DNA of 64,000 nt from Streptomyces catenulae (GTDB taxonomy: Bacteria > Actinomycetota > Actinomycetes > Streptomycetales > Streptomycetaceae), in contig NZ_JODY01000002.1 in NCBI RefSeq assembly GCF_000718015.1, positions 434,001 to 498,000 of the forward strand, written 5' to 3'. Numbering within the stretch: the first letter of the stretch is position 1; each line of letters opens with the position of its first letter. The position numbers were made by a program, and so were the translations under genes. This document shows, piece by piece, positions 1 to 64,000 of the stretch. The notes under the pieces are model-generated. The model saw nothing but the letters and a program-made list of their open reading frames with translations, had not been told where the DNA came from and did no database searches.

Positions 1-3000
1 TGGCGTCCCGCTCCTGCGGGGTGGCCGCCACCTCGTCCAGCGCCTCCCTGGCCTGCTGGAGCAGCCGACGCGGTCCGCGCAGCGTGGTGTGGTGGAACGG
101 GTCCGCCGTGATGACGCCGTGCTCCCGCAGGTAGGCGTAGAACTTGCGGGGCCCGGCCAGGGCCCGCATCCGCTCGTACGGCCGCCGGGTGCCGTCCGTC
201 AGGTCGGCGCGGAGCTGTGCCACGTACTCCGTGACCGCCTCCCGCGGCGGGGCGATCAGGTCGTCCCCGTCGAGGTGGCGCCACCATGTCCGCAGTCCCG
301 ACGCGACCTGCTGCTGGCTGCTCCAGGTCACGATGTCGCCGAGGAAGTCCGCGACCAGGCGGACCTCGTCGGAGCCCCTGCCGTGGACCGTCTCCAGGTC
401 GAGGAGGAGCACCCGCACGCCGGCGGGCCAGCCGGAGAGGTCGAGGGTCCGGGCGATGGAGACGGGCCCCTCGTCGGCGCCGGTCCGCTGGTCCGGGGTG
501 ACGGTCAGGATCTGGTTGAGGTCCAGATCCAGGCCCATGCCCAGGTCCAGGCCCATGGTCGGGTCCAGGTCTTCCTGGCCGTCGTGCATCCCGAGGAACG
601 CGTCCAGCTCCGGGTCGACCGCCGGGAAGGAGACCGGCTGGTGGTCCGTGACCGTGTAGAGGAATGTGTCGAGTCCGGGGTCGAGCGCGTCGAAGAGTTC
701 GGCGCCGACCGTCTCCTGGTGCCGTCCGGGGGCGGTGTGCGGCTCGGTCGGCCACTGTGCCAGCACCGTGTCCAGCTGCTCCCGCAGCGCGGCCGCCCGC
801 TCGTCGGACACCCCGTGCGGCGCCGCCCCGTCCAGTTCCTGGCGGTAGGCGAGCGCACGGTCGATCCACTCCGACCACGTCGACCGGTCGCCGAGCGGGG
901 CGCTGCCGCCGCCCGATGCGGCCTCCAGCACCTGCACCGTCGTCTCCACTCCGCCCACCCAGGTGGTGTCGGTGTCCTCGGGCGGGTGCCCGGTGAGCAA
1001 CTCCGGGTGGGTGGCGAGGTGTTCGTAGAAGAGGGCGGCGTAGGCCCGCCGGATCACCCGCATCCTCTTGGCGCCACCGTCGGACGTGGCCTGGTGGGCG
1101 GCGAGGTAGGCGTCGAACTGCCGGTCCAGCATCGGCCGGTGCGCCGTGGTCAAGGGTCCCGCCTGCGGGTCGCGGCCACGGAGGTAGTTGCGCCACGCCT
1201 GGAACGCCCGGGCGCGCAACCCACGCTCGGGGTGGGTCAGCGCCTCCCCGCCCAGCCAGCCGCGGACGGCGGCGGCCAGTTCGGGTTCGTTCTCCCGGTC
1301 GAGCTGGGTGAGGAGCTGCGCCGCCTCACCGCTCCACTGCGCGGGGTCCACCACGGCGGACGTGTTCCAGCGCGGTGTGCTCCGGATACCGGCGGTGGGC
1401 CCCTGGAGGGTGTCGTCGGCGCGCAGCCGGGCCAGCGCGGCGTCGATCGCCCGGCTGTACTCGGCCCGCATGCTCACCAGGAACCGTTCGGCGGTCCGCG
1501 CCTCCCACAGGTCGCGGCGGAACTGCTCGCCCACGGCGATCCGGACGTCCCGGAGGTTGGTCCGGGTCAGGTTCCGTGTCCGGAACGGCAGGTATGCGGT
1601 GCCGGGCGCGTGGAGGAAGCTGCCCAGGTAGCTGAACCACTTGTTCCAGGCGGCCCATCCGTCGCGCTGCCGCGGCAGCTGCGACGAGGTGGCCGGGACC
1701 TGATCGGGCGTGGTGCCCGGGGTGTCCAGCCGCCGCATCTGGGCGAGCAGCCGGTCGCGGAGGGCGGGATCGGCGTCCGCGAGGTACACCTCGTCGTCGG
1801 CGGCGGCGAGCAGGCGCCAGCCCTCGTCGAGCCGGGCGCGGGTGACCGGTCCCTCGTGGGCCTCGGCCCAGGTGAGGAACGCCTCCGCCTCATCGGCGCC
1901 GGGCTCCTCGACCCACGAGCCGTCCCCCTCGTCCTCGTCGAGGACCAGGCTCCGGCCCCCGTCGAATCCGTCGTCCTCCGGCATGACCAGGGGGCTCGGC
2001 GGGGCCGGCTCGGTGAACTCCTCGAAGGTGGTGAGGGCGGGCTCGTCGAGGCTCGTCCCCGACGGGTCGAGCAGGGTGGGGTTGTCCCGCAGGTACTCGT
2101 AGAAGTACTGGGCGGCCCGGACCCGGTGCCGCTCACGGACCTCCTGCCAGTTGCCGTGTTCGTCCTGCCGCGCCCCCCACCTCCGCTGCTGTCGCACGGC
2201 GGAGCGGAAGACCATGTCGTCCTGGGGCGGAACGACCCGCGCCATCGTCCGCGGCACCTCCGGTCCCAGGTGGGTCAGCCAGTCGCGGATGCCGAGGGCG
2301 ATCCGCGCCGCGGCGGGGAGCGTGGCCACCCGGCCGAACCAGACCGCGAGCGCGGCGGCCAGCTCCGGGTCGCTCACCCGTCGCGCGTCGACCAGGTCGT
2401 ACATGGTGCGCGACCAGCTCTGCGGCTGCTGCCTGGGCAGGACGAGCCGCTGGGCGGAGTGCAGCACCCGCAGGATCTGCGCGCCGGTCTCGGCGCCGGT
2501 CAGGTGGAGCGGCGTCTGGTTCCACACGAACCGCGTGGCGGGCACGGTGGGGACCGGCGGCGGGGTGCCGCCGCCGGAGCCGGACTCCGTGCGGCGCGTC
2601 ACCGCGTTGCCGCCGGGCCGGGGGCGGCGTTCCGTGCGGCGCGGCTCCCGGTGGCGGACGGTGCCGGACTCCGGCGGGTCCGTGGGCCGGGCGAGTTCGG
2701 CGGGCCAGCCGAGCTGTCCCGAGCGCAGGACGTCCAACTGGCCGGAGTCGCGCAGGTAGTCGTGGAGGCTCTGCGCGATGTCGACCAGGGTGTCCGGGCT
2801 CCAGGCGGCGGCCGTGGCCAGGGTGGGTTCGACGTCGAGGAAGCGTACGTCGCGCCGGAACGCGTCGTCGCTCCGCGGGTCCAGGAGGTGCTGTCCGTCC
2901 GCCGTGAACAGCTCGGGCCGCTGCTCCCGCAGGCTCTCCAGATGGCCGAGCCAGGTCCGGATCCCGGGCTCCCGCGTCTGCAGGTTCCGCTTGCCGAGGA

Positions 3001-6000
3001 CGGCGTAGTGGTGCAGATAGCCGGTGAGCGCACGCGCGATGGCCGGGTTGGGGTGCGTCGAGACCATCGGGAAGACGGACTGCGGCCAGGTGCTCGGGCA
3101 CGTCGGCGGCACCGTCACCGGCGCGTCGCCCACGGGCACGACGGGGCCGAGCTGCGGTACGGGCCGCCGCCGCGCGGATCCCCGCACCTCGATGCCGTGC
3201 TGCTCGTCGCCGTGCCGCTGCTCCTCGTCGTACCGGTCCTCGCCGTACCGCTCTTCGTCGTGCGGGTCCTCGTCGTGCTGTTCCCGGCGGCGGGTCCTGC
3301 GCGGTCCGGAGGTCCCGGTCTCCTGTGTGGTGTCGGACGGGTCGGGGTGGGCCGGGTCGAGGGACATGACGGACTCCTCGTCCGGCACGTACGCCTCGAA
3401 CTCGTAGGTGACGAAACCGTCGTCGCCACCGGTGCTCACGGGGTGCGCCTGCTCGTCCAGCTCCATCGCGTCCGGCGTCCCGGAGATCTCCTGCGTCTCG
3501 TCCGGCCGGGAGGTGTTCTGCCCCGTCACGGTCGGCTCGTCCATCTCGGTGTCGAGCGGGTCGTTCTCCGGGGGGAGGACGGGGCCCGTCTCCTCGGTGA
3601 GGAGCATGGGCCGCCCGCCCCGCGGCAGGGCGCAGGCGAGCGGGCCCGACCGCAGCACCTCCAGCTGACCTGTTCGGATCAGGAAGTCGTGGTACTCCTG
3701 CGCGTAGTTGAGCCGCTTGACCAGCTGTCCGTCGTCGACCGCGGAGTGGGACGGCCTGCCGAGTCGGTAGCGCCGTGCGTAGCTCCGGAAGATGCGGTCG
3801 TCCTCCGGGGCGAGGATCGGCTGCGTCTGCTGGCGTCCCCCGTCCGTGGCGGGCTGGGAGTGCGGTGTCCGCAGTGTGCTCTCCAGGTAGTCGAGCCAGA
3901 TCCGGACCGCGTTGCCCATCTGGCCCCGGGAGTTCTTGAGCCGGGGCGTGTCGTCGATGTACGCGGCGATCGTGGCGGCGACGGCCGGGTTGGGGTGCCG
4001 CGACACCATCCGGAAGAGCTCCTTCGGCCAGTCTTCCGGGTAACTCTGCGGCAGCGTCACGTGGTCGGACCCGGTGGCGTGGTCGGACCCGGTGGCGTGG
4101 CCGGGGCCCGTCGGCTGTGTCGGTTCGTCCAGTTCCATCGCCTCGGGCGTCCCGGGCGGTTGCTGCCTCTCCTCGCCCTCGGACGGGGTGGGCTCCGGTG
4201 CGGGGGTGACCGGCGGAGCCTCCCGCACGGTGTCGAGCGGCTCCGTGCGGGGCTGCAACGTACGGCGGTCCAGCGGGGGGCAGGAGACCGGACCCGACCA
4301 CAACGCCGCCAGCTGACCGGACTCCCACAGGTAGGTGTGGAACAGCTGCGCGAAGTTGATCCGCCGCGTCACCTGCGGGGTGCCCAACGGGAAGCCGGTG
4401 AGCTCGCCGTCCCGGTAGAACGTCGCGAAATTCGCGAACCGGCTGTCGTTCTCCGGGGCCAGGATCTCCTGCCTCTGCCGGTACGCCTCGCTCCTCCCCA
4501 CGTAGTCGAGCCAGGTCCGGATCGCGGTCACCATGACGCCCCGGGCGCCCATCCCGACCGTCGTGTTCTGCAAGAAGTCGCTGATCGCCCTGGCGACGGC
4601 CGGGTTGGGGTGCGTGTCGATCAGCTGGAAGGCGGTCAGCGGCCACCCTTCCAGAGCGTTCCCCGCCTCCGTCTGCGGCGCCGGGTGCCCCTCTTCGGTC
4701 GTCGTCCCGGTCGTCTCCTGCTCCTCCAGGGACGTCGAAGTGGTGTCCGTCGCGGTGGTGGGGTCCGTCGTGGTGGTGGGGTCCGTCGTGGTGGTGGGGT
4801 CCGTCGTGGTGGTCTCGTTCATCAGCGACGCGATGTTCATCACCGAACTCGCCGTCGACGGCTCCGTCACCGGCTCCTCGTTCATGAGCGACGAGATGTG
4901 CATCGCCGAGGACGGGGTGGAGAGCTGCGTCCCGGACGTGGGCCCGTCACCGAACAGGTCCAGGCCGCCCGGCCCACGGAAGGAGGACGGCCGCGGGGGC
5001 TGCTCCTGCGGTGTGACGTTCTCCCGGACCCGCTGCGTCATGTGCCGTCCCGCGGAGCCTCCGGGCTGCGGGAGGCGCAGGGAGCCGACGCTCTCGAACG
5101 GGCAGCCCTGGGGCCACTCCCGTTCCAGCGAACGGTAGAAGGAACGGAGCAGCCCCAGGCGGCGCAGCACCCCGGAGGTCAGTTCGGGCGCGCACCGGCG
5201 CTCGATGTAGGCGCGCACAAGGGCGGGCGACGGGTCCAGCAAGCTCTGCCCGTTGCGCTGTGTCTCCCGCCACCACAGGTCGAACTCGGCGGCACACCGG
5301 TGGTGGTTGTCCCCGTGGTACCGATTGATCCAGTTCCGCAGGGGATCCGCCAACGCCGCGTCCGGCCCGCCGCTGTCGCGGAGCGCGGCGATCAGACCCT
5401 CGACGTAGTGCCTGCCCGTCGCGCTCCGGAACTCCGCTCCCCCGCGGAAGTCCGCGAGGTCCCGGTCCAGATAGGCACGTGGGTCCTGCGAAACGCTGCC
5501 GGGCGCTTCGACCCGGAAGGCGCCGAGCATGCTGTCGGCGCGGGACGAGCGGGACGAGGAGCCGCCGCCCGACCCGGAGGCCATGTACGGGCGGGCCTGC
5601 CACTGGCGCCTGCGGCTACCCCGGCTGGGCGCGCCGCCCGACACCCGGGCGAGGCGCTGCGCCTCGGTGCCGATCCAGGAGACGGCGCCCGCCTGCCGGT
5701 CCTGCGGCAGGCGCCGCACGGAGGCGGCCCGCTCCAGGTCGGAGAGGCGGCGGGCGGTCTCCACGGCCGCCTGTCGGCCGTACCGGAACAGCGCGTCCGC
5801 GACCTCCCCCAGCGCCTCGGTGGTGGCGGTGCGGCGCAGTTGGGCCTCGGCGTCGGTGCCGATCACCATCGGCCAGCGGAGGAAACCGGACGCCAGCCGG
5901 AGGCGCGCCACGGCGACCTCCTCCGTCAGCAGCGACTCGATCAGTTCCGCCGGGTCCCGGAGCACCGGGCCGCCGGGGGTTTCCCGGATCAGGTCCAGCA

Positions 6001-9000
6001 GGCCCTGCGGGACCGTCCGCAGCTCCTCGGCGAGGGCCAGCAGCGGTCCGGTCTCCACGAGGCCCAGGTCGTCGGCGAGTTGCTGGAGGGCTTCGGCGTC
6101 GTACCAGGGCGCGTTCTGCGCCGCCAGCCGATGCTCGCGCCACTCCTGGACCGCCTGGGCGGCCAGGTCACCGGCGTGGGCGAAGTACTCCCACAGGGCC
6201 CGGCGTTCGGCGCGCCCCGCGGATTCGTAGTCGGTCACCCCGGTCAGCGAGCCGATACCGGACGTGGTCGCGAGGTGGTTGCCCAGGGACGCCAGGTCCC
6301 CGAGGCGCAGATGGTGGGTGTCGAGCGTCGTCAGAAGCCCCCGCAGAGAGCGGGACTCACGGTCATGGCCGGAGGAGTCCCTCAGGTCGACGCCGAGGCG
6401 CTCCCAGTGGGCTTGGGCCACCTCCTCGTGCCAGGTACGGGCGGAGCCGCCTGCGGAGAGGTGGTCCAGCAGGGAGGTGCGCAGCCCGCGCAGCAGATGG
6501 TGTTCGTCGGCACCGAGGCCGAACAGCTGGGCGAGGTCGTACAGCACCGGCGCCAGCGCCGCGGGCACATGCACCGCGCGGACCAGGGCGTCGACCTCCT
6601 CCCGGGGCAGCCGCCCGTGCTCGCGGACGAAGGCGTCCACCCAGTCACGCTCGTCGGCGGCGTCGATGCTCCGGGCGTACGTCTCGATGTCCTCGGGGGT
6701 GAAGCCCAGCTCGGCCAGTGCCTGGAGCTGCACCTCGTCGGCGGCGCGCCGCTGGGACTCCTGGAGGGTCGCCTCGACGCGCGCCTCCGCCAACCGGACG
6801 CGTGCCTCCGCCAACCGGCGGGAGAACCGGCCCAGATACTCCTGCGGGAGCTGGCCCCGCCGTTCGGCGACCCAGCCGATCAGCGCGCGGAACGCCCCGG
6901 CGGGCCCGCGGTCGACCGGGTACAGCTCCTGGACGCCGAGGCCTTCGGACAGTGCCAGCTGACCGAAGGTGCCGTCCAGGGCGCCCAGGACGGCCGGGAA
7001 GCCCTCGGTCCGGCGCAACTGCGTGACGGTCCGGCCGTAGGGCAGGCCCGTCCGCTGCCACTCCTCGGCGGTCTCCAGCAGGTGCAGTACGTGCGACGGG
7101 GCCAGCCAGGTGCTCGTGCTGTCCCAGGTCCGGGCGGACAGGTCGGCGGGGCCGATCACCGCCGGGTCGGTGAGGAGCCGGTAGAACCAGGCGCGGTCCT
7201 CTGCGGAGACGCCGAGGGTGTCGGCGGCGTCCCCGAGGATCAGCTCCACATGGTCCTGCTCGCGGAGCCCGAACGTCTCCCGGAAGTGGTCGGCCGCCGC
7301 CGTCACATCGGAGACCAGGTCCGGCTGGAGCGTCCAGTGGAACTGCTGCCGGGCCTGGGCGGCGGCCCCCGCGCGGATCAGCGCGGCGGCGACCTGCCGG
7401 ACCGGCCGTCCGGGCCAGAGCTGCCGGTCGTTGAGCGGCCGGAAGATCTCCCGCAGCCGACGGGCGTCGGCGAGCAGCGGCAGGACGTCCAGCCGGACCG
7501 GGAACCGCTTGAGTACGCGGTAGAGGTCCCGGGGGGTGACGCCCCACTGTTCGGCGTAGCGGGCCAGCCTCCCGTAGGAGGGGATCTCGCCCGTGGTCCG
7601 GGCGAGGCGGGCCAGGTTCGCCATCCGCCGGACGCCCAGCCGCTGCCGGAGGTCGTCGAGGCGGACCATTTCCTCGGGGGTGAAGGTGTCCACCAGGTCG
7701 GCGTGGCGGTCGCGGACCTCCTGGATGCGGTTGTCGTCCAGGTACGGGGGCGCCTCCTCGCCGTCGGCCACGAGGTAGGCGGGCGGCTCGGTGGGCTCCG
7801 GCACGGGGGACGGTTCGGTCGGTGTCCGCCGCTCGGTGGTGGCGTTCGTCCCGGTGACCGGCTGCTGGGTCTCCGGTGTCCGCTGCTGGGCGGTGGCTTC
7901 CTCTCGCGCCTCCAGCCAGCGGAGGGTCGTCTCGTGCAGGCTCTGCGGTGTCGTGCCGCTCCCGTAGGTCGTGTTCCGCAGGTGCCGACCCAGTTCCCGG
8001 AGGATCGCGGGGTCGGTCCGCAGCGTCCGGTCCGGGCGGGTGCTCAGTGCACGGTGGATCGCGTCGTAGTGGTCGGCGGCGGACGGACCGCTGCCGAGCA
8101 CCTCGCGGAGCGAGGTGTCCAGTCCGCGCAGGAAGACGTTGACGCGCTGGTAGCGGACGGAGCCGAGCAGTTGCGACCCCGGTGCGCCGCCGCCCGCCTC
8201 GGTCCCCCGCATCAGCGACGGCAGGTGCTCCACCAGGCGGGCCAGTGCCACATGGCCCGCCGTTCCGCGCAGCCCGAGGCCGTCGAACTGGCCGTTCATC
8301 AGGCGCACCCACCGGTCCGGCGGCGTCCAGCTGGGACTCTCCAACTGACCTTCGCTCCGGCGGAGGACGTACAGCTGCCGCACCTCCTGGCCGAAGAGGT
8401 GGTGCAGGTCCAGCGGGTCCATGCCGAGGGCGCGGGCGGCCGCGTACACGGTGGAGCGCAGCGCGTCGTCGGGGAAGAAGCGGCGGCCGAACGCCCTGTC
8501 GGTCTCGTCCGGTCCGCTGCGACCGGTCAGCCAGTCCGTCACGACCGACGCCCGCTCCTCCGCCGTCAGCTGCCGCAGCTCCTCCGGCGTCCGCCCGTCG
8601 GCGCGCGCATGGCGCAGGAAGTCCAGCAGGTCGGCCAGGGTGAGGCGGAGACCGCGGTCGGCGAACCAGCCGAGGTCGGTGGGGTGCAGGCCCAGCAGGT
8701 CGAGCCGGGCGCGCAGCCGGTACTCGCCGAGGTCGGCGCGGGAGCGCGGTGCGGCGTCGCCCAGCCAGGTCAGCTCGTCGGTGAGCACGGCGAGCGCGTC
8801 ATGGCTGATCCCGAGCGTGCGGGCGAGGTCGGTGAGTTCGGCGGGGAGCGCGCCCGTGTCGAGGACGAGGAAGAGAGAGGCGGGCGGCAGGTGCGCGTGG
8901 TCGACGGCGCGGCGGACGAGTGCGCTGATGCGGTCCTCGTCCGGCGTGCCGCGCAGGGCGCGGTCCAGCACCCGGGCGCCGTCGGTGCCGAGCGGCAGGG

Positions 9001-12000
9001 TGCCGTGCCCGTCCAGCCCCTGCCGCCAACCGGCCAGCAGAGGGTGGAACCGGTCGGCTTCGGACGGCTGTGTGGTCGCGACGGTCCGTACGGATTCCGT
9101 GAAGCGGTGGAACACCTCGTGCGGCAGTCCGTTCCCCCACTCCGCGAGATCGCTGAACCAGGACAGGTCCCGCAGGGTCAGGCCGTGGCTCTTCAGATGG
9201 GCGACGAGCGCCGCGGCGGTCCGTGCCGCGCCCCGGGTCTCCAGCAGGGCGAGGACGGAGTCCTGGTCGAAGTAGGAGAGCGCCCCCGGGTGCCCCCGGT
9301 CCCCCGCCACCCGCAGCAGACTCGACAACTCCACGGTCCACAGGGCCCACCGGGTGGCACTCCCGGAACCCAGCGTCCGGCCCCCGAAGCGCCCGGAGCC
9401 CGTAACGACCTCGTCCTCCTGCCCACCACGCCGCTCACCGACGACCTGATCCTGCGGCTCGTCCACCTCGTGGACGGGCAGTTCGTCGGTCGGTTCGTGG
9501 GTCGGTTCGTCGGTCGGTTCGTGGGTCAGATCGTGGGTCAGATCGTCGATCGGTTCCTCGGTCAGGTCCCCGGCCAGGTCCTCGGTCAGCTCATGCTGCT
9601 CGTCGGTGAGTTGGTCGTGCTGGCCCTCGGCCTCGTGGACGGGCAGTTCGTCGATCAGCTCGTCGGTCAGTTCCTCGGCCGACTCGTACAGCAGTTCCTC
9701 GGAGAGTTCGTCGCTCAGCTCGTCGGAGAGTTCGTCGGCCGACTCCTCGACCGACTCCTCGGCCGATTCGTCAACCGGCTCCTCGATCAGTTCCTGGACC
9801 GGCTCCTCGACCGGCTGGTCGATCAGCTCCTCGACCGGCTGGCCGTCGTCGTGCGGCTCTTCCCCGGTGTGGGGGGCCGGGTCCGTCTGCGGTGCGGGAG
9901 GGGTGGGGGCGGTGAGCGGTACGGGCACCAGATCCGTGGGGACCGATGCCGTCTCGTGGGCGTACAGGACGAGTGTGTTGGCCTCGCGGACGGCGGCCAT
10001 CAGGCCCTCGGTCAGCAGGGCGCGCGCGACCCGGTCCCGTGCGGTGTCGTCCAGCCTCTGACGGCCCAGGACCTGGTACGTATTCATCAGCCAGTCCGCC
10101 AGGGCGCGCCGGGTGGTGATGCCCGCGGGACCGGTGAGGTCCCACAGCAGGTCGGCCGGGGCCTGCCGCAGCTGTGCGGCGATCCGCCGGAGGTGGCTCG
10201 GCACCCCCTGAAGCTGCTCGGCCAGCGCCAGCACGTCGGTCGGGGACAGCCGGGCGGCCGTGGGACCCTCCTCGGTGCCGTGCACCACCGCCACCAGGTG
10301 GCGGGCGTCGAACCAGGTCTGCCCGTGCTCCTGCCACAGCGCCTCGTACCGCGCCCGGTCGATGCCGAGCTGTGCGGCGCTCCAGGTGACCGCCAGATCC
10401 TCGGGGATCCGGCTCCAGACCTGGTGCCGCAGGGGGCTGTCCAGCGCGTCGTACCCCGTGGCCGCGAGCGGGCCGCCCGCCGTCGCGGCCAGGTACCGGC
10501 CCAGCTCCGGGAGGTCGGCCAGGTCCGCACCGGCCGTCTCCATCACCCTCAGGAGCTGGTGGAGCTGCTGGAACCTCCGCACCCGCTCCTGCTGTTGTTC
10601 CTCCGCGGACAGCTCCGCCGGCATGGGCGCCTCGGTGTCCACCCCGTGCTCCACGAACAGCGGCAGGATCTCGTTCACGACCAGGTCGCCGAGTTCCCTG
10701 CCGTTCCGGTGCGCTGCCAGAAAGGTGTCACGCAGCGGCCGCATCAGCCCGTAGTCCTCCGGTTGGAGGCCGAAGCTGAAGGCCGTCCGCAGCAGGCCGA
10801 CGGCGACCGTCGGCGGGATCTGCAGCACCGCGGCGAGGTGGTGCAGCTCCCGGAGCGGGAAGCCCCCTGTCCACATGGCGAGTTCCAGCAGGGTCCGCAG
10901 CTCCTGGATACCGGCGCGGTAGGTGCCCCCGCCGGTGTCGAGCCCGCGGAGGTAGTGCACGATCTCCGGGATCTGTACGCCGCTCTCCCCCAGCGCGGCG
11001 TAGGCGTCCGCCGTCAGGGTCAGCTGGTACTGGAGCCAGACGGCGAGGCCCTGCGTCACGTCCTGCTCGTCCGGCTGCGGCAGCGGCGTCCCGTCCTCGG
11101 CCCGCGCCGTCAGCGGGAAGCGGAACTGCTCCGACGACGACAGCTCGTGTTCCTGCGCCATCGTGTCCAGGTACTCCGCGGCCTCCTCGATGTCCATGTC
11201 CGCCAGGTTCGCCAGGCTGTTGCCGCCGGTGAGGGTGTCGGGTTCGGCGCGGGCGGCCCAGCGGAGCAGGGTGAGCAGGCCGCCGGGGAGGATCCGGCCC
11301 TCGCGGCGGGAGACCGCGGACAGCCGCTCCTCGTCCAGCGAGCCGACGGCCTCGGCGAGGCGGTAGAAGGCGGCCCGGGTACGCGCGTCCACGGCGCCGC
11401 CCAGGAACATCGCGTCCTGGAGGTGCTGGTCGATACCGGCTCCCCAGAGCCGGAAGCTCTCCATGAAGTGGGTGTGCGCCACCGACTCCTCGATCTGCTC
11501 CGCGTAGGCGACGGCCCGCTGGAGACCCTGGGTGATTCCGGCGGGGGTCGGCTGCACCGCGTGGTAGTGGTGGAGGACCGCGCCCCCGCGTCCGTACTCC
11601 GACAGCAGGTCGTCGAAGGCGTGGAGGGCCGCCTCGAAGTCACCGGCCCGGCGCAGCGTCTCGAAGCCGCTCCGCCGCCACTGGTTTCCGCCGCGTTGGG
11701 GGGAGACGGCCCAGAGCAGGGCCGTCAGCGTCTGGGAGGGCGCGTACCACTCGCCGTCCCACCGCTCCTCCGCGCGGACCGGCCCGGCCACCGCGGGGTC
11801 GCTCAGGAAGTGGTAGAGCCAGGCGCGGTCGGCGGCCGAGTACGCCCCGGCCGCGGCCAGCGCCTGCTCCAGGAGGTGCTGGACGCCCGGATCGGCGGGC
11901 AGCGCGAACCGTCGCAGGAAGGCGGCCCGGGCCATCGGCTCGTGCCCGCCCGCCGGCTCCTGGCCGCGGCCCCAGCCGGGCCAGAGCGACCAGTGCACGG

Positions 12001-15000
12001 ACGGATCGGGGTGCGCCGGGTCGTGGACCGGTGCGGGCGGATCGAGGTCACCGCCCGGGCCGGTCCCGGACGGTTCCGTGTACGTCGGCGGCGGTACGTC
12101 GTCGTGGAGCTCCGGGGGCCGCCGGTCGGAGTCGTACCGTTCCGGCGGGTCGTAGGGCGGCGGGGCGGTGTCCGGGCCCCGGTATCCGGCGGCCCACTGC
12201 CGTACCAGGTGGGCGAGCGGCTGGGCGAGGAGCCAGCTGAGGGTGAGTCCCCTGCGGTACGGGGGGCGCCACAGCGCGGTCACCCAGTCCACCGGCGGGG
12301 TCTGCTCACGTGCCGTCAGGAAGAGGTGGTCGGCGAGGTCGGCGAGGGCCTGCGGTGTGCTGCGCAGGGCCGGGCGTTCGTGGAGTCCCGCGAAGACCGA
12401 CGCCATGATGCGGGCCCAGGGCCGGGATTCGCGCAGCGCCTCAAGGGAGAGGTGCGGGGGCAGCCAGTTGCTGTCGCTCGTGATCCGGTCGTCCGTGGGC
12501 CGGAAGGACCGGACGAAGATCTCCGCCGCGCGGTACGCGGCCGTGCCCGGGTACCACCCGGCGTCGGCCCCGGGCGGCGGCGGGTTCCCGACGCCGTGGG
12601 TGAAGAGCTCCTGGTGGCTGCCGACGAAATGGAGGAACGCGGCGCGGTCGGCCGGACCGCGCAGCCCGATGCCGTGCAGGCGGCCCTGGAACGCGTCGAG
12701 CACCTCCTGTGTCGGCAGCCAGCCCTCGACCGCCCCCGATTCCTGCCGCCGGTGGTGGACCGACTCCAGGTCCGGGCGGAAGAGCTGCACGAGGTCGACG
12801 ACGTCGATGCCGAGCGCCTCGGCGAGATGCGCCGCGGTGTCGGGCAGACCGTTCGGGACCGGCCCGCCGTGGGCCAGCACGGTCCGCGCCAGAAGCACCC
12901 GCTGCTGGTGGCGCCGCACCGCCCGGGGGTCGGCTTCGGGCGGGGGCACCTGCCCGGTCCGCAGCGCCTCGGCGGTCCGGGCGGCCAGCGCCGTGTGCTC
13001 CTCCGCCGCCCTGGCCGCCTCGGTGGCCTCGGCCCGCTGCCACGCCCTGACGTGCTCCTGAACCGCTTCGGGGCTGCCGTCGCGCAGGGCACTGACGGAG
13101 GTACCGGCCTGTTCCAGATGCCGCCGGAACGCCGCGAGGTCGGACAGGGAGAGGCCCTGCAGCCCCGCGAACCAGCCGAGGTCCCGGGGCTCGAACCCGA
13201 CCATCGCCAACCGGTTGATCAGCGTGATCGCGGGGATCAGGACCTGCTCACCGGCCGACAGGTCACCGGCCCAGGAGATGAGGTCGGAGACGGGGAACAG
13301 CTGCTCCGGGGTGAGGTCCAGCCGCCGCAGCATCCGCCGGTACCGCTGCGGCGACAGACCGAGGCGGACCGGCAGCCACTCGATCGCGTCCGGCATCCGC
13401 CGGTGCTCCGTCAGGAAGCGGAGCAGCATCGCCATGGTCCCGGTCGTGGTGATCCGGTACTCGTGGGCCAGGTGCAGCAGGTCGGAGCCGTCGACCGTGT
13501 GCGGCAGACCCTCCCAATCGTCGATCAGACGGGCGACCGCGTACGGTACGCGCAACTCGTCGGCGAGGAGCCAGTAGTTCTCCTGGACCGTGAGTTGAGC
13601 CGTGAGTGCGGCGGGGCGGCCCACCTCGCCCTGGCCGTTCCCCTCCTCGTCCTCCTCCGGGATCGTGGGCAGCGGACGCCGCTCGCCGCCGGGCGGCGTT
13701 CCCCCGCCGGGCGGACCCGGCTCGGAGGCGCCGTCGCTGAGGAAGAACGGCTGGTACCGGTCGTCGCCGCCGAGCGCGCGCCAGGTGTCCAGCGCCGACC
13801 GCTGTGCGGCGGGCGCGTCCGTGGGGAAGTGCCGCATCGCGCCCGTGAGCATGAGGTGGTCGGCGAAGCTCTGCACCGAACCGGACGTCGGCTCGGCACC
13901 GGGCGGGACCGGCGTCCAGCTGAGCTGTTCCGTCCGGGCCACCCGCAGCAACGCCCGTCGCTGTGCGGGCGTTTCCGCGCCGAGGGCGGCGAAGTCGCGG
14001 CGGAGGGTGTTCACGAACTCGTGGTGGGCGCGGGCCGGACGGAAGCGGGACGGCGGCACGGAGCCGCCCAGGGCGCGCAGCTGCTCCGGGAAGAGGTATG
14101 CGAGGTCGCGCGGGTCGGCTTCGAGGTCGCGGGCGGCGCGGTAGAGGTCCTTGACGTCGGACATGCCGAGGCTACGGGCCAGCTCCGGGATGTCGGACGG
14201 GAGCCGCCCGATGCGGTGGCTGAGGGCGATCAGACGGCTGATGTCGCGGACGCCCAGTTCGGTGGCGAGCGCGTGGAGCCGCTCCGGGTCGGCCCAGGCG
14301 TTCTCCATCAGGTCCCGGACCGCGCGGGGCGTCATCTCCAGGCGGGCGGCCCAGTCCTGGATCTCCCATGCGGTCAGCGCCCGGGGCCGGGGGACGGCGC
14401 TCTCGGTGGCGTACGCGGGCAGGGGGTCCCGCAGGGCCCTGTTGCGGTGGTCGAGGAGGAGTTCGTCGAGACGGCTGGGGTGCATCGCCCGCAGATGTGC
14501 CGCCAGGCGCGAGGACGGGAGACGGTCCGTGTCGGCGACGTACCGCAGGAAGGCGCGCATCGTGCCGTGCTGGATACGGTTGTCGCTGCTGTGGATCATG
14601 GGGTCGGAGTCGGGCCACGCCATCGACTCGCGGGCGGCGAGCGCGAGCAGCCAGGCGGCGTCGGAGCCCCCGTTGCCGCGTACGGACGCGCCGTAGCGCC
14701 GCATGTGCCGCTCGATCCCGACGATGAACTCCGCCGGGGCGCGGAGCAGATTCTCGGAGTTGACGGCGCGCAGCGAGTGCGGGAAGGCCGATGCCAGGTG
14801 CCGGGGGTCGATGCCGGTGTCGCGGGCGATGCGGTACAGGTCCTTGACGACGGGCATCCCCAGCTCACGGGCGAGCTGCGGGAGGTCCGACGGGATCCGG
14901 CCGAGGGTTTCGGAGAGGTCCGCGAGGTGTGCCATGTTCCGTACGCCCAGCTCCCGGGCGAGCGGGACCAGCAGCTCCGGCCGGAACCAGGAGTACGCGG

Positions 15001-18000
15001 TCAGCGCCCGGAAGCGGTCCCGGGACAGCCCGACGGCCCGGGCGCCGCGGCGGATCTCCTGCGGGGAGTGGACGCGCGGCGCCTCGTACGGCGGCAGCTC
15101 CGGCCGCTCCGTCGGGTGCAGCGGCACGGTGCCGGAGGTGGCGGACTCGACGTCCTCCCGCCCGAGCACCGACTTGTACGAGGGGGGCTCGTCCGTCGGC
15201 TCCTCGGTCTGAAGCTCCGTCAGCTCGTGGGTCGGGTCCTCGGTCGGCTCGTGGGTCGGGTCCTCGGTCGGCTCCTCCACCGGCTCGTGGGTCGGCTGGT
15301 GGGTCGGCTCCTCCGCCGACTCCTGGGAGGACGGTCCCGCCGGGGGCAGTTCCTGGTCCCGGTCCGTCAGCAGATGGGGGGCGGTGTGGTCCTCGGGTGC
15401 GGCCAGCAGCGCGTTCCAGGTGGGGACCTGCTCGTCGATCAGCTCCTTGACCTCGGTGAGCTGTGCGCGCAGGGCGGACGGGGAGACGCCCAGGGAGAGA
15501 AGGTCCTCGGGGACGGCGGTGAGCAGCTCCTCCAGCGCGGCGAGCTGTTCGTGGGCCCACACCGCGAGGTCGCGACTGCGGCGCAGGGCGTCGTGGCCGG
15601 GCTCCGCCAGGGTGTCCGCGGTGTCCACCACGCCGCTGCCGACGCTCTCCGCGAGGCCCGGGTGGCTGAGTTGGGCGGCCAGCTGCATCCGCAGGTCCGT
15701 CCAGTGCGCGACGACGTCGTGCCAGGTCTTCGCGGCGTGGTCCGTCGCCGACCCGGTCAGCAGCCGGGACAGCTCGGTGAACTTCGCCCGGTCCGCACCG
15801 AATTCCGGGTGGTCGCTCGCGGCTGCGGCGGTCGGGGCGGTCGGCTTCGCCGCCCGGGGCTGCGGGGTGACGACCGGCTCGGTGCCGGGCGGCCGACCGG
15901 TGTCCGTCCGCTGCGGGGTGAAGACACGGAACTCGCCGCGCTCGCCGCCCTTCTCGTAGGCGAGGGCGAAGCAGTACTCCTCGCCGGGCAGCACCGTGGC
16001 ACGGGTGGTGGGCGCGATGGTCTCCATGCCCGTCGCGTCGGCGATCTCCTGGGCCGCGAGGCGCCCCGAGGGGCCGACGGTCGCGGCGTCGCAGGAGAGC
16101 AGCAACAGCTGTGCCCGCGCCCCGTACTTCTGCTGCATCCTGACGAAGCTGTCGCGGCGCTTCAGCCCCTGCCCGGCATCCTCACCGCGGAGGGCGCGGG
16201 TGGCGCCCGTACCGGACATCAGGGTGACGCGCCCGGCGCCGCCGTGGAAGAGGCCCACATACATCGGGCGGGCGGGATCCCACACGACCGGGGAGAGGCC
16301 GTCCGCGGGCACCTTGCCGCTCTTGCCGTCGGCGCTCAGCTCGTAGTGGGCGAACTTGGTCTTCGACAGGTCGATCAGGGTATGCAGGGAGCCGCCCGCC
16401 GCCAGCGCCTGCGGGCTCAGGAACGCGCGGCCGATCTTCCGGCCGGTGCGGGCGTCCCGGATCTCCTGGTGCTGGACGTCCTTGAGCTGGATCTGCCCGG
16501 CTTCGTGCTTGTCCGTCTCGAACGTGGGCAGCGACAGTTCCTCGTCGTGGAACTCCTCCCGGCTGTCCCGCTCCTCCTCGTCCGGCCGGGAGACCGGGTC
16601 CTCCTGTTCCGTGAGGTCCTGTTCCGTGAGGTCCTGGACCGGGGGCTCCTGGACCGGCGGCTCCGGCGGGGCGGACTTCTGTACGGAGACGTCGCGGACG
16701 GACCGCCCGGAGAGGGCCGAGAGGATCTCGTCGTCCTCCAGGAGGGAGACCTGCGGCGGGTCGTGCCGGACGACGCTGACCGGGGTGTTCGGGCTGACCG
16801 GCGACGGCGCCGGGAAGCCGCCGGTGTCACCGGCGAAGTGGTTGTGGCCGTTGTAGCGGAAGACGACGGTCGGGCCGCCGGGCGGGCCGAGCCGCGTCTC
16901 GTCCATGCCGAGCACGGGCCGGTGGACGTGGACCCCCACGCCGAACGCCTCGGCCAGCAGCGGCAGCAGCAGCTCGCCGTAGTGCTCCGCCATATACGCG
17001 TTCGACCACTTGGCCGCGGTCTTCCGCAGACCGTTGAACTCCTCGGCGGTCCAGCCCGGCGACTGGTCCCAGACGTACGCGGCGAACGACTGCAGGTCGG
17101 TGGAGGAGAGCGCGTCGAGGGCCGCGGCCAGCGCGTCCGGCCCGACCGGCTCCGTCCCGCCGGGGCGCCACTGTGTGAACAGAAGGCGGAGTTCGTCGGT
17201 GCCGCCGGTGCGCTCGTACACCTCCCGGAGGCGTTCTTCCCTGGTCGGGACCCGCCCGGGCGTCGTCCGGTGCATACGGACCTGCCGCCGCGCGGCGAAG
17301 GACCGCGGCAGCTCGCTCACCCGGGTGCCGAGGAAGGCCATGACGTGCTGGTGGGCGAGGCCCACCGCGCGGTCGAAGGCGGCGCGCCCGGGGCCGCCGA
17401 TCGGGCGCCGCGCGGCGGCACGCACCGCCTCGGCGTCGCCGAGCAGCCGGTACACCTCGGGGTGCCCGGTGAGATCGAGCTGGTCGCGGACGTGACCGGG
17501 CGCGCCGACCAGCAGCGCGGAGATCTGGCACCAGCCGTCCTCGGGAACGGACAGCTCGGTGCCGAGAACCGGCAGGGGCCAGGTGGCCGACTCCTCCGGG
17601 ACGTGCGAGATCGGCTCCTCGGAGACGTGCGGCGTCGGCGGCTCCTGCGGGGTCGGCGGCTCCTGCGGCGTGGGTGTCAGGGCCCGTTCGGACGCCGCGG
17701 ACTTCGGGGAGGGCGGCGTGGGTGTCAGGGCCCGTTCGGACGCCGCGGACTTCGGGGAGGGCGGCGCGGACTTCAGGGAATCCGCCGACGGATTCGGGGA
17801 GGGCGGCGCGGACTTCGAGGAGTCCACCGACGGATTCGGGGAGGGCGGCGTCGTGGGGTCGGAGTCCGGTTGCCCGGATTCCGGGCGCGGGATGAGCGCC
17901 TTGACCGTGTCCTTCTCCAGCACCACCGTGACCGCCGGGACGCCGAGCTTCCGCGTCCCCTCGGGGCCGCCGGGGTGGAAGACCTCGACGCCCACCTCGG

Positions 18001-21000
18001 GGCGTACGACATGGACCTCGACGCCGTGGACGAAGGCGAAGAGCTGCGGCGCCAGGAAGAAGTCGTCGAACTCGTTCTCGTCGGGGCCACCGCTGCGCAG
18101 CGGGCTGTCGGACGGGCGCTTCAGCTGGAGGGCGAGGAGCTTGACGCGGGCGGAGTGCGGGAGACCGACGTTGCCGTGGAGCGTGCCGTCCTGGAGGAAC
18201 TCCTTCTCGTGCGGCGGGGTCAGCCGGATGCCGCCCGCCGGGAGCCTCTTCTCGGAGGTGCTCAGCAAGATCCCGGCCGATTCGAGTTCGTCCTGGGTGA
18301 AGCGGTCGCGTCCCGGGTCGATCTGGAGCCAGGTGTTGCCGGTGGAGCCCGGGGCGCCGAGCCAGGAGTCGTGGTTCTCGCCGTCCCGGAGCAGCCGGTC
18401 GGCGAGCGCCTCGCGGAGCGCCCGGGCGATCTCCTGCGGGGTACCGGTGTGCGGCGCCGTGGCCAGCGGGGTGCCGGTCGCCGCCAGCGCGCTCAGTGCG
18501 CTGTTCAGCGCGAGGAACAGGCCCTCGCCCCGGGTCCGTTCCGGGTGCTCGGTGTCGTGCGGGTCGAGGACGTCGTGGACGGTGCCGTCGTCGCCGACGT
18601 AGGTGGTGGGGTCGTCGTCCCCGCCCCCCGCCCCCCCGGCGGTGAACTGCACGGGGGTGTCGAACGCCGCCAGCTCCTCGACGGCGAGGCGTGCGTCCTC
18701 GCCGAGGTCCTTGACGAGCGGCGGCTCGGGGAACGCCGAGGGCTGGAGCGACCGGGCGAACTCCAGGGCCTGCCGCTCCTGCCGGACGGTGCGCTCCAGC
18801 TGTTCCACGGCCGCCAGATGCTCCCGCACCCGCGCGAGCGCCTCCGCGGCGTGCGGACCGCCCGCGGCCTTCTCCAACGCGTCGCGGGCGACGTCCAGCC
18901 GGGCCCGCAGCTCCGCGAGGCGGCCGTCGAGGTCGGTGAGGCGGACCAGACCGCCCTTGCGCAGCTCCTCGGCGTACTCGGTGAGCAGCGCGGCGTCCTC
19001 GTCGCCCCGGGCGGCGGCCGCCCGGATCTTCGCCAGTTCGGCGTCGATCGCCTCCCGGATCTGCCGGGCGGCGGTCAGCGCCCGCTCGTGGGCCCGGCGG
19101 AGGTAGGCGTCCTCCCCCGCGCGCAGCACACCCTGGCGCCGCGCGGACTCCTCGTCGAGCGCGTCCGCGGTGTCGAGCGGTTCGGCCGCCTTCTCCTCCA
19201 GCACCAGGGCGAGCGCCTGGGCCATGAGCTTCTCGCGGAGTTCGGCGTGGGCGGGCGGCACCGCGCCGCCGGTCCAGATACCGCCCTGCGACTCGGCCTG
19301 CGCCACCAGTTCGTGGACGGCGGGGTCCGTGAACAGGTCGTCGACGGGCGGGGCGGGCGGCCGGGGCGTGGTGGCGTCCTCGACGGCCACCACCGGCCGC
19401 CGGGTGGTCTTCTCCTCCTTGTCGTAGGTGTACGCGGTGGGCTTGCCCTCGGCGTCCGGGTTCCCGGCGTTGCGCTCGTGCCACTCCCGCAGCGCGTCGG
19501 CGCTGACCCGGGCCCGGTGGAGTTCGGTGCGCAGCCGCGCCAGCTCGGCGCGGAGACCGGCACGTTCGATCTCGTGGTCGACGAGGCGGCGCAGCGCCGA
19601 GCGGTAGGACCCGGCCGTGACGTCGTCCTGCGAAGTGGTGGACGTGCCGTCGGCGGTGCGCCGTCCGCGCTCGCGGAGCGCCTCGTACAGCTCCTCGTAG
19701 CGCTTCTCGATCCGGACCTCGGCCTCCTGGTACTCCTTCTCCGTCTCGACCAGCTTCTCCCGCAGGTCCTTGACGTGGTCGTACGCCGTACCGACGGCTT
19801 CGGGGAAGGTCGTGTCGTCGAGGAGTCCGGCTTCGCGCAGCACCCACTCGGGGACCAGCGCCAGCACGCCGTCGTCGGAGGAGAAGGTGGTGCGGGCGGA
19901 GCCCTCCAGGGTCTCGATGTGGTCGCGCAGCAGCGCGGCTTCCTCGTCGGGACCGGCGGTGGCCAGCTTCTGCTTGAGGCGGTCCACGGTGCGCTGCAGC
20001 GCGGTCGACGCGGGCAGATAGGGCGCCATGGCGGCCTTGAGGGCGGCGGCGCCGGACTTGAGGCCGTGCTTGACGACGGTGGCGCCGACGAGGAAGTCCA
20101 GCGGGACCTCCACCAGGAACCGGCGTTCCGCCTTGGGGGCCACCACGGAGTTCACGGAGTTGGCGAAGGCGCTCTGCGAGGTGGCGACGTCGCTGCCCTG
20201 GAAGGCGGGCGGGGTGGCGCGGTGGGAGAGGTTGCCCGCGTCGTTCACGGTGTACGAGGGGACGGCACCGGCGCTGAAGCTGGACGCCGCGGTGTACCCC
20301 TCGGCGTGCTGGAACGTCTGGGTGATCCGCTGGTCCTTGGTGACCGTCGCCTCGTCGAGGACGCCGAGGATCCGCGGCCGGTCGCTCTTCGCCCGGGCGT
20401 GGACGGTGACCGTGGCGCGCGAGGAGCCGGACCAGGAGCTGTCCTCGACGGCGGGCTGCCGCCATCCCGCACCGAGCGCCTCGGAGATCATCTCGCGCAG
20501 CGCCCGGGAGGTGTTCTGCAGGTTGAGCTGGCGTGCCGCGCCGGTGCCGGGCCTGGTCAGGCTGCTGCCGCCGACGGCGCGGCGCCGTGCGGGCGGGGTC
20601 CCGGGGGTCTGCTTCTTCCCCGACGTGGTCAAGGTGGTGGTCTTCCCGGCGGCGGCGTCGACCGCGGCGGTGACCTGACGGAGCAGTTCCTGCGCGCCGT
20701 GGGCGTCGAGGAAGACGGTGTGCTCGTGCGCCAGGACGTCGGTCAGGGCGCTGTTCCGCTGCCGCCAAATATTGGGCGCGGCCGGTTCGTTGGGCGGCTG
20801 TGGCGTCGGCTGCGGGGTCGGTCCCTGCGTCAGCTGCCCGTCCTGCGGGGTGGGCTGCGGGTCCGTCTGCTGCTGGTCCGTCTGCTTCGGCCGGGTGACG
20901 GCGGGCTTGAGCAGCGTCTCGGGGTGTCCCTGGATCAGGGAACCGGCGTCCTCGGAGACCTGGACGACCTTGCCGGAGTCGTCGATGTGGGTCAGCTCGA

Positions 21001-24000
21001 TGCGGTAGCCGACGAGGTAGTCGACGTAGGGACCGCCGAAGGTGAGCGTCCCGGTCTTGCTGACCGCGTCGGTGCGGGTCACCGACCGGGTCGTGGTGGC
21101 GGTGACGTTCGCGCTGACCGGGAGGCCGACGCCGACGGCACCGGGCTGCCGCTTGCCCTCGGGGGTGTTGGGGTGGGTGGCCGGGGTCTGGGTGCTGGTC
21201 AGCCCCAGGCTGACCGCCTCGGACCGGGAGAGCGCCTGCGAGCTGGTGTAGGAGACGGCGCGGTCCTCGTCGACCGAGACGTTGTAGAGGGTCGTCAGAT
21301 ACTCCGGGGTGCCCTCCTGGATCAGCCGCAGCCAGACGCCGCCGGTGAGCGGGATGCCCTCGCGGACCAGCTGGTAGTGGAGACCGCCGTTGAGGGCGTC
21401 GGGGGTCAGCAGGGTGTTCAGCTCGGTGCGCAGCGCGGCGCGGCGGCCCATGCCGTCCGCCGGGAGCACCGACTTCGCCTTGCCCTCCAGCGCCTTCACG
21501 AACGACTCGACCACCGGCCCGGTGTCCAGCGCGCCGCGTACGGAGACGAACGAGGGCAGCTGCCGCGGCGCCTCCCACTGGGAGCGGTGCGACAGCGTGC
21601 CCAGGCCGTTGGCGACCCAGCCCAGGCTGCGGGCGTCGTCCAGGGTGAAGACGGAGGTGTGGTCACCGGCGACCGTGACGGCGCCGGAGAGACCGGACCC
21701 GCCCCCGCCGACCCGCAGGGACTTCAGCTGCGCGCTGACCGCCCAGGTGATCGCCTCGTAGCCGACCATCGCCATCCGGCCGGTACGCGCCTCGGTGAAG
21801 GTGACGCCGACGGAGAGGGAGTGCGAGGTGGTGTGGGTGTTGCTGCGGTTGTAGAGCGTCCACACCACGCCCCAGCTCTGCGACTCCTGGGTCGCCCCCG
21901 GCTCACCGGCGTGGAAGGCGGTGCTGCCGGTCACCTGGCCCTGGATGTTGAGGGTGCGGGTCTCCGAGATGCCGGTGCCGACGCTCAGCGCGCTCGGGAT
22001 GGCGTGGCTGGCGGAGAGGTTGGTGTCGACAATGTCGCGGACCACCGGGCCCAGCGGGTAGGCGTTGAGCTGGAGCCGCGTCTCGAAGCGGAAGGCGCGG
22101 CCGCGGTGGTGCAGCATGTCGAGGGTGCGGCCGCCGTGCACCGCGGAGTCGAACTGCGCCTCCATCTGCTCGACGAAGGCCATCAGGTCGCCGTACTCCT
22201 GCGAAGCGCGGTAGGTGAGCCGGTCGTTGAGGTGCGTCGAGACGGCGCTGAGCACCTCCTTGGTGAGCGCGGCGATGTACGGGCCGTGGCCGTTGCGGAC
22301 GTGGGCGTGGAAGGCGTTGACATGGGAGCGGGACGGCCGCGCGTGGTCGACCAGCGCCTTGGCCGCCGGGGCGGTCCACTTGGTGACGCCGTTCTCCGGG
22401 GTGTGCAGGGTGTTGCGGGCGATCTCCAGCGCGGTGGGCCGGTGCGGGGTGGGCGCGGTGGTCGGGTGCGGGGGCGCGCCGGGCGGCGGGGTGGGCCCGG
22501 CGAGCGGGCTCGGTGCGCGGTAGGGCTGACGCAGGTTGTGCGGCATCAGCGAGTCCGGCTGGAAGATCAGGACACGGACCTTGCCGATGAGCCTGCCCTC
22601 GTTGTCCCGGCCCAGTTCGATCTGGTGCGGGGCGATGTCGAAGAGTCCGTCGGCGAGGGTGCGGAGCAGTTTCCGGGTCGTCCCGTGGTGCTCGGCGTCG
22701 AGGTGCAGCACGCCGACGGCTTCGTAGGCGTGTGAGCCCTTGCCGGTGCTGAGGGAGTACTCGGTGCCGGTCTCCAGTCCGGTCTCGGACTTGCGGCTGG
22801 TGCTGCCGCCGTAGGTGGCGGAGAAGCCACCCATCACGAGGTTCGTGAGGGCGACCGGCTTGACCCCGGCGTCGGCGGTGGCGCCGATGTGCCAGTTGGT
22901 CTGCGTCTCGGTGGACTGGCCGAGGGTGCGGGCGCCGGAGGTGCTGCCGGAGGAGGTGACGTCCCGCCAGAGCCCGGCGTAGGAGAGCCGGTCGAGGGTG
23001 AGGCTCATCGCCACGGAGACGCCTTCGTGGCGGAAGAGACCGGAGCGGCGGAGCACGACCATCGGGCCGGACGTCTCGACGGTCAGGTCGTCGAGCGGCT
23101 GGAGCGCGCGCCGGATGAGCTTGGCGCCCTGGGTCTCGACGCTCGTCGCGCCGTGGTGGCGGAGGAACGACTGGTCGTTGGCGAGCGCGCGGCGCTGCCG
23201 GGAGTTGGGCTTCGGGTACGCGGTCGGGCCGGTGCTGATACCCAGGCGCTTGGCGAAGGCACGGACGGTGTGCTTGGCGACGAAGCCGGGGTGGAACTTC
23301 CGGTTGCCCGGCCCGGGCTCCGCCGGGAGCATCTGCCTGACGTGCCGCTTGTCGTTGTTGACCAGCGCCCGGCGGGCGGCCTCCCGCAGCTGGCGGGCGA
23401 GCGGGCGCGGGTCGCTGGGCGTCGTCGCGGTGACCGGCAGTTCGGAGTTCTGGGAGGGCTGGGTTTCCGGCTCCGAGAAGCTGCCGGACTCCGGAGGCGT
23501 CTGCTCCTCCTCTTCCGGCACGGGGAACAGCCGCCGCCCGGTCGGGGTGGTCGGGGAGCCGGGCGGGGTGCCGGGGATCCGGGACGTGCCGGAGCTGTTG
23601 GCCGTGTCGACCAGGGAGTCGGGACGCCGCCTGCGGAGGAACTTCGAGGTGGCCCCCGGGGAGCCGGTCGCGGGCACGGACACGGTCCGCCGCATCGGCT
23701 GCCGCTTCCCCTGCATTGCACCGCCGGCGCGGCGGCTTCCGAAGGCCAGCACCGACGCGGCGCGCTGCGACAGCGGACGCGGCGACGGGCGCCGCGGGGG
23801 CCGGGACTCGACGGTGGGGGCGTTGATCCGGATGTAGTTGTACGAGCTGAGCAGCAGCTTGAGGTGGTCGGCCAGCTCCTGCGGATCCTGCGGCGGGACG
23901 AAGTCCGGTACGTGCAGGTCGTTGGGGCTGTCCTTGCCGGTCATACCGGGCAGGGCCAGCGGGTCGCGCTGCTTGATCACCCGGTTGGGGTCCAGGTCCG

Positions 24001-27000
24001 CCCATTCGCGGGCGGAGTCCATGGGGGTGCGCAGGACGGTGTGGGCCACGAAGCTCTGCTGGAGCGGCGGTTGGTTCCCGGTCCGCAGCTCCTTCGGGGT
24101 GTCCAGCTGGCTCAGCTCGTAGCCGGGCCGGAACCTGACGTTGATCCTCAGCTGGTACGCGTAGAGCCCCTGGGCCGACTTGTCGGAGAGGCCGATCTGC
24201 ACCTGTCCCTTGCCGGAGGAGGTCATCGTCCGGCTGGTCGCCGCGCCGAGCTGGGTGTTCAGTCCGGCCTGGGCCCGGGCGGGGCCGTTGTACGCCGGGC
24301 CGCCGGAGAGGTTGACGGTGAGGCTGTTGTTGATCGTGTTGCTGTGGTCGTCGCCGACGGCGGTGTTCTTCTGGACCTTGGTCTCGCTCTCCTGCGCCGC
24401 GATCGTCTTGACGAGGGTGGCGTCCACGGAGCGGACGATGTCGATGCTGTAGGTGAACACCCCGATGGTGTTCTGCTGGTTGTCGACGACCTTGATCTGC
24501 TGGATGTCGCCGCGGATGGCGGGGACCAGGTTCTCGTGCAGGGTGAAGGTGGAGAACCGGTGCAGGATCTCCGCCATCCCCGGCATCTCGGGCGTCATCT
24601 GGCCGTGCACGGTGGCGACCTGGACCGCCCAGTCCGGCAACTCCTGGGAGACGACGAGGTGGTCGGCGGAGACCAGGTCGGGGAAGACGCCCTGCGGCAG
24701 GGTCAGGGACTTGGGCAGACCGGTCGGGGCGACCGGCGGCTTCGCCGTCAGGGAGTCCGGGACCCGCCAGGACCAGCCGCTGTCGACGGCGATGCGCACG
24801 GGGGCGGCGCCGGTCGGCCGCCGCTCACCGCGCGCGTTCAGGGTGTACGTCCGGCCCTCGTACAGCACATGGTTGACATAGGTGTGCGACGGGCCTTCGG
24901 AGCCGACGGTGCGGGTGTCGGTCGAGGTGACCGAGTGCGCGGTGGTGTGTGTCGCCTGGTTGATGTTGCCGGTGGCGGCGACGGTGATCATGCCGGTGGC
25001 GACGCTGGGCATCATCACACCGGTGTTGATGCCGATGGCGTGGCTGGACGCCTGGACGTGCGAGGTGGCGTCCTTCTGGTTGCTGCGCTGCCCGCCCTTC
25101 ACCTTGACGGTGACGGCGTCCTCGTAGCGGGAGTACGTACCGTGGTTGAGGGCGCTGAGGGCGAACAGGCCCCGACCGCCGGTGACGGTCTCGTAGAGGA
25201 CGAACGCGCCGTTGCCCAGGGAGGTCGGCAGCTGTCCGGCGCCGCTCTCCGGGTGGGGCAGCAGGGTGTGCGGGCGGTGGACGAGCAGCGTGAGGATGTC
25301 CTCGCGCAGCTTCGCGCGGGCGCTCCGGGCGACGTCCGTGACGCTGTTGGCGAGCCGGTCGGCGACCTTCCCGGCCTCCCGCAGCTCGATCTCGGTGCCG
25401 CCGACCAGCGACGCGTGCTCCTCCAGGGCGGTGCCGTCCTCGAAGGTGGTCCGGGAGCCCTTCCGGTAGACCTTGCTGACGTCGGTGGGCGCCAGGTCGA
25501 AGAAGACCGGGCGGTCGTTGTCGCGGTCGTGGATGTCGAGGATCTGCTCCTCGACGGGTGTCGTGGAGAGCTTGCCGTCCTCGTCGCGGGGGGCGAAGAC
25601 GACCTCGCGCTGGAGGGCCTGGAGCAGGTCCTTGTGGTGGGCGATCTGCTGCGCCTGCCAGGCGTCCACCCCGGAGGTGCTGACGGGGTGGCGCAGCAGA
25701 TCCTGCTCCAGGAGGTAATTCTGCAGCTCCTGCCCCGAGGAGACGTGCGCCAGCCACTCCTTCAGCTCGTCGGCGGTCAGCGCGTCGGGGCGCACCACCT
25801 TGGCCTTGGCCTTGTCCTTGTCCGCGGTCTTGTCTGCGGCCGTGGCCTTGTCTGCGGCCTTGTCCGTGGCCGTGGCCTTGCCCTTGTCCTTGGACTCGGT
25901 GGGGGGCGTGGCCGCGGGCTGGTTCCCGGACCCGCTCGCGGCGGCCGGGTACCACGTGCCGCCGAGCGGTTCCGGCACCGGGCGGCCCTGCTCCCGGTAG
26001 AGCCGGGCGCGCTCGGCCTCCAGCGCCAGGATCTTCCGCTGGATACGCCGGATCCGGTCGCGTTCGTCGTCCGCCGCGTTCTGCTCCGTCGTGGCCGGGG
26101 TGGTCGGCGGCACCGGCGGGGTCTGCCCGAGCTGCCCGCCCTGGGGGGCCGGGGGGTGCTGCTCGTCCTGGTTCCGGTTCTCCTGGCTCTCCTGGTTCTC
26201 GGTGGGCCGGGTGTCCTGCTGGGCTCCGTTCGTCGGTGCCTGCTGGACGAGGTGCTGGTCCCGCACCTCGCGCCGCAAGGGCTGCGCCACCGGCGGCTGC
26301 GGGACGAAGTCCCGGGAGGTGAGGGCCTGTTGGACGGCGGCGGGGTCGGGCATGAGGTCGGGGAACCAGTCCACGTCCTCGTCGCCGCCGTCCCGCATCC
26401 CGCGCAGCGTCTCGTCCAGGTGGAGGAGGCGGCCGTCGGCGTCCAGGTCGATCGAGGTGAAGAGCGTTCCGTCGGTCTGCCCCGGGAGCGGGGTGCCGTC
26501 GTCGGCGTACACCCAGACGGTCCGGCCGTCCTCCGGTGCCTTCAGCGCCCGGCCGGTCCGGGGGTCGAGCCAGAGCAGTGTGCCGTGGTCGTTGACCGCG
26601 TGCAGCCGGACGGTGGTGGCGCCGTCCGTGCTGCCGAAGACGTAGGAGACATTGCCGTGCCCGGCCGTACCGGACGACGTCAGCGCCTTCCTGACCCCGG
26701 CGACGGCCGCCTCGGACCCCCACCACCGCTGCTCACCACGGGCGTGCCGCATCCGCCGGGCGGCACGTTCGCGGTCGATGGACGAGGAGGTGGCGACGGA
26801 GCTTTCCGAGGACGTGTCGTCGTCCGCCGCCATCCACTTCCGCTGCCGGACCGTGGCGGTCGTGGGCTCGTACGAGGTGCCCTGGCCGGGCGGGTCCTGA
26901 CGCTGGAGCATCCGCAGCCGCCGGTCCAGCTCCTCCTCGACGCTCTCCTGGTGCGGAGGCGTGTCCGTGCCCGGCGTCTCCTCCTCCGCACCGGCGGGCT

Positions 27001-30000
27001 CCTTCCGCCGCAGCGCCGCCAACCGGCGCTCCATCTCCTCCTCGACGCTCTCCTCGTGCACCGGAGGCGTGTCGGTGCCCGGCGTCTCCTCCTCCGCACC
27101 GGCGGCCCCGTCCCGCCGCAGCGCCTCGAACCGGCTGAGCAGCGACTCGTCCCAGGCGTCCCCCTTGGGCGAGGAGGTGATGGACGTCATCTCGTCCGCG
27201 TCGGTGGTGGAGGTCAGTCCGTCATCGGTGGTGGGCTTCGGCGGGGTGACGGCGTCGGTCGGGTCGTGCTCCAAGAGGTGCGGGGCGGTGTCGGCGTGGG
27301 AGACGAGGGCGGCGTCGGTCTCCGGTGTGGGGGCGGTGGTGCCGAAGCGGTTGCGGTGGGCGCTCTCGTGCTGGAGCCAGTGCGCCGCGTCGAGGTCGTC
27401 CGGCCCCCAGGTCTTCTGGAAGGTGGTGAACCAGTCCTCGCGGGTGCGGGAGCCGATCCGGGTCAGGTCCTCCTGCGCGATGCCCCGACCGCCGGCCGCA
27501 CCGTGGAAGCCGGTGGCCCAGGAGTCCAGACCGCCGGTGGCGCTGATCTCGAAGTGCAGACGGCTCAGCAACTCGTCGCTGAGGCTGCGGCGGCCGTCCG
27601 CCCAGGTGACGAACGCCTGGCGGAGCGCGGACCCCTCGTCCGTCCGCGCACCGCCCGCGCTCGGCTGCCCGTCGTCGCCCGCGGAGCCGTCCTGCTGCGG
27701 GGCGGCGTCCGGGTTCTGCCCGGCCGCATCGTGCTGCGGGGGCGCCGCCGGGACCTGCTGCGGGTCCGCGTCCCCCGGCGTCACGGGCTCCGTGGCCCCG
27801 GCGGGCGGGGTGGCCGTGGGGTGCTCGTCCGCCGCGCGGCCGAAGACCGTGTCCAGCGTGAAGACCGCGTCGAACTGGGCCGTCACCCGCTCGACATGCT
27901 CGGTGACGAACCGCTTGCGGGCGTCGTGGGCGAGGTGCTCGGCCTCGTCGGCGGCCAGCGCCTCGGCCTCCGCGCGGGCCACCCGCTCCACCTCGGCCCG
28001 CGCCACCGCGAGCGCGACCCGCTGCCGCACCACCTCCGGCTTCAGATACTCCGACAGGAGCACATGCGGGAACGCGGCGTCCCGGGTCCCGGCGGCCCAG
28101 GCGTCGAGCTGCTGGTGCAGTACGTCGCCGAGCTTGCGCGCGGCGGTGTGCCACGCGTCGAGGGCGGCGGTCCCCGTGCCGTCCAGCCCGAAGTCGTCCT
28201 TCAGCTGCTGCCGGACGTCCTCGGGCAGCCCGTTCAGCGCCTCGCCCCAGGATTCCGCCGCGTCCTGGGCCGCCGAGAAGGCCTCCTTCGCGGCCGTCTC
28301 CTTGGCGATCTGCAGCTCCAACTCAAGGTGCAGATCGGCCTCGTGGGGCGCCCGGAGCCGCTCCCAGCTCTGCTCCGACGGACCGGAGCCGGTACGCGAC
28401 CCGTTGCCCGCGGCGCCGTAGTGGTCCAGGCGGTCGCGCAGATAGCGGTCCAGCCACCGGCGGCGCAGCAGCTCGCGGCCACCGTCGGAGAGCTGCGAGG
28501 CGGTCGCGGGGGCCACCGCGCCGTCGGACTCCGTCACCTGCGTCGCGGGACGGAGCGCGGCGGACCGCGCCGCCCCGTTGAAGATCTCCTCCGCGGCGTG
28601 GTGGTGGACCACGTCCTGCACCGCGTCGCCGAACGCCTTGTACAGCTCCGGCAGCGCACCGGCGAGCGCCTCGCCCACCGCACCGGCCTGCCGTCCCAGG
28701 TGCTGCCGGAGCGTCGCGGCGCTGAACGCGCCCTCGCTCAGCGCGTCGAGCGTGGCGATCAGCCGCTGCGGATCGGTCCGCAGCGCGCCGTTGCCGATCA
28801 GCTGCTCCACGACGGCGGCGGCATGCTGCTCGAAGGCGTACACCGCCTCGTCCAGGGCCGTTCGGCCCCGGGTGTGCGGCGCCGGGGTGGCCTCGTCCGT
28901 CTCCGTGTCGGAGCTCTTCGGGAACACGGTGGCGGGGTCGATCTCGTCGAGCAGGGCGCGGGTCTCGGGCGGGAGGCCGCCGCGCCAGTTCTCGAAGGCG
29001 GCCTCGGCCCACCCGGAGAGGTGTTCCAGGGCGTGCTCCCGCACCCAGGCGCGGTCGAGGTGGGCGCGGAGCCCGTCGGCGGTGGCCAGCGACTCGTCGC
29101 CGCCCGCCTGGAAGTGCTGTGCGGCGCGCTCCCGTTCCCGGTCGTACAGGCGGGTCAGGACGCGGGAGCGCAGCTCCTGGTCGGCGGCGTGGAGCGGGGC
29201 GCCGCCCAGCCGGTCCGTGGCCCACCGGTCGAAGACGTCCTCGAAGAACGCCATCCGCAGGGCGTCCTGGTGGGCCTGGGAGAGTTCGGCGTCGTACCAG
29301 CCGGCCATCCGCTTCTGTTCGGCCTGCCAGCGCGTGGCGCGGGTCGCGGCGTCCTCGTGGGTGGACCACTGCGGCGCCTGCGAGAAGTGCTGCTGCGCCT
29401 CGGCGCTCGCGGTGAACTCCGTCAGCAGATCGGCGTGGAGCTGTGTGAGGAACTCCTCCTGCTCCTGCCGGAACGCGGCCTCGGCCGCCCGCTGCTTCTC
29501 CTCCGGCGTCGGCTCGACCGTGGGCTGCCCGTCGGTGGACGCGTCGGTGCCCGGGGTGGGGTCCCCGGTCCGCCGCTCCTCGTCGGTGGGGGCGTGCTGC
29601 GGTGGCTCCTGCTGCTGGTCGGTCTTCCTCCGGAGCAGCTGTTCCTGGATCCACTCCTGCCGCTCCCGCTCGGTCAGCGGACGCAGTGCGCCGGTGTCGT
29701 GCAGGTGCGGGGCGGAGACCTGGTCGCCGTCGACGGTGGCCTCGTGGCGGGCGGCGCGGACCCGGATCATACGGTCCACCAGCGCGGTCACCGGCTCGTC
29801 GCGGAGCGGTGCGCCGCCGCCCTCCCCCGGCGTGTGCGGGGGCGTCGCGGTCGGGCTGCCGCCCTCGGTGACCACGGGATGCGGGGTGCCGGGGGTGGCC
29901 GTGGGGTCCGAGAGCCCGGCGGTGTCGTCGGTGCTCGCCGTCGGGTGCTGGACGGGCGGGGCGGGCGGTGTGTCGCCGGACGCGGTGACGGGGTGCGAGG

Positions 30001-32068: not shown

Positions 32069-32074
32069 GGCCGA

Positions 32075-32083
32075 CCCCTTTCT
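32075..32083 (-). promoter_or_regulatory. Ribosome binding site deciding the GTG start of the giant gene
   Basis: The minus strand reads AGAAAGGGG here, six bases before GTG at 32068-32066. The nearby ATG lies 15 bases away, which is too far, so GTG is the better start. Confidence 0.6.
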
Positions 32084-32239
32084 GGAACCACGGGCGGCGG
32101 GCCCGCATGACGGAGTGCACGGCGAGTGCGGGGACACGGAGAACGGGGACGGGACGAGGCGGCGGGACCGGGACGGCGGGGACGCCCGCGCGCCCGCCCC
32201 GTCTCCCCGGTGCGGGCGGTGCGCGGGCGCGGGCGGACG

Positions 32240-32596
32240 CTAGTGCTTCTCCGTGCCCTTCTCCTCGCCCTGGGTGTCCATGGCCTTCCACGCCTGGACC
32301 AGCTCCTCGCTGTCCCGCTTGGCCGCGTCGAAGATCTTCATGATGTTCTCCCCGGACTGACCGGTGGAGTCGGTGAGGTCGGACATCAGCTTGACCACCG
32401 CCTCCAGGGCGTGGGTGCCGGGCCCGGCGTTGTCCATGTACTGGTCGTGGACCTCGTCGTCGCGCCCGGCGCCCTCGGTGTTGAGGCGGTTGATCTCCGC
32501 CACGTCCGCGTTGAGCGCCTTGATGGACTCGGCGAGGTGCGGGTACTCGCCGAACAGCCGCTTCAGATCGTCGGTGGTCCGGATCTCCTCAGCCAT
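32240..32596 (-). CDS. Small helical T7SS-locus protein
   Basis: 118 residues, almost all helix (Met-Ala-Glu-Glu-Ile start, Glu/Lys-rich end). I do not recognise a named family. Its size and two long helices are like WXG100-type partners or small T7SS accessory proteins. ATG at 32596 overlaps the end of the upstream gene by eight bases (ATGGCTGA), so translation is probably coupled. The giant gene begins 171 bases downstream; the gap is G-rich and holds an imperfect hairpin. Confidence 0.85.
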   Translation of the reverse strand: MAEEIRTTDDLKRLFGEYPHLAESIKALNADVAEINRLNTEGAGRDDEVHDQYMDNAGPGTHALEAVVKLMSDLTDSTGQSGENIMKIFDAAKRDSEELVQAWKAMDTQGEEKGTEKH

Positions 32597-33032
32597 CGGT
32601 CTCGTCCTCGTCGTCGCCGCCGCGCCGGGCGGCACCGGCCGCGCCCTGCTGCGGCCACATCTTCCGGGCGTCCTGCATGGCCTTGAACTGTTCCGTACCG
32701 CCGAGCATCGACTCGCGGATCTCGTCGCCGAAGCCGGTGAACGGCGCGACGGCGCTGTGCACCTTGGAGTGCACCTCGGCGCGGGCCTGCTCCAGCAACT
32801 GCACCAGCGTCCGGCCCAGTTCGGCCGGGGCCATGGTGCGGTACTGCTCGCCGTGGAACTTGATCTCGCGGACGTCCGAGCGGGTGCCCATCACCACGGT
32901 GACCGCCCGGTTCTTCGAGGTGACCTTGACGGTCTCCTGCGCCAGCCGCTCCTGTGTCTCCCGCAGCCGGTCGCGGTGCTCGGCCAGCCGTCCCATCATC
33001 TGGTCGACCTGGTCCTGGAATCCGGGGCTCAT
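32589..33032 (-). CDS. YbaB/EbfC family protein
   Basis: 147 residues. The middle (Lys-Asn-Arg-Ala-Val-Thr-Val-Val-Met-Gly, then Val-Arg-Glu-Ile-Lys-Phe-His) followed by a long helix is the YbaB/EbfC fold, a small dimeric protein related to nucleoid-associated DNA-binding proteins. Family members are common inside actinobacterial T7SS loci, where their role is unclear. The C-terminus is acidic (Asp-Asp-Glu-Asp-Glu). It sits 37 bases after the long WXG-containing gene and overlaps the next gene by eight bases. Confidence 0.8.
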   Translation of the reverse strand: MSPGFQDQVDQMMGRLAEHRDRLRETQERLAQETVKVTSKNRAVTVVMGTRSDVREIKFHGEQYRTMAPAELGRTLVQLLEQARAEVHSKVHSAVAPFTGFGDEIRESMLGGTEQFKAMQDARKMWPQQGAAGAARRGGDDEDETDG

Positions 33033-33069
33033 CGCCTGCCCTTCCGTTCGTCTGCCACTGTCCGTGCGG

Positions 33070-35196
33070 TCATCGGCCGATCACGCCCGGTGTGGCGCCG
33101 CCGTCGGTGCCCCACACCTCTTCCTCCTCGTCGACCCAGGTCGCGCGCTCCCGGTCGCCGCCCTGACCGGCGCCGCCCGCGCCTGCCCCGCCGCCGCCCA
33201 TCGGCGGGACCATCGGGGAGCCGGACGAGGTGGACCGCCCCATCGAGGTGGCCTCCTGGAGCGCGCCGCCCCGGCCACCGCGGCCCCCCGGGGGCATCTC
33301 CTCGGGCGGCGGGGGCGGCAGCGAACCGCCGTTCTTGAACGCCTTCGGGCTCATGCCGGTGCGCGGGGGCTGCACCTCGCCGGGCGACACCCCGCGGCCA
33401 CCGCCCTCGCCGCCGCCACCCAGACCGCTGACGGTGCTCAGACCGCGCGGCATCACCGGCGGATGGGCGCCGCCACCGGCCCCGCCGCCCTTGCCCCCGG
33501 GCAGCTGGAAGTTCTCGGGCGCCTTCCGCTCGCGCCACACCGAACCGTCGTGCGGCGGCTCCACCGTGGAGTGGAGCTTGGTGCCGCGCGGCACGGTGAG
33601 CGGATTGCCGTTGCGGTCGGTGGCGAGCGTGCCGTCGGGGCGGGTGACGGTCCCGTCGGCGTTGACCTTGGAGCCGCGGGGGACGTCGACCGCGTGCCCG
33701 TTCCTGTCGGTGACCGCCTTGCCGTCCGGCCCGACCAGCTTCGCGGAGCCACCGCCGGAGCCGTACGGGGAGGTCTTCAGGCCGGACCGGTCACTGCTGG
33801 ATCCGGTCATCGGCGGCTGGATCTTCGGCGGCGGCGGGGGCGGCAGCACGCCCGGCGGGAGGTGCCCGGTCTTGTCGCCGTCGCCGCCCTGCCCGTTCGC
33901 GGTGCCGTCGCCGGTGCCGCTGGTGCCGCCCGTGCCGCCGCCGAGCTGCTGCGCGAACTGCTTGACGTCCGGCGGGGTCTTCGCGCCCTCGGGACCGTCC
34001 TCGCCCGAGCCGCCGCCGGGCGGCTGTACGCCGTCGCCCTTGCCGTGCTCGTCCACCGAGGAGTCCGTACCACCGGCCCCGTCCGGACCGGTTCCGGAGC
34101 CGTCCGGGCCACCGGCGCCGTCGGGTCCGGTGCCGGTGCCGTACCCGTTGTTCTTGAGGTACTGCTGCATGTCCGGCGGCAGTTCCTTGCGGTCGGTGCC
34201 CGTACCGAACGGGTTGGTGTTCGTACCGAACGCGTTGCCGCCGCCCGCACCGCCGCCGGGCATCCTGAGCTGCAGCGGGGTGAGCTGCTGCGGGATCGCG
34301 GTGCTGGTGGAGCCGACGGTCGTGGTGAGCGCGTCCATGTGCTGCCCGGCGGGCTGGTCGAGCCGGGTGTTGACGTTCGCCAGCCACAGCGCCTTCGCCC
34401 GCGACTGCACCCGGTCCCAGAACTCCTGCGTACTCGGATCCCCGTACGAGGAGGTGACCTTGGGCTCCGGGTTGCTGCCGTCGCCCACGGTCTGGTAGCC
34501 GAAGCTGACGGTGGCGCCCTGCATCGCCTCCTGCAACGCGTCGTGCACCGCGTTGACCGGCCAGGCCATCCGGTCGGCCCGCCAGTCCCGGTGGGCGGCG
34601 AGCAGCGCGGTGAGCGTGTCGTGCATCTGGGTGCGGGTGCGGTCCAGCTCCGCGGCGATGTCGCGCGGGGTGGTCATCTCGACGCGCAGCCGATCGAGTT
34701 CGTCGGCCATGCCGTGCAGCACCGTCCGGAAGACGCCCGCCGCGCTGCCCTGCCAGTTGGAGTCGTCCTCGTTGACCTCACGGGCCCAGGCGTCGAGGAT
34801 GCCGCGGGCCCCTTCGAGCCGCCGCTCCAGACCGCGCAGGGTGATTCCGGCGGTGTCGAAACTTCCCAGGCTGGCGACGTCGTTGCCCTTGAGGGAACCG
34901 GCGATCGGCCCGAGGATCGCCTCGGGCTGCTGCACGAACTGGTGGAACGGTCCGGAGTCCAGACCACCCCAGTCCATGGTGGCGCCGAGGAAGTACTCCA
35001 GATCGCTGGAGCCCGTGGAGAAGCGGAAGGACCACCACACGTCCTGGCCGTGTGCCATGTCCGCGCCACCGGCGAGCGAGGTGCCGGTGGTGAACCCCGA
35101 CAGCCAGCTCGGGGTGCCGTCGGTCCCGACCGCCGAACTGTCCGTCACGTTCTGCCCGCTGCCGGCGAAGGCTTTCATCGCCTCTCCCCAGTTCAC
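33070..35196 (-). CDS. Long WXG-containing, Gly/Pro-rich T7SS-locus protein (AAWKG-like)
   Basis: 708 residues. The N-terminal 320 are helical and contain Asn-Trp-Gln-Gly-Ser-Ala-Ala-Gly-Val-Phe, a true Trp-x-Gly turn, near residue 150. The rest is Gly/Pro/Asn/Asp-rich low complexity, including Pro runs, two Thr-Arg/Asp-Arg-Asn-Gly-x-Pro-x-x-Val-Pro-Arg-Gly repeats and an acidic end (Asp-Glu-Glu-Glu-Glu-Val-Trp-Gly). This layout is like PPE-type or AAWKG family proteins of Streptomyces T7SS loci. It is probably a secreted substrate or surface partner. It starts 155 bases after the preceding gene. Confidence 0.75.
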   Translation of the reverse strand: MNWGEAMKAFAGSGQNVTDSSAVGTDGTPSWLSGFTTGTSLAGGADMAHGQDVWWSFRFSTGSSDLEYFLGATMDWGGLDSGPFHQFVQQPEAILGPIAGSLKGNDVASLGSFDTAGITLRGLERRLEGARGILDAWAREVNEDDSNWQGSAAGVFRTVLHGMADELDRLRVEMTTPRDIAAELDRTRTQMHDTLTALLAAHRDWRADRMAWPVNAVHDALQEAMQGATVSFGYQTVGDGSNPEPKVTSSYGDPSTQEFWDRVQSRAKALWLANVNTRLDQPAGQHMDALTTTVGSTSTAIPQQLTPLQLRMPGGGAGGGNAFGTNTNPFGTGTDRKELPPDMQQYLKNNGYGTGTGPDGAGGPDGSGTGPDGAGGTDSSVDEHGKGDGVQPPGGGSGEDGPEGAKTPPDVKQFAQQLGGGTGGTSGTGDGTANGQGGDGDKTGHLPPGVLPPPPPPKIQPPMTGSSSDRSGLKTSPYGSGGGSAKLVGPDGKAVTDRNGHAVDVPRGSKVNADGTVTRPDGTLATDRNGNPLTVPRGTKLHSTVEPPHDGSVWRERKAPENFQLPGGKGGGAGGGAHPPVMPRGLSTVSGLGGGGEGGGRGVSPGEVQPPRTGMSPKAFKNGGSLPPPPPEEMPPGGRGGRGGALQEATSMGRSTSSGSPMVPPMGGGGAGAGGAGQGGDRERATWVDEEEEVWGTDGGATPGVIGR

Positions 35197-35351
35197 GCGC
35201 GCGCCCGTCCCTTCGGCCCGTACCGGTTCACCTGGTGGTCCCTCTCCGGCCGGTCCCCGTCACCGGACGGGCCGCTGGGGGCCGCCCGGGGCGGGGCCGG
35301 TGTGTCGTCGATCATTGCTCGCCGGACATGGTCCGCCGCTGCGGGCGGTCG

Positions 35352-35801
35352 CTACGCGGTTCCCGTGGAATTCCCCTGCGACGGCGGGGTCTTGCCGCCG
35401 AAGCCGTTCAGGATGTCCTGGAGGTCCTGCATCATCTGCGACGCGGACAATTCGGTGTCCGCCTCCGCCTTGTCGAGGACCTGGTGCACCGACAACAGGT
35501 CCTTCGACAGATCGGTCATGGACTGCGCGAAGCGGTCCAATTCCTGCTTCAGGCCCTTGCAGAATGCCGCGTACCGCTGCTGGAGTTCCTGGCCTGCGGG
35601 GAAATCCTTGCTCCCGGCGAGGAGCTTGGCATAGCCGCCGGGACCGGCCGCGCCGCCACCGAAACCGTCGATGTTGCGGTAGTCGTCGTTGTCCCGCAGA
35701 CCCATGATGAAGTCTTGGATCCGTTGCTGGGCGAAGTTTTCGAGATATCCCTCGGTGATCTTCACCCGGCCGGTGCCGGAGCCGTGCTCCTCATCCGCCA
35801 T
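35352..35801 (-). CDS. Small helical T7SS-locus protein (EspC-like)
   Basis: 149 residues from ATG at 35801, which overlaps the end of the upstream gene by 11 bases (ATGGCGGATGA), so coupling is likely. A Gly-rich loop (Gly-Phe-Gly-Gly-Gly-Ala-Ala-Gly-Pro-Gly-Gly) precedes two long helices. The C-terminal helix pair resembles EspC/WXG100-type accessory or substrate proteins; no certain family. A longer reading from 35870 is possible but less likely, because it begins inside the preceding gene. Confidence 0.75.
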   Translation of the reverse strand: MADEEHGSGTGRVKITEGYLENFAQQRIQDFIMGLRDNDDYRNIDGFGGGAAGPGGYAKLLAGSKDFPAGQELQQRYAAFCKGLKQELDRFAQSMTDLSKDLLSVHQVLDKAEADTELSASQMMQDLQDILNGFGGKTPPSQGNSTGTA

Positions 35802-36081
35802 GGACCTGGTTCCCACCGTTCCGGTCGGCCAGGAGCATGGTCTCCCTGATTTCGCGGAGCACGTTGACACCCTGCGAATGCGAGGAGTTCAGCGCGTGGA
35901 TCTGGTTGTCGAGATTGCGCTGCACCTCGTTCCAGGCGTCCGCCGTGGTACCGCGCGTACTCCGGAGCAGCGGCGCCAGATCGTCCTTCATGGCGTTCAG
36001 CGCGTCGACCATGCTCCGGTTGGCGGTGTCCAGATCTTCGATGTCGTTTTCCAGCTCTTGGGTTTCCATCCGGAAGGACAT
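35791..36081 (-). CDS. WXG100-like small protein, second of the pair
   Basis: 96 residues starting at ATG 36081 after AGGAGCGAC. Helix-turn-helix with Asp-Ala-Trp-Asn-Glu at the turn: the Trp is kept but Gly is replaced by Glu. ESAT-6/WXG100 proteins are secreted as hairpin dimers by the Ecc machinery. It follows a first WXG100-like gene by 85 bases, so the two probably form the heterodimer. The same frame is open further upstream, but the good SD supports 36081. Confidence 0.8.
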   Translation of the reverse strand: MSFRMETQELENDIEDLDTANRSMVDALNAMKDDLAPLLRSTRGTTADAWNEVQRNLDNQIHALNSSHSQGVNVLREIRETMLLADRNGGNQVHGG

Positions 36082-36166
36082 GTCGCTCCTCGCGAGGCTG
36101 AGGGATGAGGTGAGAGGTGCCCCGACCGCGCTGTCGCCTGCGGGGCGGTGGTGCCGCGGGGCGGCG

Positions 36167-36523
36167 TCAGGAAGCGGAGCCGCCGAGCACACCGTGGATG
36201 TTGTCGAGGTCGCCGCCACCGGTGTTCCACCCGGCGGCCAGGTCGTGTGCGTCCGTGTCACCCGTGTTGAGCGTCTGGTTGGCGGCTTCGAGGTTGTCGT
36301 GCAGGGTGTTCACCTTCTGCGACACCTGGTTGTACGTCTCGATCCATTCCTGCATCTTCGTCTGGAACTGCCGGCTGGCGCCGGAATCGAAGTTCCGGGC
36401 GACGGACTGGACGGTGGTCTCCACCGTCTGCCCGGCGGTGCGCATCTTGCCCATCTGTTCATTCAGCAGCGAAAGCGCCTGCCGAATGTCCTCATCCTTC
36501 TTTTCCATGCCACCGGCACTCAT
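36167..36523 (-). CDS. WXG100-like small protein, first of the pair
   Basis: 118 residues from ATG 36523, preceded by GGAGAGGACG. Two long helices flank Asn-Phe-Asp-Ser-Gly-Ala-Ser, where Phe replaces the Trp of WXG. The C-terminal extension (Gly-Asp-Thr-Asp-Ala-His-Asp-Leu) could carry the export signal, but no clear Tyr-x-x-x-Asp/Glu motif is seen. It heads the substrate operon 376 bases after eccB. The same frame is open upstream to 36727, but those residues look non-coding. Confidence 0.8.
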   Translation of the reverse strand: MSAGGMEKKDEDIRQALSLLNEQMGKMRTAGQTVETTVQSVARNFDSGASRQFQTKMQEWIETYNQVSQKVNTLHDNLEAANQTLNTGDTDAHDLAAGWNTGGGDLDNIHGVLGGSAS

Positions 36524-36898
36524 GGGGTCGTCCTCTCCGAAAAAAGCTGGGGGTTGGGGACATATGTCGACGACGTCGGGAACGACGCCGCGGTGCGCTC
36601 CGGACAACGCAGACGAAAGGTGGGCGGAACCCTTCGCGGGGAATTCACGTTCTCCGGGCGCGCCGCTCCCGGGCTCTTCGGCCCGGTGTCGCTGCCAGGG
36701 AATCGCCGACACCACCGGCACGTGCACCTGCGCGACGGCAGGAGATACGCCGGTAATCCGGCTGCCACGACGCCGACTTCACGAGGGAATCAGCTTCGGG
36801 AAACAACATCGAATCCAGGGTAACGACGAGGGTACGGGGTGTAGTCATACCAAAGGCTGATGTTCGGAAATCCCTTTTCCCGGCCTCTCCGTCACGGC
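36524..36898 (-). promoter_or_regulatory. Gene-free stretch with likely promoter of the esx operon
   Basis: No gene is supported in these 375 bases. They are less GC-rich than their surroundings (for example near 36760-36870). A run of T lies just before the SD of the first WXG100-like gene. A promoter for the substrate operon probably lies here. I cannot place a certain -35/-10 pair and see no strong terminator after eccB. Confidence 0.4.
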
Positions 36899-38371
36899 TC
36901 ATGAACCGGCACCGGAGGGCGCGCAACCGGTGGCCGAGGACGCGGCGGCGGGCACGATGCCGCCCTTGGCGATCCGTGTCGGGTCGAGCCGCGGTCCGGT
37001 CGGCAGCAGCTTCACCAACTGGCCGGGAACGGTGGCGGGTTGGGTCTGGTCGTAGCCGAACTGCTTGGCGGCCTCGGCGCTGAGCGGGTAGGCCGCACCG
37101 GCGTCGGTGACGAGGTAGTCGGCGGCCCCGGCGCCCGCCGAGGACAGCGACCGCACCAGCACCCCGCTGCCCGGCCGGACCCAGACCCGGTCGGACGGCA
37201 GACACGCCGCCTGGATGCCGGGCTGGGCGTTGGGCGCGCCCGCCGGGACGTCCTTGCTGTCGAGGACGACGACGCCGGTCGTGGGGCCCTTGCTCCCGCG
37301 GCCCGGGGTGACCTTGGTGCACACGCTCTGTGCGGCGCCCGCGGTGACCAGCCGGGGCGCCGTCGCCGGGAGACCTTCGGCCAGGGAGGCGCCCGGACCG
37401 GAGGACGCCTGGTGCGCCGACAGGTCGGCCGGTCCGATGGCGCGCGGCTGGACGGGCGCGCCGTCGTACGCGTCCTTCTGGGTGCGGGGGTCGCCGCGCA
37501 GCAGGTCGAACAGGAGCGGGGTGAGCGGGACGAGGCCCTGGCTCTGCAGGACGTAGTGCTGGCCGTCGGAGCCGGTGAACAGCTGGCCGACGCGGGTGGG
37601 GGCACCGGCCAGTTCGGGTCCGTCGGTGCCGCGGTCCGGGACGGGCGGCGAGGCCACGTCGATGCCCGCGGAGAGGGTGTTGAGGAACTCGTCCTTGACC
37701 GGCAGGGGCGAGACGCCGGACCAGCCGACGGCGGAGTGGGCGCCGTGCTCGGTGTCGACGCGGTGCCGGGTGCCGTGCCAGAGCAGCTGCACACCGCCGG
37801 AGGGCGAGGTCACCAGCGTGCCGGTGTTGTCGTCGAGGGCGTCGCCGACCTCGGTGCTGCCGACGGCCAGGCTCAGCGCCTCGCGCTTCTTGCCGTAGGC
37901 GTTGGTGAGGTGTCCGGCGCAGGCCAGCCAGGCGCCGGTGTCCAGTGCGTCGGGCGCGGGCACCGAGTCGGGGGCGCCGACGATGCCGACGGGCGCGCCG
38001 TGCGGGGTGCCGCCGAGGGAGGCGGCGCTGACGTGCTGCACGGTCAGCCGGTCACCGGCGACGAGCTTCGCCGACGCCTCGTTGAGCACCGGGTGCAGGG
38101 CGTTGTCGGCGTAGAGGTAGCGGGTGGTGGAGTCGTCGACGAGGACGAGGGTGCCCGGTTTGCGCCAGGAGGTGGCGCCGCCCGGGGAGATGACGCCGTA
38201 GAGCGCCACGCCGATGCCGACGAGGACCGCGACGACGGTGCCGCCGATCAGGCCGCGTTTGGTACGGGCGCTGGGGGCGTCGGCGGCGTCCGGCTCGACG
38301 CGGAGCATGCCCGCCGACAACCGGCTCATCACGAACAGGTGGGCCTGGACCTGGTCCCGCCTGGATTGCAT
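36899..38371 (-). CDS. eccB: Type VII secretion protein EccB
   Basis: 490 residues from ATG 38371, preceded by AAGGGGAAAAG. EccB is a membrane component of the ESX core complex with a large periplasm-side domain. A short cytosolic N-terminus (Ser-Arg-Arg-Asp-Gln-Val-Gln-Ala-His start) is followed by one membrane helix at residues 40-61 and then the extracellular repeat domain. Four Cys lie in the extracellular part, consistent with disulfides seen in this family. It follows eccD by 51 bases and precedes the substrate operon. No eccE is seen, as usual in Streptomyces. Confidence 0.93.
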   Translation of the reverse strand: MQSRRDQVQAHLFVMSRLSAGMLRVEPDAADAPSARTKRGLIGGTVVAVLVGIGVALYGVISPGGATSWRKPGTLVLVDDSTTRYLYADNALHPVLNEASAKLVAGDRLTVQHVSAASLGGTPHGAPVGIVGAPDSVPAPDALDTGAWLACAGHLTNAYGKKREALSLAVGSTEVGDALDDNTGTLVTSPSGGVQLLWHGTRHRVDTEHGAHSAVGWSGVSPLPVKDEFLNTLSAGIDVASPPVPDRGTDGPELAGAPTRVGQLFTGSDGQHYVLQSQGLVPLTPLLFDLLRGDPRTQKDAYDGAPVQPRAIGPADLSAHQASSGPGASLAEGLPATAPRLVTAGAAQSVCTKVTPGRGSKGPTTGVVVLDSKDVPAGAPNAQPGIQAACLPSDRVWVRPGSGVLVRSLSSAGAGAADYLVTDAGAAYPLSAEAAKQFGYDQTQPATVPGQLVKLLPTGPRLDPTRIAKGGIVPAAASSATGCAPSGAGS

Positions 38372-38422
38372 GTCTTTTCCCCTTCCCCGGCCGGGCGGCC
38401 GGCGGCGATACGGCGGGCCGGA

Positions 38423-39811
38423 TCAGCCGTTGACGGCGCGCAGTTGCTGGTAGATACCGGCGACGAGGATCGCCAGCGGGACGAGGACGACGGCGGTCGT
38501 GGTGTGCAGCAGGTCGCCGATGCGGCCCCAGTACGGCACGAGGCGGCGGCCGGGCACCGTCCAGGCGGCGACGGCGGCCACCGCGCCCGCGGCGAGCAGC
38601 ACCGCGATCAGCGCCAGGCGGGCGGGGAGCCCCAGCCCCGTCGCGCCCGCCGTGGCGGCGAGGGCGAGTCCGTAGGCGCCGGGCAGCACCATCGCCAGGC
38701 GCTGCCAGAGGCTGCCGAAGTGGCGGGAGTGGAGCAGCAGGAGCAGGCTCAGCACGCAGGCGCACACCAGGGGCGGCCAGCTGTCCGTGGCGGGGGCGGT
38801 GAGCAGTGCGGTGAGGCAACCGGCGGAGACCAGGCCCAGGGCGGCGTAGAGGCCGGTCAGATAGGTGTCGGCGAGGACGGCGCGGGAGTTGACGTGCTCG
38901 GCGGGGTGCGGGTCGATGCCTTCCTGGAGCTGGTCGGCGTTGGCGGGCAGCACCGGCAGCCGCAGCCCGGAGAGCCGGAAGCCGAGGCCGGGGACGAGAC
39001 CGCCGCAGATGAGGACCAGCAGGACGACGACGCCCGCGGCGTGTGCGAGGGGCAGTCCGGCGACGACGGCGCCGCCGCCCACGGCGACGAAGAGGCTGAC
39101 GGTCAGCGCGCCGAGGAAGAGCGGGGCGCAGGCGGCGACGGCGGCGAGGGCGAGCACGGAGGCACCGGCCCCGGCGGCGCCCGCGGCCAGCAGCCGTGCG
39201 CCCAGCAGGACTTCGGGCTCCCCGCCGGTGGGCACCAGGGCTCCGGCGAGCGCCATGCCGGGCACGGCCATGATGCCGAGGACCGCGCCGCCCGAGGCGT
39301 CGCCGACGGCGCGGGACGCGGCGCCGGAGCAGCCGATCAGCAGGAGCGCGAGTCCGGCGCCGAGCACGGCGCGCAGGGTGGCCGGGCCGGGCAGGGCGAG
39401 GACGGTGAGGGCGACGGTGAGGGCGGTGGCGGTCAGACCGAGGAGGAGGCGGCGGGTGAGTTCGGGGCGCCAGGAGTCGGGGCGTGCCCGCAGGGCGTCG
39501 CCGACCCCGTCGACGAGGTCGTCGTAGGCGACTTCGGGCAGCGTCTCGTTGCGGGGGCGGAGGTAGAGGGTCTCGCCGTCGCGCAACTCCAGGGTGCGGG
39601 GGGTGCCTTCGTCGTCGAGCGGGGGGCGGCCGAGGCGCTGGATCGCCCAGCCGCCCTGCTCCAGCCCCGCCTCGTGCAGGTCGTCGCCCGCGTAGTCGAC
39701 GAGGACCGGCAGCAGGTCGGCGACGGGGACGTCGACGGGCACGCCGATGTCGAAGGCCCGGTCGGGGGCTCGGACGGTGAGTCGGCACAGGCCGACGGTG
39801 GTGTCGCTCAC
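38423..39811 (-). CDS. eccD: Type VII secretion integral membrane protein EccD
   Basis: 462 residues with GTG at 39811 as start. The frame is open upstream to 39871, but family members begin near Val-Ser-Asp-Thr-Thr. The first 120 residues are ubiquitin-like, followed by about eleven hydrophobic helices, the standard EccD layout. EccD forms the membrane channel of the T7SS core. It is divergent from eccC across 274 bases and followed by eccB. Confidence 0.93.
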   Translation of the reverse strand: MSDTTVGLCRLTVRAPDRAFDIGVPVDVPVADLLPVLVDYAGDDLHEAGLEQGGWAIQRLGRPPLDDEGTPRTLELRDGETLYLRPRNETLPEVAYDDLVDGVGDALRARPDSWRPELTRRLLLGLTATALTVALTVLALPGPATLRAVLGAGLALLLIGCSGAASRAVGDASGGAVLGIMAVPGMALAGALVPTGGEPEVLLGARLLAAGAAGAGASVLALAAVAACAPLFLGALTVSLFVAVGGGAVVAGLPLAHAAGVVVLLVLICGGLVPGLGFRLSGLRLPVLPANADQLQEGIDPHPAEHVNSRAVLADTYLTGLYAALGLVSAGCLTALLTAPATDSWPPLVCACVLSLLLLLHSRHFGSLWQRLAMVLPGAYGLALAATAGATGLGLPARLALIAVLLAAGAVAAVAAWTVPGRRLVPYWGRIGDLLHTTTAVVLVPLAILVAGIYQQLRAVNG

Positions 39812-40085
39812 GGCGGCTCGCTCTCTTCGTCCCGGAAATTCCTCCGGGTCGACGCGGATTGAGGAGAACACTATCGTGACTGCTTATCAGTAATGCGATC
39901 ACAGAGGGTACTCCCGAGAGCGGAAGATGCATCCGGAACCATCCGGTCACCGCCTCCCGATCTCTCTTTCCTTAACCGCCATTTGCTCCATCGCATCTGC
40001 GAAGTGTCCTCGCTTCCGCGCCCGGTGGTCCGCACCGGCCGCCGGGCAGCGCGGGATACGGCCCCCTCCCGAAGGAAGGTCCGTC
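39812..40085. promoter_or_regulatory. Divergent promoter region between eccD and eccC
   Basis: No gene fits here. The segment 39868-39960 is AT-richer than average and includes a small dyad, ACTG-cttat-CAGT at 39879-39891. Promoters for both core genes probably overlap here; no consensus pair can be placed with certainty. The eccC SD AAGGAAGG lies at 40072-40079. Confidence 0.5.
40072..40079 (+). promoter_or_regulatory. Ribosome binding site deciding the TTG start of eccC
   Basis: AAGGAAGG lies six bases before TTG 40086. The frame is open further upstream to 39927, but those residues do not look like an EccC N-terminus. Confidence 0.75.
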
Positions 40086-43000
40086 TTGAGCACCGTCACA
40101 TTCCGCCGCCCCCCACGAAGGCCGGGGCCCCAACTCCCGCAGGGTGAGCTGAGCCTGCAGGAACCGCCGACCCTGCCCGAGCCGCAGAGCGCCGTGTCCG
40201 GCATGCTCATGTACCTGCCCATGGCGCTCAGCTCGATGGGCATGGTGCTGATCTTCCTCAAGCCGGGCGGTGGCGGCGGGGCGCTGACCTACGTCGCGAT
40301 CGGCATGATGGCGCTCTCCGCCGTCGGGATGCTGGTCACGCAGTTCCTGCGCACCTCCCAGGACCGCAAGCGCAAGCTGCGCGGCGAGCGCCGGGACTAT
40401 CTGCGCTACCTCTCCACCACCCGCCGCCGGGTCCGCAAGGTGATCACCCAGCAGCGGCAGGCGCTGGCCTGGCAGCACCCCGAACCGCCCGCCCTGTGGT
40501 CGCTGGCCCGCACCAGCCGGCTGTGGGAGCGCCGGCTGACCCACGAGGACTTCGCCGAGGTCCGTATCGCCCGCGGCTCCCAGGCTCTGGCGCTCACCCT
40601 CTCCCCGCTGTCGACCAAGCCCGTCGAAGACCTCGAACCGCTCTGCGCGCACGCGCTGCGCCGCTTCATCCGGGCGTACGGCACGGTCGCCGAACAGCCG
40701 GTCGCCGTGCGGCTGCGGACCTACGCGCAGATCGTGCTCCGCGGTGACGAGGCGGTCTCCCGCAGCACGGTGCGGGCGCTCCTGGCCCAGCTGGCGGTGT
40801 TGCACGCGCCCCGGGAGCTGGACATCGTGATCGTCGCGGACGGCGAGGCGCGCACGGAGTGGGAGTGGGCGAAGTGGCTGCCGCATGTGCACCACCCCGC
40901 CGAGACGGACGGCGCGGGCGCCGCCCGGCTGGTCATCGACACCGTCTCGGAGCTGGAGTCGCTGCTCGGTGAGGAGTTCGCGCAGCGGCCGAAGTTCGAC
41001 GCGGAGCGGGAGCCGAGCCGCGACGAGCCGTACACCGTGATCGTGCTGGACACCGCGAACGTGCCGCAGGGCGCGCGGGTGGCGGGCGCGGGCTACGCCA
41101 ACACCGTGGTGCTGGACGTGCGCGGGGTGCTGGACCGGCAGCACGCCCGGCAGGTGCTGCGGCTGCGCTCCGGCGACGGCACGCTCCACATGATCGGCAC
41201 CGACCGCAACGGCAAGGAGACCGAGACCGCGATCGGCCGCCCCGAGCAGCTGGGCACGGCCGCCGCCCGGGCGCTGGCCGCCACCGTCGCGTCGTACCGG
41301 CCCGGTGTGCGCGCCCAGAGCGACCAGCCGCTCCAGGAGGACATGGACCTGGCGGGTCTGCTGGGCATCGCCGATCTCCGGTCGGCGGCGCTGGACCGGC
41401 TGCGGCGGCGCTCCGGCGGGGAGCGGCTGCGGGTGCCGATCGGGCTGTCGGCGGACGGCGGGCCGGTCGAGCTGGACATCAAGGAGTCCGCGCAGGGCGG
41501 AATGGGCCCGCACGGCATGCTGATCGGGGCGACCGGCTCCGGCAAGTCGGAGCTGCTGCGCACCCTGGTGCTCTCGCTGGCGCTGACCCACTCGTCGGAG
41601 ACGCTCAACTTCATCCTCGTCGACTTCAAGGGCGGCGCGACCTTCCTCGGGCTGGACGAGCTGCCGCACACCTCCGCGGTCATCACCAACCTCGCCGACG
41701 AGACCGCGCTGGTCGAGCGGATGAAGGACGCGCTGCACGGCGAGCTGATCCGCCGCCAGGAGCTGCTGCGGAAGGCGGGCAACTACTCCTCCGCGCTGGA
41801 GTACGAGCGGGCCCGGGAGGGCGGCGCGGATCTCGCGCCGCTGCCGACGCTGTTCGTGGTCGTCGACGAGTTCAGCGAACTGCTCGCCGCGCACCGCGAC
41901 TTCATGGAGCTGTTCGTGATGATCGGCCGCCTCGGCCGCAGCCTCGGCGTCCATCTGCTGCTCGCCTCGCAGCGCCTCGACGAGGGCCGGATGCACCAGC
42001 TGGAGTCGCATCTGTCGTACCGCGTGGGCCTGCGGACGTTCTCCGCGATGGAGAGCCGCGGGGTGCTCGGTGTGCCCGACGCGTACAACCTGCCGTCCCA
42101 GCCGGGCAGCGGTCTGCTCAAGAACGACGTGGGCACGCTGACCCGCTTCAAGGCGGCCTATGTGTCCGGGTCCTACCGCCCGGTCCGGCGGGCCGCGCAG
42201 CAGGCGGTCGTGGCGGGCCAGGTGGTGCCGTTCAGCACCGCGTGGGTGCCGCAGCGGCAGCTGCCGCAGGCGGTCGAGGAGCTGCCGGAGGAGACGGACG
42301 AGTCGGCGCCGAGCCTGCTCTCCGTCGCGGTGGAGCGGCTGCGGGAGCCGGACGCCGCCCCCGCGCACCGGGTGTGGCTGCCGCCGCTGGACCTCGCGCC
42401 GACGCTGGACGGGCTGCTGCCGCCGCTGACCGGGACGCCCGGGCGGGGTCTGGCACCGGCCGGTGCGGCGGACGGGCCCCGGCTGACCGTGCCGGTCGGC
42501 GTCGTCGACCGCCCCTTCGACCAGCGGCGCGACCCGCTGACGGCCGATCTGTCGGGCGCCGGTGGCCATGTCGCCGTCGCGGGCGGTCCGCAGAGCGGCA
42601 AGAGCAATCTGGTCCGCACCCTGATCGCCGCGCTGGCGCTCACCCACACCCCGCGCGAGGTGCAGTTCTACTGCCTGGACTTCGGTGGCGGTTCGCTGTC
42701 CGGGCTGTCCGGGCTGCCGCACGTCGGCGGTGTCACCGGGCGCCTCGACCCGGAGCGGGTGGTCCGTACGGTGGCCGAGGTCACGGCGGTCATCGCACGG
42801 CGCGAGCGGCAGTTCGCGGAGCTGGGCATCGAGTCGATGGACGACTTCCGGCGCCGCCGCGCCGCCGGTGAGCCGGTCGACGAGCGGTACGGCGACGTGT
42901 TCCTGGTCGTGGACGGCTGGAGCACGGTGCGGCAGGACTTCATGGATCTGGTGCCCGCCTTCAACCTCATCTCGTCGCGGGGGCTGAGCTTCGGTGTCCA

Positions 43001-44054
43001 CCTGATCATCGCGTCGTCGCGGTGGTCGGAGATCGGCAGCGCCCTCCGCGACCAGCTCGGCACCCGCTTCGAGCTGCGGATGGGCGACCCGGTCGACTCG
43101 GTGATCAACATGCGGGCGGCGGACACCGTCCCGAAGATCCCCGGCCGCGGTCTGACCGATGAGCGGCTGCACTTCCTCACCGCGCTGCCGCGGCTGGACG
43201 GCGACCCGCAGGTCGCCTCGCTCGCCGAGGGCGTGACGGAGCTGGTGAGCCGGGTCAAGGCGGCCTGGGACGGACCGGCGGCGCCCGCGGTGCGGATGCT
43301 GCCGCTGGAGCTGGACGCGGCGACGCTCCCGGCGCCCGACGGCGATCTGCGGGTACCGCTGGGCCTGGAGGACCAGCGGCTGGAGCCGCTCCGGCACGAC
43401 TTCGAGGCCAATCCGCACCTCATCGTCATCGGCGACGCGGAGACCGGCAAGACCAACCTGCTGTCGCTGATCTGCCGCGCGGTGACGCAGCGGTACGGCC
43501 CCGACGAGGGCCGGATCATGCTGGTGGACTACCGGCGGTCGCTGGCGCCCGCGGTCCCCGAGGAGTCGCGGCTCGGGTACGCGGTCTCCACCGACAAGCT
43601 GCGGAAGATGATCGAGAGCGTGGCGCGGGCGATGAAGGACCGGGTGCCCGGCCCGGAGATCACCCCGGAGCGGCTGGGCCGCCGCGACTGGTGGACCGGA
43701 CCGCAGCTCTTCCTGGTGGTCGACGACTTCGAGATGGTCGGGGGCGGCGGGGTGTCCGGCCCGAGCCCGTTCGCGCCGCTGATGGAGTTCCTGCCGCAGG
43801 GCAACGAACTGGGCCTGCACCTCATCGTGGCGCGCAGCGCCAACGGTGCCTCCCGCGGCATGGGTGACCCGCTGCTGCGGAAGCTGCTGGAGGCCAACAC
43901 CCCGGCGCTGATGCTGTCCTGCCCGCCGTCGGAGGGGATGTTCCTGCCCGGTGTGAAGCCGCGCACCATGACGACCGGGCGCGGGCTCTACACCACCCGC
44001 CGCGGCACGACCCAGGTGCAGACCGCGATGCTCCGGGCCCCCGACGCCTCCTGA
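40086..44054 (+). CDS. eccC: Type VII secretion ATPase EccC (fused EccCa/EccCb)
   Basis: 1322 residues from TTG 40086. EccC is the motor of the ESX machine; it binds substrates and drives export by ATP hydrolysis. Two membrane helices lie near residues 40-85. Three FtsK/SpoIIIE domains follow, with Walker A lysines at K487 (Gly-Ser-Gly-Lys-Ser), K839 (Gln-Ser-Gly-Lys-Ser) and K1122 (Glu-Thr-Gly-Lys-Thr). Matching Walker B strands are seen (Val-Val-Val-Asp-Glu, Val-Val-Asp-Gly, Val-Val-Asp-Asp); only the first has the canonical Asp-Glu. Divergent from eccD, and convergent with the mycosin-like gene. A perfect hairpin terminator follows the stop. Confidence 0.96.
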   Translation: MSTVTFRRPPRRPGPQLPQGELSLQEPPTLPEPQSAVSGMLMYLPMALSSMGMVLIFLKPGGGGGALTYVAIGMMALSAVGMLVTQFLRTSQDRKRKLRGERRDYLRYLSTTRRRVRKVITQQRQALAWQHPEPPALWSLARTSRLWERRLTHEDFAEVRIARGSQALALTLSPLSTKPVEDLEPLCAHALRRFIRAYGTVAEQPVAVRLRTYAQIVLRGDEAVSRSTVRALLAQLAVLHAPRELDIVIVADGEARTEWEWAKWLPHVHHPAETDGAGAARLVIDTVSELESLLGEEFAQRPKFDAEREPSRDEPYTVIVLDTANVPQGARVAGAGYANTVVLDVRGVLDRQHARQVLRLRSGDGTLHMIGTDRNGKETETAIGRPEQLGTAAARALAATVASYRPGVRAQSDQPLQEDMDLAGLLGIADLRSAALDRLRRRSGGERLRVPIGLSADGGPVELDIKESAQGGMGPHGMLIGATGSGKSELLRTLVLSLALTHSSETLNFILVDFKGGATFLGLDELPHTSAVITNLADETALVERMKDALHGELIRRQELLRKAGNYSSALEYERAREGGADLAPLPTLFVVVDEFSELLAAHRDFMELFVMIGRLGRSLGVHLLLASQRLDEGRMHQLESHLSYRVGLRTFSAMESRGVLGVPDAYNLPSQPGSGLLKNDVGTLTRFKAAYVSGSYRPVRRAAQQAVVAGQVVPFSTAWVPQRQLPQAVEELPEETDESAPSLLSVAVERLREPDAAPAHRVWLPPLDLAPTLDGLLPPLTGTPGRGLAPAGAADGPRLTVPVGVVDRPFDQRRDPLTADLSGAGGHVAVAGGPQSGKSNLVRTLIAALALTHTPREVQFYCLDFGGGSLSGLSGLPHVGGVTGRLDPERVVRTVAEVTAVIARRERQFAELGIESMDDFRRRRAAGEPVDERYGDVFLVVDGWSTVRQDFMDLVPAFNLISSRGLSFGVHLIIASSRWSEIGSALRDQLGTRFELRMGDPVDSVINMRAADTVPKIPGRGLTDERLHFLTALPRLDGDPQVASLAEGVTELVSRVKAAWDGPAAPAVRMLPLELDAATLPAPDGDLRVPLGLEDQRLEPLRHDFEANPHLIVIGDAETGKTNLLSLICRAVTQRYGPDEGRIMLVDYRRSLAPAVPEESRLGYAVSTDKLRKMIESVARAMKDRVPGPEITPERLGRRDWWTGPQLFLVVDDFEMVGGGGVSGPSPFAPLMEFLPQGNELGLHLIVARSANGASRGMGDPLLRKLLEANTPALMLSCPPSEGMFLPGVKPRTMTTGRGLYTTRRGTTQVQTAMLRAPDAS

Positions 44055-44078
44055 GCGACGGCCCCGGCGCCCGCCACG

Positions 44079-44118
44079 GCCCCGCGCGGATCCCTTCCCG
44101 GCATCCGCGCGGGGCTTT
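44079..44118 (+). terminator. Terminator of eccC
   Basis: A perfect 13-base inverted repeat (GCCCCGCGCGGAT at 44079-44091, ATCCGCGCGGGGC at 44103-44115) with an 11-base loop is followed by TTTGCTCTT. It lies 24 bases after the eccC stop. Confidence 0.85.
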
Positions 44119-44569
44119 GCTCTTGCACATCAGACGGGCCTTCTCGCGCCCTTGCCGGATAATCCGGCGCCCTTTTCCCGACCGTCCCGCTATTTCTCCG
44201 GAACGTAATCCCGGTAATGCCACCCCCAGGTGGAGGGTTTACGGCTCCGATATCGCGGAGGAACGGGGAAAGGGTGGGCGCGGAGCGGCGGGAAAAACGC
44301 ACGCCGTCCCAGGAATTCACCCGCTTCTGCACAGCACGGTCACACCCGCCGGGCCGATGTCCGCCCCCGGCGCCCGCCGCGCACCGCACCGGCCCGGCGC
44401 CACCGCCCCGCACTCCCCCGGTCGGGCACGGCGACAAGGCCCGGATCCGGCCGACTCGGCCCGCGGTTGGCCGATACGGGACGCTCCGACCCGGCGCCCC
44501 ACCGCCCGGGAACAGCGAAGGCGCCCGGGGCGGTTCCGCCCCGGGCGCTCCCTCACTCCGTGCTCGGGC
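44119..44569. other. Gene-free stretch between eccC and the mycosin-like gene
   Basis: No gene is supported in these 451 bases. They lie between two convergent genes. The right part holds the hairpin at 44521-44548; the left part (44150-44260) is somewhat AT-richer, with no recognisable element. Confidence 0.5.
44521..44548 (-). terminator. Terminator-like palindrome after the mycosin-like gene
   Basis: GCGCCCGGGGCGG-TT-CCGCCCCGGGCGC is a perfect 13-base inverted repeat 22 bases after the mycosin-like stop. The T run is weak (CTTCGCTGTTCC on the minus strand). It probably ends mycosin-like transcription and could also stop read-through from eccC. Confidence 0.65.
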
Positions 44570-45904
44570 TCAGACTCCGGAAGCCGCCGCGCCGGTACCG
44601 GCCGGATCCTGACCGGGCGCGGCACCGCCCGTAGGGCCGACGGCGAACCGGCCGGGGCGCCAACCGCGGCGCCTGCCCCGCGGAACGACGACGGCGACGA
44701 GGCCCACCAGGGCCAGCAGGGCGGCCGACGCCCCGGCGATGATCCAGGCGCGGTGCGCGGCGACCCGGGACGGCGCGGCGGGCAGCCGCAGCGCCATCGC
44801 GTCGTCGCCGCCCGCACCGTGCCGGGCGGCGCTCAGATTGGCGCTGACCGCCGGTCCGGGGTCCACCGTCCCCGAACCGGCCAGCGGGCCCGCGCCCTGG
44901 TCGTAGGCGGTCCGCCGGAGCCGGGAGGTGACCTGTTCAGCCGTCAGATCGGGCCGGTAGGAGCGGACCAGCGCCGCCGTCCCGGCGACGAAGGCGGACG
45001 CGTAGTCGGCGCCGCTGCCCACGAAGTGCCCCTCCCCGTGCGGCCCGATGCTCAGCACGTTGTCGCCGGGCGCGGCGAGCACCGGTGCGGTCCGCGGCGG
45101 GAGTTGCTGGTCGGGGAGGCCGTCGGGCGGGGCGAGGGCGGCCACCGCCACCACGCCGGGCAGCTGCGCCGGGTACGCGGCGGGCGCCGGTGCGTCCCGG
45201 TCCTGCTGCTGGTCCCCGTACGCGGGGGCGACGACCAGTACGTCCTCGGCGCGGGCCGCCTGTACCGCCGCCGTCAGCTTCGCGCTGCCGGAGGCCAGCG
45301 CCACCGGCACCTCGATCACCTTCGCGCCGCCCTTCACCGCCGCGTCGATACCGGCGGCGAGATGGTCGGGGGTGACGGTGCCGTCGTGCGACGAGGCGCG
45401 GACGGCCAGGACATGGGTGCTGGGCGCGACGCCCGCGAAGCCGACATCGGCCGGTTTCGCCGCCGCGATCAGCCCGGCGACGAAGGTGCCGTGGCCGACA
45501 CAGTCCGTCCCCGCCGAACCGCCCCCGACGACGTCCGGGCCCGCCTTGACCCGCCCGGCGAGGGCGGGCGCGGACGCGTCCACGCCGGTGTCCACGACGG
45601 CGACGGTGGTGCCGTCGCCCTCGGTGAGGTCCCAGGCCAGCTCGGGCCGGAGAAGTTCCTGCTGCCAGGGCGGCGCCGGGGTCTTCTTCCCGGACGGTGC
45701 GGTACAGCCCTTGCCGTCCAGCACCCGGGGGATCTGCGGCAGCGAGAGCCCCCCGTCGCCCGGGTCCGCGGCCGCCGGTGCGGCGCCCGCGGCGAGCAGC
45801 CCGAGCGCGGCGACGGCCGTCAGGGTCCGCCGCGCGCCGGGCGGTCGCTTCCCGGTGCGGCCACGGGTGGTGAACCGGGCGGCGTTCTCAGGGCAGTTGT
45901 CCAC
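44570..45904 (-). CDS. mycP: Mycosin-like subtilase of the T7SS locus, catalytic Ser replaced
   Basis: 444 residues from GTG 45904 (start uncertain; an ATG at 46063 gives an implausible N-terminus). Mycosins are membrane-anchored S8 proteases needed for ESX complex stability and substrate processing. Signal-like hydrophobic run at residues 30-50 (LeuThrAlaValAlaAlaLeuGlyLeuLeu), a catalytic-type core, and a C-terminal membrane helix near 395-415 followed by basic residues. The Asp105 (Val-Asp-Thr-Gly) and His138 (Gly-His-Gly-Thr) motifs are intact. The Ser motif (normally Gly-Thr-Ser) reads Gly-Ala-Asp300-Tyr-Ala-Ser-Ala-Phe-Val-Ala-Gly, and the oxyanion-hole Asn position is Glu198. Proteolysis is therefore unlikely; a structural role remains possible. 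Confidence 0.88.
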   Translation of the reverse strand: MDNCPENAARFTTRGRTGKRPPGARRTLTAVAALGLLAAGAAPAAADPGDGGLSLPQIPRVLDGKGCTAPSGKKTPAPPWQQELLRPELAWDLTEGDGTTVAVVDTGVDASAPALAGRVKAGPDVVGGGSAGTDCVGHGTFVAGLIAAAKPADVGFAGVAPSTHVLAVRASSHDGTVTPDHLAAGIDAAVKGGAKVIEVPVALASGSAKLTAAVQAARAEDVLVVAPAYGDQQQDRDAPAPAAYPAQLPGVVAVAALAPPDGLPDQQLPPRTAPVLAAPGDNVLSIGPHGEGHFVGSGADYASAFVAGTAALVRSYRPDLTAEQVTSRLRRTAYDQGAGPLAGSGTVDPGPAVSANLSAARHGAGGDDAMALRLPAAPSRVAAHRAWIIAGASAALLALVGLVAVVVPRGRRRGWRPGRFAVGPTGGAAPGQDPAGTGAAASGV

Positions 45905-46113
45905 CGGTGGCGTTCCCCTACTTCCGTCGAGAGCCGTTCCCCCGCCCTCCCGGGACGCCGGGACGGGGCGGCACCGGCCGGGCACCCCCGCGCCCGGTCC
46001 GGCGCACGGCGGCAGGAGCCGCCACGCCCTCCCATTCACCCAGTCCCGAGGAACGCCCACCACCTACAAGTGGGGGGTATGCGAGGGGCATTGGGCCCGC
46101 CGGGCCCGTTCCC
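45905..46113. other. Short gap upstream of the mycosin-like gene
   Basis: 209 bases between the mycosin-like start and the end of the AAA+ gene. The sequence CCACCTACAAGTGGGGGG (46058-46075) holds a small dyad. A promoter for the mycosin-like gene may lie here; nothing certain is seen. Confidence 0.3.
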
Positions 46114-49100
46114 TCACAGGTTGGCGCTCGCCAGGTCCTCCGGCAGCAGCCTGCGCAGTTCGTCGAGACCCGCGTCGGGCATCCGGCTCAGACGGCTCGC
46201 CTGGCGGGTGACCATCGCCTCCATCACCTTGCGGGCGTAGCGGGCGTTGCCGAAGTCCGCGCCCCGCTCGACCCCCTCGAAGTGGCGGCGCAGGCCCTCC
46301 ACCGTCTCCGGAACGCATTCGTAGCCGTCCCGTTCGCAGGTGCTCCGGACGATCGCGAGGAGTTCGTCGGTGGTGTAGTCCTCGAAGTGGACGGTGCGGG
46401 AGAAGCGGGAGGCCAGGCCCGGGTTGGAGGCGAGGAAGCGCGCCATCTCGCCGGAGTACCCGGCGGCCACCACCGCGACATCGCCGCGGTGGTCCTCCAT
46501 CAGCTTGACGAGGGTGTCCACCGCCTCCTGACCGAAGTCGTTGGAGGCGCCGCCGGACGGGGTGAGGGTGTACGCCTCGTCGATGAAGAGGACGCCGCCG
46601 CGGGCCCGGGCGAAGACGTCGCGGGTCAGCTGGGCGGTGTGGCCGACGTACCGGCCCACGAGGTCGGCGCGGGCCACCTCCACCAGTTGGCCGCGGGGCA
46701 GCACCCCCAGGGAGCCGAGGAGTTCGCCGTAGAGCCGGGCGACGGTGGTCTTTCCGGTGCCGGGCGGCCCGGCGAAGATCAGATGGTGGCCGACGGAGGT
46801 GGCGGGCAGCCCGGCCGCCTGCCGCCTGCGGGCCGTGCCGAGGAGGTTGACCAGGTCCTCGACCTCGTTCTTGACCGCCTCCAGGCCGGTCATCGCGCGC
46901 AGCCGCCCCAGCACCTCGTCGAGTGCCGCATTGTCCTGCTGGACGGTGCCCGCGCCGACCGCGGCGGCCGCCTGCTTGCCGACGTCGGAGGGGACGAAGG
47001 TGGTCAGATCGGCCTGGGACACCTCGGCCATCTCCGCCAGCCGGAACGCCTGCCGGTCCACCATCTCCTCGAACACCTTGCGGGCGGCGCGGGCGTTGCC
47101 GAACGACTCGTCCTTGTGCATCCGCCCGAAGTGCACCGCGAGCGCCTTCTCGGTCTCCTCGGCGAGCGTGTAGCGGTGCGCCTCGCACTGCTTGCGGACG
47201 ATGGTGACCAGCTCGGGGACGGTGTAGTTCTCGAACTCGATGGTGCGGCTGAACCGCGAGCCCAGACCCGGGTTGGAGTCGAGGAAGTTGCTCATCTGCG
47301 AGGTGTAGCCGGCGGCGATGACCACGACGTCGTCGCGGTGGTCCTCCATCAGCTTGACGAGGGTGTCGACGGCCTCCTGACCGAAGTTGGCGCCGCTGCC
47401 CTCCTGGGCGGTGAGGGTGTACGCCTCGTCGATGAAGAGGACGCCGCCCAGCGCCTTCTCGAAGACCTCGGTGGTCTTCAGCGCCGTACCGCCGACGATC
47501 TTGGCGACCAGGTCGGCGCGGGAGACCTCCACCAGATGGCCCGAGCGCAGCACACCGAGCGCGGCGAGGATCGAGCCGTAGAGCCGGGCAACGGTGGTCT
47601 TGCCGGTGCCGGGCGGGCCCGCGAAGACCACATGGCGGGAGTTCTGGGGCACCGGCAGCCCGGCCTCGCGGCGGCGGCGGGCCAGCCGGTTGAGGTTGAC
47701 GAGCATGGTGACCTGCTCCTTGACGCCCTGCAGCCCGACAAGCGCGTCGAGCTTGGCCAGCGGACCGTGGGTGTCGGCGCCGCCGCCCGGGCCCGCGGCG
47801 GCCGCGGCCGCGCCCCAGATGTCCGGGTCGGCGTTGTCGGCGCTGGTCAGGTCCTCGACGCTGGTCTCGCCGTCGGGCGCGGTCTGGCGGACGCCCGCAC
47901 CGCCGTTGCCGGTGGCGGTGCAGCCGGTCACCCGGACCCGCTTGTCGCTCTCGGCGCGGACGCCGTCGCCGGTGTTGTCGGTGAGGCGGCAGCCGTTGAG
48001 CGCCCCGCGGGCCTTCGGTCCGATGCGTACGCCGTTGGCCTCGGCGCCGTGCACCCAGCTGCGGACGGCGGTCAGTTCGCCCTCCTCCTCGACCGTGATG
48101 CCGTCGTCCCCGGCGGCGTCGATCTCGCAGTCGAGGAGGGTTGCGGCGGCGCGCGCCCCGACGAGGATCCCGGCGCGGGCGGCGCCGCGCACCGTCGTGG
48201 CCTGGAGGGTGGGCCGGGCGCCCTCGGCGAGGGCGACGCCGCACCGTCCGGCGCCGGTCAGCTCGGCGTCCTCGATCTGGGCGCGGCCGGTGGACCGGAC
48301 CTCCAGGGCGTGGCCCTCGGGGTCGGTGACGGTCACCCGGCGCAGCACCGGCGCGGCCGCACCGTCGATGAGGACGGCGGTGCCCTTCGCGGCGCGGATC
48401 TCGGCGCGGTCCACCCGGGCCGCGCCGTCCCCGCCGAGCGACAGGCTCTCCGCCGCGCAGCCGCGGAGCGTGAGGCCGGTCAGGACCGGTGCCGCGGACT
48501 CCTCGGTCACCACGCCGGAGCCCGCTGCGTCCTCGACGGTGCAGTCGGTGAAGGTGCCGCGGGCGTGCCCGGAGACGACGATGCCGTGACCGTCGCTCCG
48601 CTCCACCCGTACGCCGCGCAGTACGGGGTCGGTGTCGCCGCCGAGTGTCACACCGTGGCTGGAGGTGGCGCTGACCGTGCACTCCTCGACGGTGGCCTGG
48701 GAGGTGGTGGAGAGGTGCAGGCCGATGACGGTGTCGCGCAGTCGGCAGCGGGCGAGGCGGGTGGCGCTGTCCTCCTCCAGGGCGACGGCCGGTTTGCCGG
48801 TGGTGGTCAGGGTGCAGTCCTCGACGGTGCCGCGGGCCCGGCCGTTGGCGAGGACGCCGTTGCCGCGGGCGTCGCGCACGGTGCAGCCGCGCACCACGGG
48901 GTCGGCGTCCTCGCCGATCACCACGCCGGAGCTGCCGAGGCGTTCGAGGAGGCAGTTCTCGATGATGCTGGGGGCGCGGGAGATGTCGACGATGCCGGCG
49001 CCCGCCTGGTTGACGACATGGCAGTTCCGCATCGCCAGGGAGCCCTCCTCACGGGAGAGCAGCGCCGTCCAGGAGGCGCCGGTGATCTCGCAGTCGTCCA

Positions 49101-49407
49101 GGGCGGCCTGTCCGCGCGGTACGTCGACGACCGGCAGCTCCGTGTCGTCGCTGCGCAGCCGCAGTCCGGAGAGTTTGACGGCCTCGGCCAGCACCTGGAC
49201 GGCGCTGCCGGTGCGGGGCGCGATGTCGACGGCCGCCCCGGCCTCGTGGGCGACGAGCGTGACCATCTTGGTCACCACGAGATTCTCCTCGTAGCGCCCG
49301 GCCCGCACACTGATGACGGCGCCGCTGCGGGCCGCCTGGATGGCTTCTGCGATGGTGCGGTGTCCGTCGACCCCGTCCGGGTCCACGATCAGCAGGTGGC
49401 GGGCCAA
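46114..49407 (-). CDS. Right-handed beta-helix protein fused to two EccA-like AAA+ ATPase domains
   Basis: 1097 residues from TTG 49407. The first 550 residues are a right-handed parallel beta-helix: about twenty turns of 23 residues with Asp-Cys-x-Val/Leu, Gly-Val/Ile-x-Val and Gly-x-Gly steps. The C-terminal half holds two CbxX/CfqX-type AAA+ domains, as in EccA, with Walker A lysines K603 and K886 (Gly-Pro-Pro-Gly-Thr-Gly-Lys-Thr) and Walker B Leu-Phe-Ile-Asp-Glu-Ala-Tyr. EccA is a cytosolic ATPase that helps substrate export in ESX systems; it normally has TPR repeats and one AAA+ domain. Here a beta-helix replaces the TPRs, and the AAA+ domain is doubled. Sits 210 bases upstream of the mycosin-like gene on the same strand. 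Confidence 0.9.
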   Translation of the reverse strand: MARHLLIVDPDGVDGHRTIAEAIQAARSGAVISVRAGRYEENLVVTKMVTLVAHEAGAAVDIAPRTGSAVQVLAEAVKLSGLRLRSDDTELPVVDVPRGQAALDDCEITGASWTALLSREEGSLAMRNCHVVNQAGAGIVDISRAPSIIENCLLERLGSSGVVIGEDADPVVRGCTVRDARGNGVLANGRARGTVEDCTLTTTGKPAVALEEDSATRLARCRLRDTVIGLHLSTTSQATVEECTVSATSSHGVTLGGDTDPVLRGVRVERSDGHGIVVSGHARGTFTDCTVEDAAGSGVVTEESAAPVLTGLTLRGCAAESLSLGGDGAARVDRAEIRAAKGTAVLIDGAAAPVLRRVTVTDPEGHALEVRSTGRAQIEDAELTGAGRCGVALAEGARPTLQATTVRGAARAGILVGARAAATLLDCEIDAAGDDGITVEEEGELTAVRSWVHGAEANGVRIGPKARGALNGCRLTDNTGDGVRAESDKRVRVTGCTATGNGGAGVRQTAPDGETSVEDLTSADNADPDIWGAAAAAAGPGGGADTHGPLAKLDALVGLQGVKEQVTMLVNLNRLARRRREAGLPVPQNSRHVVFAGPPGTGKTTVARLYGSILAALGVLRSGHLVEVSRADLVAKIVGGTALKTTEVFEKALGGVLFIDEAYTLTAQEGSGANFGQEAVDTLVKLMEDHRDDVVVIAAGYTSQMSNFLDSNPGLGSRFSRTIEFENYTVPELVTIVRKQCEAHRYTLAEETEKALAVHFGRMHKDESFGNARAARKVFEEMVDRQAFRLAEMAEVSQADLTTFVPSDVGKQAAAAVGAGTVQQDNAALDEVLGRLRAMTGLEAVKNEVEDLVNLLGTARRRQAAGLPATSVGHHLIFAGPPGTGKTTVARLYGELLGSLGVLPRGQLVEVARADLVGRYVGHTAQLTRDVFARARGGVLFIDEAYTLTPSGGASNDFGQEAVDTLVKLMEDHRGDVAVVAAGYSGEMARFLASNPGLASRFSRTVHFEDYTTDELLAIVRSTCERDGYECVPETVEGLRRHFEGVERGADFGNARYARKVMEAMVTRQASRLSRMPDAGLDELRRLLPEDLASANL

Positions 49408-49412
49408 CGCCG

Positions 49413-49419
49413 CTCCCCC
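49413..49419 (-). promoter_or_regulatory. Ribosome binding site deciding the TTG start of the beta-helix/AAA+ gene
   Basis: GGGGGAG on the minus strand, five bases before TTG 49407. The upstream open frame to 49620 has Pro/Arg-rich, non-coding-looking residues. Confidence 0.65.
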
Positions 49420-49837
49420 TTCGTCTGGATCGGGTCGGCGACCGTACCGGTCGTGCACCGGAGCGGGTCGGCTCCCTGATTCGGTGTGATGTGTTCGGGC
49501 CGCCCGCGCCCGCGGCCCGGTGGGCCGGACGGCGCGGCGGCCGGTGGCGGCGGAAGACTCCCGAGGGGCGCCGGATGCGGCGGACCGCCCGGCTCCGCCG
49601 TGCTGACGAAACCCCGGCACGGCACGCCCCGGAGGCGCGGCCGTGGGCCGGTGTCGATTCTGATGGGACTGCGGTGGCGGGCCCGCCCGGCCCCGGCGCG
49701 CCGGGGCTGACCCGGCGGCCCGTGCAGCGGGCGCACCAGGTGCGCCGCGCCGCTGCCGCCGCGAAGTGTACGCGTAATTCCGTTACGGGGAACGGGCGTT
49801 GCGGGGCGTACGCAGGGGATTGGCCCGTTCCGTCCGG
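49420..49837. other. Gene-free stretch between the AAA+ gene and the histidine kinase
   Basis: About 420 bases without a supported gene. Open frames on both strands look like GC-rich noise. Around 49765-49815 there are GC-poor segments and short palindromic pieces (GTACGC repeats). No strong terminator or promoter can be called. Confidence 0.4.
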
Positions 49838-51562
49838 TCATGCCTCCCGGGGTGCGGAACGGTCACCGGACGGCCGGGCGGCGGTGCCGTCGGGGGTGGG
49901 CAGGGTGACGCGGGCGACGGTGCCGGGGGCCGGTCCGCCGCTCTCGATGGTGAGTTCCCCGCCCATGCCGTCGACGAGTCCCTTGGTGACGTGCAGGCCG
50001 AGGCCCGAGCCCGGGTTCCGGCCGCGTTCGGCGCCCAGCCGGTCGAACGGGACGAACAGCCGGTGCTGGAGGTGGCGGGGGATACCGGGTCCGTCGTCGG
50101 TGACGATCAGGTCGAGGCGGTCGCCGTCGGCCGGTGCGGTGCCCAGGACGACGCGGCCGCCGGGGTGGTTGTACTTGATGGCGTTGGTGGCGAGGTTCAG
50201 CAGCACCTGCCGCAGCCGCCGTTCGTCGCCGGTGACGGCCGGGTCGCCCGGCGGCAGCTCGACGCCGAAGGTCACCGACGCCTCGTCCGCCGCGGTGGTC
50301 AGCAGCCCGTGGACATCGGCGAGGAGCGGTCCGACGGGCACCGGCTCGGCCCGCAGCCGCAGCGCGCGGGCCTCGATGGCGGCGACGTCGCTGAGGTCGT
50401 CGACGAGATCGACCAGATGGCCCGCGGCGGAGCCCATCCGATCCAGCGCCTCGGTGCTGCGCTCCGGGGTGAGGGAGCCGGAGCGGAGCATCTCGCCGAA
50501 GCCGACGACGGCGTGCAGCGGGGTGCGGATCTCGTGGCCCAGCGCGGTCAGGAACTGCGACTTGGTGCGGCTGTTCTCCTCGGCGTGGCGCTGGGCGATC
50601 TCCGCCTCGGCGCGCGCCCGCCGCTCCTCCTCGGCGGCCTTGCGGTCGGTCTCGTCGACGAGGTTGACGCACCAGGAGGCGATGTTGCCGTAGGCGTCGC
50701 GGACGCCGGAGTACGTGGTCGAGGTGACGATCGGCTCGGCGTCGGGGCGGTGGAAGCGGAGTTCGAAGCGGTGGCGTTCGCCGGTCTCGGCGGCCACGCC
50801 GTGCAGCAGCGAGGCGCGGTCCTCGGACTGCACCAGATCCTGGAAACACCGCCCGACCAGGTCGGACGCCTCCCGCCGCAGCAGGGCGCACAGGGAGCGG
50901 TTGACCCGCAGCAGCCGCCCGTCGAGGCCGAGCAGCGCCATCCCGGCGGCGTTGTCGTCGAAGGCGCGGCGGAAGCGTTCCTCGCTCTGCGCCAGGCTGC
51001 CGAAGAGCCGGTCGTGGTCGATGGCGACGGCGGCGAGGTGGGTGAAGCGCTCGACGAGATGGCGTTCGTACTCGGTGGGGGTGTGCGGGTCGTCGTGGTA
51101 GACCGCGAACGTGCCGAGGACCTGGCCGTCCTTGCCGGGGATGGGCGTCGACCAGCAGGCCCGGACCCCGGCGATGGCGGCGGCCGGGCGGAAGGCGTCC
51201 CACAGGACGCTGCGGTGGATGTCCGGCACGACGACCGGCACCGCGGTGTACGCGGCGGTGCCGCACGAGCCCGCGCAGGGGCCGGTGTCCATGCCGTCGA
51301 TCTCCTCGATGTACTCCTGCGGCATGCTGGGCGCCGCACCGTGGTGCAGCCGCCCGGAGCGTTCGTCGAGGAGCAGCACCGAGCACCGCGTCCCGGGCAG
51401 CAGGTCCTCCAGCGCGCCGGTGACGGCGTCGAGGACGGGCCGTAGCGGCGCGCCCTCCGCCATCATCTCCAGCACCTGGGCGTGGTGGACGAGGAGCTGC
51501 GGGATGGCCTCGGTGTCCGGGCCCGTACCGAGGGAGGCACGCCGGTCGAATTCGCGCAACAT
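49838..51562 (-). CDS. GAF-PAS sensor histidine kinase
   Basis: 574 residues from ATG 51562 (AGAAGG is four bases upstream). No signal peptide or membrane helix, so cytosolic. GAF domain about residues 30-190, PAS about 195-305, then HisKA with phospho-acceptor His343 (Gly-His-Glu-Ile-Arg-Thr-Pro), and HATPase_c with Asn-Ala-Ile-Lys (N box), Asp-Asp-Gly-Pro-Gly-Ile (G1) and Gly-Ser-Gly-Leu-Gly-Leu (G2). It follows the response regulator by 19 bases; the two form a two-component pair. Confidence 0.92.
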   Translation of the reverse strand: MLREFDRRASLGTGPDTEAIPQLLVHHAQVLEMMAEGAPLRPVLDAVTGALEDLLPGTRCSVLLLDERSGRLHHGAAPSMPQEYIEEIDGMDTGPCAGSCGTAAYTAVPVVVPDIHRSVLWDAFRPAAAIAGVRACWSTPIPGKDGQVLGTFAVYHDDPHTPTEYERHLVERFTHLAAVAIDHDRLFGSLAQSEERFRRAFDDNAAGMALLGLDGRLLRVNRSLCALLRREASDLVGRCFQDLVQSEDRASLLHGVAAETGERHRFELRFHRPDAEPIVTSTTYSGVRDAYGNIASWCVNLVDETDRKAAEEERRARAEAEIAQRHAEENSRTKSQFLTALGHEIRTPLHAVVGFGEMLRSGSLTPERSTEALDRMGSAAGHLVDLVDDLSDVAAIEARALRLRAEPVPVGPLLADVHGLLTTAADEASVTFGVELPPGDPAVTGDERRLRQVLLNLATNAIKYNHPGGRVVLGTAPADGDRLDLIVTDDGPGIPRHLQHRLFVPFDRLGAERGRNPGSGLGLHVTKGLVDGMGGELTIESGGPAPGTVARVTLPTPDGTAARPSGDRSAPREA

Positions 51563-51581
51563 GACACCTTCTGGGGGTTTT

Positions 51582-52313
51582 TCAGGGCTCGAAGCGGTAG
51601 CCGACACCGCGGACCGTACGCAGCCAGTGCGGGCGGTCGGGGTCGCGTTCCAGCTTGCGTCGCAGCCGGTGCACGTGCTGGGTCACGGTGGCCGGCTCCT
51701 GCCAGTCGCTGGAGGACTGCCAGACGTGTTCGAGGAGTTGGTCGCGGGTGTAGACGTGGCGGGGCGAGGCGGCGAGGAAGGCCAGCAGGTCGAACTCGCG
51801 GGCCGTCAGCTCCACCGCGTCGCCGCGCACCGTGACCGTCCGCGTCGCCCGGTCGATGACGAGACCGCCCCGGGGCGGCGCGGGCACGGTCACCGGTTCC
51901 GGCGCGGGCGCCGTGGGTGCGGGCTCCGCGCGGCGGCTGCGGCGCAGCACCGAGCGGACCCGGGCGGCCAGTTCCGCCGGGGAGAAGGGCTTGACCACGT
52001 AGTCGTCGGCGCCGAGGTCGAGGCCGATGATGCGGTCCGTCTCGCCGGACCGGCCGGAGACGACGATCACGGGGAGGTCGGCGGAGCGGCGCCGGATGTG
52101 GGTGAGGACGTCCAGGCCCGCGACGAGCGGGAGGGTGAGGTCGAGCAGCACGACATCGGGCCGTCCGTCCGCGACGGCGTCGAGCGCCGCCTGACCGTCG
52201 GCGGCCGTCACCACCTCGAAACCCTCGGACTCCAGCTGCCATCTGGCCAGCGTCCGGACATCCTCGTCGTCGTCCACCACCAGGACGTGAGCATGTGTGC
52301 CGCTGCTCGGCAA
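51582..52313 (-). CDS. OmpR/PhoB-family response regulator
   Basis: 243 residues from TTG 52313, preceded by GGGGAGG; an ATG at 52328 and one at 52373 are alternatives. Receiver domain with Asp-Asp-Asp acid cluster near residue 15, phospho-acceptor Asp58 (Leu-Leu-Asp-Leu-Thr-Leu-Pro) and Lys in Val-Lys-Pro-Phe, a Pro/Ala linker, then an OmpR winged helix ending in Arg-Gly-Val-Gly-Tyr-Arg-Phe. First gene of a two-gene operon with the kinase. Divergent from the 52472 gene across 158 bases that hold PHO-box-like repeats. Confidence 0.93.
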   Translation of the reverse strand: MPSSGTHAHVLVVDDDEDVRTLARWQLESEGFEVVTAADGQAALDAVADGRPDVVLLDLTLPLVAGLDVLTHIRRRSADLPVIVVSGRSGETDRIIGLDLGADDYVVKPFSPAELAARVRSVLRRSRRAEPAPTAPAPEPVTVPAPPRGGLVIDRATRTVTVRGDAVELTAREFDLLAFLAASPRHVYTRDQLLEHVWQSSSDWQEPATVTQHVHRLRRKLERDPDRPHWLRTVRGVGYRFEP

Positions 52314-52471
52314 AGTGCCTCCCCGCATCGATCGAACCGCACTGCGCGGGGTGTCGATGATCTCATTGTTCACCCCTTCGCGTCACCACGCGATCACCTT
52401 GAGCGAGCAGTTAAGCAATATTTGATGAACCGTTGCGGACGAAGTGAGGTGGCCGCACAAGAGTCTCCACC
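52314..52471. promoter_or_regulatory. Divergent promoter region of the two-component system and the cofD-like group
   Basis: The segment has the SD of the response regulator (CCTCCCC, 52318-52324, minus strand), a stretch of TCACC repeats, and an AT-rich run at 52405-52435 (agcagttaagcaatatttgatgaacc). Promoters for both directions probably lie here. Confidence 0.5.
52369..52398. promoter_or_regulatory. PHO-box-like direct repeats (possible OmpR-family operator)
   Basis: GTTCACC at 52368-52374, CGTCACC at 52381-52387 and GATCACC at 52392-52398 are three near-identical TCACC steps, 13 and 11 bases apart. The Streptomyces PhoP box is a direct repeat of 11-base units built on GTTCACC. The adjacent regulator is of the OmpR/PhoB class, so either it or PhoP could bind here. 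Confidence 0.4.
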
Positions 52472-53698
52472 GTGAGTACGAGAACCGCGGACACCGTCGC
52501 CGCCGCACTGGCACAGGGAGCCGCCCGCCACGGCGCGAGGACCTTCCTCGTCGCCGAGACCCCGGAGGGCGGCCGACTGTCGGTCAGCTGGGCCGAGATG
52601 GACGCACGGGCGACCCGGACGGCGCGGCTGCTGCGCTCGCTCGGGCTGCGCCTCGGTGACCGGCTCAATGTGCACACGGCCAACTGCCCGGAGTTCTACG
52701 ACCTGTGGTTCGGCGCGGCCCGGATGGGCGCCGTGCTCGTCCCGAGCGATCCGCTGCACACCCCGGACGAGTTGGGGTATCTGCTCGCCCGCTCGCGCAG
52801 CCATGTCAGCGTCACCCAGGCGTCGTTGCGGGACACCGCGGTGCGCGCCTGCGTCCAGGCGCCGGACTGCCGGCATCTGCTGGTCGTCGGCGGGGACGGC
52901 CACGACGCGTTCGAGACGGCGCGCGATGCGCAGTCCGACGCGCCGTGGGACCCCGAGCAGGACGGTCCGGGCCCCGGTCCGCACGACCTCCTCGGGATGC
53001 TGCACGCCGCGTCGGGCCCGGGCCCCGCCGAGGAGGTGCCGCTCAGCCACGCCGCGTATCTGGGGGCCGGGCGGAACATCGCCGGGCGGCTGCGGATGCG
53101 CCCGGAGGACCGGCAGCTGATCGTGCTGCCGCTGTTCCGCGGCAACTCCCAGCAGTACGCGTCGATGTCGGCGCTGGTCAGCGGCGGTTCGATAGCGCTG
53201 ACGCCGGGTTTCACCGCGGCGCGCTGGGCGGGCCAGGCCACCGCGCTGGAGGCGACACTGGCCGGACTGCTCCCCGCGCCGCTGTGCATGCTGCTGGCCC
53301 GGGAGGAGAGCGCCTGGGACACCGCGCACGGGCTGCGGGCGGTGATCGCCACGCAGAAGGTGTCCGAGGAGCGGACCACCTCGTTCGAGAAGCGGTTCCA
53401 GGTCTCGCTGCTCCAGCTGTACGGCATGCAGGAGACCGTCGCCCCGGTGCTGGCGTCCGCCCAGGCGCGGCGCCGTAAGCGGGAGCGCGGCGCCCCCACG
53501 CGGCGGGCGACGGGCGGGCGGACCGGTCCGGACGGGGGGCGTCGGCCCGGTGCCCGGTTAGCCCGCGTCCACGTGGTGGGCCGCTCTGCGGCGCGGGGCG
53601 GGGTACCGGGAAGATCATGTGAGATCCGGTCGGTGGGATTCCGCGCCGACCTGCTGTCGTCCTTGAGAGCCGCCGGCTGCCCGGCGGTCGGTGAATGA
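52472..53698 (+). CDS. Truncated, degenerate adenylate-forming (AMP-binding) protein
   Basis: 408 residues from GTG 52472; homology covers only about the first 330. It follows the N-terminal domain of acyl-CoA synthetase/adenylation enzymes: Arg-Leu-Ser-Val-Ser-Trp-Ala-Glu-Met start, then Tyr-Asp-Leu-Trp-Phe-Gly-Ala-Ala-Arg-Met-Gly-Ala-Val-Leu. The ATP-binding loop, normally Thr-Ser-Gly-Thr-Thr-Gly-x-Pro-Lys, reads Ala-Ser-Gly-Pro-Gly-Pro-Ala-Glu-Glu. The later Tyr-Gly-x-Thr-Glu reads Tyr-Gly-Met-Gln-Glu. The C-terminal domain with the catalytic Lys is missing and the tail after 53465 is Arg/Gly-rich noise. Either a decaying gene or a non-catalytic relic. It ends 20 bases before the cofD-like start, so a shared operon is possible. 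Confidence 0.75.
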   Translation: MSTRTADTVAAALAQGAARHGARTFLVAETPEGGRLSVSWAEMDARATRTARLLRSLGLRLGDRLNVHTANCPEFYDLWFGAARMGAVLVPSDPLHTPDELGYLLARSRSHVSVTQASLRDTAVRACVQAPDCRHLLVVGGDGHDAFETARDAQSDAPWDPEQDGPGPGPHDLLGMLHAASGPGPAEEVPLSHAAYLGAGRNIAGRLRMRPEDRQLIVLPLFRGNSQQYASMSALVSGGSIALTPGFTAARWAGQATALEATLAGLLPAPLCMLLAREESAWDTAHGLRAVIATQKVSEERTTSFEKRFQVSLLQLYGMQETVAPVLASAQARRRKRERGAPTRRATGGRTGPDGGRRPGARLARVHVVGRSAARGGVPGRSCEIRSVGFRADLLSSLRAAGCPAVGE

Positions 53699-53718
53699 GC
53701 GCGCTGAGGCGGAGTGAC

Positions 53719-54738
53719 ATGGTCAACGTTGTGGGTATCGGCGGCGGCATCGGCGCATCGCGCCTGTGGCTCACCCTGAACGAGGCACTGGACGCGGGGA
53801 CGCCGGGGCTGCCGTCCCCGCTGACCCTGGTGGTCAACACCGGGGACGATCTCTGGGCGCACGGCGTGCGGGTCTGCCCGGACCTCGACACCACGCTGTA
53901 CGCGCTCGGCGGGCGGCAGGACGTGGAGCGCGGCTGGGGCACCAAGGGCGAGACCTGGCGGTGCATGGAGACCATGCGGGAGCTGGGCAACGAGGTGTGG
54001 TTCAACCTCGGTGACACCGATCTCGCCACCCATCTGCTGCGCACCTCCTGGCTGCGCGAGGGCGTGGGGCTGGCCGAGGTGACCCGGCGGCTCGCGGCGG
54101 GCATGGGCCTGCGCTGCCGGGTGCTGCCCGCCACCGAACAGCCCGTCGGCACCCAGCTGTTGTGTACGGACGGCGAGCGCCGCAGCTACCAGGAGTTCCT
54201 GGTGCGCGACGCCGCGGCCCCCCGGGTGCACGAGGTGACGTACGCCGGGATCTCCGCCGCCCGCCCGGCGCCCGGTGTGCTGGACGCGCTGGACGCCGCC
54301 GATCTGGTCGTCCTGGGCCCGAGCAACCCGGTCGCGAGCCTCGGCCCGGTGCTGGCGGTGCCCGGCATACGGGAGGCGCTGCGGGAGGTGCGCTGTCCGG
54401 TGGTGGCGGTCACCCCGACCGTCAGCCGGGTGCCGTTCGAGGATCCGGGTGAGGCGCGACGGGCGGACAGCAGGCAACGCCTCATGGAGTCACGGGGCGT
54501 GGCCGCCACCGCCACCGGCGCGGCCGAGCTGATCCGCGATGTGTGCGACGTCTACGTGCTGGACAGCGCGGACGCCCAGGAGGCGGAGGCGATCCGGGCG
54601 TTGGGCCCGGAGGTGCTGGTCACGCCGACGCTGGCGCGCGGCGGCCGGGTCCCGAGGTCGCTGGCGGACGCCGTGCTCGACACGGTGAACGCCGGTCGTC
54701 CGCTCCGCGGCGCAGCGATCGGGGGCGTGCGGCGATGA
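53719..54738 (+). CDS. cofD: CofD/FbiA-like transferase (2-phospho-L-lactate transferase family)
   Basis: 339 residues from ATG 53719 (GCGGAG upstream; an ATG eight codons earlier has no SD). CofD/FbiA attaches the lactyl-phosphate moiety to Fo in F420 synthesis. Signatures seen: Gly-Gly-Gly-Ile-Gly-Ala-Ser-Arg-Leu, Asn-Thr-Gly-Asp-Asp, Cys-Pro-Asp-Leu-Asp-Thr-Thr-Leu-Tyr, Gly-Trp-Gly-x-Lys-Gly-Glu-Thr, Leu-Gly-Asp-Thr-Asp-Leu-Ala-Thr-His and Gly-Pro-Ser-Asn-Pro. All look intact. No fbiB-type ligase lies nearby, so this may be a paralogue rather than the housekeeping gene. Stop overlaps the next start by four bases (ATGA). Confidence 0.85.
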   Translation: MVNVVGIGGGIGASRLWLTLNEALDAGTPGLPSPLTLVVNTGDDLWAHGVRVCPDLDTTLYALGGRQDVERGWGTKGETWRCMETMRELGNEVWFNLGDTDLATHLLRTSWLREGVGLAEVTRRLAAGMGLRCRVLPATEQPVGTQLLCTDGERRSYQEFLVRDAAAPRVHEVTYAGISAARPAPGVLDALDAADLVVLGPSNPVASLGPVLAVPGIREALREVRCPVVAVTPTVSRVPFEDPGEARRADSRQRLMESRGVAATATGAAELIRDVCDVYVLDSADAQEAEAIRALGPEVLVTPTLARGGRVPRSLADAVLDTVNAGRPLRGAAIGGVRR

Positions 54739-55610
54739 CCCTCGTCAGCCCGGAGAACCCGGCGGCCACGGCGCGGCAGCGGCCGGACGTACGGCCGCGC
54801 GGGGAGCGTGAGCGGGAGCGTCCGCTGCCCACGACGCCGCCCCGGCCACGGGTGCGGGCCACCGGTGATCTGCAGGTCGGTCTGAAGGGCGGCGGCACCG
54901 CGGTCGGTACGTCGGTCACCTTCAGCGGTCTGTCGCACGGCGGTGAGCACGTGGCGCTCGGCTTCGGCGGGCCCCCGGCGGAGGGCGGCCGGGTGCCGCT
55001 GGTCGGGGTGCACAGCGAATGCCTCAGCGGCCAGGTGCTGGGCGCCCTGCACTGCGACTGCGCGGCGCGGCTCCAGCAGACCATCCGTACCGTGCACGAC
55101 GCCGGTGGGGTCCTGCTCTACCTGCGGCAGACCGGCCGGGACTTCGGTGCCGTCGGCACCCTCGACAGCTGTGCCCGGCGCCGGTCGTCGGTGGCGGGCG
55201 CGCAGTACCGGGCGGAGCGGGAGAACGGCAGCCGGGTGGTCGCCGAGATGCTGACGGCGCTGGGCCTCTCCCGGATCGCGTTGCTGACCTGCCATCCGGA
55301 CTGGGCGGCGCCGGTCGCGCGGTACGGCATCGCCGTCGAGCGGGTGACGGCCGCGACGGCGGCCGAGCGTCCCGCCGAGGCACCGGCCCGGCAACCGGCC
55401 GCGTCCGCCGTGGACGGGTTCGTCACCCCCCGCGAGCACGAGGTGCTGCGCCGGGTCGCGCTCGGCCAGAGCAACCCGGAGATCGCCTCCGCGATGTACA
55501 TCTCCCGCAACACCGTCAAGAGCTATCTGCAGAACGTGCTGCAGAAGCTGAACGCCCGCAACCGCGTCGAGGCCATCGCCCGCGCCCGTGAGCTGGGAAT
55601 CCCGCTGTGA
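54735..55610 (+). CDS. GTP cyclohydrolase II-like domain fused to a LuxR DNA-binding domain
   Basis: 291 residues from ATG 54735, overlapping the cofD-like stop by four bases. Residues about 45-205 follow E. coli RibA. The zinc ligands are conserved with exact spacing: His-Ser-Glu-Cys96, then Cys107-Asp-Cys109. The catalytic and GTP-site residues are largely lost: RibA Arg-Val-His-Ser-Glu is Gly-Val-His-Ser-Glu, Gln-Glu-Gly-Arg is Gln-Thr-Gly-Arg, the Tyr/Lys loop and Thr-Asn-Asn-Pro-Lys (here Thr-Cys-His-Pro-Asp) are gone. Residues about 225-291 are a LuxR/GerE helix-turn-helix (Thr-Pro-Arg-Glu-His-Glu-Val-Leu, Asn-Thr-Val-Lys-Ser). Best read as a ligand-sensing transcription factor derived from an enzyme; catalytic activity is not excluded. 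Altered GTP cyclohydrolase II paralogues are known in Streptomyces coelicolor. Confidence 0.85.
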   Translation: MTLVSPENPAATARQRPDVRPRGERERERPLPTTPPRPRVRATGDLQVGLKGGGTAVGTSVTFSGLSHGGEHVALGFGGPPAEGGRVPLVGVHSECLSGQVLGALHCDCAARLQQTIRTVHDAGGVLLYLRQTGRDFGAVGTLDSCARRRSSVAGAQYRAERENGSRVVAEMLTALGLSRIALLTCHPDWAAPVARYGIAVERVTAATAAERPAEAPARQPAASAVDGFVTPREHEVLRRVALGQSNPEIASAMYISRNTVKSYLQNVLQKLNARNRVEAIARARELGIPL

Positions 55611-55712
55611 GCGCCGCCCCGGCGCCCGGCTCGGCACAGGTCCGCCGCCAGGATGTCCAGGAAGAAATGTGAAGGAATACCCCGGTTCTCCGCACCCACC
55701 GAATGAGCAGCG

Positions 55713-58706
55713 ATGAACGGTCAGGCCGTCTTCCCCTCCCTGCAGGAGCGCGCGGGCGATCTCGCGGTGCTCCACCAGCTGCTGACGGACGACCGACCGG
55801 GCCCGGCGCGGTTCGCCTTCCTCTCGGGTCCGACCGGCTGCGGCAAGTCCGAGCTGCTGCGCACCTTCGCCCGCCAGGTCACCCACGGCGGCGGCACCTA
55901 CCTGGGCGCGACCGCGTCGCGCACCGAGCACCTGGTGCCGTTCGGTGTGTGGGCTCAGCTCTTCCGTGGCGCTGCCGCGCTGCTGCCCGGCGGCGGTGAG
56001 CCCGCGCTGCCGGACGGCGGGCAGCTATGCGACGCGGCGGGCGCGGACGGTTCGCTGCCGCTGTCGGCGCAGGTCGTCAACTCCCTCTGTCTGCCGCTGC
56101 TGGACGCCGTCGAGCGGCTGCCCGGCCCGGTCGTCCTCGGCATCGACGACTTCCAGCACGCCGACGCGGTCTCCCTCCAGTGTCTGGCGGCGGTGGTCCG
56201 GCGGCTCGGCACGAAGCCGGTGCTGATCGTCCTGGGCGAGGCGCCCGACCGTCCGTGGGCGCAGGCCGCGCTCCAGGCGGAACTGCCCCTGGAACCGCAC
56301 TCCCGGCGGCTGCGGCTGCGACCGCTGTCCCGTCCCGCCGTCCGCGATCTGCTGACCGAACACCTGGGCGCGGCGGCCTCCGAACGGCTCTCCGACTCCT
56401 GTTACGACATCACGGCGGGCAACCCGCTCCAGATCCACGGGCTGATCGCCGACAACCGGTGGGCGGACCCGGCGGACGGCACCCCGGCGGTCGACTCCGG
56501 GTACACCGCGGCCGTCCTGTCGTGTCTGCACCGCTGCGGCGCCGAGGCGCAGGCGCTGGCCCGGCACATCGCCCTCCTCGACGACCCGCCGAGCACCCGG
56601 GTCCTGACCCAGCTGGCCGGTGTCGACACCACCGCACTGATGCGTACGGTCAACACCCTCAACAGCGCCGGGGTGCTGTCGGGCAGCCGCTTCCGGCACG
56701 CGAAGGCGCGCGCCGCGGTGCTGGACAACACGGCACCGGCGAAACAGGCCGAACTGCGCGGCCGGGTCGCCGAGGTGCTCTACCGCGGCGGCGCCGCGCC
56801 CGTCACCATCGCCCGCCAGCTGCTGGCCGCCTCGCCCGTACCGGACGGCGACTGGGCGGCGGAGATCCTCGACGAGGCCGCCCGTACCGCGCTGCGCGGC
56901 GGTGAGCCGGATCTGGCGCACGACTGTCTGATGCGCGCCCTGGAGCTGGAGCCGTCCGACGAGAAGCTGCGGGCCGCCATCACGGCCACCCTCTTCGACA
57001 TCGAGTGGCGGACCGACCCGTGCGCCGCCGTCCGTGGCCTGCCCGCGCTGGCGCCCGCCCCCGACGCCCCGCAGGGGACGGACGAGGGCGCGCCCGCCGC
57101 CGTCCCGCTCTGGCTGGCGGACGTGGAGTCGGCCGTCGCCGGGCTCCAGCGGATCAACGCCGCACCGGAGGTGTACGCCCCGGGCGCGGCGGCCCACGTC
57201 CAGGCGTCGCTCCAGTGGCTGCGGCTCGGCTACCCGACGGCGACGGGCCGCTGGGAGCCGGTCGACGTACCGGAGGGCCCGGCGCCCGCGACGCCGTTCA
57301 CCGACCCGCTGAGCCCGGAGGTCCAGGGAGCGGTCCTGCTGAGCCGCCTCAGCGGCACCGGCCCCGACACCGATCTCGCCGACGAGGCGGAGCGGCTGCT
57401 GGGCCGGTACCGGCTCAACGAACGCAGCTTCGCGGTGCTGCTCTCCGCGCTGATCACGCTGCTCTACTCGGACCGGCTGGAGCCCGCGGACGCGGCCTGC
57501 CGACGGCTGGCCGCCGAGGCGCAGCGGATCCCGGCGCAGAACTGGCAGGCGCTGTTCACCGCCGCGCGGGCCGAACTCGCCCTGCGGCGCGGCGCGTTGG
57601 CGGACGCCATCCAGCTGGCGCACACCGCGCTGTCGACGACCTCGCAGGACAGCTGGGGGGTGGGCATCGGGATGCCGCTGGGCACCCTGATCCAGGCGGG
57701 GATCGCCTCCGGGCAGCTGGAGATCGCGCGGCGGGCGCTGCGGGTCCCGGTGCCGGACACGCTCCTGGAGACGCCGATCGGGCTGCACTACCTGTGCGCC
57801 CGCGGCCGCCACCTCCTCGCCACGGGGCAGCCGCAGGCGGCGCTGGACGAGTTCACCGCCATCGGCGCCCGGATGACGGAGTGGGAGATGGACGTGCCCG
57901 CGCTGGTGGCGTGGCGCAGCGAGGCCGCCTGGGCGTGCCTGGCACTCGGCGAGCGGGACCGCGCCCGCGCGCTGGCCCGGGCGCAGCTGGAGCGGTGCAC
58001 CGAACTCCAGGCGCGGGCGCGCGGTGAGGCGCTGCGGGCGCTCGCCGCCTGCGCCCCGAAGGAGGAGCGCGCCGCGCTGCTGGCGCGGACCGCGGAGGCG
58101 TTCGCGGAGTGCGGGGCGCTGCGGGACCGGGCGGCCGTGCTGCGGGAACTGGACGGAATCGAGCAGGGGAAAGGGCTGGGGACGTTGGGAGAGAGGCACA
58201 CCATGACAGCGCGTCAGGAAGTTCCGTCGAAGCGGGTCGGGGCGGCACCGGGCGGCCGGTCCGCGACACCATCCGCGCAGCGCACCGGCGCCCACCCCGG
58301 CCGCACGGCGGCGCCGCCCACCCGCACCGCCACTCCCCCGCCCGCGCGCGCCGCCGCTGCCGCTGCCGCTGCCGCGTCCCGTACGCCGCGGCAGCAGCCG
58401 TTCGTCCCGGCGGCGCGCTCCGCGCACGGCGGCCGGTCGGAGGGTGAGTCCCTGTTGCGGGCGAGCCTCAGCGACGCGGAGGGCCGGGTCGCCGAACTCG
58501 CCGCCCGTGGCCACAGCAACCGCCAGATAGCGGCCCGTCTCTACATCACCGTCAGCACCGTCGAACAGCATCTGACCCGCGTCTACCGCAAGCTCCACAT
58601 CAAGCGCCGCACCGACCTCACGGCCCTGCTCCGCGCCCGCGCCACACCGCTCGCCCATGCGGCGAACGGCCCCGCACCGCAGGGCCAGGACTCCGCCACG
58701 CGGTGA
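55713..58706 (+). CDS. LAL-type LuxR family transcriptional regulator
   Basis: 997 residues from ATG 55713. Large ATP-binding LuxR (LAL) regulators sense inducers through an NTPase/TPR body and control antibiotic or sugar genes. An AAA/NACHT-like ATPase begins the protein: Walker A Gly-Pro-Thr-Gly-Cys-Gly-Lys45-Ser, Walker B Val-Leu-Gly-Ile-Asp-Asp-Phe. Helical TPR-like body about 350-820, a Pro/Ala/Arg-rich linker about 830-905, and a C-terminal LuxR HTH (Glu-Leu-Ala-Ala-Arg-Gly-His-Ser-Asn-Arg-Gln-Ile-Ala, Val-Glu-Gln-His-Leu). It follows the RibA-LuxR gene by 102 bases on the same strand and may be co-transcribed. Confidence 0.93.
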   Translation: MNGQAVFPSLQERAGDLAVLHQLLTDDRPGPARFAFLSGPTGCGKSELLRTFARQVTHGGGTYLGATASRTEHLVPFGVWAQLFRGAAALLPGGGEPALPDGGQLCDAAGADGSLPLSAQVVNSLCLPLLDAVERLPGPVVLGIDDFQHADAVSLQCLAAVVRRLGTKPVLIVLGEAPDRPWAQAALQAELPLEPHSRRLRLRPLSRPAVRDLLTEHLGAAASERLSDSCYDITAGNPLQIHGLIADNRWADPADGTPAVDSGYTAAVLSCLHRCGAEAQALARHIALLDDPPSTRVLTQLAGVDTTALMRTVNTLNSAGVLSGSRFRHAKARAAVLDNTAPAKQAELRGRVAEVLYRGGAAPVTIARQLLAASPVPDGDWAAEILDEAARTALRGGEPDLAHDCLMRALELEPSDEKLRAAITATLFDIEWRTDPCAAVRGLPALAPAPDAPQGTDEGAPAAVPLWLADVESAVAGLQRINAAPEVYAPGAAAHVQASLQWLRLGYPTATGRWEPVDVPEGPAPATPFTDPLSPEVQGAVLLSRLSGTGPDTDLADEAERLLGRYRLNERSFAVLLSALITLLYSDRLEPADAACRRLAAEAQRIPAQNWQALFTAARAELALRRGALADAIQLAHTALSTTSQDSWGVGIGMPLGTLIQAGIASGQLEIARRALRVPVPDTLLETPIGLHYLCARGRHLLATGQPQAALDEFTAIGARMTEWEMDVPALVAWRSEAAWACLALGERDRARALARAQLERCTELQARARGEALRALAACAPKEERAALLARTAEAFAECGALRDRAAVLRELDGIEQGKGLGTLGERHTMTARQEVPSKRVGAAPGGRSATPSAQRTGAHPGRTAAPPTRTATPPPARAAAAAAAAASRTPRQQPFVPAARSAHGGRSEGESLLRASLSDAEGRVAELAARGHSNRQIAARLYITVSTVEQHLTRVYRKLHIKRRTDLTALLRARATPLAHAANGPAPQGQDSATR

Positions 58707-58751
58707 GGTCCGGACAGCTGGCTACAGGAACCGCGGGCCTCCCGGCCACCG

Positions 58752-59240
58752 GTGGTGAACGCCGTGGCCGCTGACCGGACCGCTACGGTCCGTCCGGAGA
58801 TCGCCCTGGCCTGGAAACGGGCCCGGCTCAACGGGCTGGACCCCGGGATGGAGGTGCGCGAGCCCTCACTCGCGGGCGTGGACCGGCGCAGCCGGTTGTC
58901 CGACGCGGCGTCCCCGGCGCTGAGCCGGATGCCCCACGACCTCTCCGGCACCCGCTCCAGCGTGCTGCTCGCCGACCGCACCTCCCGCATCGTCGAGCGC
59001 CGCCACCCCGGTTCGGGGGAGGCGGGCGCGCCGGACCGGGCGCGGGCCGCCCCCGGCAGCCGCTACGCCGAGGAGGTCTCGGCACCAACGCGCCGCCCAC
59101 GGCGTACGAACCGCGCCGCGGCCTCTCCGTCACCGGCACCGAACACCTCCTGGAGGCGCTGCACCCCTTCGCCCGCTACGGCGCCCCGCTCCTCCACCCG
59201 GTGCACCGCCGTCCGCCGGGCGTCCCCGACGCGACCGGCC
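58752..59240 (+). pseudogene. Frameshifted N-terminal remnant of a GAF-domain transcriptional regulator
   Basis: The reading starts at GTG 58752 with residues (Arg-Pro-Glu-Ile-Ala-Leu-Ala-Trp-Lys-Arg-Ala-Arg-Leu-Asn-Gly-Leu-Asp-Pro) typical of the start of GAF-type activators of alcohol or aromatic metabolism. About position 59078 the homology jumps to another frame (Leu-Gly-Thr-Asn-Ala-Pro-Pro-Thr-Ala-Tyr-Glu-Pro-Arg-Arg-Gly). A one-base deletion or similar shift is needed, and the C-terminal half is missing. It ends where the dehydrogenase remnant begins. Confidence 0.65.
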
Positions 59241-59249
59241 ACACGAAGG

Positions 59250-59694
59250 ACGCCCGCCCCGCTCCTCGGCCCGTTCCTGCAACGCGCCACCCATGTCATC
59301 GCCCCCACCCACGAGGACCCCGTCGAGGCGATCCGCCGTATCACCGGCCACGGCGCGGACCACTCCGTGGAGTGCATCGGCTTCGGACAGATGGTCCGCC
59401 AGGCCCTGGAGTGCCTGGCCTCGCCCGGCGTCTGCGCTCCGGTCGGCCTCCAGGGCCCCGGAGAACGACCTCACCCTCGACCAGGGCCCTCTGCTCTTCG
59501 GGCGGCGGCTCGTCGGCGTCATCGAGGGCGACGCCGATCCGCACACCTTCATCCCGCGGCTGATCGCGCTGTACCGCGAGGGGAGGTTCCCCTTCGACCG
59601 GCTGGTCGAGGTCTTCCCCGTCGACCGCATCAACGAAGCCGTCGACCTCGCGCACCACGGCAAGGTGACCAAAGCCGTGGTGACGTTCCGGTAA
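59250..59694 (+). pseudogene. C-terminal remnant of a zinc-type alcohol dehydrogenase
   Basis: About 59250-59455 reads Ala-Thr-His-Val-Ile-Ala-Pro-Thr-His-Glu-Asp-Pro-Val-Glu-Ala-Ile-Arg, like the NAD-binding half of aryl/benzyl alcohol dehydrogenases. From about 59456 the homology continues in another frame (Asn-Asp-Leu-Thr-Leu-Asp... Phe-Pro-Phe-Asp-Arg-Leu-Val) to TAA at 59692-59694. The catalytic N-terminal half is missing and one frameshift is present. The GAF regulator remnant just upstream is a usual neighbour of such genes, so both probably belonged to one locus that was deleted. Confidence 0.7.
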
Positions 59695-59716
59695 GCCGCC
59701 CCGGGCGGCCGCACAC

Positions 59717-59756
59717 GGAAAAGCCCGCCGATCCAGGTCTCCCCGGATCGGCGGGC
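59717..59756 (-). terminator. Terminator of tRNA-Pro
   Basis: A perfect 12-base inverted repeat (GCCCGCCGATCC at 59723-59734, GGATCGGCGGGC at 59745-59756, 10-base loop) is followed on the minus strand by TTTTCC. It lies 13 bases after the tRNA 3' end. Confidence 0.85.
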
Positions 59757-59769
59757 TCTCCGACAACTG

Positions 59770-59843
<74 letters not shown>

Positions 59844-59989
59844 ATGCTCGCCCGGCCGGTTCCCCGGCTGACCGCGCACGAGAACAATACCGCATGTCAG
59901 AGGGTGCGCGTTGCCACAATCCGGACGGGAGCGCACGCCCGGGCGGGCCACCGGGGCGGCCGCCCGGCGGACCGCGGGACTCCGGTCGC

Positions 59990-60913
59990 TCAGACCCGGG
60001 CGTCCAGCCAGGCCAGCAGGTCGCGCTGGACCTCGTCACGGTTGGTCTCGTGGAGGATCTCGTGCCGGGCACCCGGGTACGCGCGCCAGGTCAGGTCCTG
60101 GACACCGTGGTAGCGGTAGTCCTCCAGCATCTCGCTCACCTGCGTCAGCCGCTGGTTGCAGGGGTCCTCGGCACCGACCACGAGATGGACCGGCAGCCCG
60201 CGGGGCATCCGGGCGAGGTGCGCCGGGTCGTTGACCTTGCGGACCGCCTGCAGCCAGTCCAGGGCGAGCCCGGCGCAGAACGGGAAGCCGCACTGCTCGT
60301 CGGCGGCGTACCGGTCGACCTCGGCGTCGTCCCGGGTGAGCCATTCGAAGCCGGTGCGGTGGGTGAAGGCGTCGTTGAAGGAGCTGAAGGCGCGCGGCAG
60401 GAAACCGGACGGCGCGGTGCGGCCCCGCTCCGCGATCTCGGCCTCCAACTCCGCGATGGTGGAGTCGAGTTCCATGCCGGGCAGGGTCCGGAACGTCCCG
60501 CAGAGGATCAGCCCGGCGAGATCGGCGCCGTACTCCTGGGCGTAGTCGCGGGCGAGCATCGAGCCGAGGCTGTGGCCGAACAGCACCAGCGGGACGCCGG
60601 GGTGCTCGGCGGCGGCGTGGTCACCGAGGCGCTTGAGGTCGGTGACGATCGCCCGCCAGGCGTCCTCCCCCACCACCCCGAGGCCACCGGTCGACGCGGC
60701 GGTGGCGCCGTGCCCGCGGTGGTCGGAGGCGAGGACGCCGAAGCCGCGGGCGGTCAGGAAGCGGGCGAACCGGTCGTAGCGGCGGGCGTGTTCCGCCGCG
60801 CCGTGCGCGATCTGGACCAGGGCCCGGGGCTGCCCGGTCTCCGGCAGCCAGGTGTACGCGGCGATCCGGGCGCCGTCGGGGGCCTCGTGGAACTCCGGCT
60901 GAGGGGCCTGCAT
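59990..60913 (-). CDS. Alpha/beta hydrolase (monoacylglycerol lipase-like)
   Basis: 307 residues from ATG 60913. Lysophospholipase/monoglyceride lipase family. Oxyanion region His-Gly-Ala-Ala-Glu-His, Asp-His-Arg-Gly-His-Gly, nucleophile elbow Gly-His-Ser-Leu-Gly-Ser-Met, acid in Gly-Ala-Glu-Asp-Pro and catalytic His in Ala-Arg-His-Glu-Ile. Such enzymes cleave glycerides or related esters; the substrate here is not predicted. No signal peptide. Single gene, 180 bases from the GAF gene and 146 from the tRNA. Confidence 0.9.
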   Translation of the reverse strand: MQAPQPEFHEAPDGARIAAYTWLPETGQPRALVQIAHGAAEHARRYDRFARFLTARGFGVLASDHRGHGATAASTGGLGVVGEDAWRAIVTDLKRLGDHAAAEHPGVPLVLFGHSLGSMLARDYAQEYGADLAGLILCGTFRTLPGMELDSTIAELEAEIAERGRTAPSGFLPRAFSSFNDAFTHRTGFEWLTRDDAEVDRYAADEQCGFPFCAGLALDWLQAVRKVNDPAHLARMPRGLPVHLVVGAEDPCNQRLTQVSEMLEDYRYHGVQDLTWRAYPGARHEILHETNRDEVQRDLLAWLDARV

Positions 60914-61093
60914 GGGGCATCGTCTCCTGGGTGCGGGCGGAGGCCGCCCGGGTGGCGGCCGCATCGGCGGGACGCCCGCGCCGGATTGCGCCCACCGACC
61001 GGAGCCCCACCGGTCGCCACTCTCCCCTCCCGGACGGCGCCCCGCCAAGGGCCGGGCCGCCGGGGCGCGCCGGACGGCCCGGAACCGCCCGCC

Positions 61094-61675
61094 TCAGAAA
61101 CCGGCGGTCAACCCGTCCTCCCGCCGCTGGATCCGGGCGGCCAGCACGTACGCCGCCTTCTTGATCGCCGCCAGCCCCTCCTTCCCCCACGACCGCGGTT
61201 CGAGATCGACCACGCTGACCGTGCCCAGCGCCAACCCCGTACGGTCGAGCAGCGGCGCTCCCAGGTAGGCGCGGATGCCGGACTCGTCGACGATCGGATT
61301 CCCGGCGAACCGCGGGAAGTCGCGGACGTCCTCCAGGGCCAGCGCCTTGCGGCGGACGACGACGTGCGGGCAGTAGCCGCGGTCGCGGGGCAGCACCCGC
61401 AGATCGCCGCCGCAGCCCCGCGGCGCCCCCGGCACCCGGCCGCGCGGCGGGGTGTGGAGCCCGGCGAGGTACTGCCGCTCCTCGCCGAGGAGGTTCACCA
61501 CCCCGTACGGCGCCTTCAGTGTCCGGGCCACCTCGTGGGCGTAGGTGTCGAAGGCCGGCACCGGGGCGTCGCCGAGCCCCAACTCCCGCAGCCGGGCCGC
61601 CCGCCGCGGCGCCTCGGTGTCCACCGGGGTTCGCAGCAGATGCCGGTTCTGGTCGTACGCGGTGGGCCGGGTCAC
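61094..61675 (-). CDS. GAF-domain protein linked to the conservon
   Basis: 193 residues from GTG 61675, which overlaps the cvnD stop by four bases (GTGA). One GAF domain (Val-Asn-Leu-Leu-Gly-Glu-Glu-Arg-Gln-Tyr, Ala-Tyr-Leu-Gly-Ala-Pro-Leu-Leu) fills most of the chain; no output domain is seen. GAF domains bind small ligands; the overlap says it works with the CvnD GTPase, perhaps as a signal input. Cys residues lie at the centre (Gly-Cys-Gly-Gly, Tyr-Cys-Pro). Confidence 0.85.
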   Translation of the reverse strand: MTRPTAYDQNRHLLRTPVDTEAPRRAARLRELGLGDAPVPAFDTYAHEVARTLKAPYGVVNLLGEERQYLAGLHTPPRGRVPGAPRGCGGDLRVLPRDRGYCPHVVVRRKALALEDVRDFPRFAGNPIVDESGIRAYLGAPLLDRTGLALGTVSVVDLEPRSWGKEGLAAIKKAAYVLAARIQRREDGLTAGF

Positions 61676-62289
61676 GGCAGCTCCCAGGTCGCGGCGGGCA
61701 CCGGCGTGAGCAGATGCTGGACGAGTGCGACCAGGACGTGCGTGGCCGAGCCGCACCGCCGGGCGTCGCAGACCACGACGGGCACATCGGGCCCGAGGTC
61801 GACGGCGGTGCGCACCTCCTCGGGGGCGTAGTGGTGCGAGCCCTCGAACTCGTTGACGGCGACGACGAACGGGATGGCCCGGCGTTCGAAGAAGTCGACG
61901 GCGGCGAAGCAGTGGTCCAGCCGCCGGGTGTCGGCGAGGACCACCGCACCGAGCGCGCCGTTCGACAGCTCGTCCCACATGAACCAGAACCGCTCCTGAC
62001 CGGGCGTCCCGAACAGGTAGAGGATGTGCGACCGGTCGAGGGTGATCCGGCCGAAGTCCATGGCGACGGTGGTGGTGTCCTTGTCCTCGACACCGAGCAG
62101 ATCGTCGTGCCCGACGCTGATCTGGGTGAGCAGCTCCTCGGTGCTGAGCGGTTCGATCTCGCTGACCGCCCCGACGAAGGTGGTCTTGCCGACCCCGAAG
62201 CCGCCCGCGACCAGGACTTTCACGGCGGTCGGGAAGGCGGCCCCGCCGTCGGTCGGGGCCAGGGATTCACAGTCGGGTGCGCAGTCCAT
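61672..62289 (-). CDS. cvnD: Conservon GTPase CvnD
   Basis: 205 residues from ATG 62289. Small Ras-like GTPase of the actinobacterial conservon. P-loop Gly-Gly-Phe-Gly-Val-Gly-Lys-Thr-Thr, G3 Phe-Gly-Thr-Pro-Gly-Gln-Glu and G4-like Val-Asn-Glu-Phe. Conservons resemble eukaryotic G-protein switches on the membrane with a sensor kinase (CvnA), roadblock protein (CvnB) and CvnC. It overlaps cvnC by 23 bases and the GAF gene by four. Confidence 0.95.
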   Translation of the reverse strand: MDCAPDCESLAPTDGGAAFPTAVKVLVAGGFGVGKTTFVGAVSEIEPLSTEELLTQISVGHDDLLGVEDKDTTTVAMDFGRITLDRSHILYLFGTPGQERFWFMWDELSNGALGAVVLADTRRLDHCFAAVDFFERRAIPFVVAVNEFEGSHHYAPEEVRTAVDLGPDVPVVVCDARRCGSATHVLVALVQHLLTPVPAATWELP

Positions 62290-62662
62290 GCAGCACCGCC
62301 TCCAGAAGTGCTCGGTCGGTCCGGGGTGCGGGTCCCGCGGTCGCGGGGGCGTGGGCGGTGAGCGCACCGCAGTCGACGAGGTCGGCCAGGAGCACCTTGG
62401 TGACCACGACGGGCAGCCGCAGCTGACCGGCGACCTCCGCGACGGAGACCGGCACCCGGCACAGCGCCAGCGCCCGGGCGTGCTCCGGCCCCTGCGCCTC
62501 GGCCCGCCGCCCGGTCGCCCGGACCAGCGTCAGCAGATCGAACGGGGCGGTGGGCCGGGTCCGTCCGTTGCTGACGGTGTACGGGCGGACCAGACGGCCC
62601 GCCGCGTCGTCGTACCACGCGGGCTCCCGGCCGCCGTCGCGGCTGCGGTGGCACAGCGCCAT
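62267..62662 (-). CDS. cvnC: Conservon protein CvnC (DUF742)
   Basis: 131 residues from ATG 62662. DUF742 family: Pro-Tyr-Thr-Val-Ser-Asn-Gly-Arg-Thr, then a winged-helix-like Leu-Pro-Val-Val-Val-Thr-Lys-Val-Leu-Leu-Ala-Asp-Leu. Part of the Cvn complex. Two bases separate it from cvnB. Confidence 0.93.
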   Translation of the reverse strand: MALCHRSRDGGREPAWYDDAAGRLVRPYTVSNGRTRPTAPFDLLTLVRATGRRAEAQGPEHARALALCRVPVSVAEVAGQLRLPVVVTKVLLADLVDCGALTAHAPATAGPAPRTDRALLEAVLHGLRTRL

Positions 62663-62664
62663 CC

Positions 62665-63138
62665 TCAGCGTCCACCCGCCGGAGACTGCCGCCGCGCGGG
62701 GGTGATCAGGTACGGGCGGACGCTCTTGACCAGCATCCCCATCTCGTAGCCGAGGACCGCCACATCGGCCTCCCGACCGGCGATGACGGCCAGACAGGTG
62801 CCGGACCCGGCGGTGGAGACGAAGAGGAACGTCGACTCCAGCTCGACGACGACCTGGAGGACGTCGTCCCCCTCGCCGAAGCGGACCCCGGCGCTGCGGG
62901 CCAGCGAGTAGAGGCCGCAGGAGAGGGCCGCCAGATGGTCGGCGCTGTCCGGGTCGAAACCGTGGGCGGCCTTGACCAGCCCGTCGGAGGAGAGCAGCAG
63001 CGCGCTGCGGGCGTGCGGGACGCGCTGGACGAGACCGGTCAGCAGCCAGGAGAGGTCCGGCTGCGGACCGGCGTGCAGCGGAGGGGGCACCGGCGTGTGC
63101 GCGGGCGCGTGGGTCGGTGTGTGCAGATCACTCACCAT
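62665..63138 (-). CDS. cvnB: Conservon roadblock/LC7 protein CvnB
   Basis: 157 residues from ATG 63138; overlaps the end of cvnA by 11 bases. Roadblock/LC7 fold (Leu-Ser-Trp-Leu-Leu-Thr-Gly-Leu, Leu-Leu-Ser-Ser-Asp-Gly-Leu, Cys-Gly-Leu-Tyr-Ser-Leu). In conservons CvnB likely acts on the CvnD GTPase as a regulator. Confidence 0.95.
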   Translation of the reverse strand: MVSDLHTPTHAPAHTPVPPPLHAGPQPDLSWLLTGLVQRVPHARSALLLSSDGLVKAAHGFDPDSADHLAALSCGLYSLARSAGVRFGEGDDVLQVVVELESTFLFVSTAGSGTCLAVIAGREADVAVLGYEMGMLVKSVRPYLITPARRQSPAGGR

Positions 63139-64000
63139 GATGGGGCTCGTCTCCTCGGGGGCGGGCCGTCGGGGCCTCGGGGTCGGTGGGGCGGGGGTCG
63201 GTGGGGTCCGGCCCGTCGAAGGCCGGGCTCAGGGTGGGGCGGAAGGCGTCGCCCCCGGCCGAGTGCCCGGCCTCGAAGGCGTCGTCGGAGAGGCTGATGC
63301 CCCGCCGGAACGCGGCCATCAGGCCCGGGTCGTGCTCCGGTTCGGGTCCGGCGCGGTCGTCGGGGTGCCGCAGGATCGGTTCACCGCGCAATTCGGGCAC
63401 CAGGTGCTCCTGGCGCCGCCGCCGCGGCAGCAGGGGCCGGGGCCCGCCGCCCCGTTCCTCGGCGGACGCTCCGTGGGCGTCCGGGTCCGCTCCGGCGGGC
63501 TCGGCACTCCCCGCGGACGGGGCGTCACCGGGCGACGGCACCTGTCTCGGTGCTCCCGCACGGGGCGCCGCCCCCGGCCCGGAGAGCGGGGCACGGGCCG
63601 CCGGGATGGCCGGTCCGGGCAGCGCCTCCGACGCGGCGGGATACAGCTGCTCCGGACCGCCCGCGGCGTACCCGCGGTCCGCGCCGGACCCGGCAGCGGC
63701 GGTGCGCTCCCCGTCGGACGGCCCGAGCGGCGCGTCCCCGTGGGCGTCGGGCGCACCGTCGTCGAGCACCCCGGTGTCCTGGCACTCCGGTCCGAGCAGC
63801 TCCCGGGGCAGAACCAGGACGGCCTGCACCCCGCCGTAGATGTTGCTCTCCAGCCGCACCGCGATGCCGTGCCGCCGGGCCAGCGACGAGACGACGAACA
63901 GCCCGATCCGGCCGTCGGCCAGCAGCGCGTCCATGTCGACGTGTTCCGGGTCGGCGAGCAACCCGTTCATCCGCGTCCGCTCGTCCGGCGTCATGCCCAG
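63128..64000 (-). CDS. cvnA: Conservon sensor kinase CvnA (partial, N-terminus beyond the window)
   Basis: The last 290 residues of a nitrate/sulfonate-sensor-type histidine kinase. The HATPase G2 region is visible (Gly-Arg-Ile-Gly-Leu-Phe-Val-Val-Ser-Ser-Leu-Ala-Arg-Arg-His-Gly). A Pro/Ala-rich tail follows, ending in Arg-Arg-Gly-Ile-Ser-Leu-Ser-Asp-Asp. First gene of the conservon operon; its sensor and transmembrane part are outside. Confidence 0.88.
   Translation of the reverse strand: MGMTPDERTRMNGLLADPEHVDMDALLADGRIGLFVVSSLARRHGIAVRLESNIYGGVQAVLVLPRELLGPECQDTGVLDDGAPDAHGDAPLGPSDGERTAAAGSGADRGYAAGGPEQLYPAASEALPGPAIPAARAPLSGPGAAPRAGAPRQVPSPGDAPSAGSAEPAGADPDAHGASAEERGGGPRPLLPRRRRQEHLVPELRGEPILRHPDDRAGPEPEHDPGLMAAFRRGISLSDDAFEAGHSAGGDAFRPTLSPAFDGPDPTDPRPTDPEAPTARPRGDEPHHGE

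Follow-up and report, generated by a model that had tools for sequence, protein, structure and literature searches.

A 13,994-residue protein encoded beside T7SS genes in Streptomyces catenulae is probably a self-processing multi-effector toxin

The window analysed here, a 64,000-nucleotide stretch of Streptomyces catenulae DNA corresponding to positions G000:C2:434001-498000 of the strain's assembly, carries on its minus strand a frame devoid of stop codons from position 32137 to the left window edge. An earlier note on this DNA had claimed that the frame stays open from the GTG at 32068 to that edge, encoding at least 10,689 residues. This was borne out, and extension beyond the edge, a check that the note had proposed, found the frame open to window coordinate -9916 (G000:C2:424084), 9,916 bases further on. 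Counted from the GTG, the gene is ~42,000 bases (42 kb) in size and encodes a protein whose actual length is 13,994 residues (1.52 MDa, pI 5.4, 15 cysteines). Since this GTG is preceded at ribosome-binding distance by AGAAAGGGG, the protein most likely begins there, the upstream opening of the frame at 32137 being the poorer start. The gene and its upstream neighbors are as follows.

1..32068, continuing left to -9916, minus strand: giant gene, residues 1-10,689 of 13,994 (open frame, composition)
31661..32020, minus strand: WXG100_2 domain, residues 17-136, a T7SS-type head in which F-x-G replaces W-x-G (PF25547; alignment of five sequences)
32240..32635, minus strand: small protein of 131 aa, helical by eye; ten of the 20 named loci have it upstream of their giant
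32589..33032, minus strand: YbaB/EbfC-like protein (PF02575, E 2.1e-10), candidate export chaperone on the analogy of EspL
33070..35196, minus strand: Gly/Pro-rich protein of 708 aa, no Pfam match
35352..35870, minus strand: protein of 172 aa kept in part of the giant loci, no Pfam match
36167..36727, minus strand: WXG100 protein (PF06013, E 2.7e-7)
36899..38371, minus strand: EccB, T7SS core (PF05108, E 4.4e-88)
38423..39871, minus strand: EccD, T7SS core (PF19053, E 1.7e-85; PF08817, E 4.8e-19)
39927..44054, plus strand: EccC, FtsK/SpoIIIE-type T7SS ATPase (PF01580 in three stretches, E 5.7e-91)
44570..46063, minus strand: S8 subtilase, candidate mycosin (MycP; PF00082, E 4e-28)

Third-codon-position GC was 0.92-0.96 in all full 3-kb blocks of the 42 kb. 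The plus strand opposite the gene is itself open for 7,577 codons (2..22735), a frame that is accounted for by codon usage, TTA and CTA being absent and TCA present only five times among the 13,994 sense codons; the domain matches described below all lie on the minus strand. That a bias in third-codon GC alone makes long open frames commoner, antisense ones included, would fit an unexported or silent gene whose frame is open but whose protein is not fully made or not secreted. We consider this reading very improbable, as no stop was observed in 13,994 codons against 177 (by codon position) or 206 (overall) expected from base composition, and as the nearest named relative, Streptomyces pinistramenti SF28 (71% identity in the best segment), carries a mostly collinear open frame of 15,090 codons, which supports the frame being real. 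When the window protein was cut into overlapping pieces of 500 residues, these matched the S. pinistramenti frame at 29-71% identity; those starting at residues 9001, 9251 and 9501 found no match in it, and a piece covering 10930-11048 matched out of order. A dN/dS estimate against this relative was discarded because differences at the three codon positions (0.36, 0.32 and 0.40 over 9,731 codons) were too saturated. Judged by its sequence, the 42-kb locus is one intact gene with a single open coding frame.

The head matched PF25547 with an E-value of 1.1e-12 and 48.7 bits (cut-off 27), confirming the WXG100-like start that the earlier note had claimed; its placement of the gene after a WXG100 operon likewise held, the genes upstream including those for EccB, EccD, EccC, an S8 mycosin-type protease and a WXG100 protein. 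Adjoining these T7SS genes is one for a 1,168-aa protein with right-handed beta-helix repeats and AAA ATPase domains (46114-49620, minus strand), presumably EccA-like. The arrangement of T7SS genes is also kept beside giants in other genomes. Scanning named genomes with an N-terminal alignment of five sequences retrieved 20 loci in Streptomyces and Kitasatospora, including two in S. benahoarensis; EccB accompanied 18 of them and a YbaB-like gene 19; the two loci without EccB are truncated at contig ends. Of the 13 giants with at least 4,000 codons that the N-terminal domain detected in a second set of 14 genomes, 12 had EccB within 20 kb, at distances of 4 to 16 kb that were computed from coordinates, without a chance control; these genomes hold one to four EccB genes each. 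The thirteenth giant begins 1.9 kb away from the end of its contig. About three loci belong to both samples (L092, L099 and L100, the giants of G133, G115 and G127). One N-domain giant (G141_0) is ~40 kb from EccB with another giant frame in between, the G138 giant sits on a contig devoid of EccB, and no EccB gene lies near two giants of the strain itself (G000_b and G000_c), both of which the N-terminal query missed. EspL, of the ESX-1 system, is YbaB-like. It is described as stabilizing EspE, EspF and EspH, and a chaperone role has been put forward for it (PMC6319747). The conservation of gene order, from T7SS genes and YbaB-like gene to the giant, points to partners that can be tested.

Domain searches on the whole product, the other check proposed beforehand, were productive at the two ends of the protein, yielding the head and C-terminal domains; for residues ~200-10,700, Pfam and NCBIfam returned nothing except the head. 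In this otherwise blank part of the chain, the following features were delineated.

17879..25789, minus strand: beta-rich region, residues 2094-4730, putative membrane-delivery segment (structural model covering 2094-2730)
24920..25069, minus strand: 50-residue stretch free of charged residues (2334-2383), rich in S, T, N and G, candidate membrane hairpin
16829..17572, minus strand: predicted OTU-fold cysteine protease domain, Cys4847 and His5077
15887..16555, minus strand: caspase/CPD-like domain, His5275 and Cys5326 (Foldseek; PF14252 in members)
5669..15151, minus strand: repeat region, helical by eye, residues 5640-8800, common to the giant G000_c
5..5443, minus strand: repeat array, helical by eye, residues 8876-10688, with a further copy at 10928-11070 outside the window

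The uncharged stretch is 50 residues long in the window protein, 51 in the S. pinistramenti copy and 52 in that of S. benahoarensis, and is missing from the more distant copy of G023b. The model of residues 2094-2730 is of low confidence, and its matches to pore-formers had rmsd values of 10.5-23.5 A and Foldseek TM-scores of ~0.1. The beta-rich region may enter membranes. Whole-chain Pfam scans at E 0.01 and 0.1 revealed no RTX or calcium-binding repeat family. The repeat array, possibly an unusual one for an exported protein, consists of eight copies of ~125-165 residues (window 5-5443, minus strand, and L011:8859-9287). Its first copy resembled the integrase SAM-like domain PF02899 with an E-value of 0.0046, under the family cut-off, and the other seven did not match; an integrase-SAM identity, seen in one copy of eight and below cut-off, was not retained.

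The OTU-like and caspase-like domains together span residues 4815-5394. The OTU region matched nothing in Pfam; searched as a profile against solved sequences, it gave a short spurious match and no true relative. The 50 structural matches listed by VIA for a model of both domains were taken up by the OTU half, which speaks for its predicted fold, and included no caspase. Foldseek, with no match at E 0.001 or below for this model, placed in its second row the RTX cysteine protease domain 3gcd against the caspase-like half (probability 0.96, E 0.018). PF14252, which we take to be a caspase-like family, was matched in seven of nine members (best E 9.3e-6), the window's own domain reaching only E 0.23; a profile search of solved sequences with the caspase-like domain hit no protease and nothing of the C80 type. 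The caspase profile was rebuilt more strictly after an initial version had drifted and no longer recovered the domain of the window protein. A search of 5.8 billion proteins with the OTU-caspase region found no relatives among 466 scored candidates. In an alignment of 57 caspase-like rows, the catalytic His and Cys were both present in 27 and both absent from 24, the other six being gapped there, and no row had kept only one of the two. The 24 rows devoid of the pair may represent a sister domain. Such joint keeping or loss of catalytic residues provides a simple way of finding live domains where Pfam fails.

Beyond the repeats, the chain carries the following enzyme-like domains near its C-terminal end, left of the window edge.

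Residues 11889-12078, minus strand: metzincin-like metallopeptidase
Residues 12152-13096, minus strand: EndoU-like domains
Residues 13510-13924, minus strand: protein-glutaminase-like Gln deamidase (PF18626, E 1.4e-13)

The metallopeptidase motif HExxHxxxxxD occurred in all 21 covering rows of a 25-row alignment, 18 of which read HExxHxxGxxD; as regards an anthrax-lethal-factor-like type, a metallopeptidase motif is present, this latter form of it and the weak matches being metzincin-like. Both window EndoU-like copies shown in the alignment are devoid of the GVH His that several relatives possess, and a single-sequence search with one EndoU-like copy gave no true relative. Searching the 5.8 billion proteins with the metzincin-EndoU region yielded four relatives (815 candidates scored). 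The deamidase aligned its C-H-D residues with those of protein-glutaminase (E 0.8) and scored 14.4 against the NCBIfam equivalog, whose cut-off is 250. Its triad is intact in four of five copies, including that of the window; in the fifth, Cys and His are changed and Asp is kept. Taken together, and on sequence evidence, the locus combines a WXG100-like head, a T7SS core and YbaB-like genes encoded upstream, and enzyme-like domains with kept catalytic motifs along the chain.

That these folds could be structural or long decayed, and the protein a giant cell-surface or matrix scaffold, would suit the repeat arrays (5640-8800 and 9138-11070) and the EndoU-like copies without their GVH His. We find this improbable, however, given that no row retains the caspase-like His without the Cys or the Cys without the His, that the metzincin motif was found in every covering row, and that whole-chain Pfam scans listed no wall-anchor or adhesin-repeat family.

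A cassette of residues ~13336-13925 is missing from S. pinistramenti, where the flanks meet within nine residues (window 13335 and 13926 corresponding to 14908 and 14917), leaving the window protein ~590 residues longer at this place, the Gln deamidase among them. An exchangeable toxin-like cassette accordingly lies near the C-terminus, present or absent between close relatives. This feature, along with the occurrence of EndoU-type (BECR) nucleases among the bacterial polymorphic toxins covered in PMC3482391, is also what one would expect of an interbacterial polymorphic toxin, in which the chain would serve mainly as stalk or carrier, the variable C-terminal EndoU-like and deamidase domains would hit competing bacteria, and immunity would be encoded nearby. 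Several observations make such a weapon unlikely. Enzyme-like domains are distributed along the chain, and in G000_c and G122 the deamidase lies mid-protein. The next gene 3' of the giant codes for 377 aa, with one stretch that by eye resembles a membrane anchor, and its product matched nothing in Pfam. The OTU fold, finally, suits ubiquitin users, though PMC3482391 treats some OTU-type domains as processing proteases. As to the suggestion that the C-terminal end is perhaps toxic, the EndoU-like and deamidase domains are indeed toxin-like, but domains resembling enzymes occur at several other points of the chain as well as at its tip. Past the giant's 3' end and the 377-aa gene lie polyketide-synthase-type genes and a BTAD-type regulator (G000:C2:407499-422447; L007-L008). 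Three giants of other genomes (G149, G127 and G019; L028, L029-L030 and L031) end, by eye, in a glycosyltransferase-like domain with a GGVYADVDLG motif.

Among 150 genomes of the genus, own genome included, the N-terminal 499 residues were matched in 61, residues 2094-2713 in five, the OTU-like region in nine, the metzincin-EndoU region in 13 and the deamidase region in four. In 29 of the 150 the matched frame spans no fewer than 4,000 codons, the longest reaching 19,630 and 18,430 codons, many of these matches being weak (E up to 8e-4). The first of the two is that of S. griseoviridis JCM 4250 (L092), also in the set of 19 named genomes. The earlier statement that secreted bacterial proteins of this size are few may be true in general; within the genus, such frames recur. 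S. benahoarensis has a long version of at least 11,544 codons, ended by a contig end, and a short one of 4,030 codons which matches window residues 1-1621 and 11258-12869 and, between them, 12863-13210. Effector cassettes appear to have been gained and lost between giants. In G072 (L076-L077), two overlapping frames were seen, one of 2,136 codons that includes a WXG100-like head and another of at least 8,958 codons that lacks it, a split or interrupted giant. The strain's own genome holds at least three further giant frames, measured from stop to stop.

G000:C2:62456-97927 (L058-L060): giant of 11,824 codons sharing modules with the window giant
G000:C3:238285-269913 (L062-L063): giant of 10,543 codons sharing modules with the window giant
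G000:C1:29291-44116 (L042): giant of 4,942 codons matching the window giant's head

The four giants amount to up to 41,300 codons, ~1.8% of the genome. The heads of the 11,824- and 10,543-codon proteins have no Pfam match and display W-x-G by eye (WSGD and WRGD); neither of these two giants has an EccB gene close by.

Exported Gram-positive proteins tend to avoid cysteine. Counted over 25 giant frames, of which three are truncated at fetched ends and from which leaders were trimmed by hand, 151 of 250,524 residues were Cys (0.060%), compared to 118 of 12,021 (0.98%) in 16 neighboring ORFs, which do not constitute an exported control set. Fifty of the 151 fit a motif of a strand followed by Cys with an upstream HG, a motif to which 6.8% of Ser residues (1,002/14,729) conform; 15 fit DGC or DGxC, and 86 fit neither, several of them caspase-like by eye. 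Only three of the 15 cysteines of the window protein (4847, 5326 and 13689) lie in a catalytic motif. Across the family, as far as these sequences tell, cysteines are enriched at catalytic-looking sites, without being confined there, and least so in the window protein. For a putative NCBI name of such proteins, 'lonely Cys domain', neither a match in NCBIfam nor a paper turned up.

The giant is probably exported as a toxin. Of the two roles that the earlier note had considered, T7SS-linked giant effector or surface protein, the effector is the best reading, nothing having emerged in favor of the other. We think it reasonably likely that this single intact gene encodes a T7SS-linked, self-processing multi-effector toxin of 13,994 residues, working in the manner of MARTX without being one. 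In such a scheme, the head and the YbaB-like protein, in the way proposed for EspL in ESX-1, would bring the chain to EccC for export; the beta-rich region (2094-4730), once outside, would enter or cross the target membrane; the caspase/CPD-like domain (His5275/Cys5326), perhaps together with the OTU-fold domain, would cleave the chain and free the effectors; and the metzincin-like (11889-12078), EndoU-like (12152-13096) and Gln deamidase (13510-13924) domains would act in the target. Given an OTU fold and a protein deamidase, a eukaryotic target, such as soil amoebae, seems to fit better than a bacterial one. Counting against this scheme are the Foldseek and profile-search results for the OTU-caspase pair, the low confidence of the beta-region model, the caspase-like rows without the catalytic pair, the EndoU-like copies without their GVH His, a scan of neighboring genes in which no immunity gene was recognized, the absence of EccB near G000_b and G000_c, and the many cysteines outside catalytic motifs. 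If exported whole, the chain, at 1.5 MDa, would be very large for a T7SS cargo, and its passage through EccC and the cell wall would call for an explanation. More tentatively, and with doubt outweighing confidence, Streptomyces T7SS might export megadalton single-chain weapons against eukaryotic predators, each with its own membrane-delivery region, a caspase-like releasing protease and several swappable effectors, as a Gram-positive counterpart of MARTX in which the family's remaining cysteines are enriched at active sites.

MARTX proteins are autoprocessing multi-effector RTX toxins of Gram-negative bacteria. Like them, the window giant carries several effectors on a giant chain, and the second Foldseek row for its CPD-like domain is the V. 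cholerae RTX cysteine protease domain, a match at the level of fold with E 0.018; unlike them, it has no RTX repeat family in Pfam, and it has T7SS genes nearby and a WXG100-like head. CpnT, a WXG100-headed actinobacterial T7SS substrate, bears one C-terminal toxin. CpnT-type substrates have the PF25547 head and T7SS locus in common with the giant, which is far longer and displays several enzyme-like domains instead of a single C-terminal toxin. The Cys-His-Asp motif blocks of the deamidase align with those of protein-glutaminase (PF18626; 2zk9, 2ksv), the window domain being embedded in a chain of ~14,000 residues. The closest precedent lies in Zhang et al. 2012 (PMC3482391), which describes giant multi-toxin actinobacterial proteins such as SACTE_5178 of Streptomyces sp. 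SirexAA-E (13,652 residues). As described there, these proteins and the window giant have in common their presence in Streptomyces, a length of more than 10,000 residues and, on one chain, caspase-like, OTU (recognized in the giant as a predicted fold) and HExxH-type metallopeptidase domains. The window giant, in contrast, has no recognized ADP-ribosyltransferase (ART) or MCF1-SHE domain, in whole-chain Pfam scans that can miss remote members and used no MCF1-SHE profile, but does possess a Gln deamidase together with EndoU-like domains. Its linkage with the T7SS and with a YbaB-like gene was measured, and its likeness to SACTE_5178 is one of description. Since the kind is already described in Zhang et al. 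2012, the window giant is a further member of it; judged on titles and the beginnings of abstracts in the one library searched, no other paper on T7SS-linked giant multi-effector Streptomyces proteins was found. To that description the present analysis adds the domain map of one member, larger relatives, the T7SS and YbaB-like linkage, a clean cassette difference and the joint inheritance of a catalytic pair.
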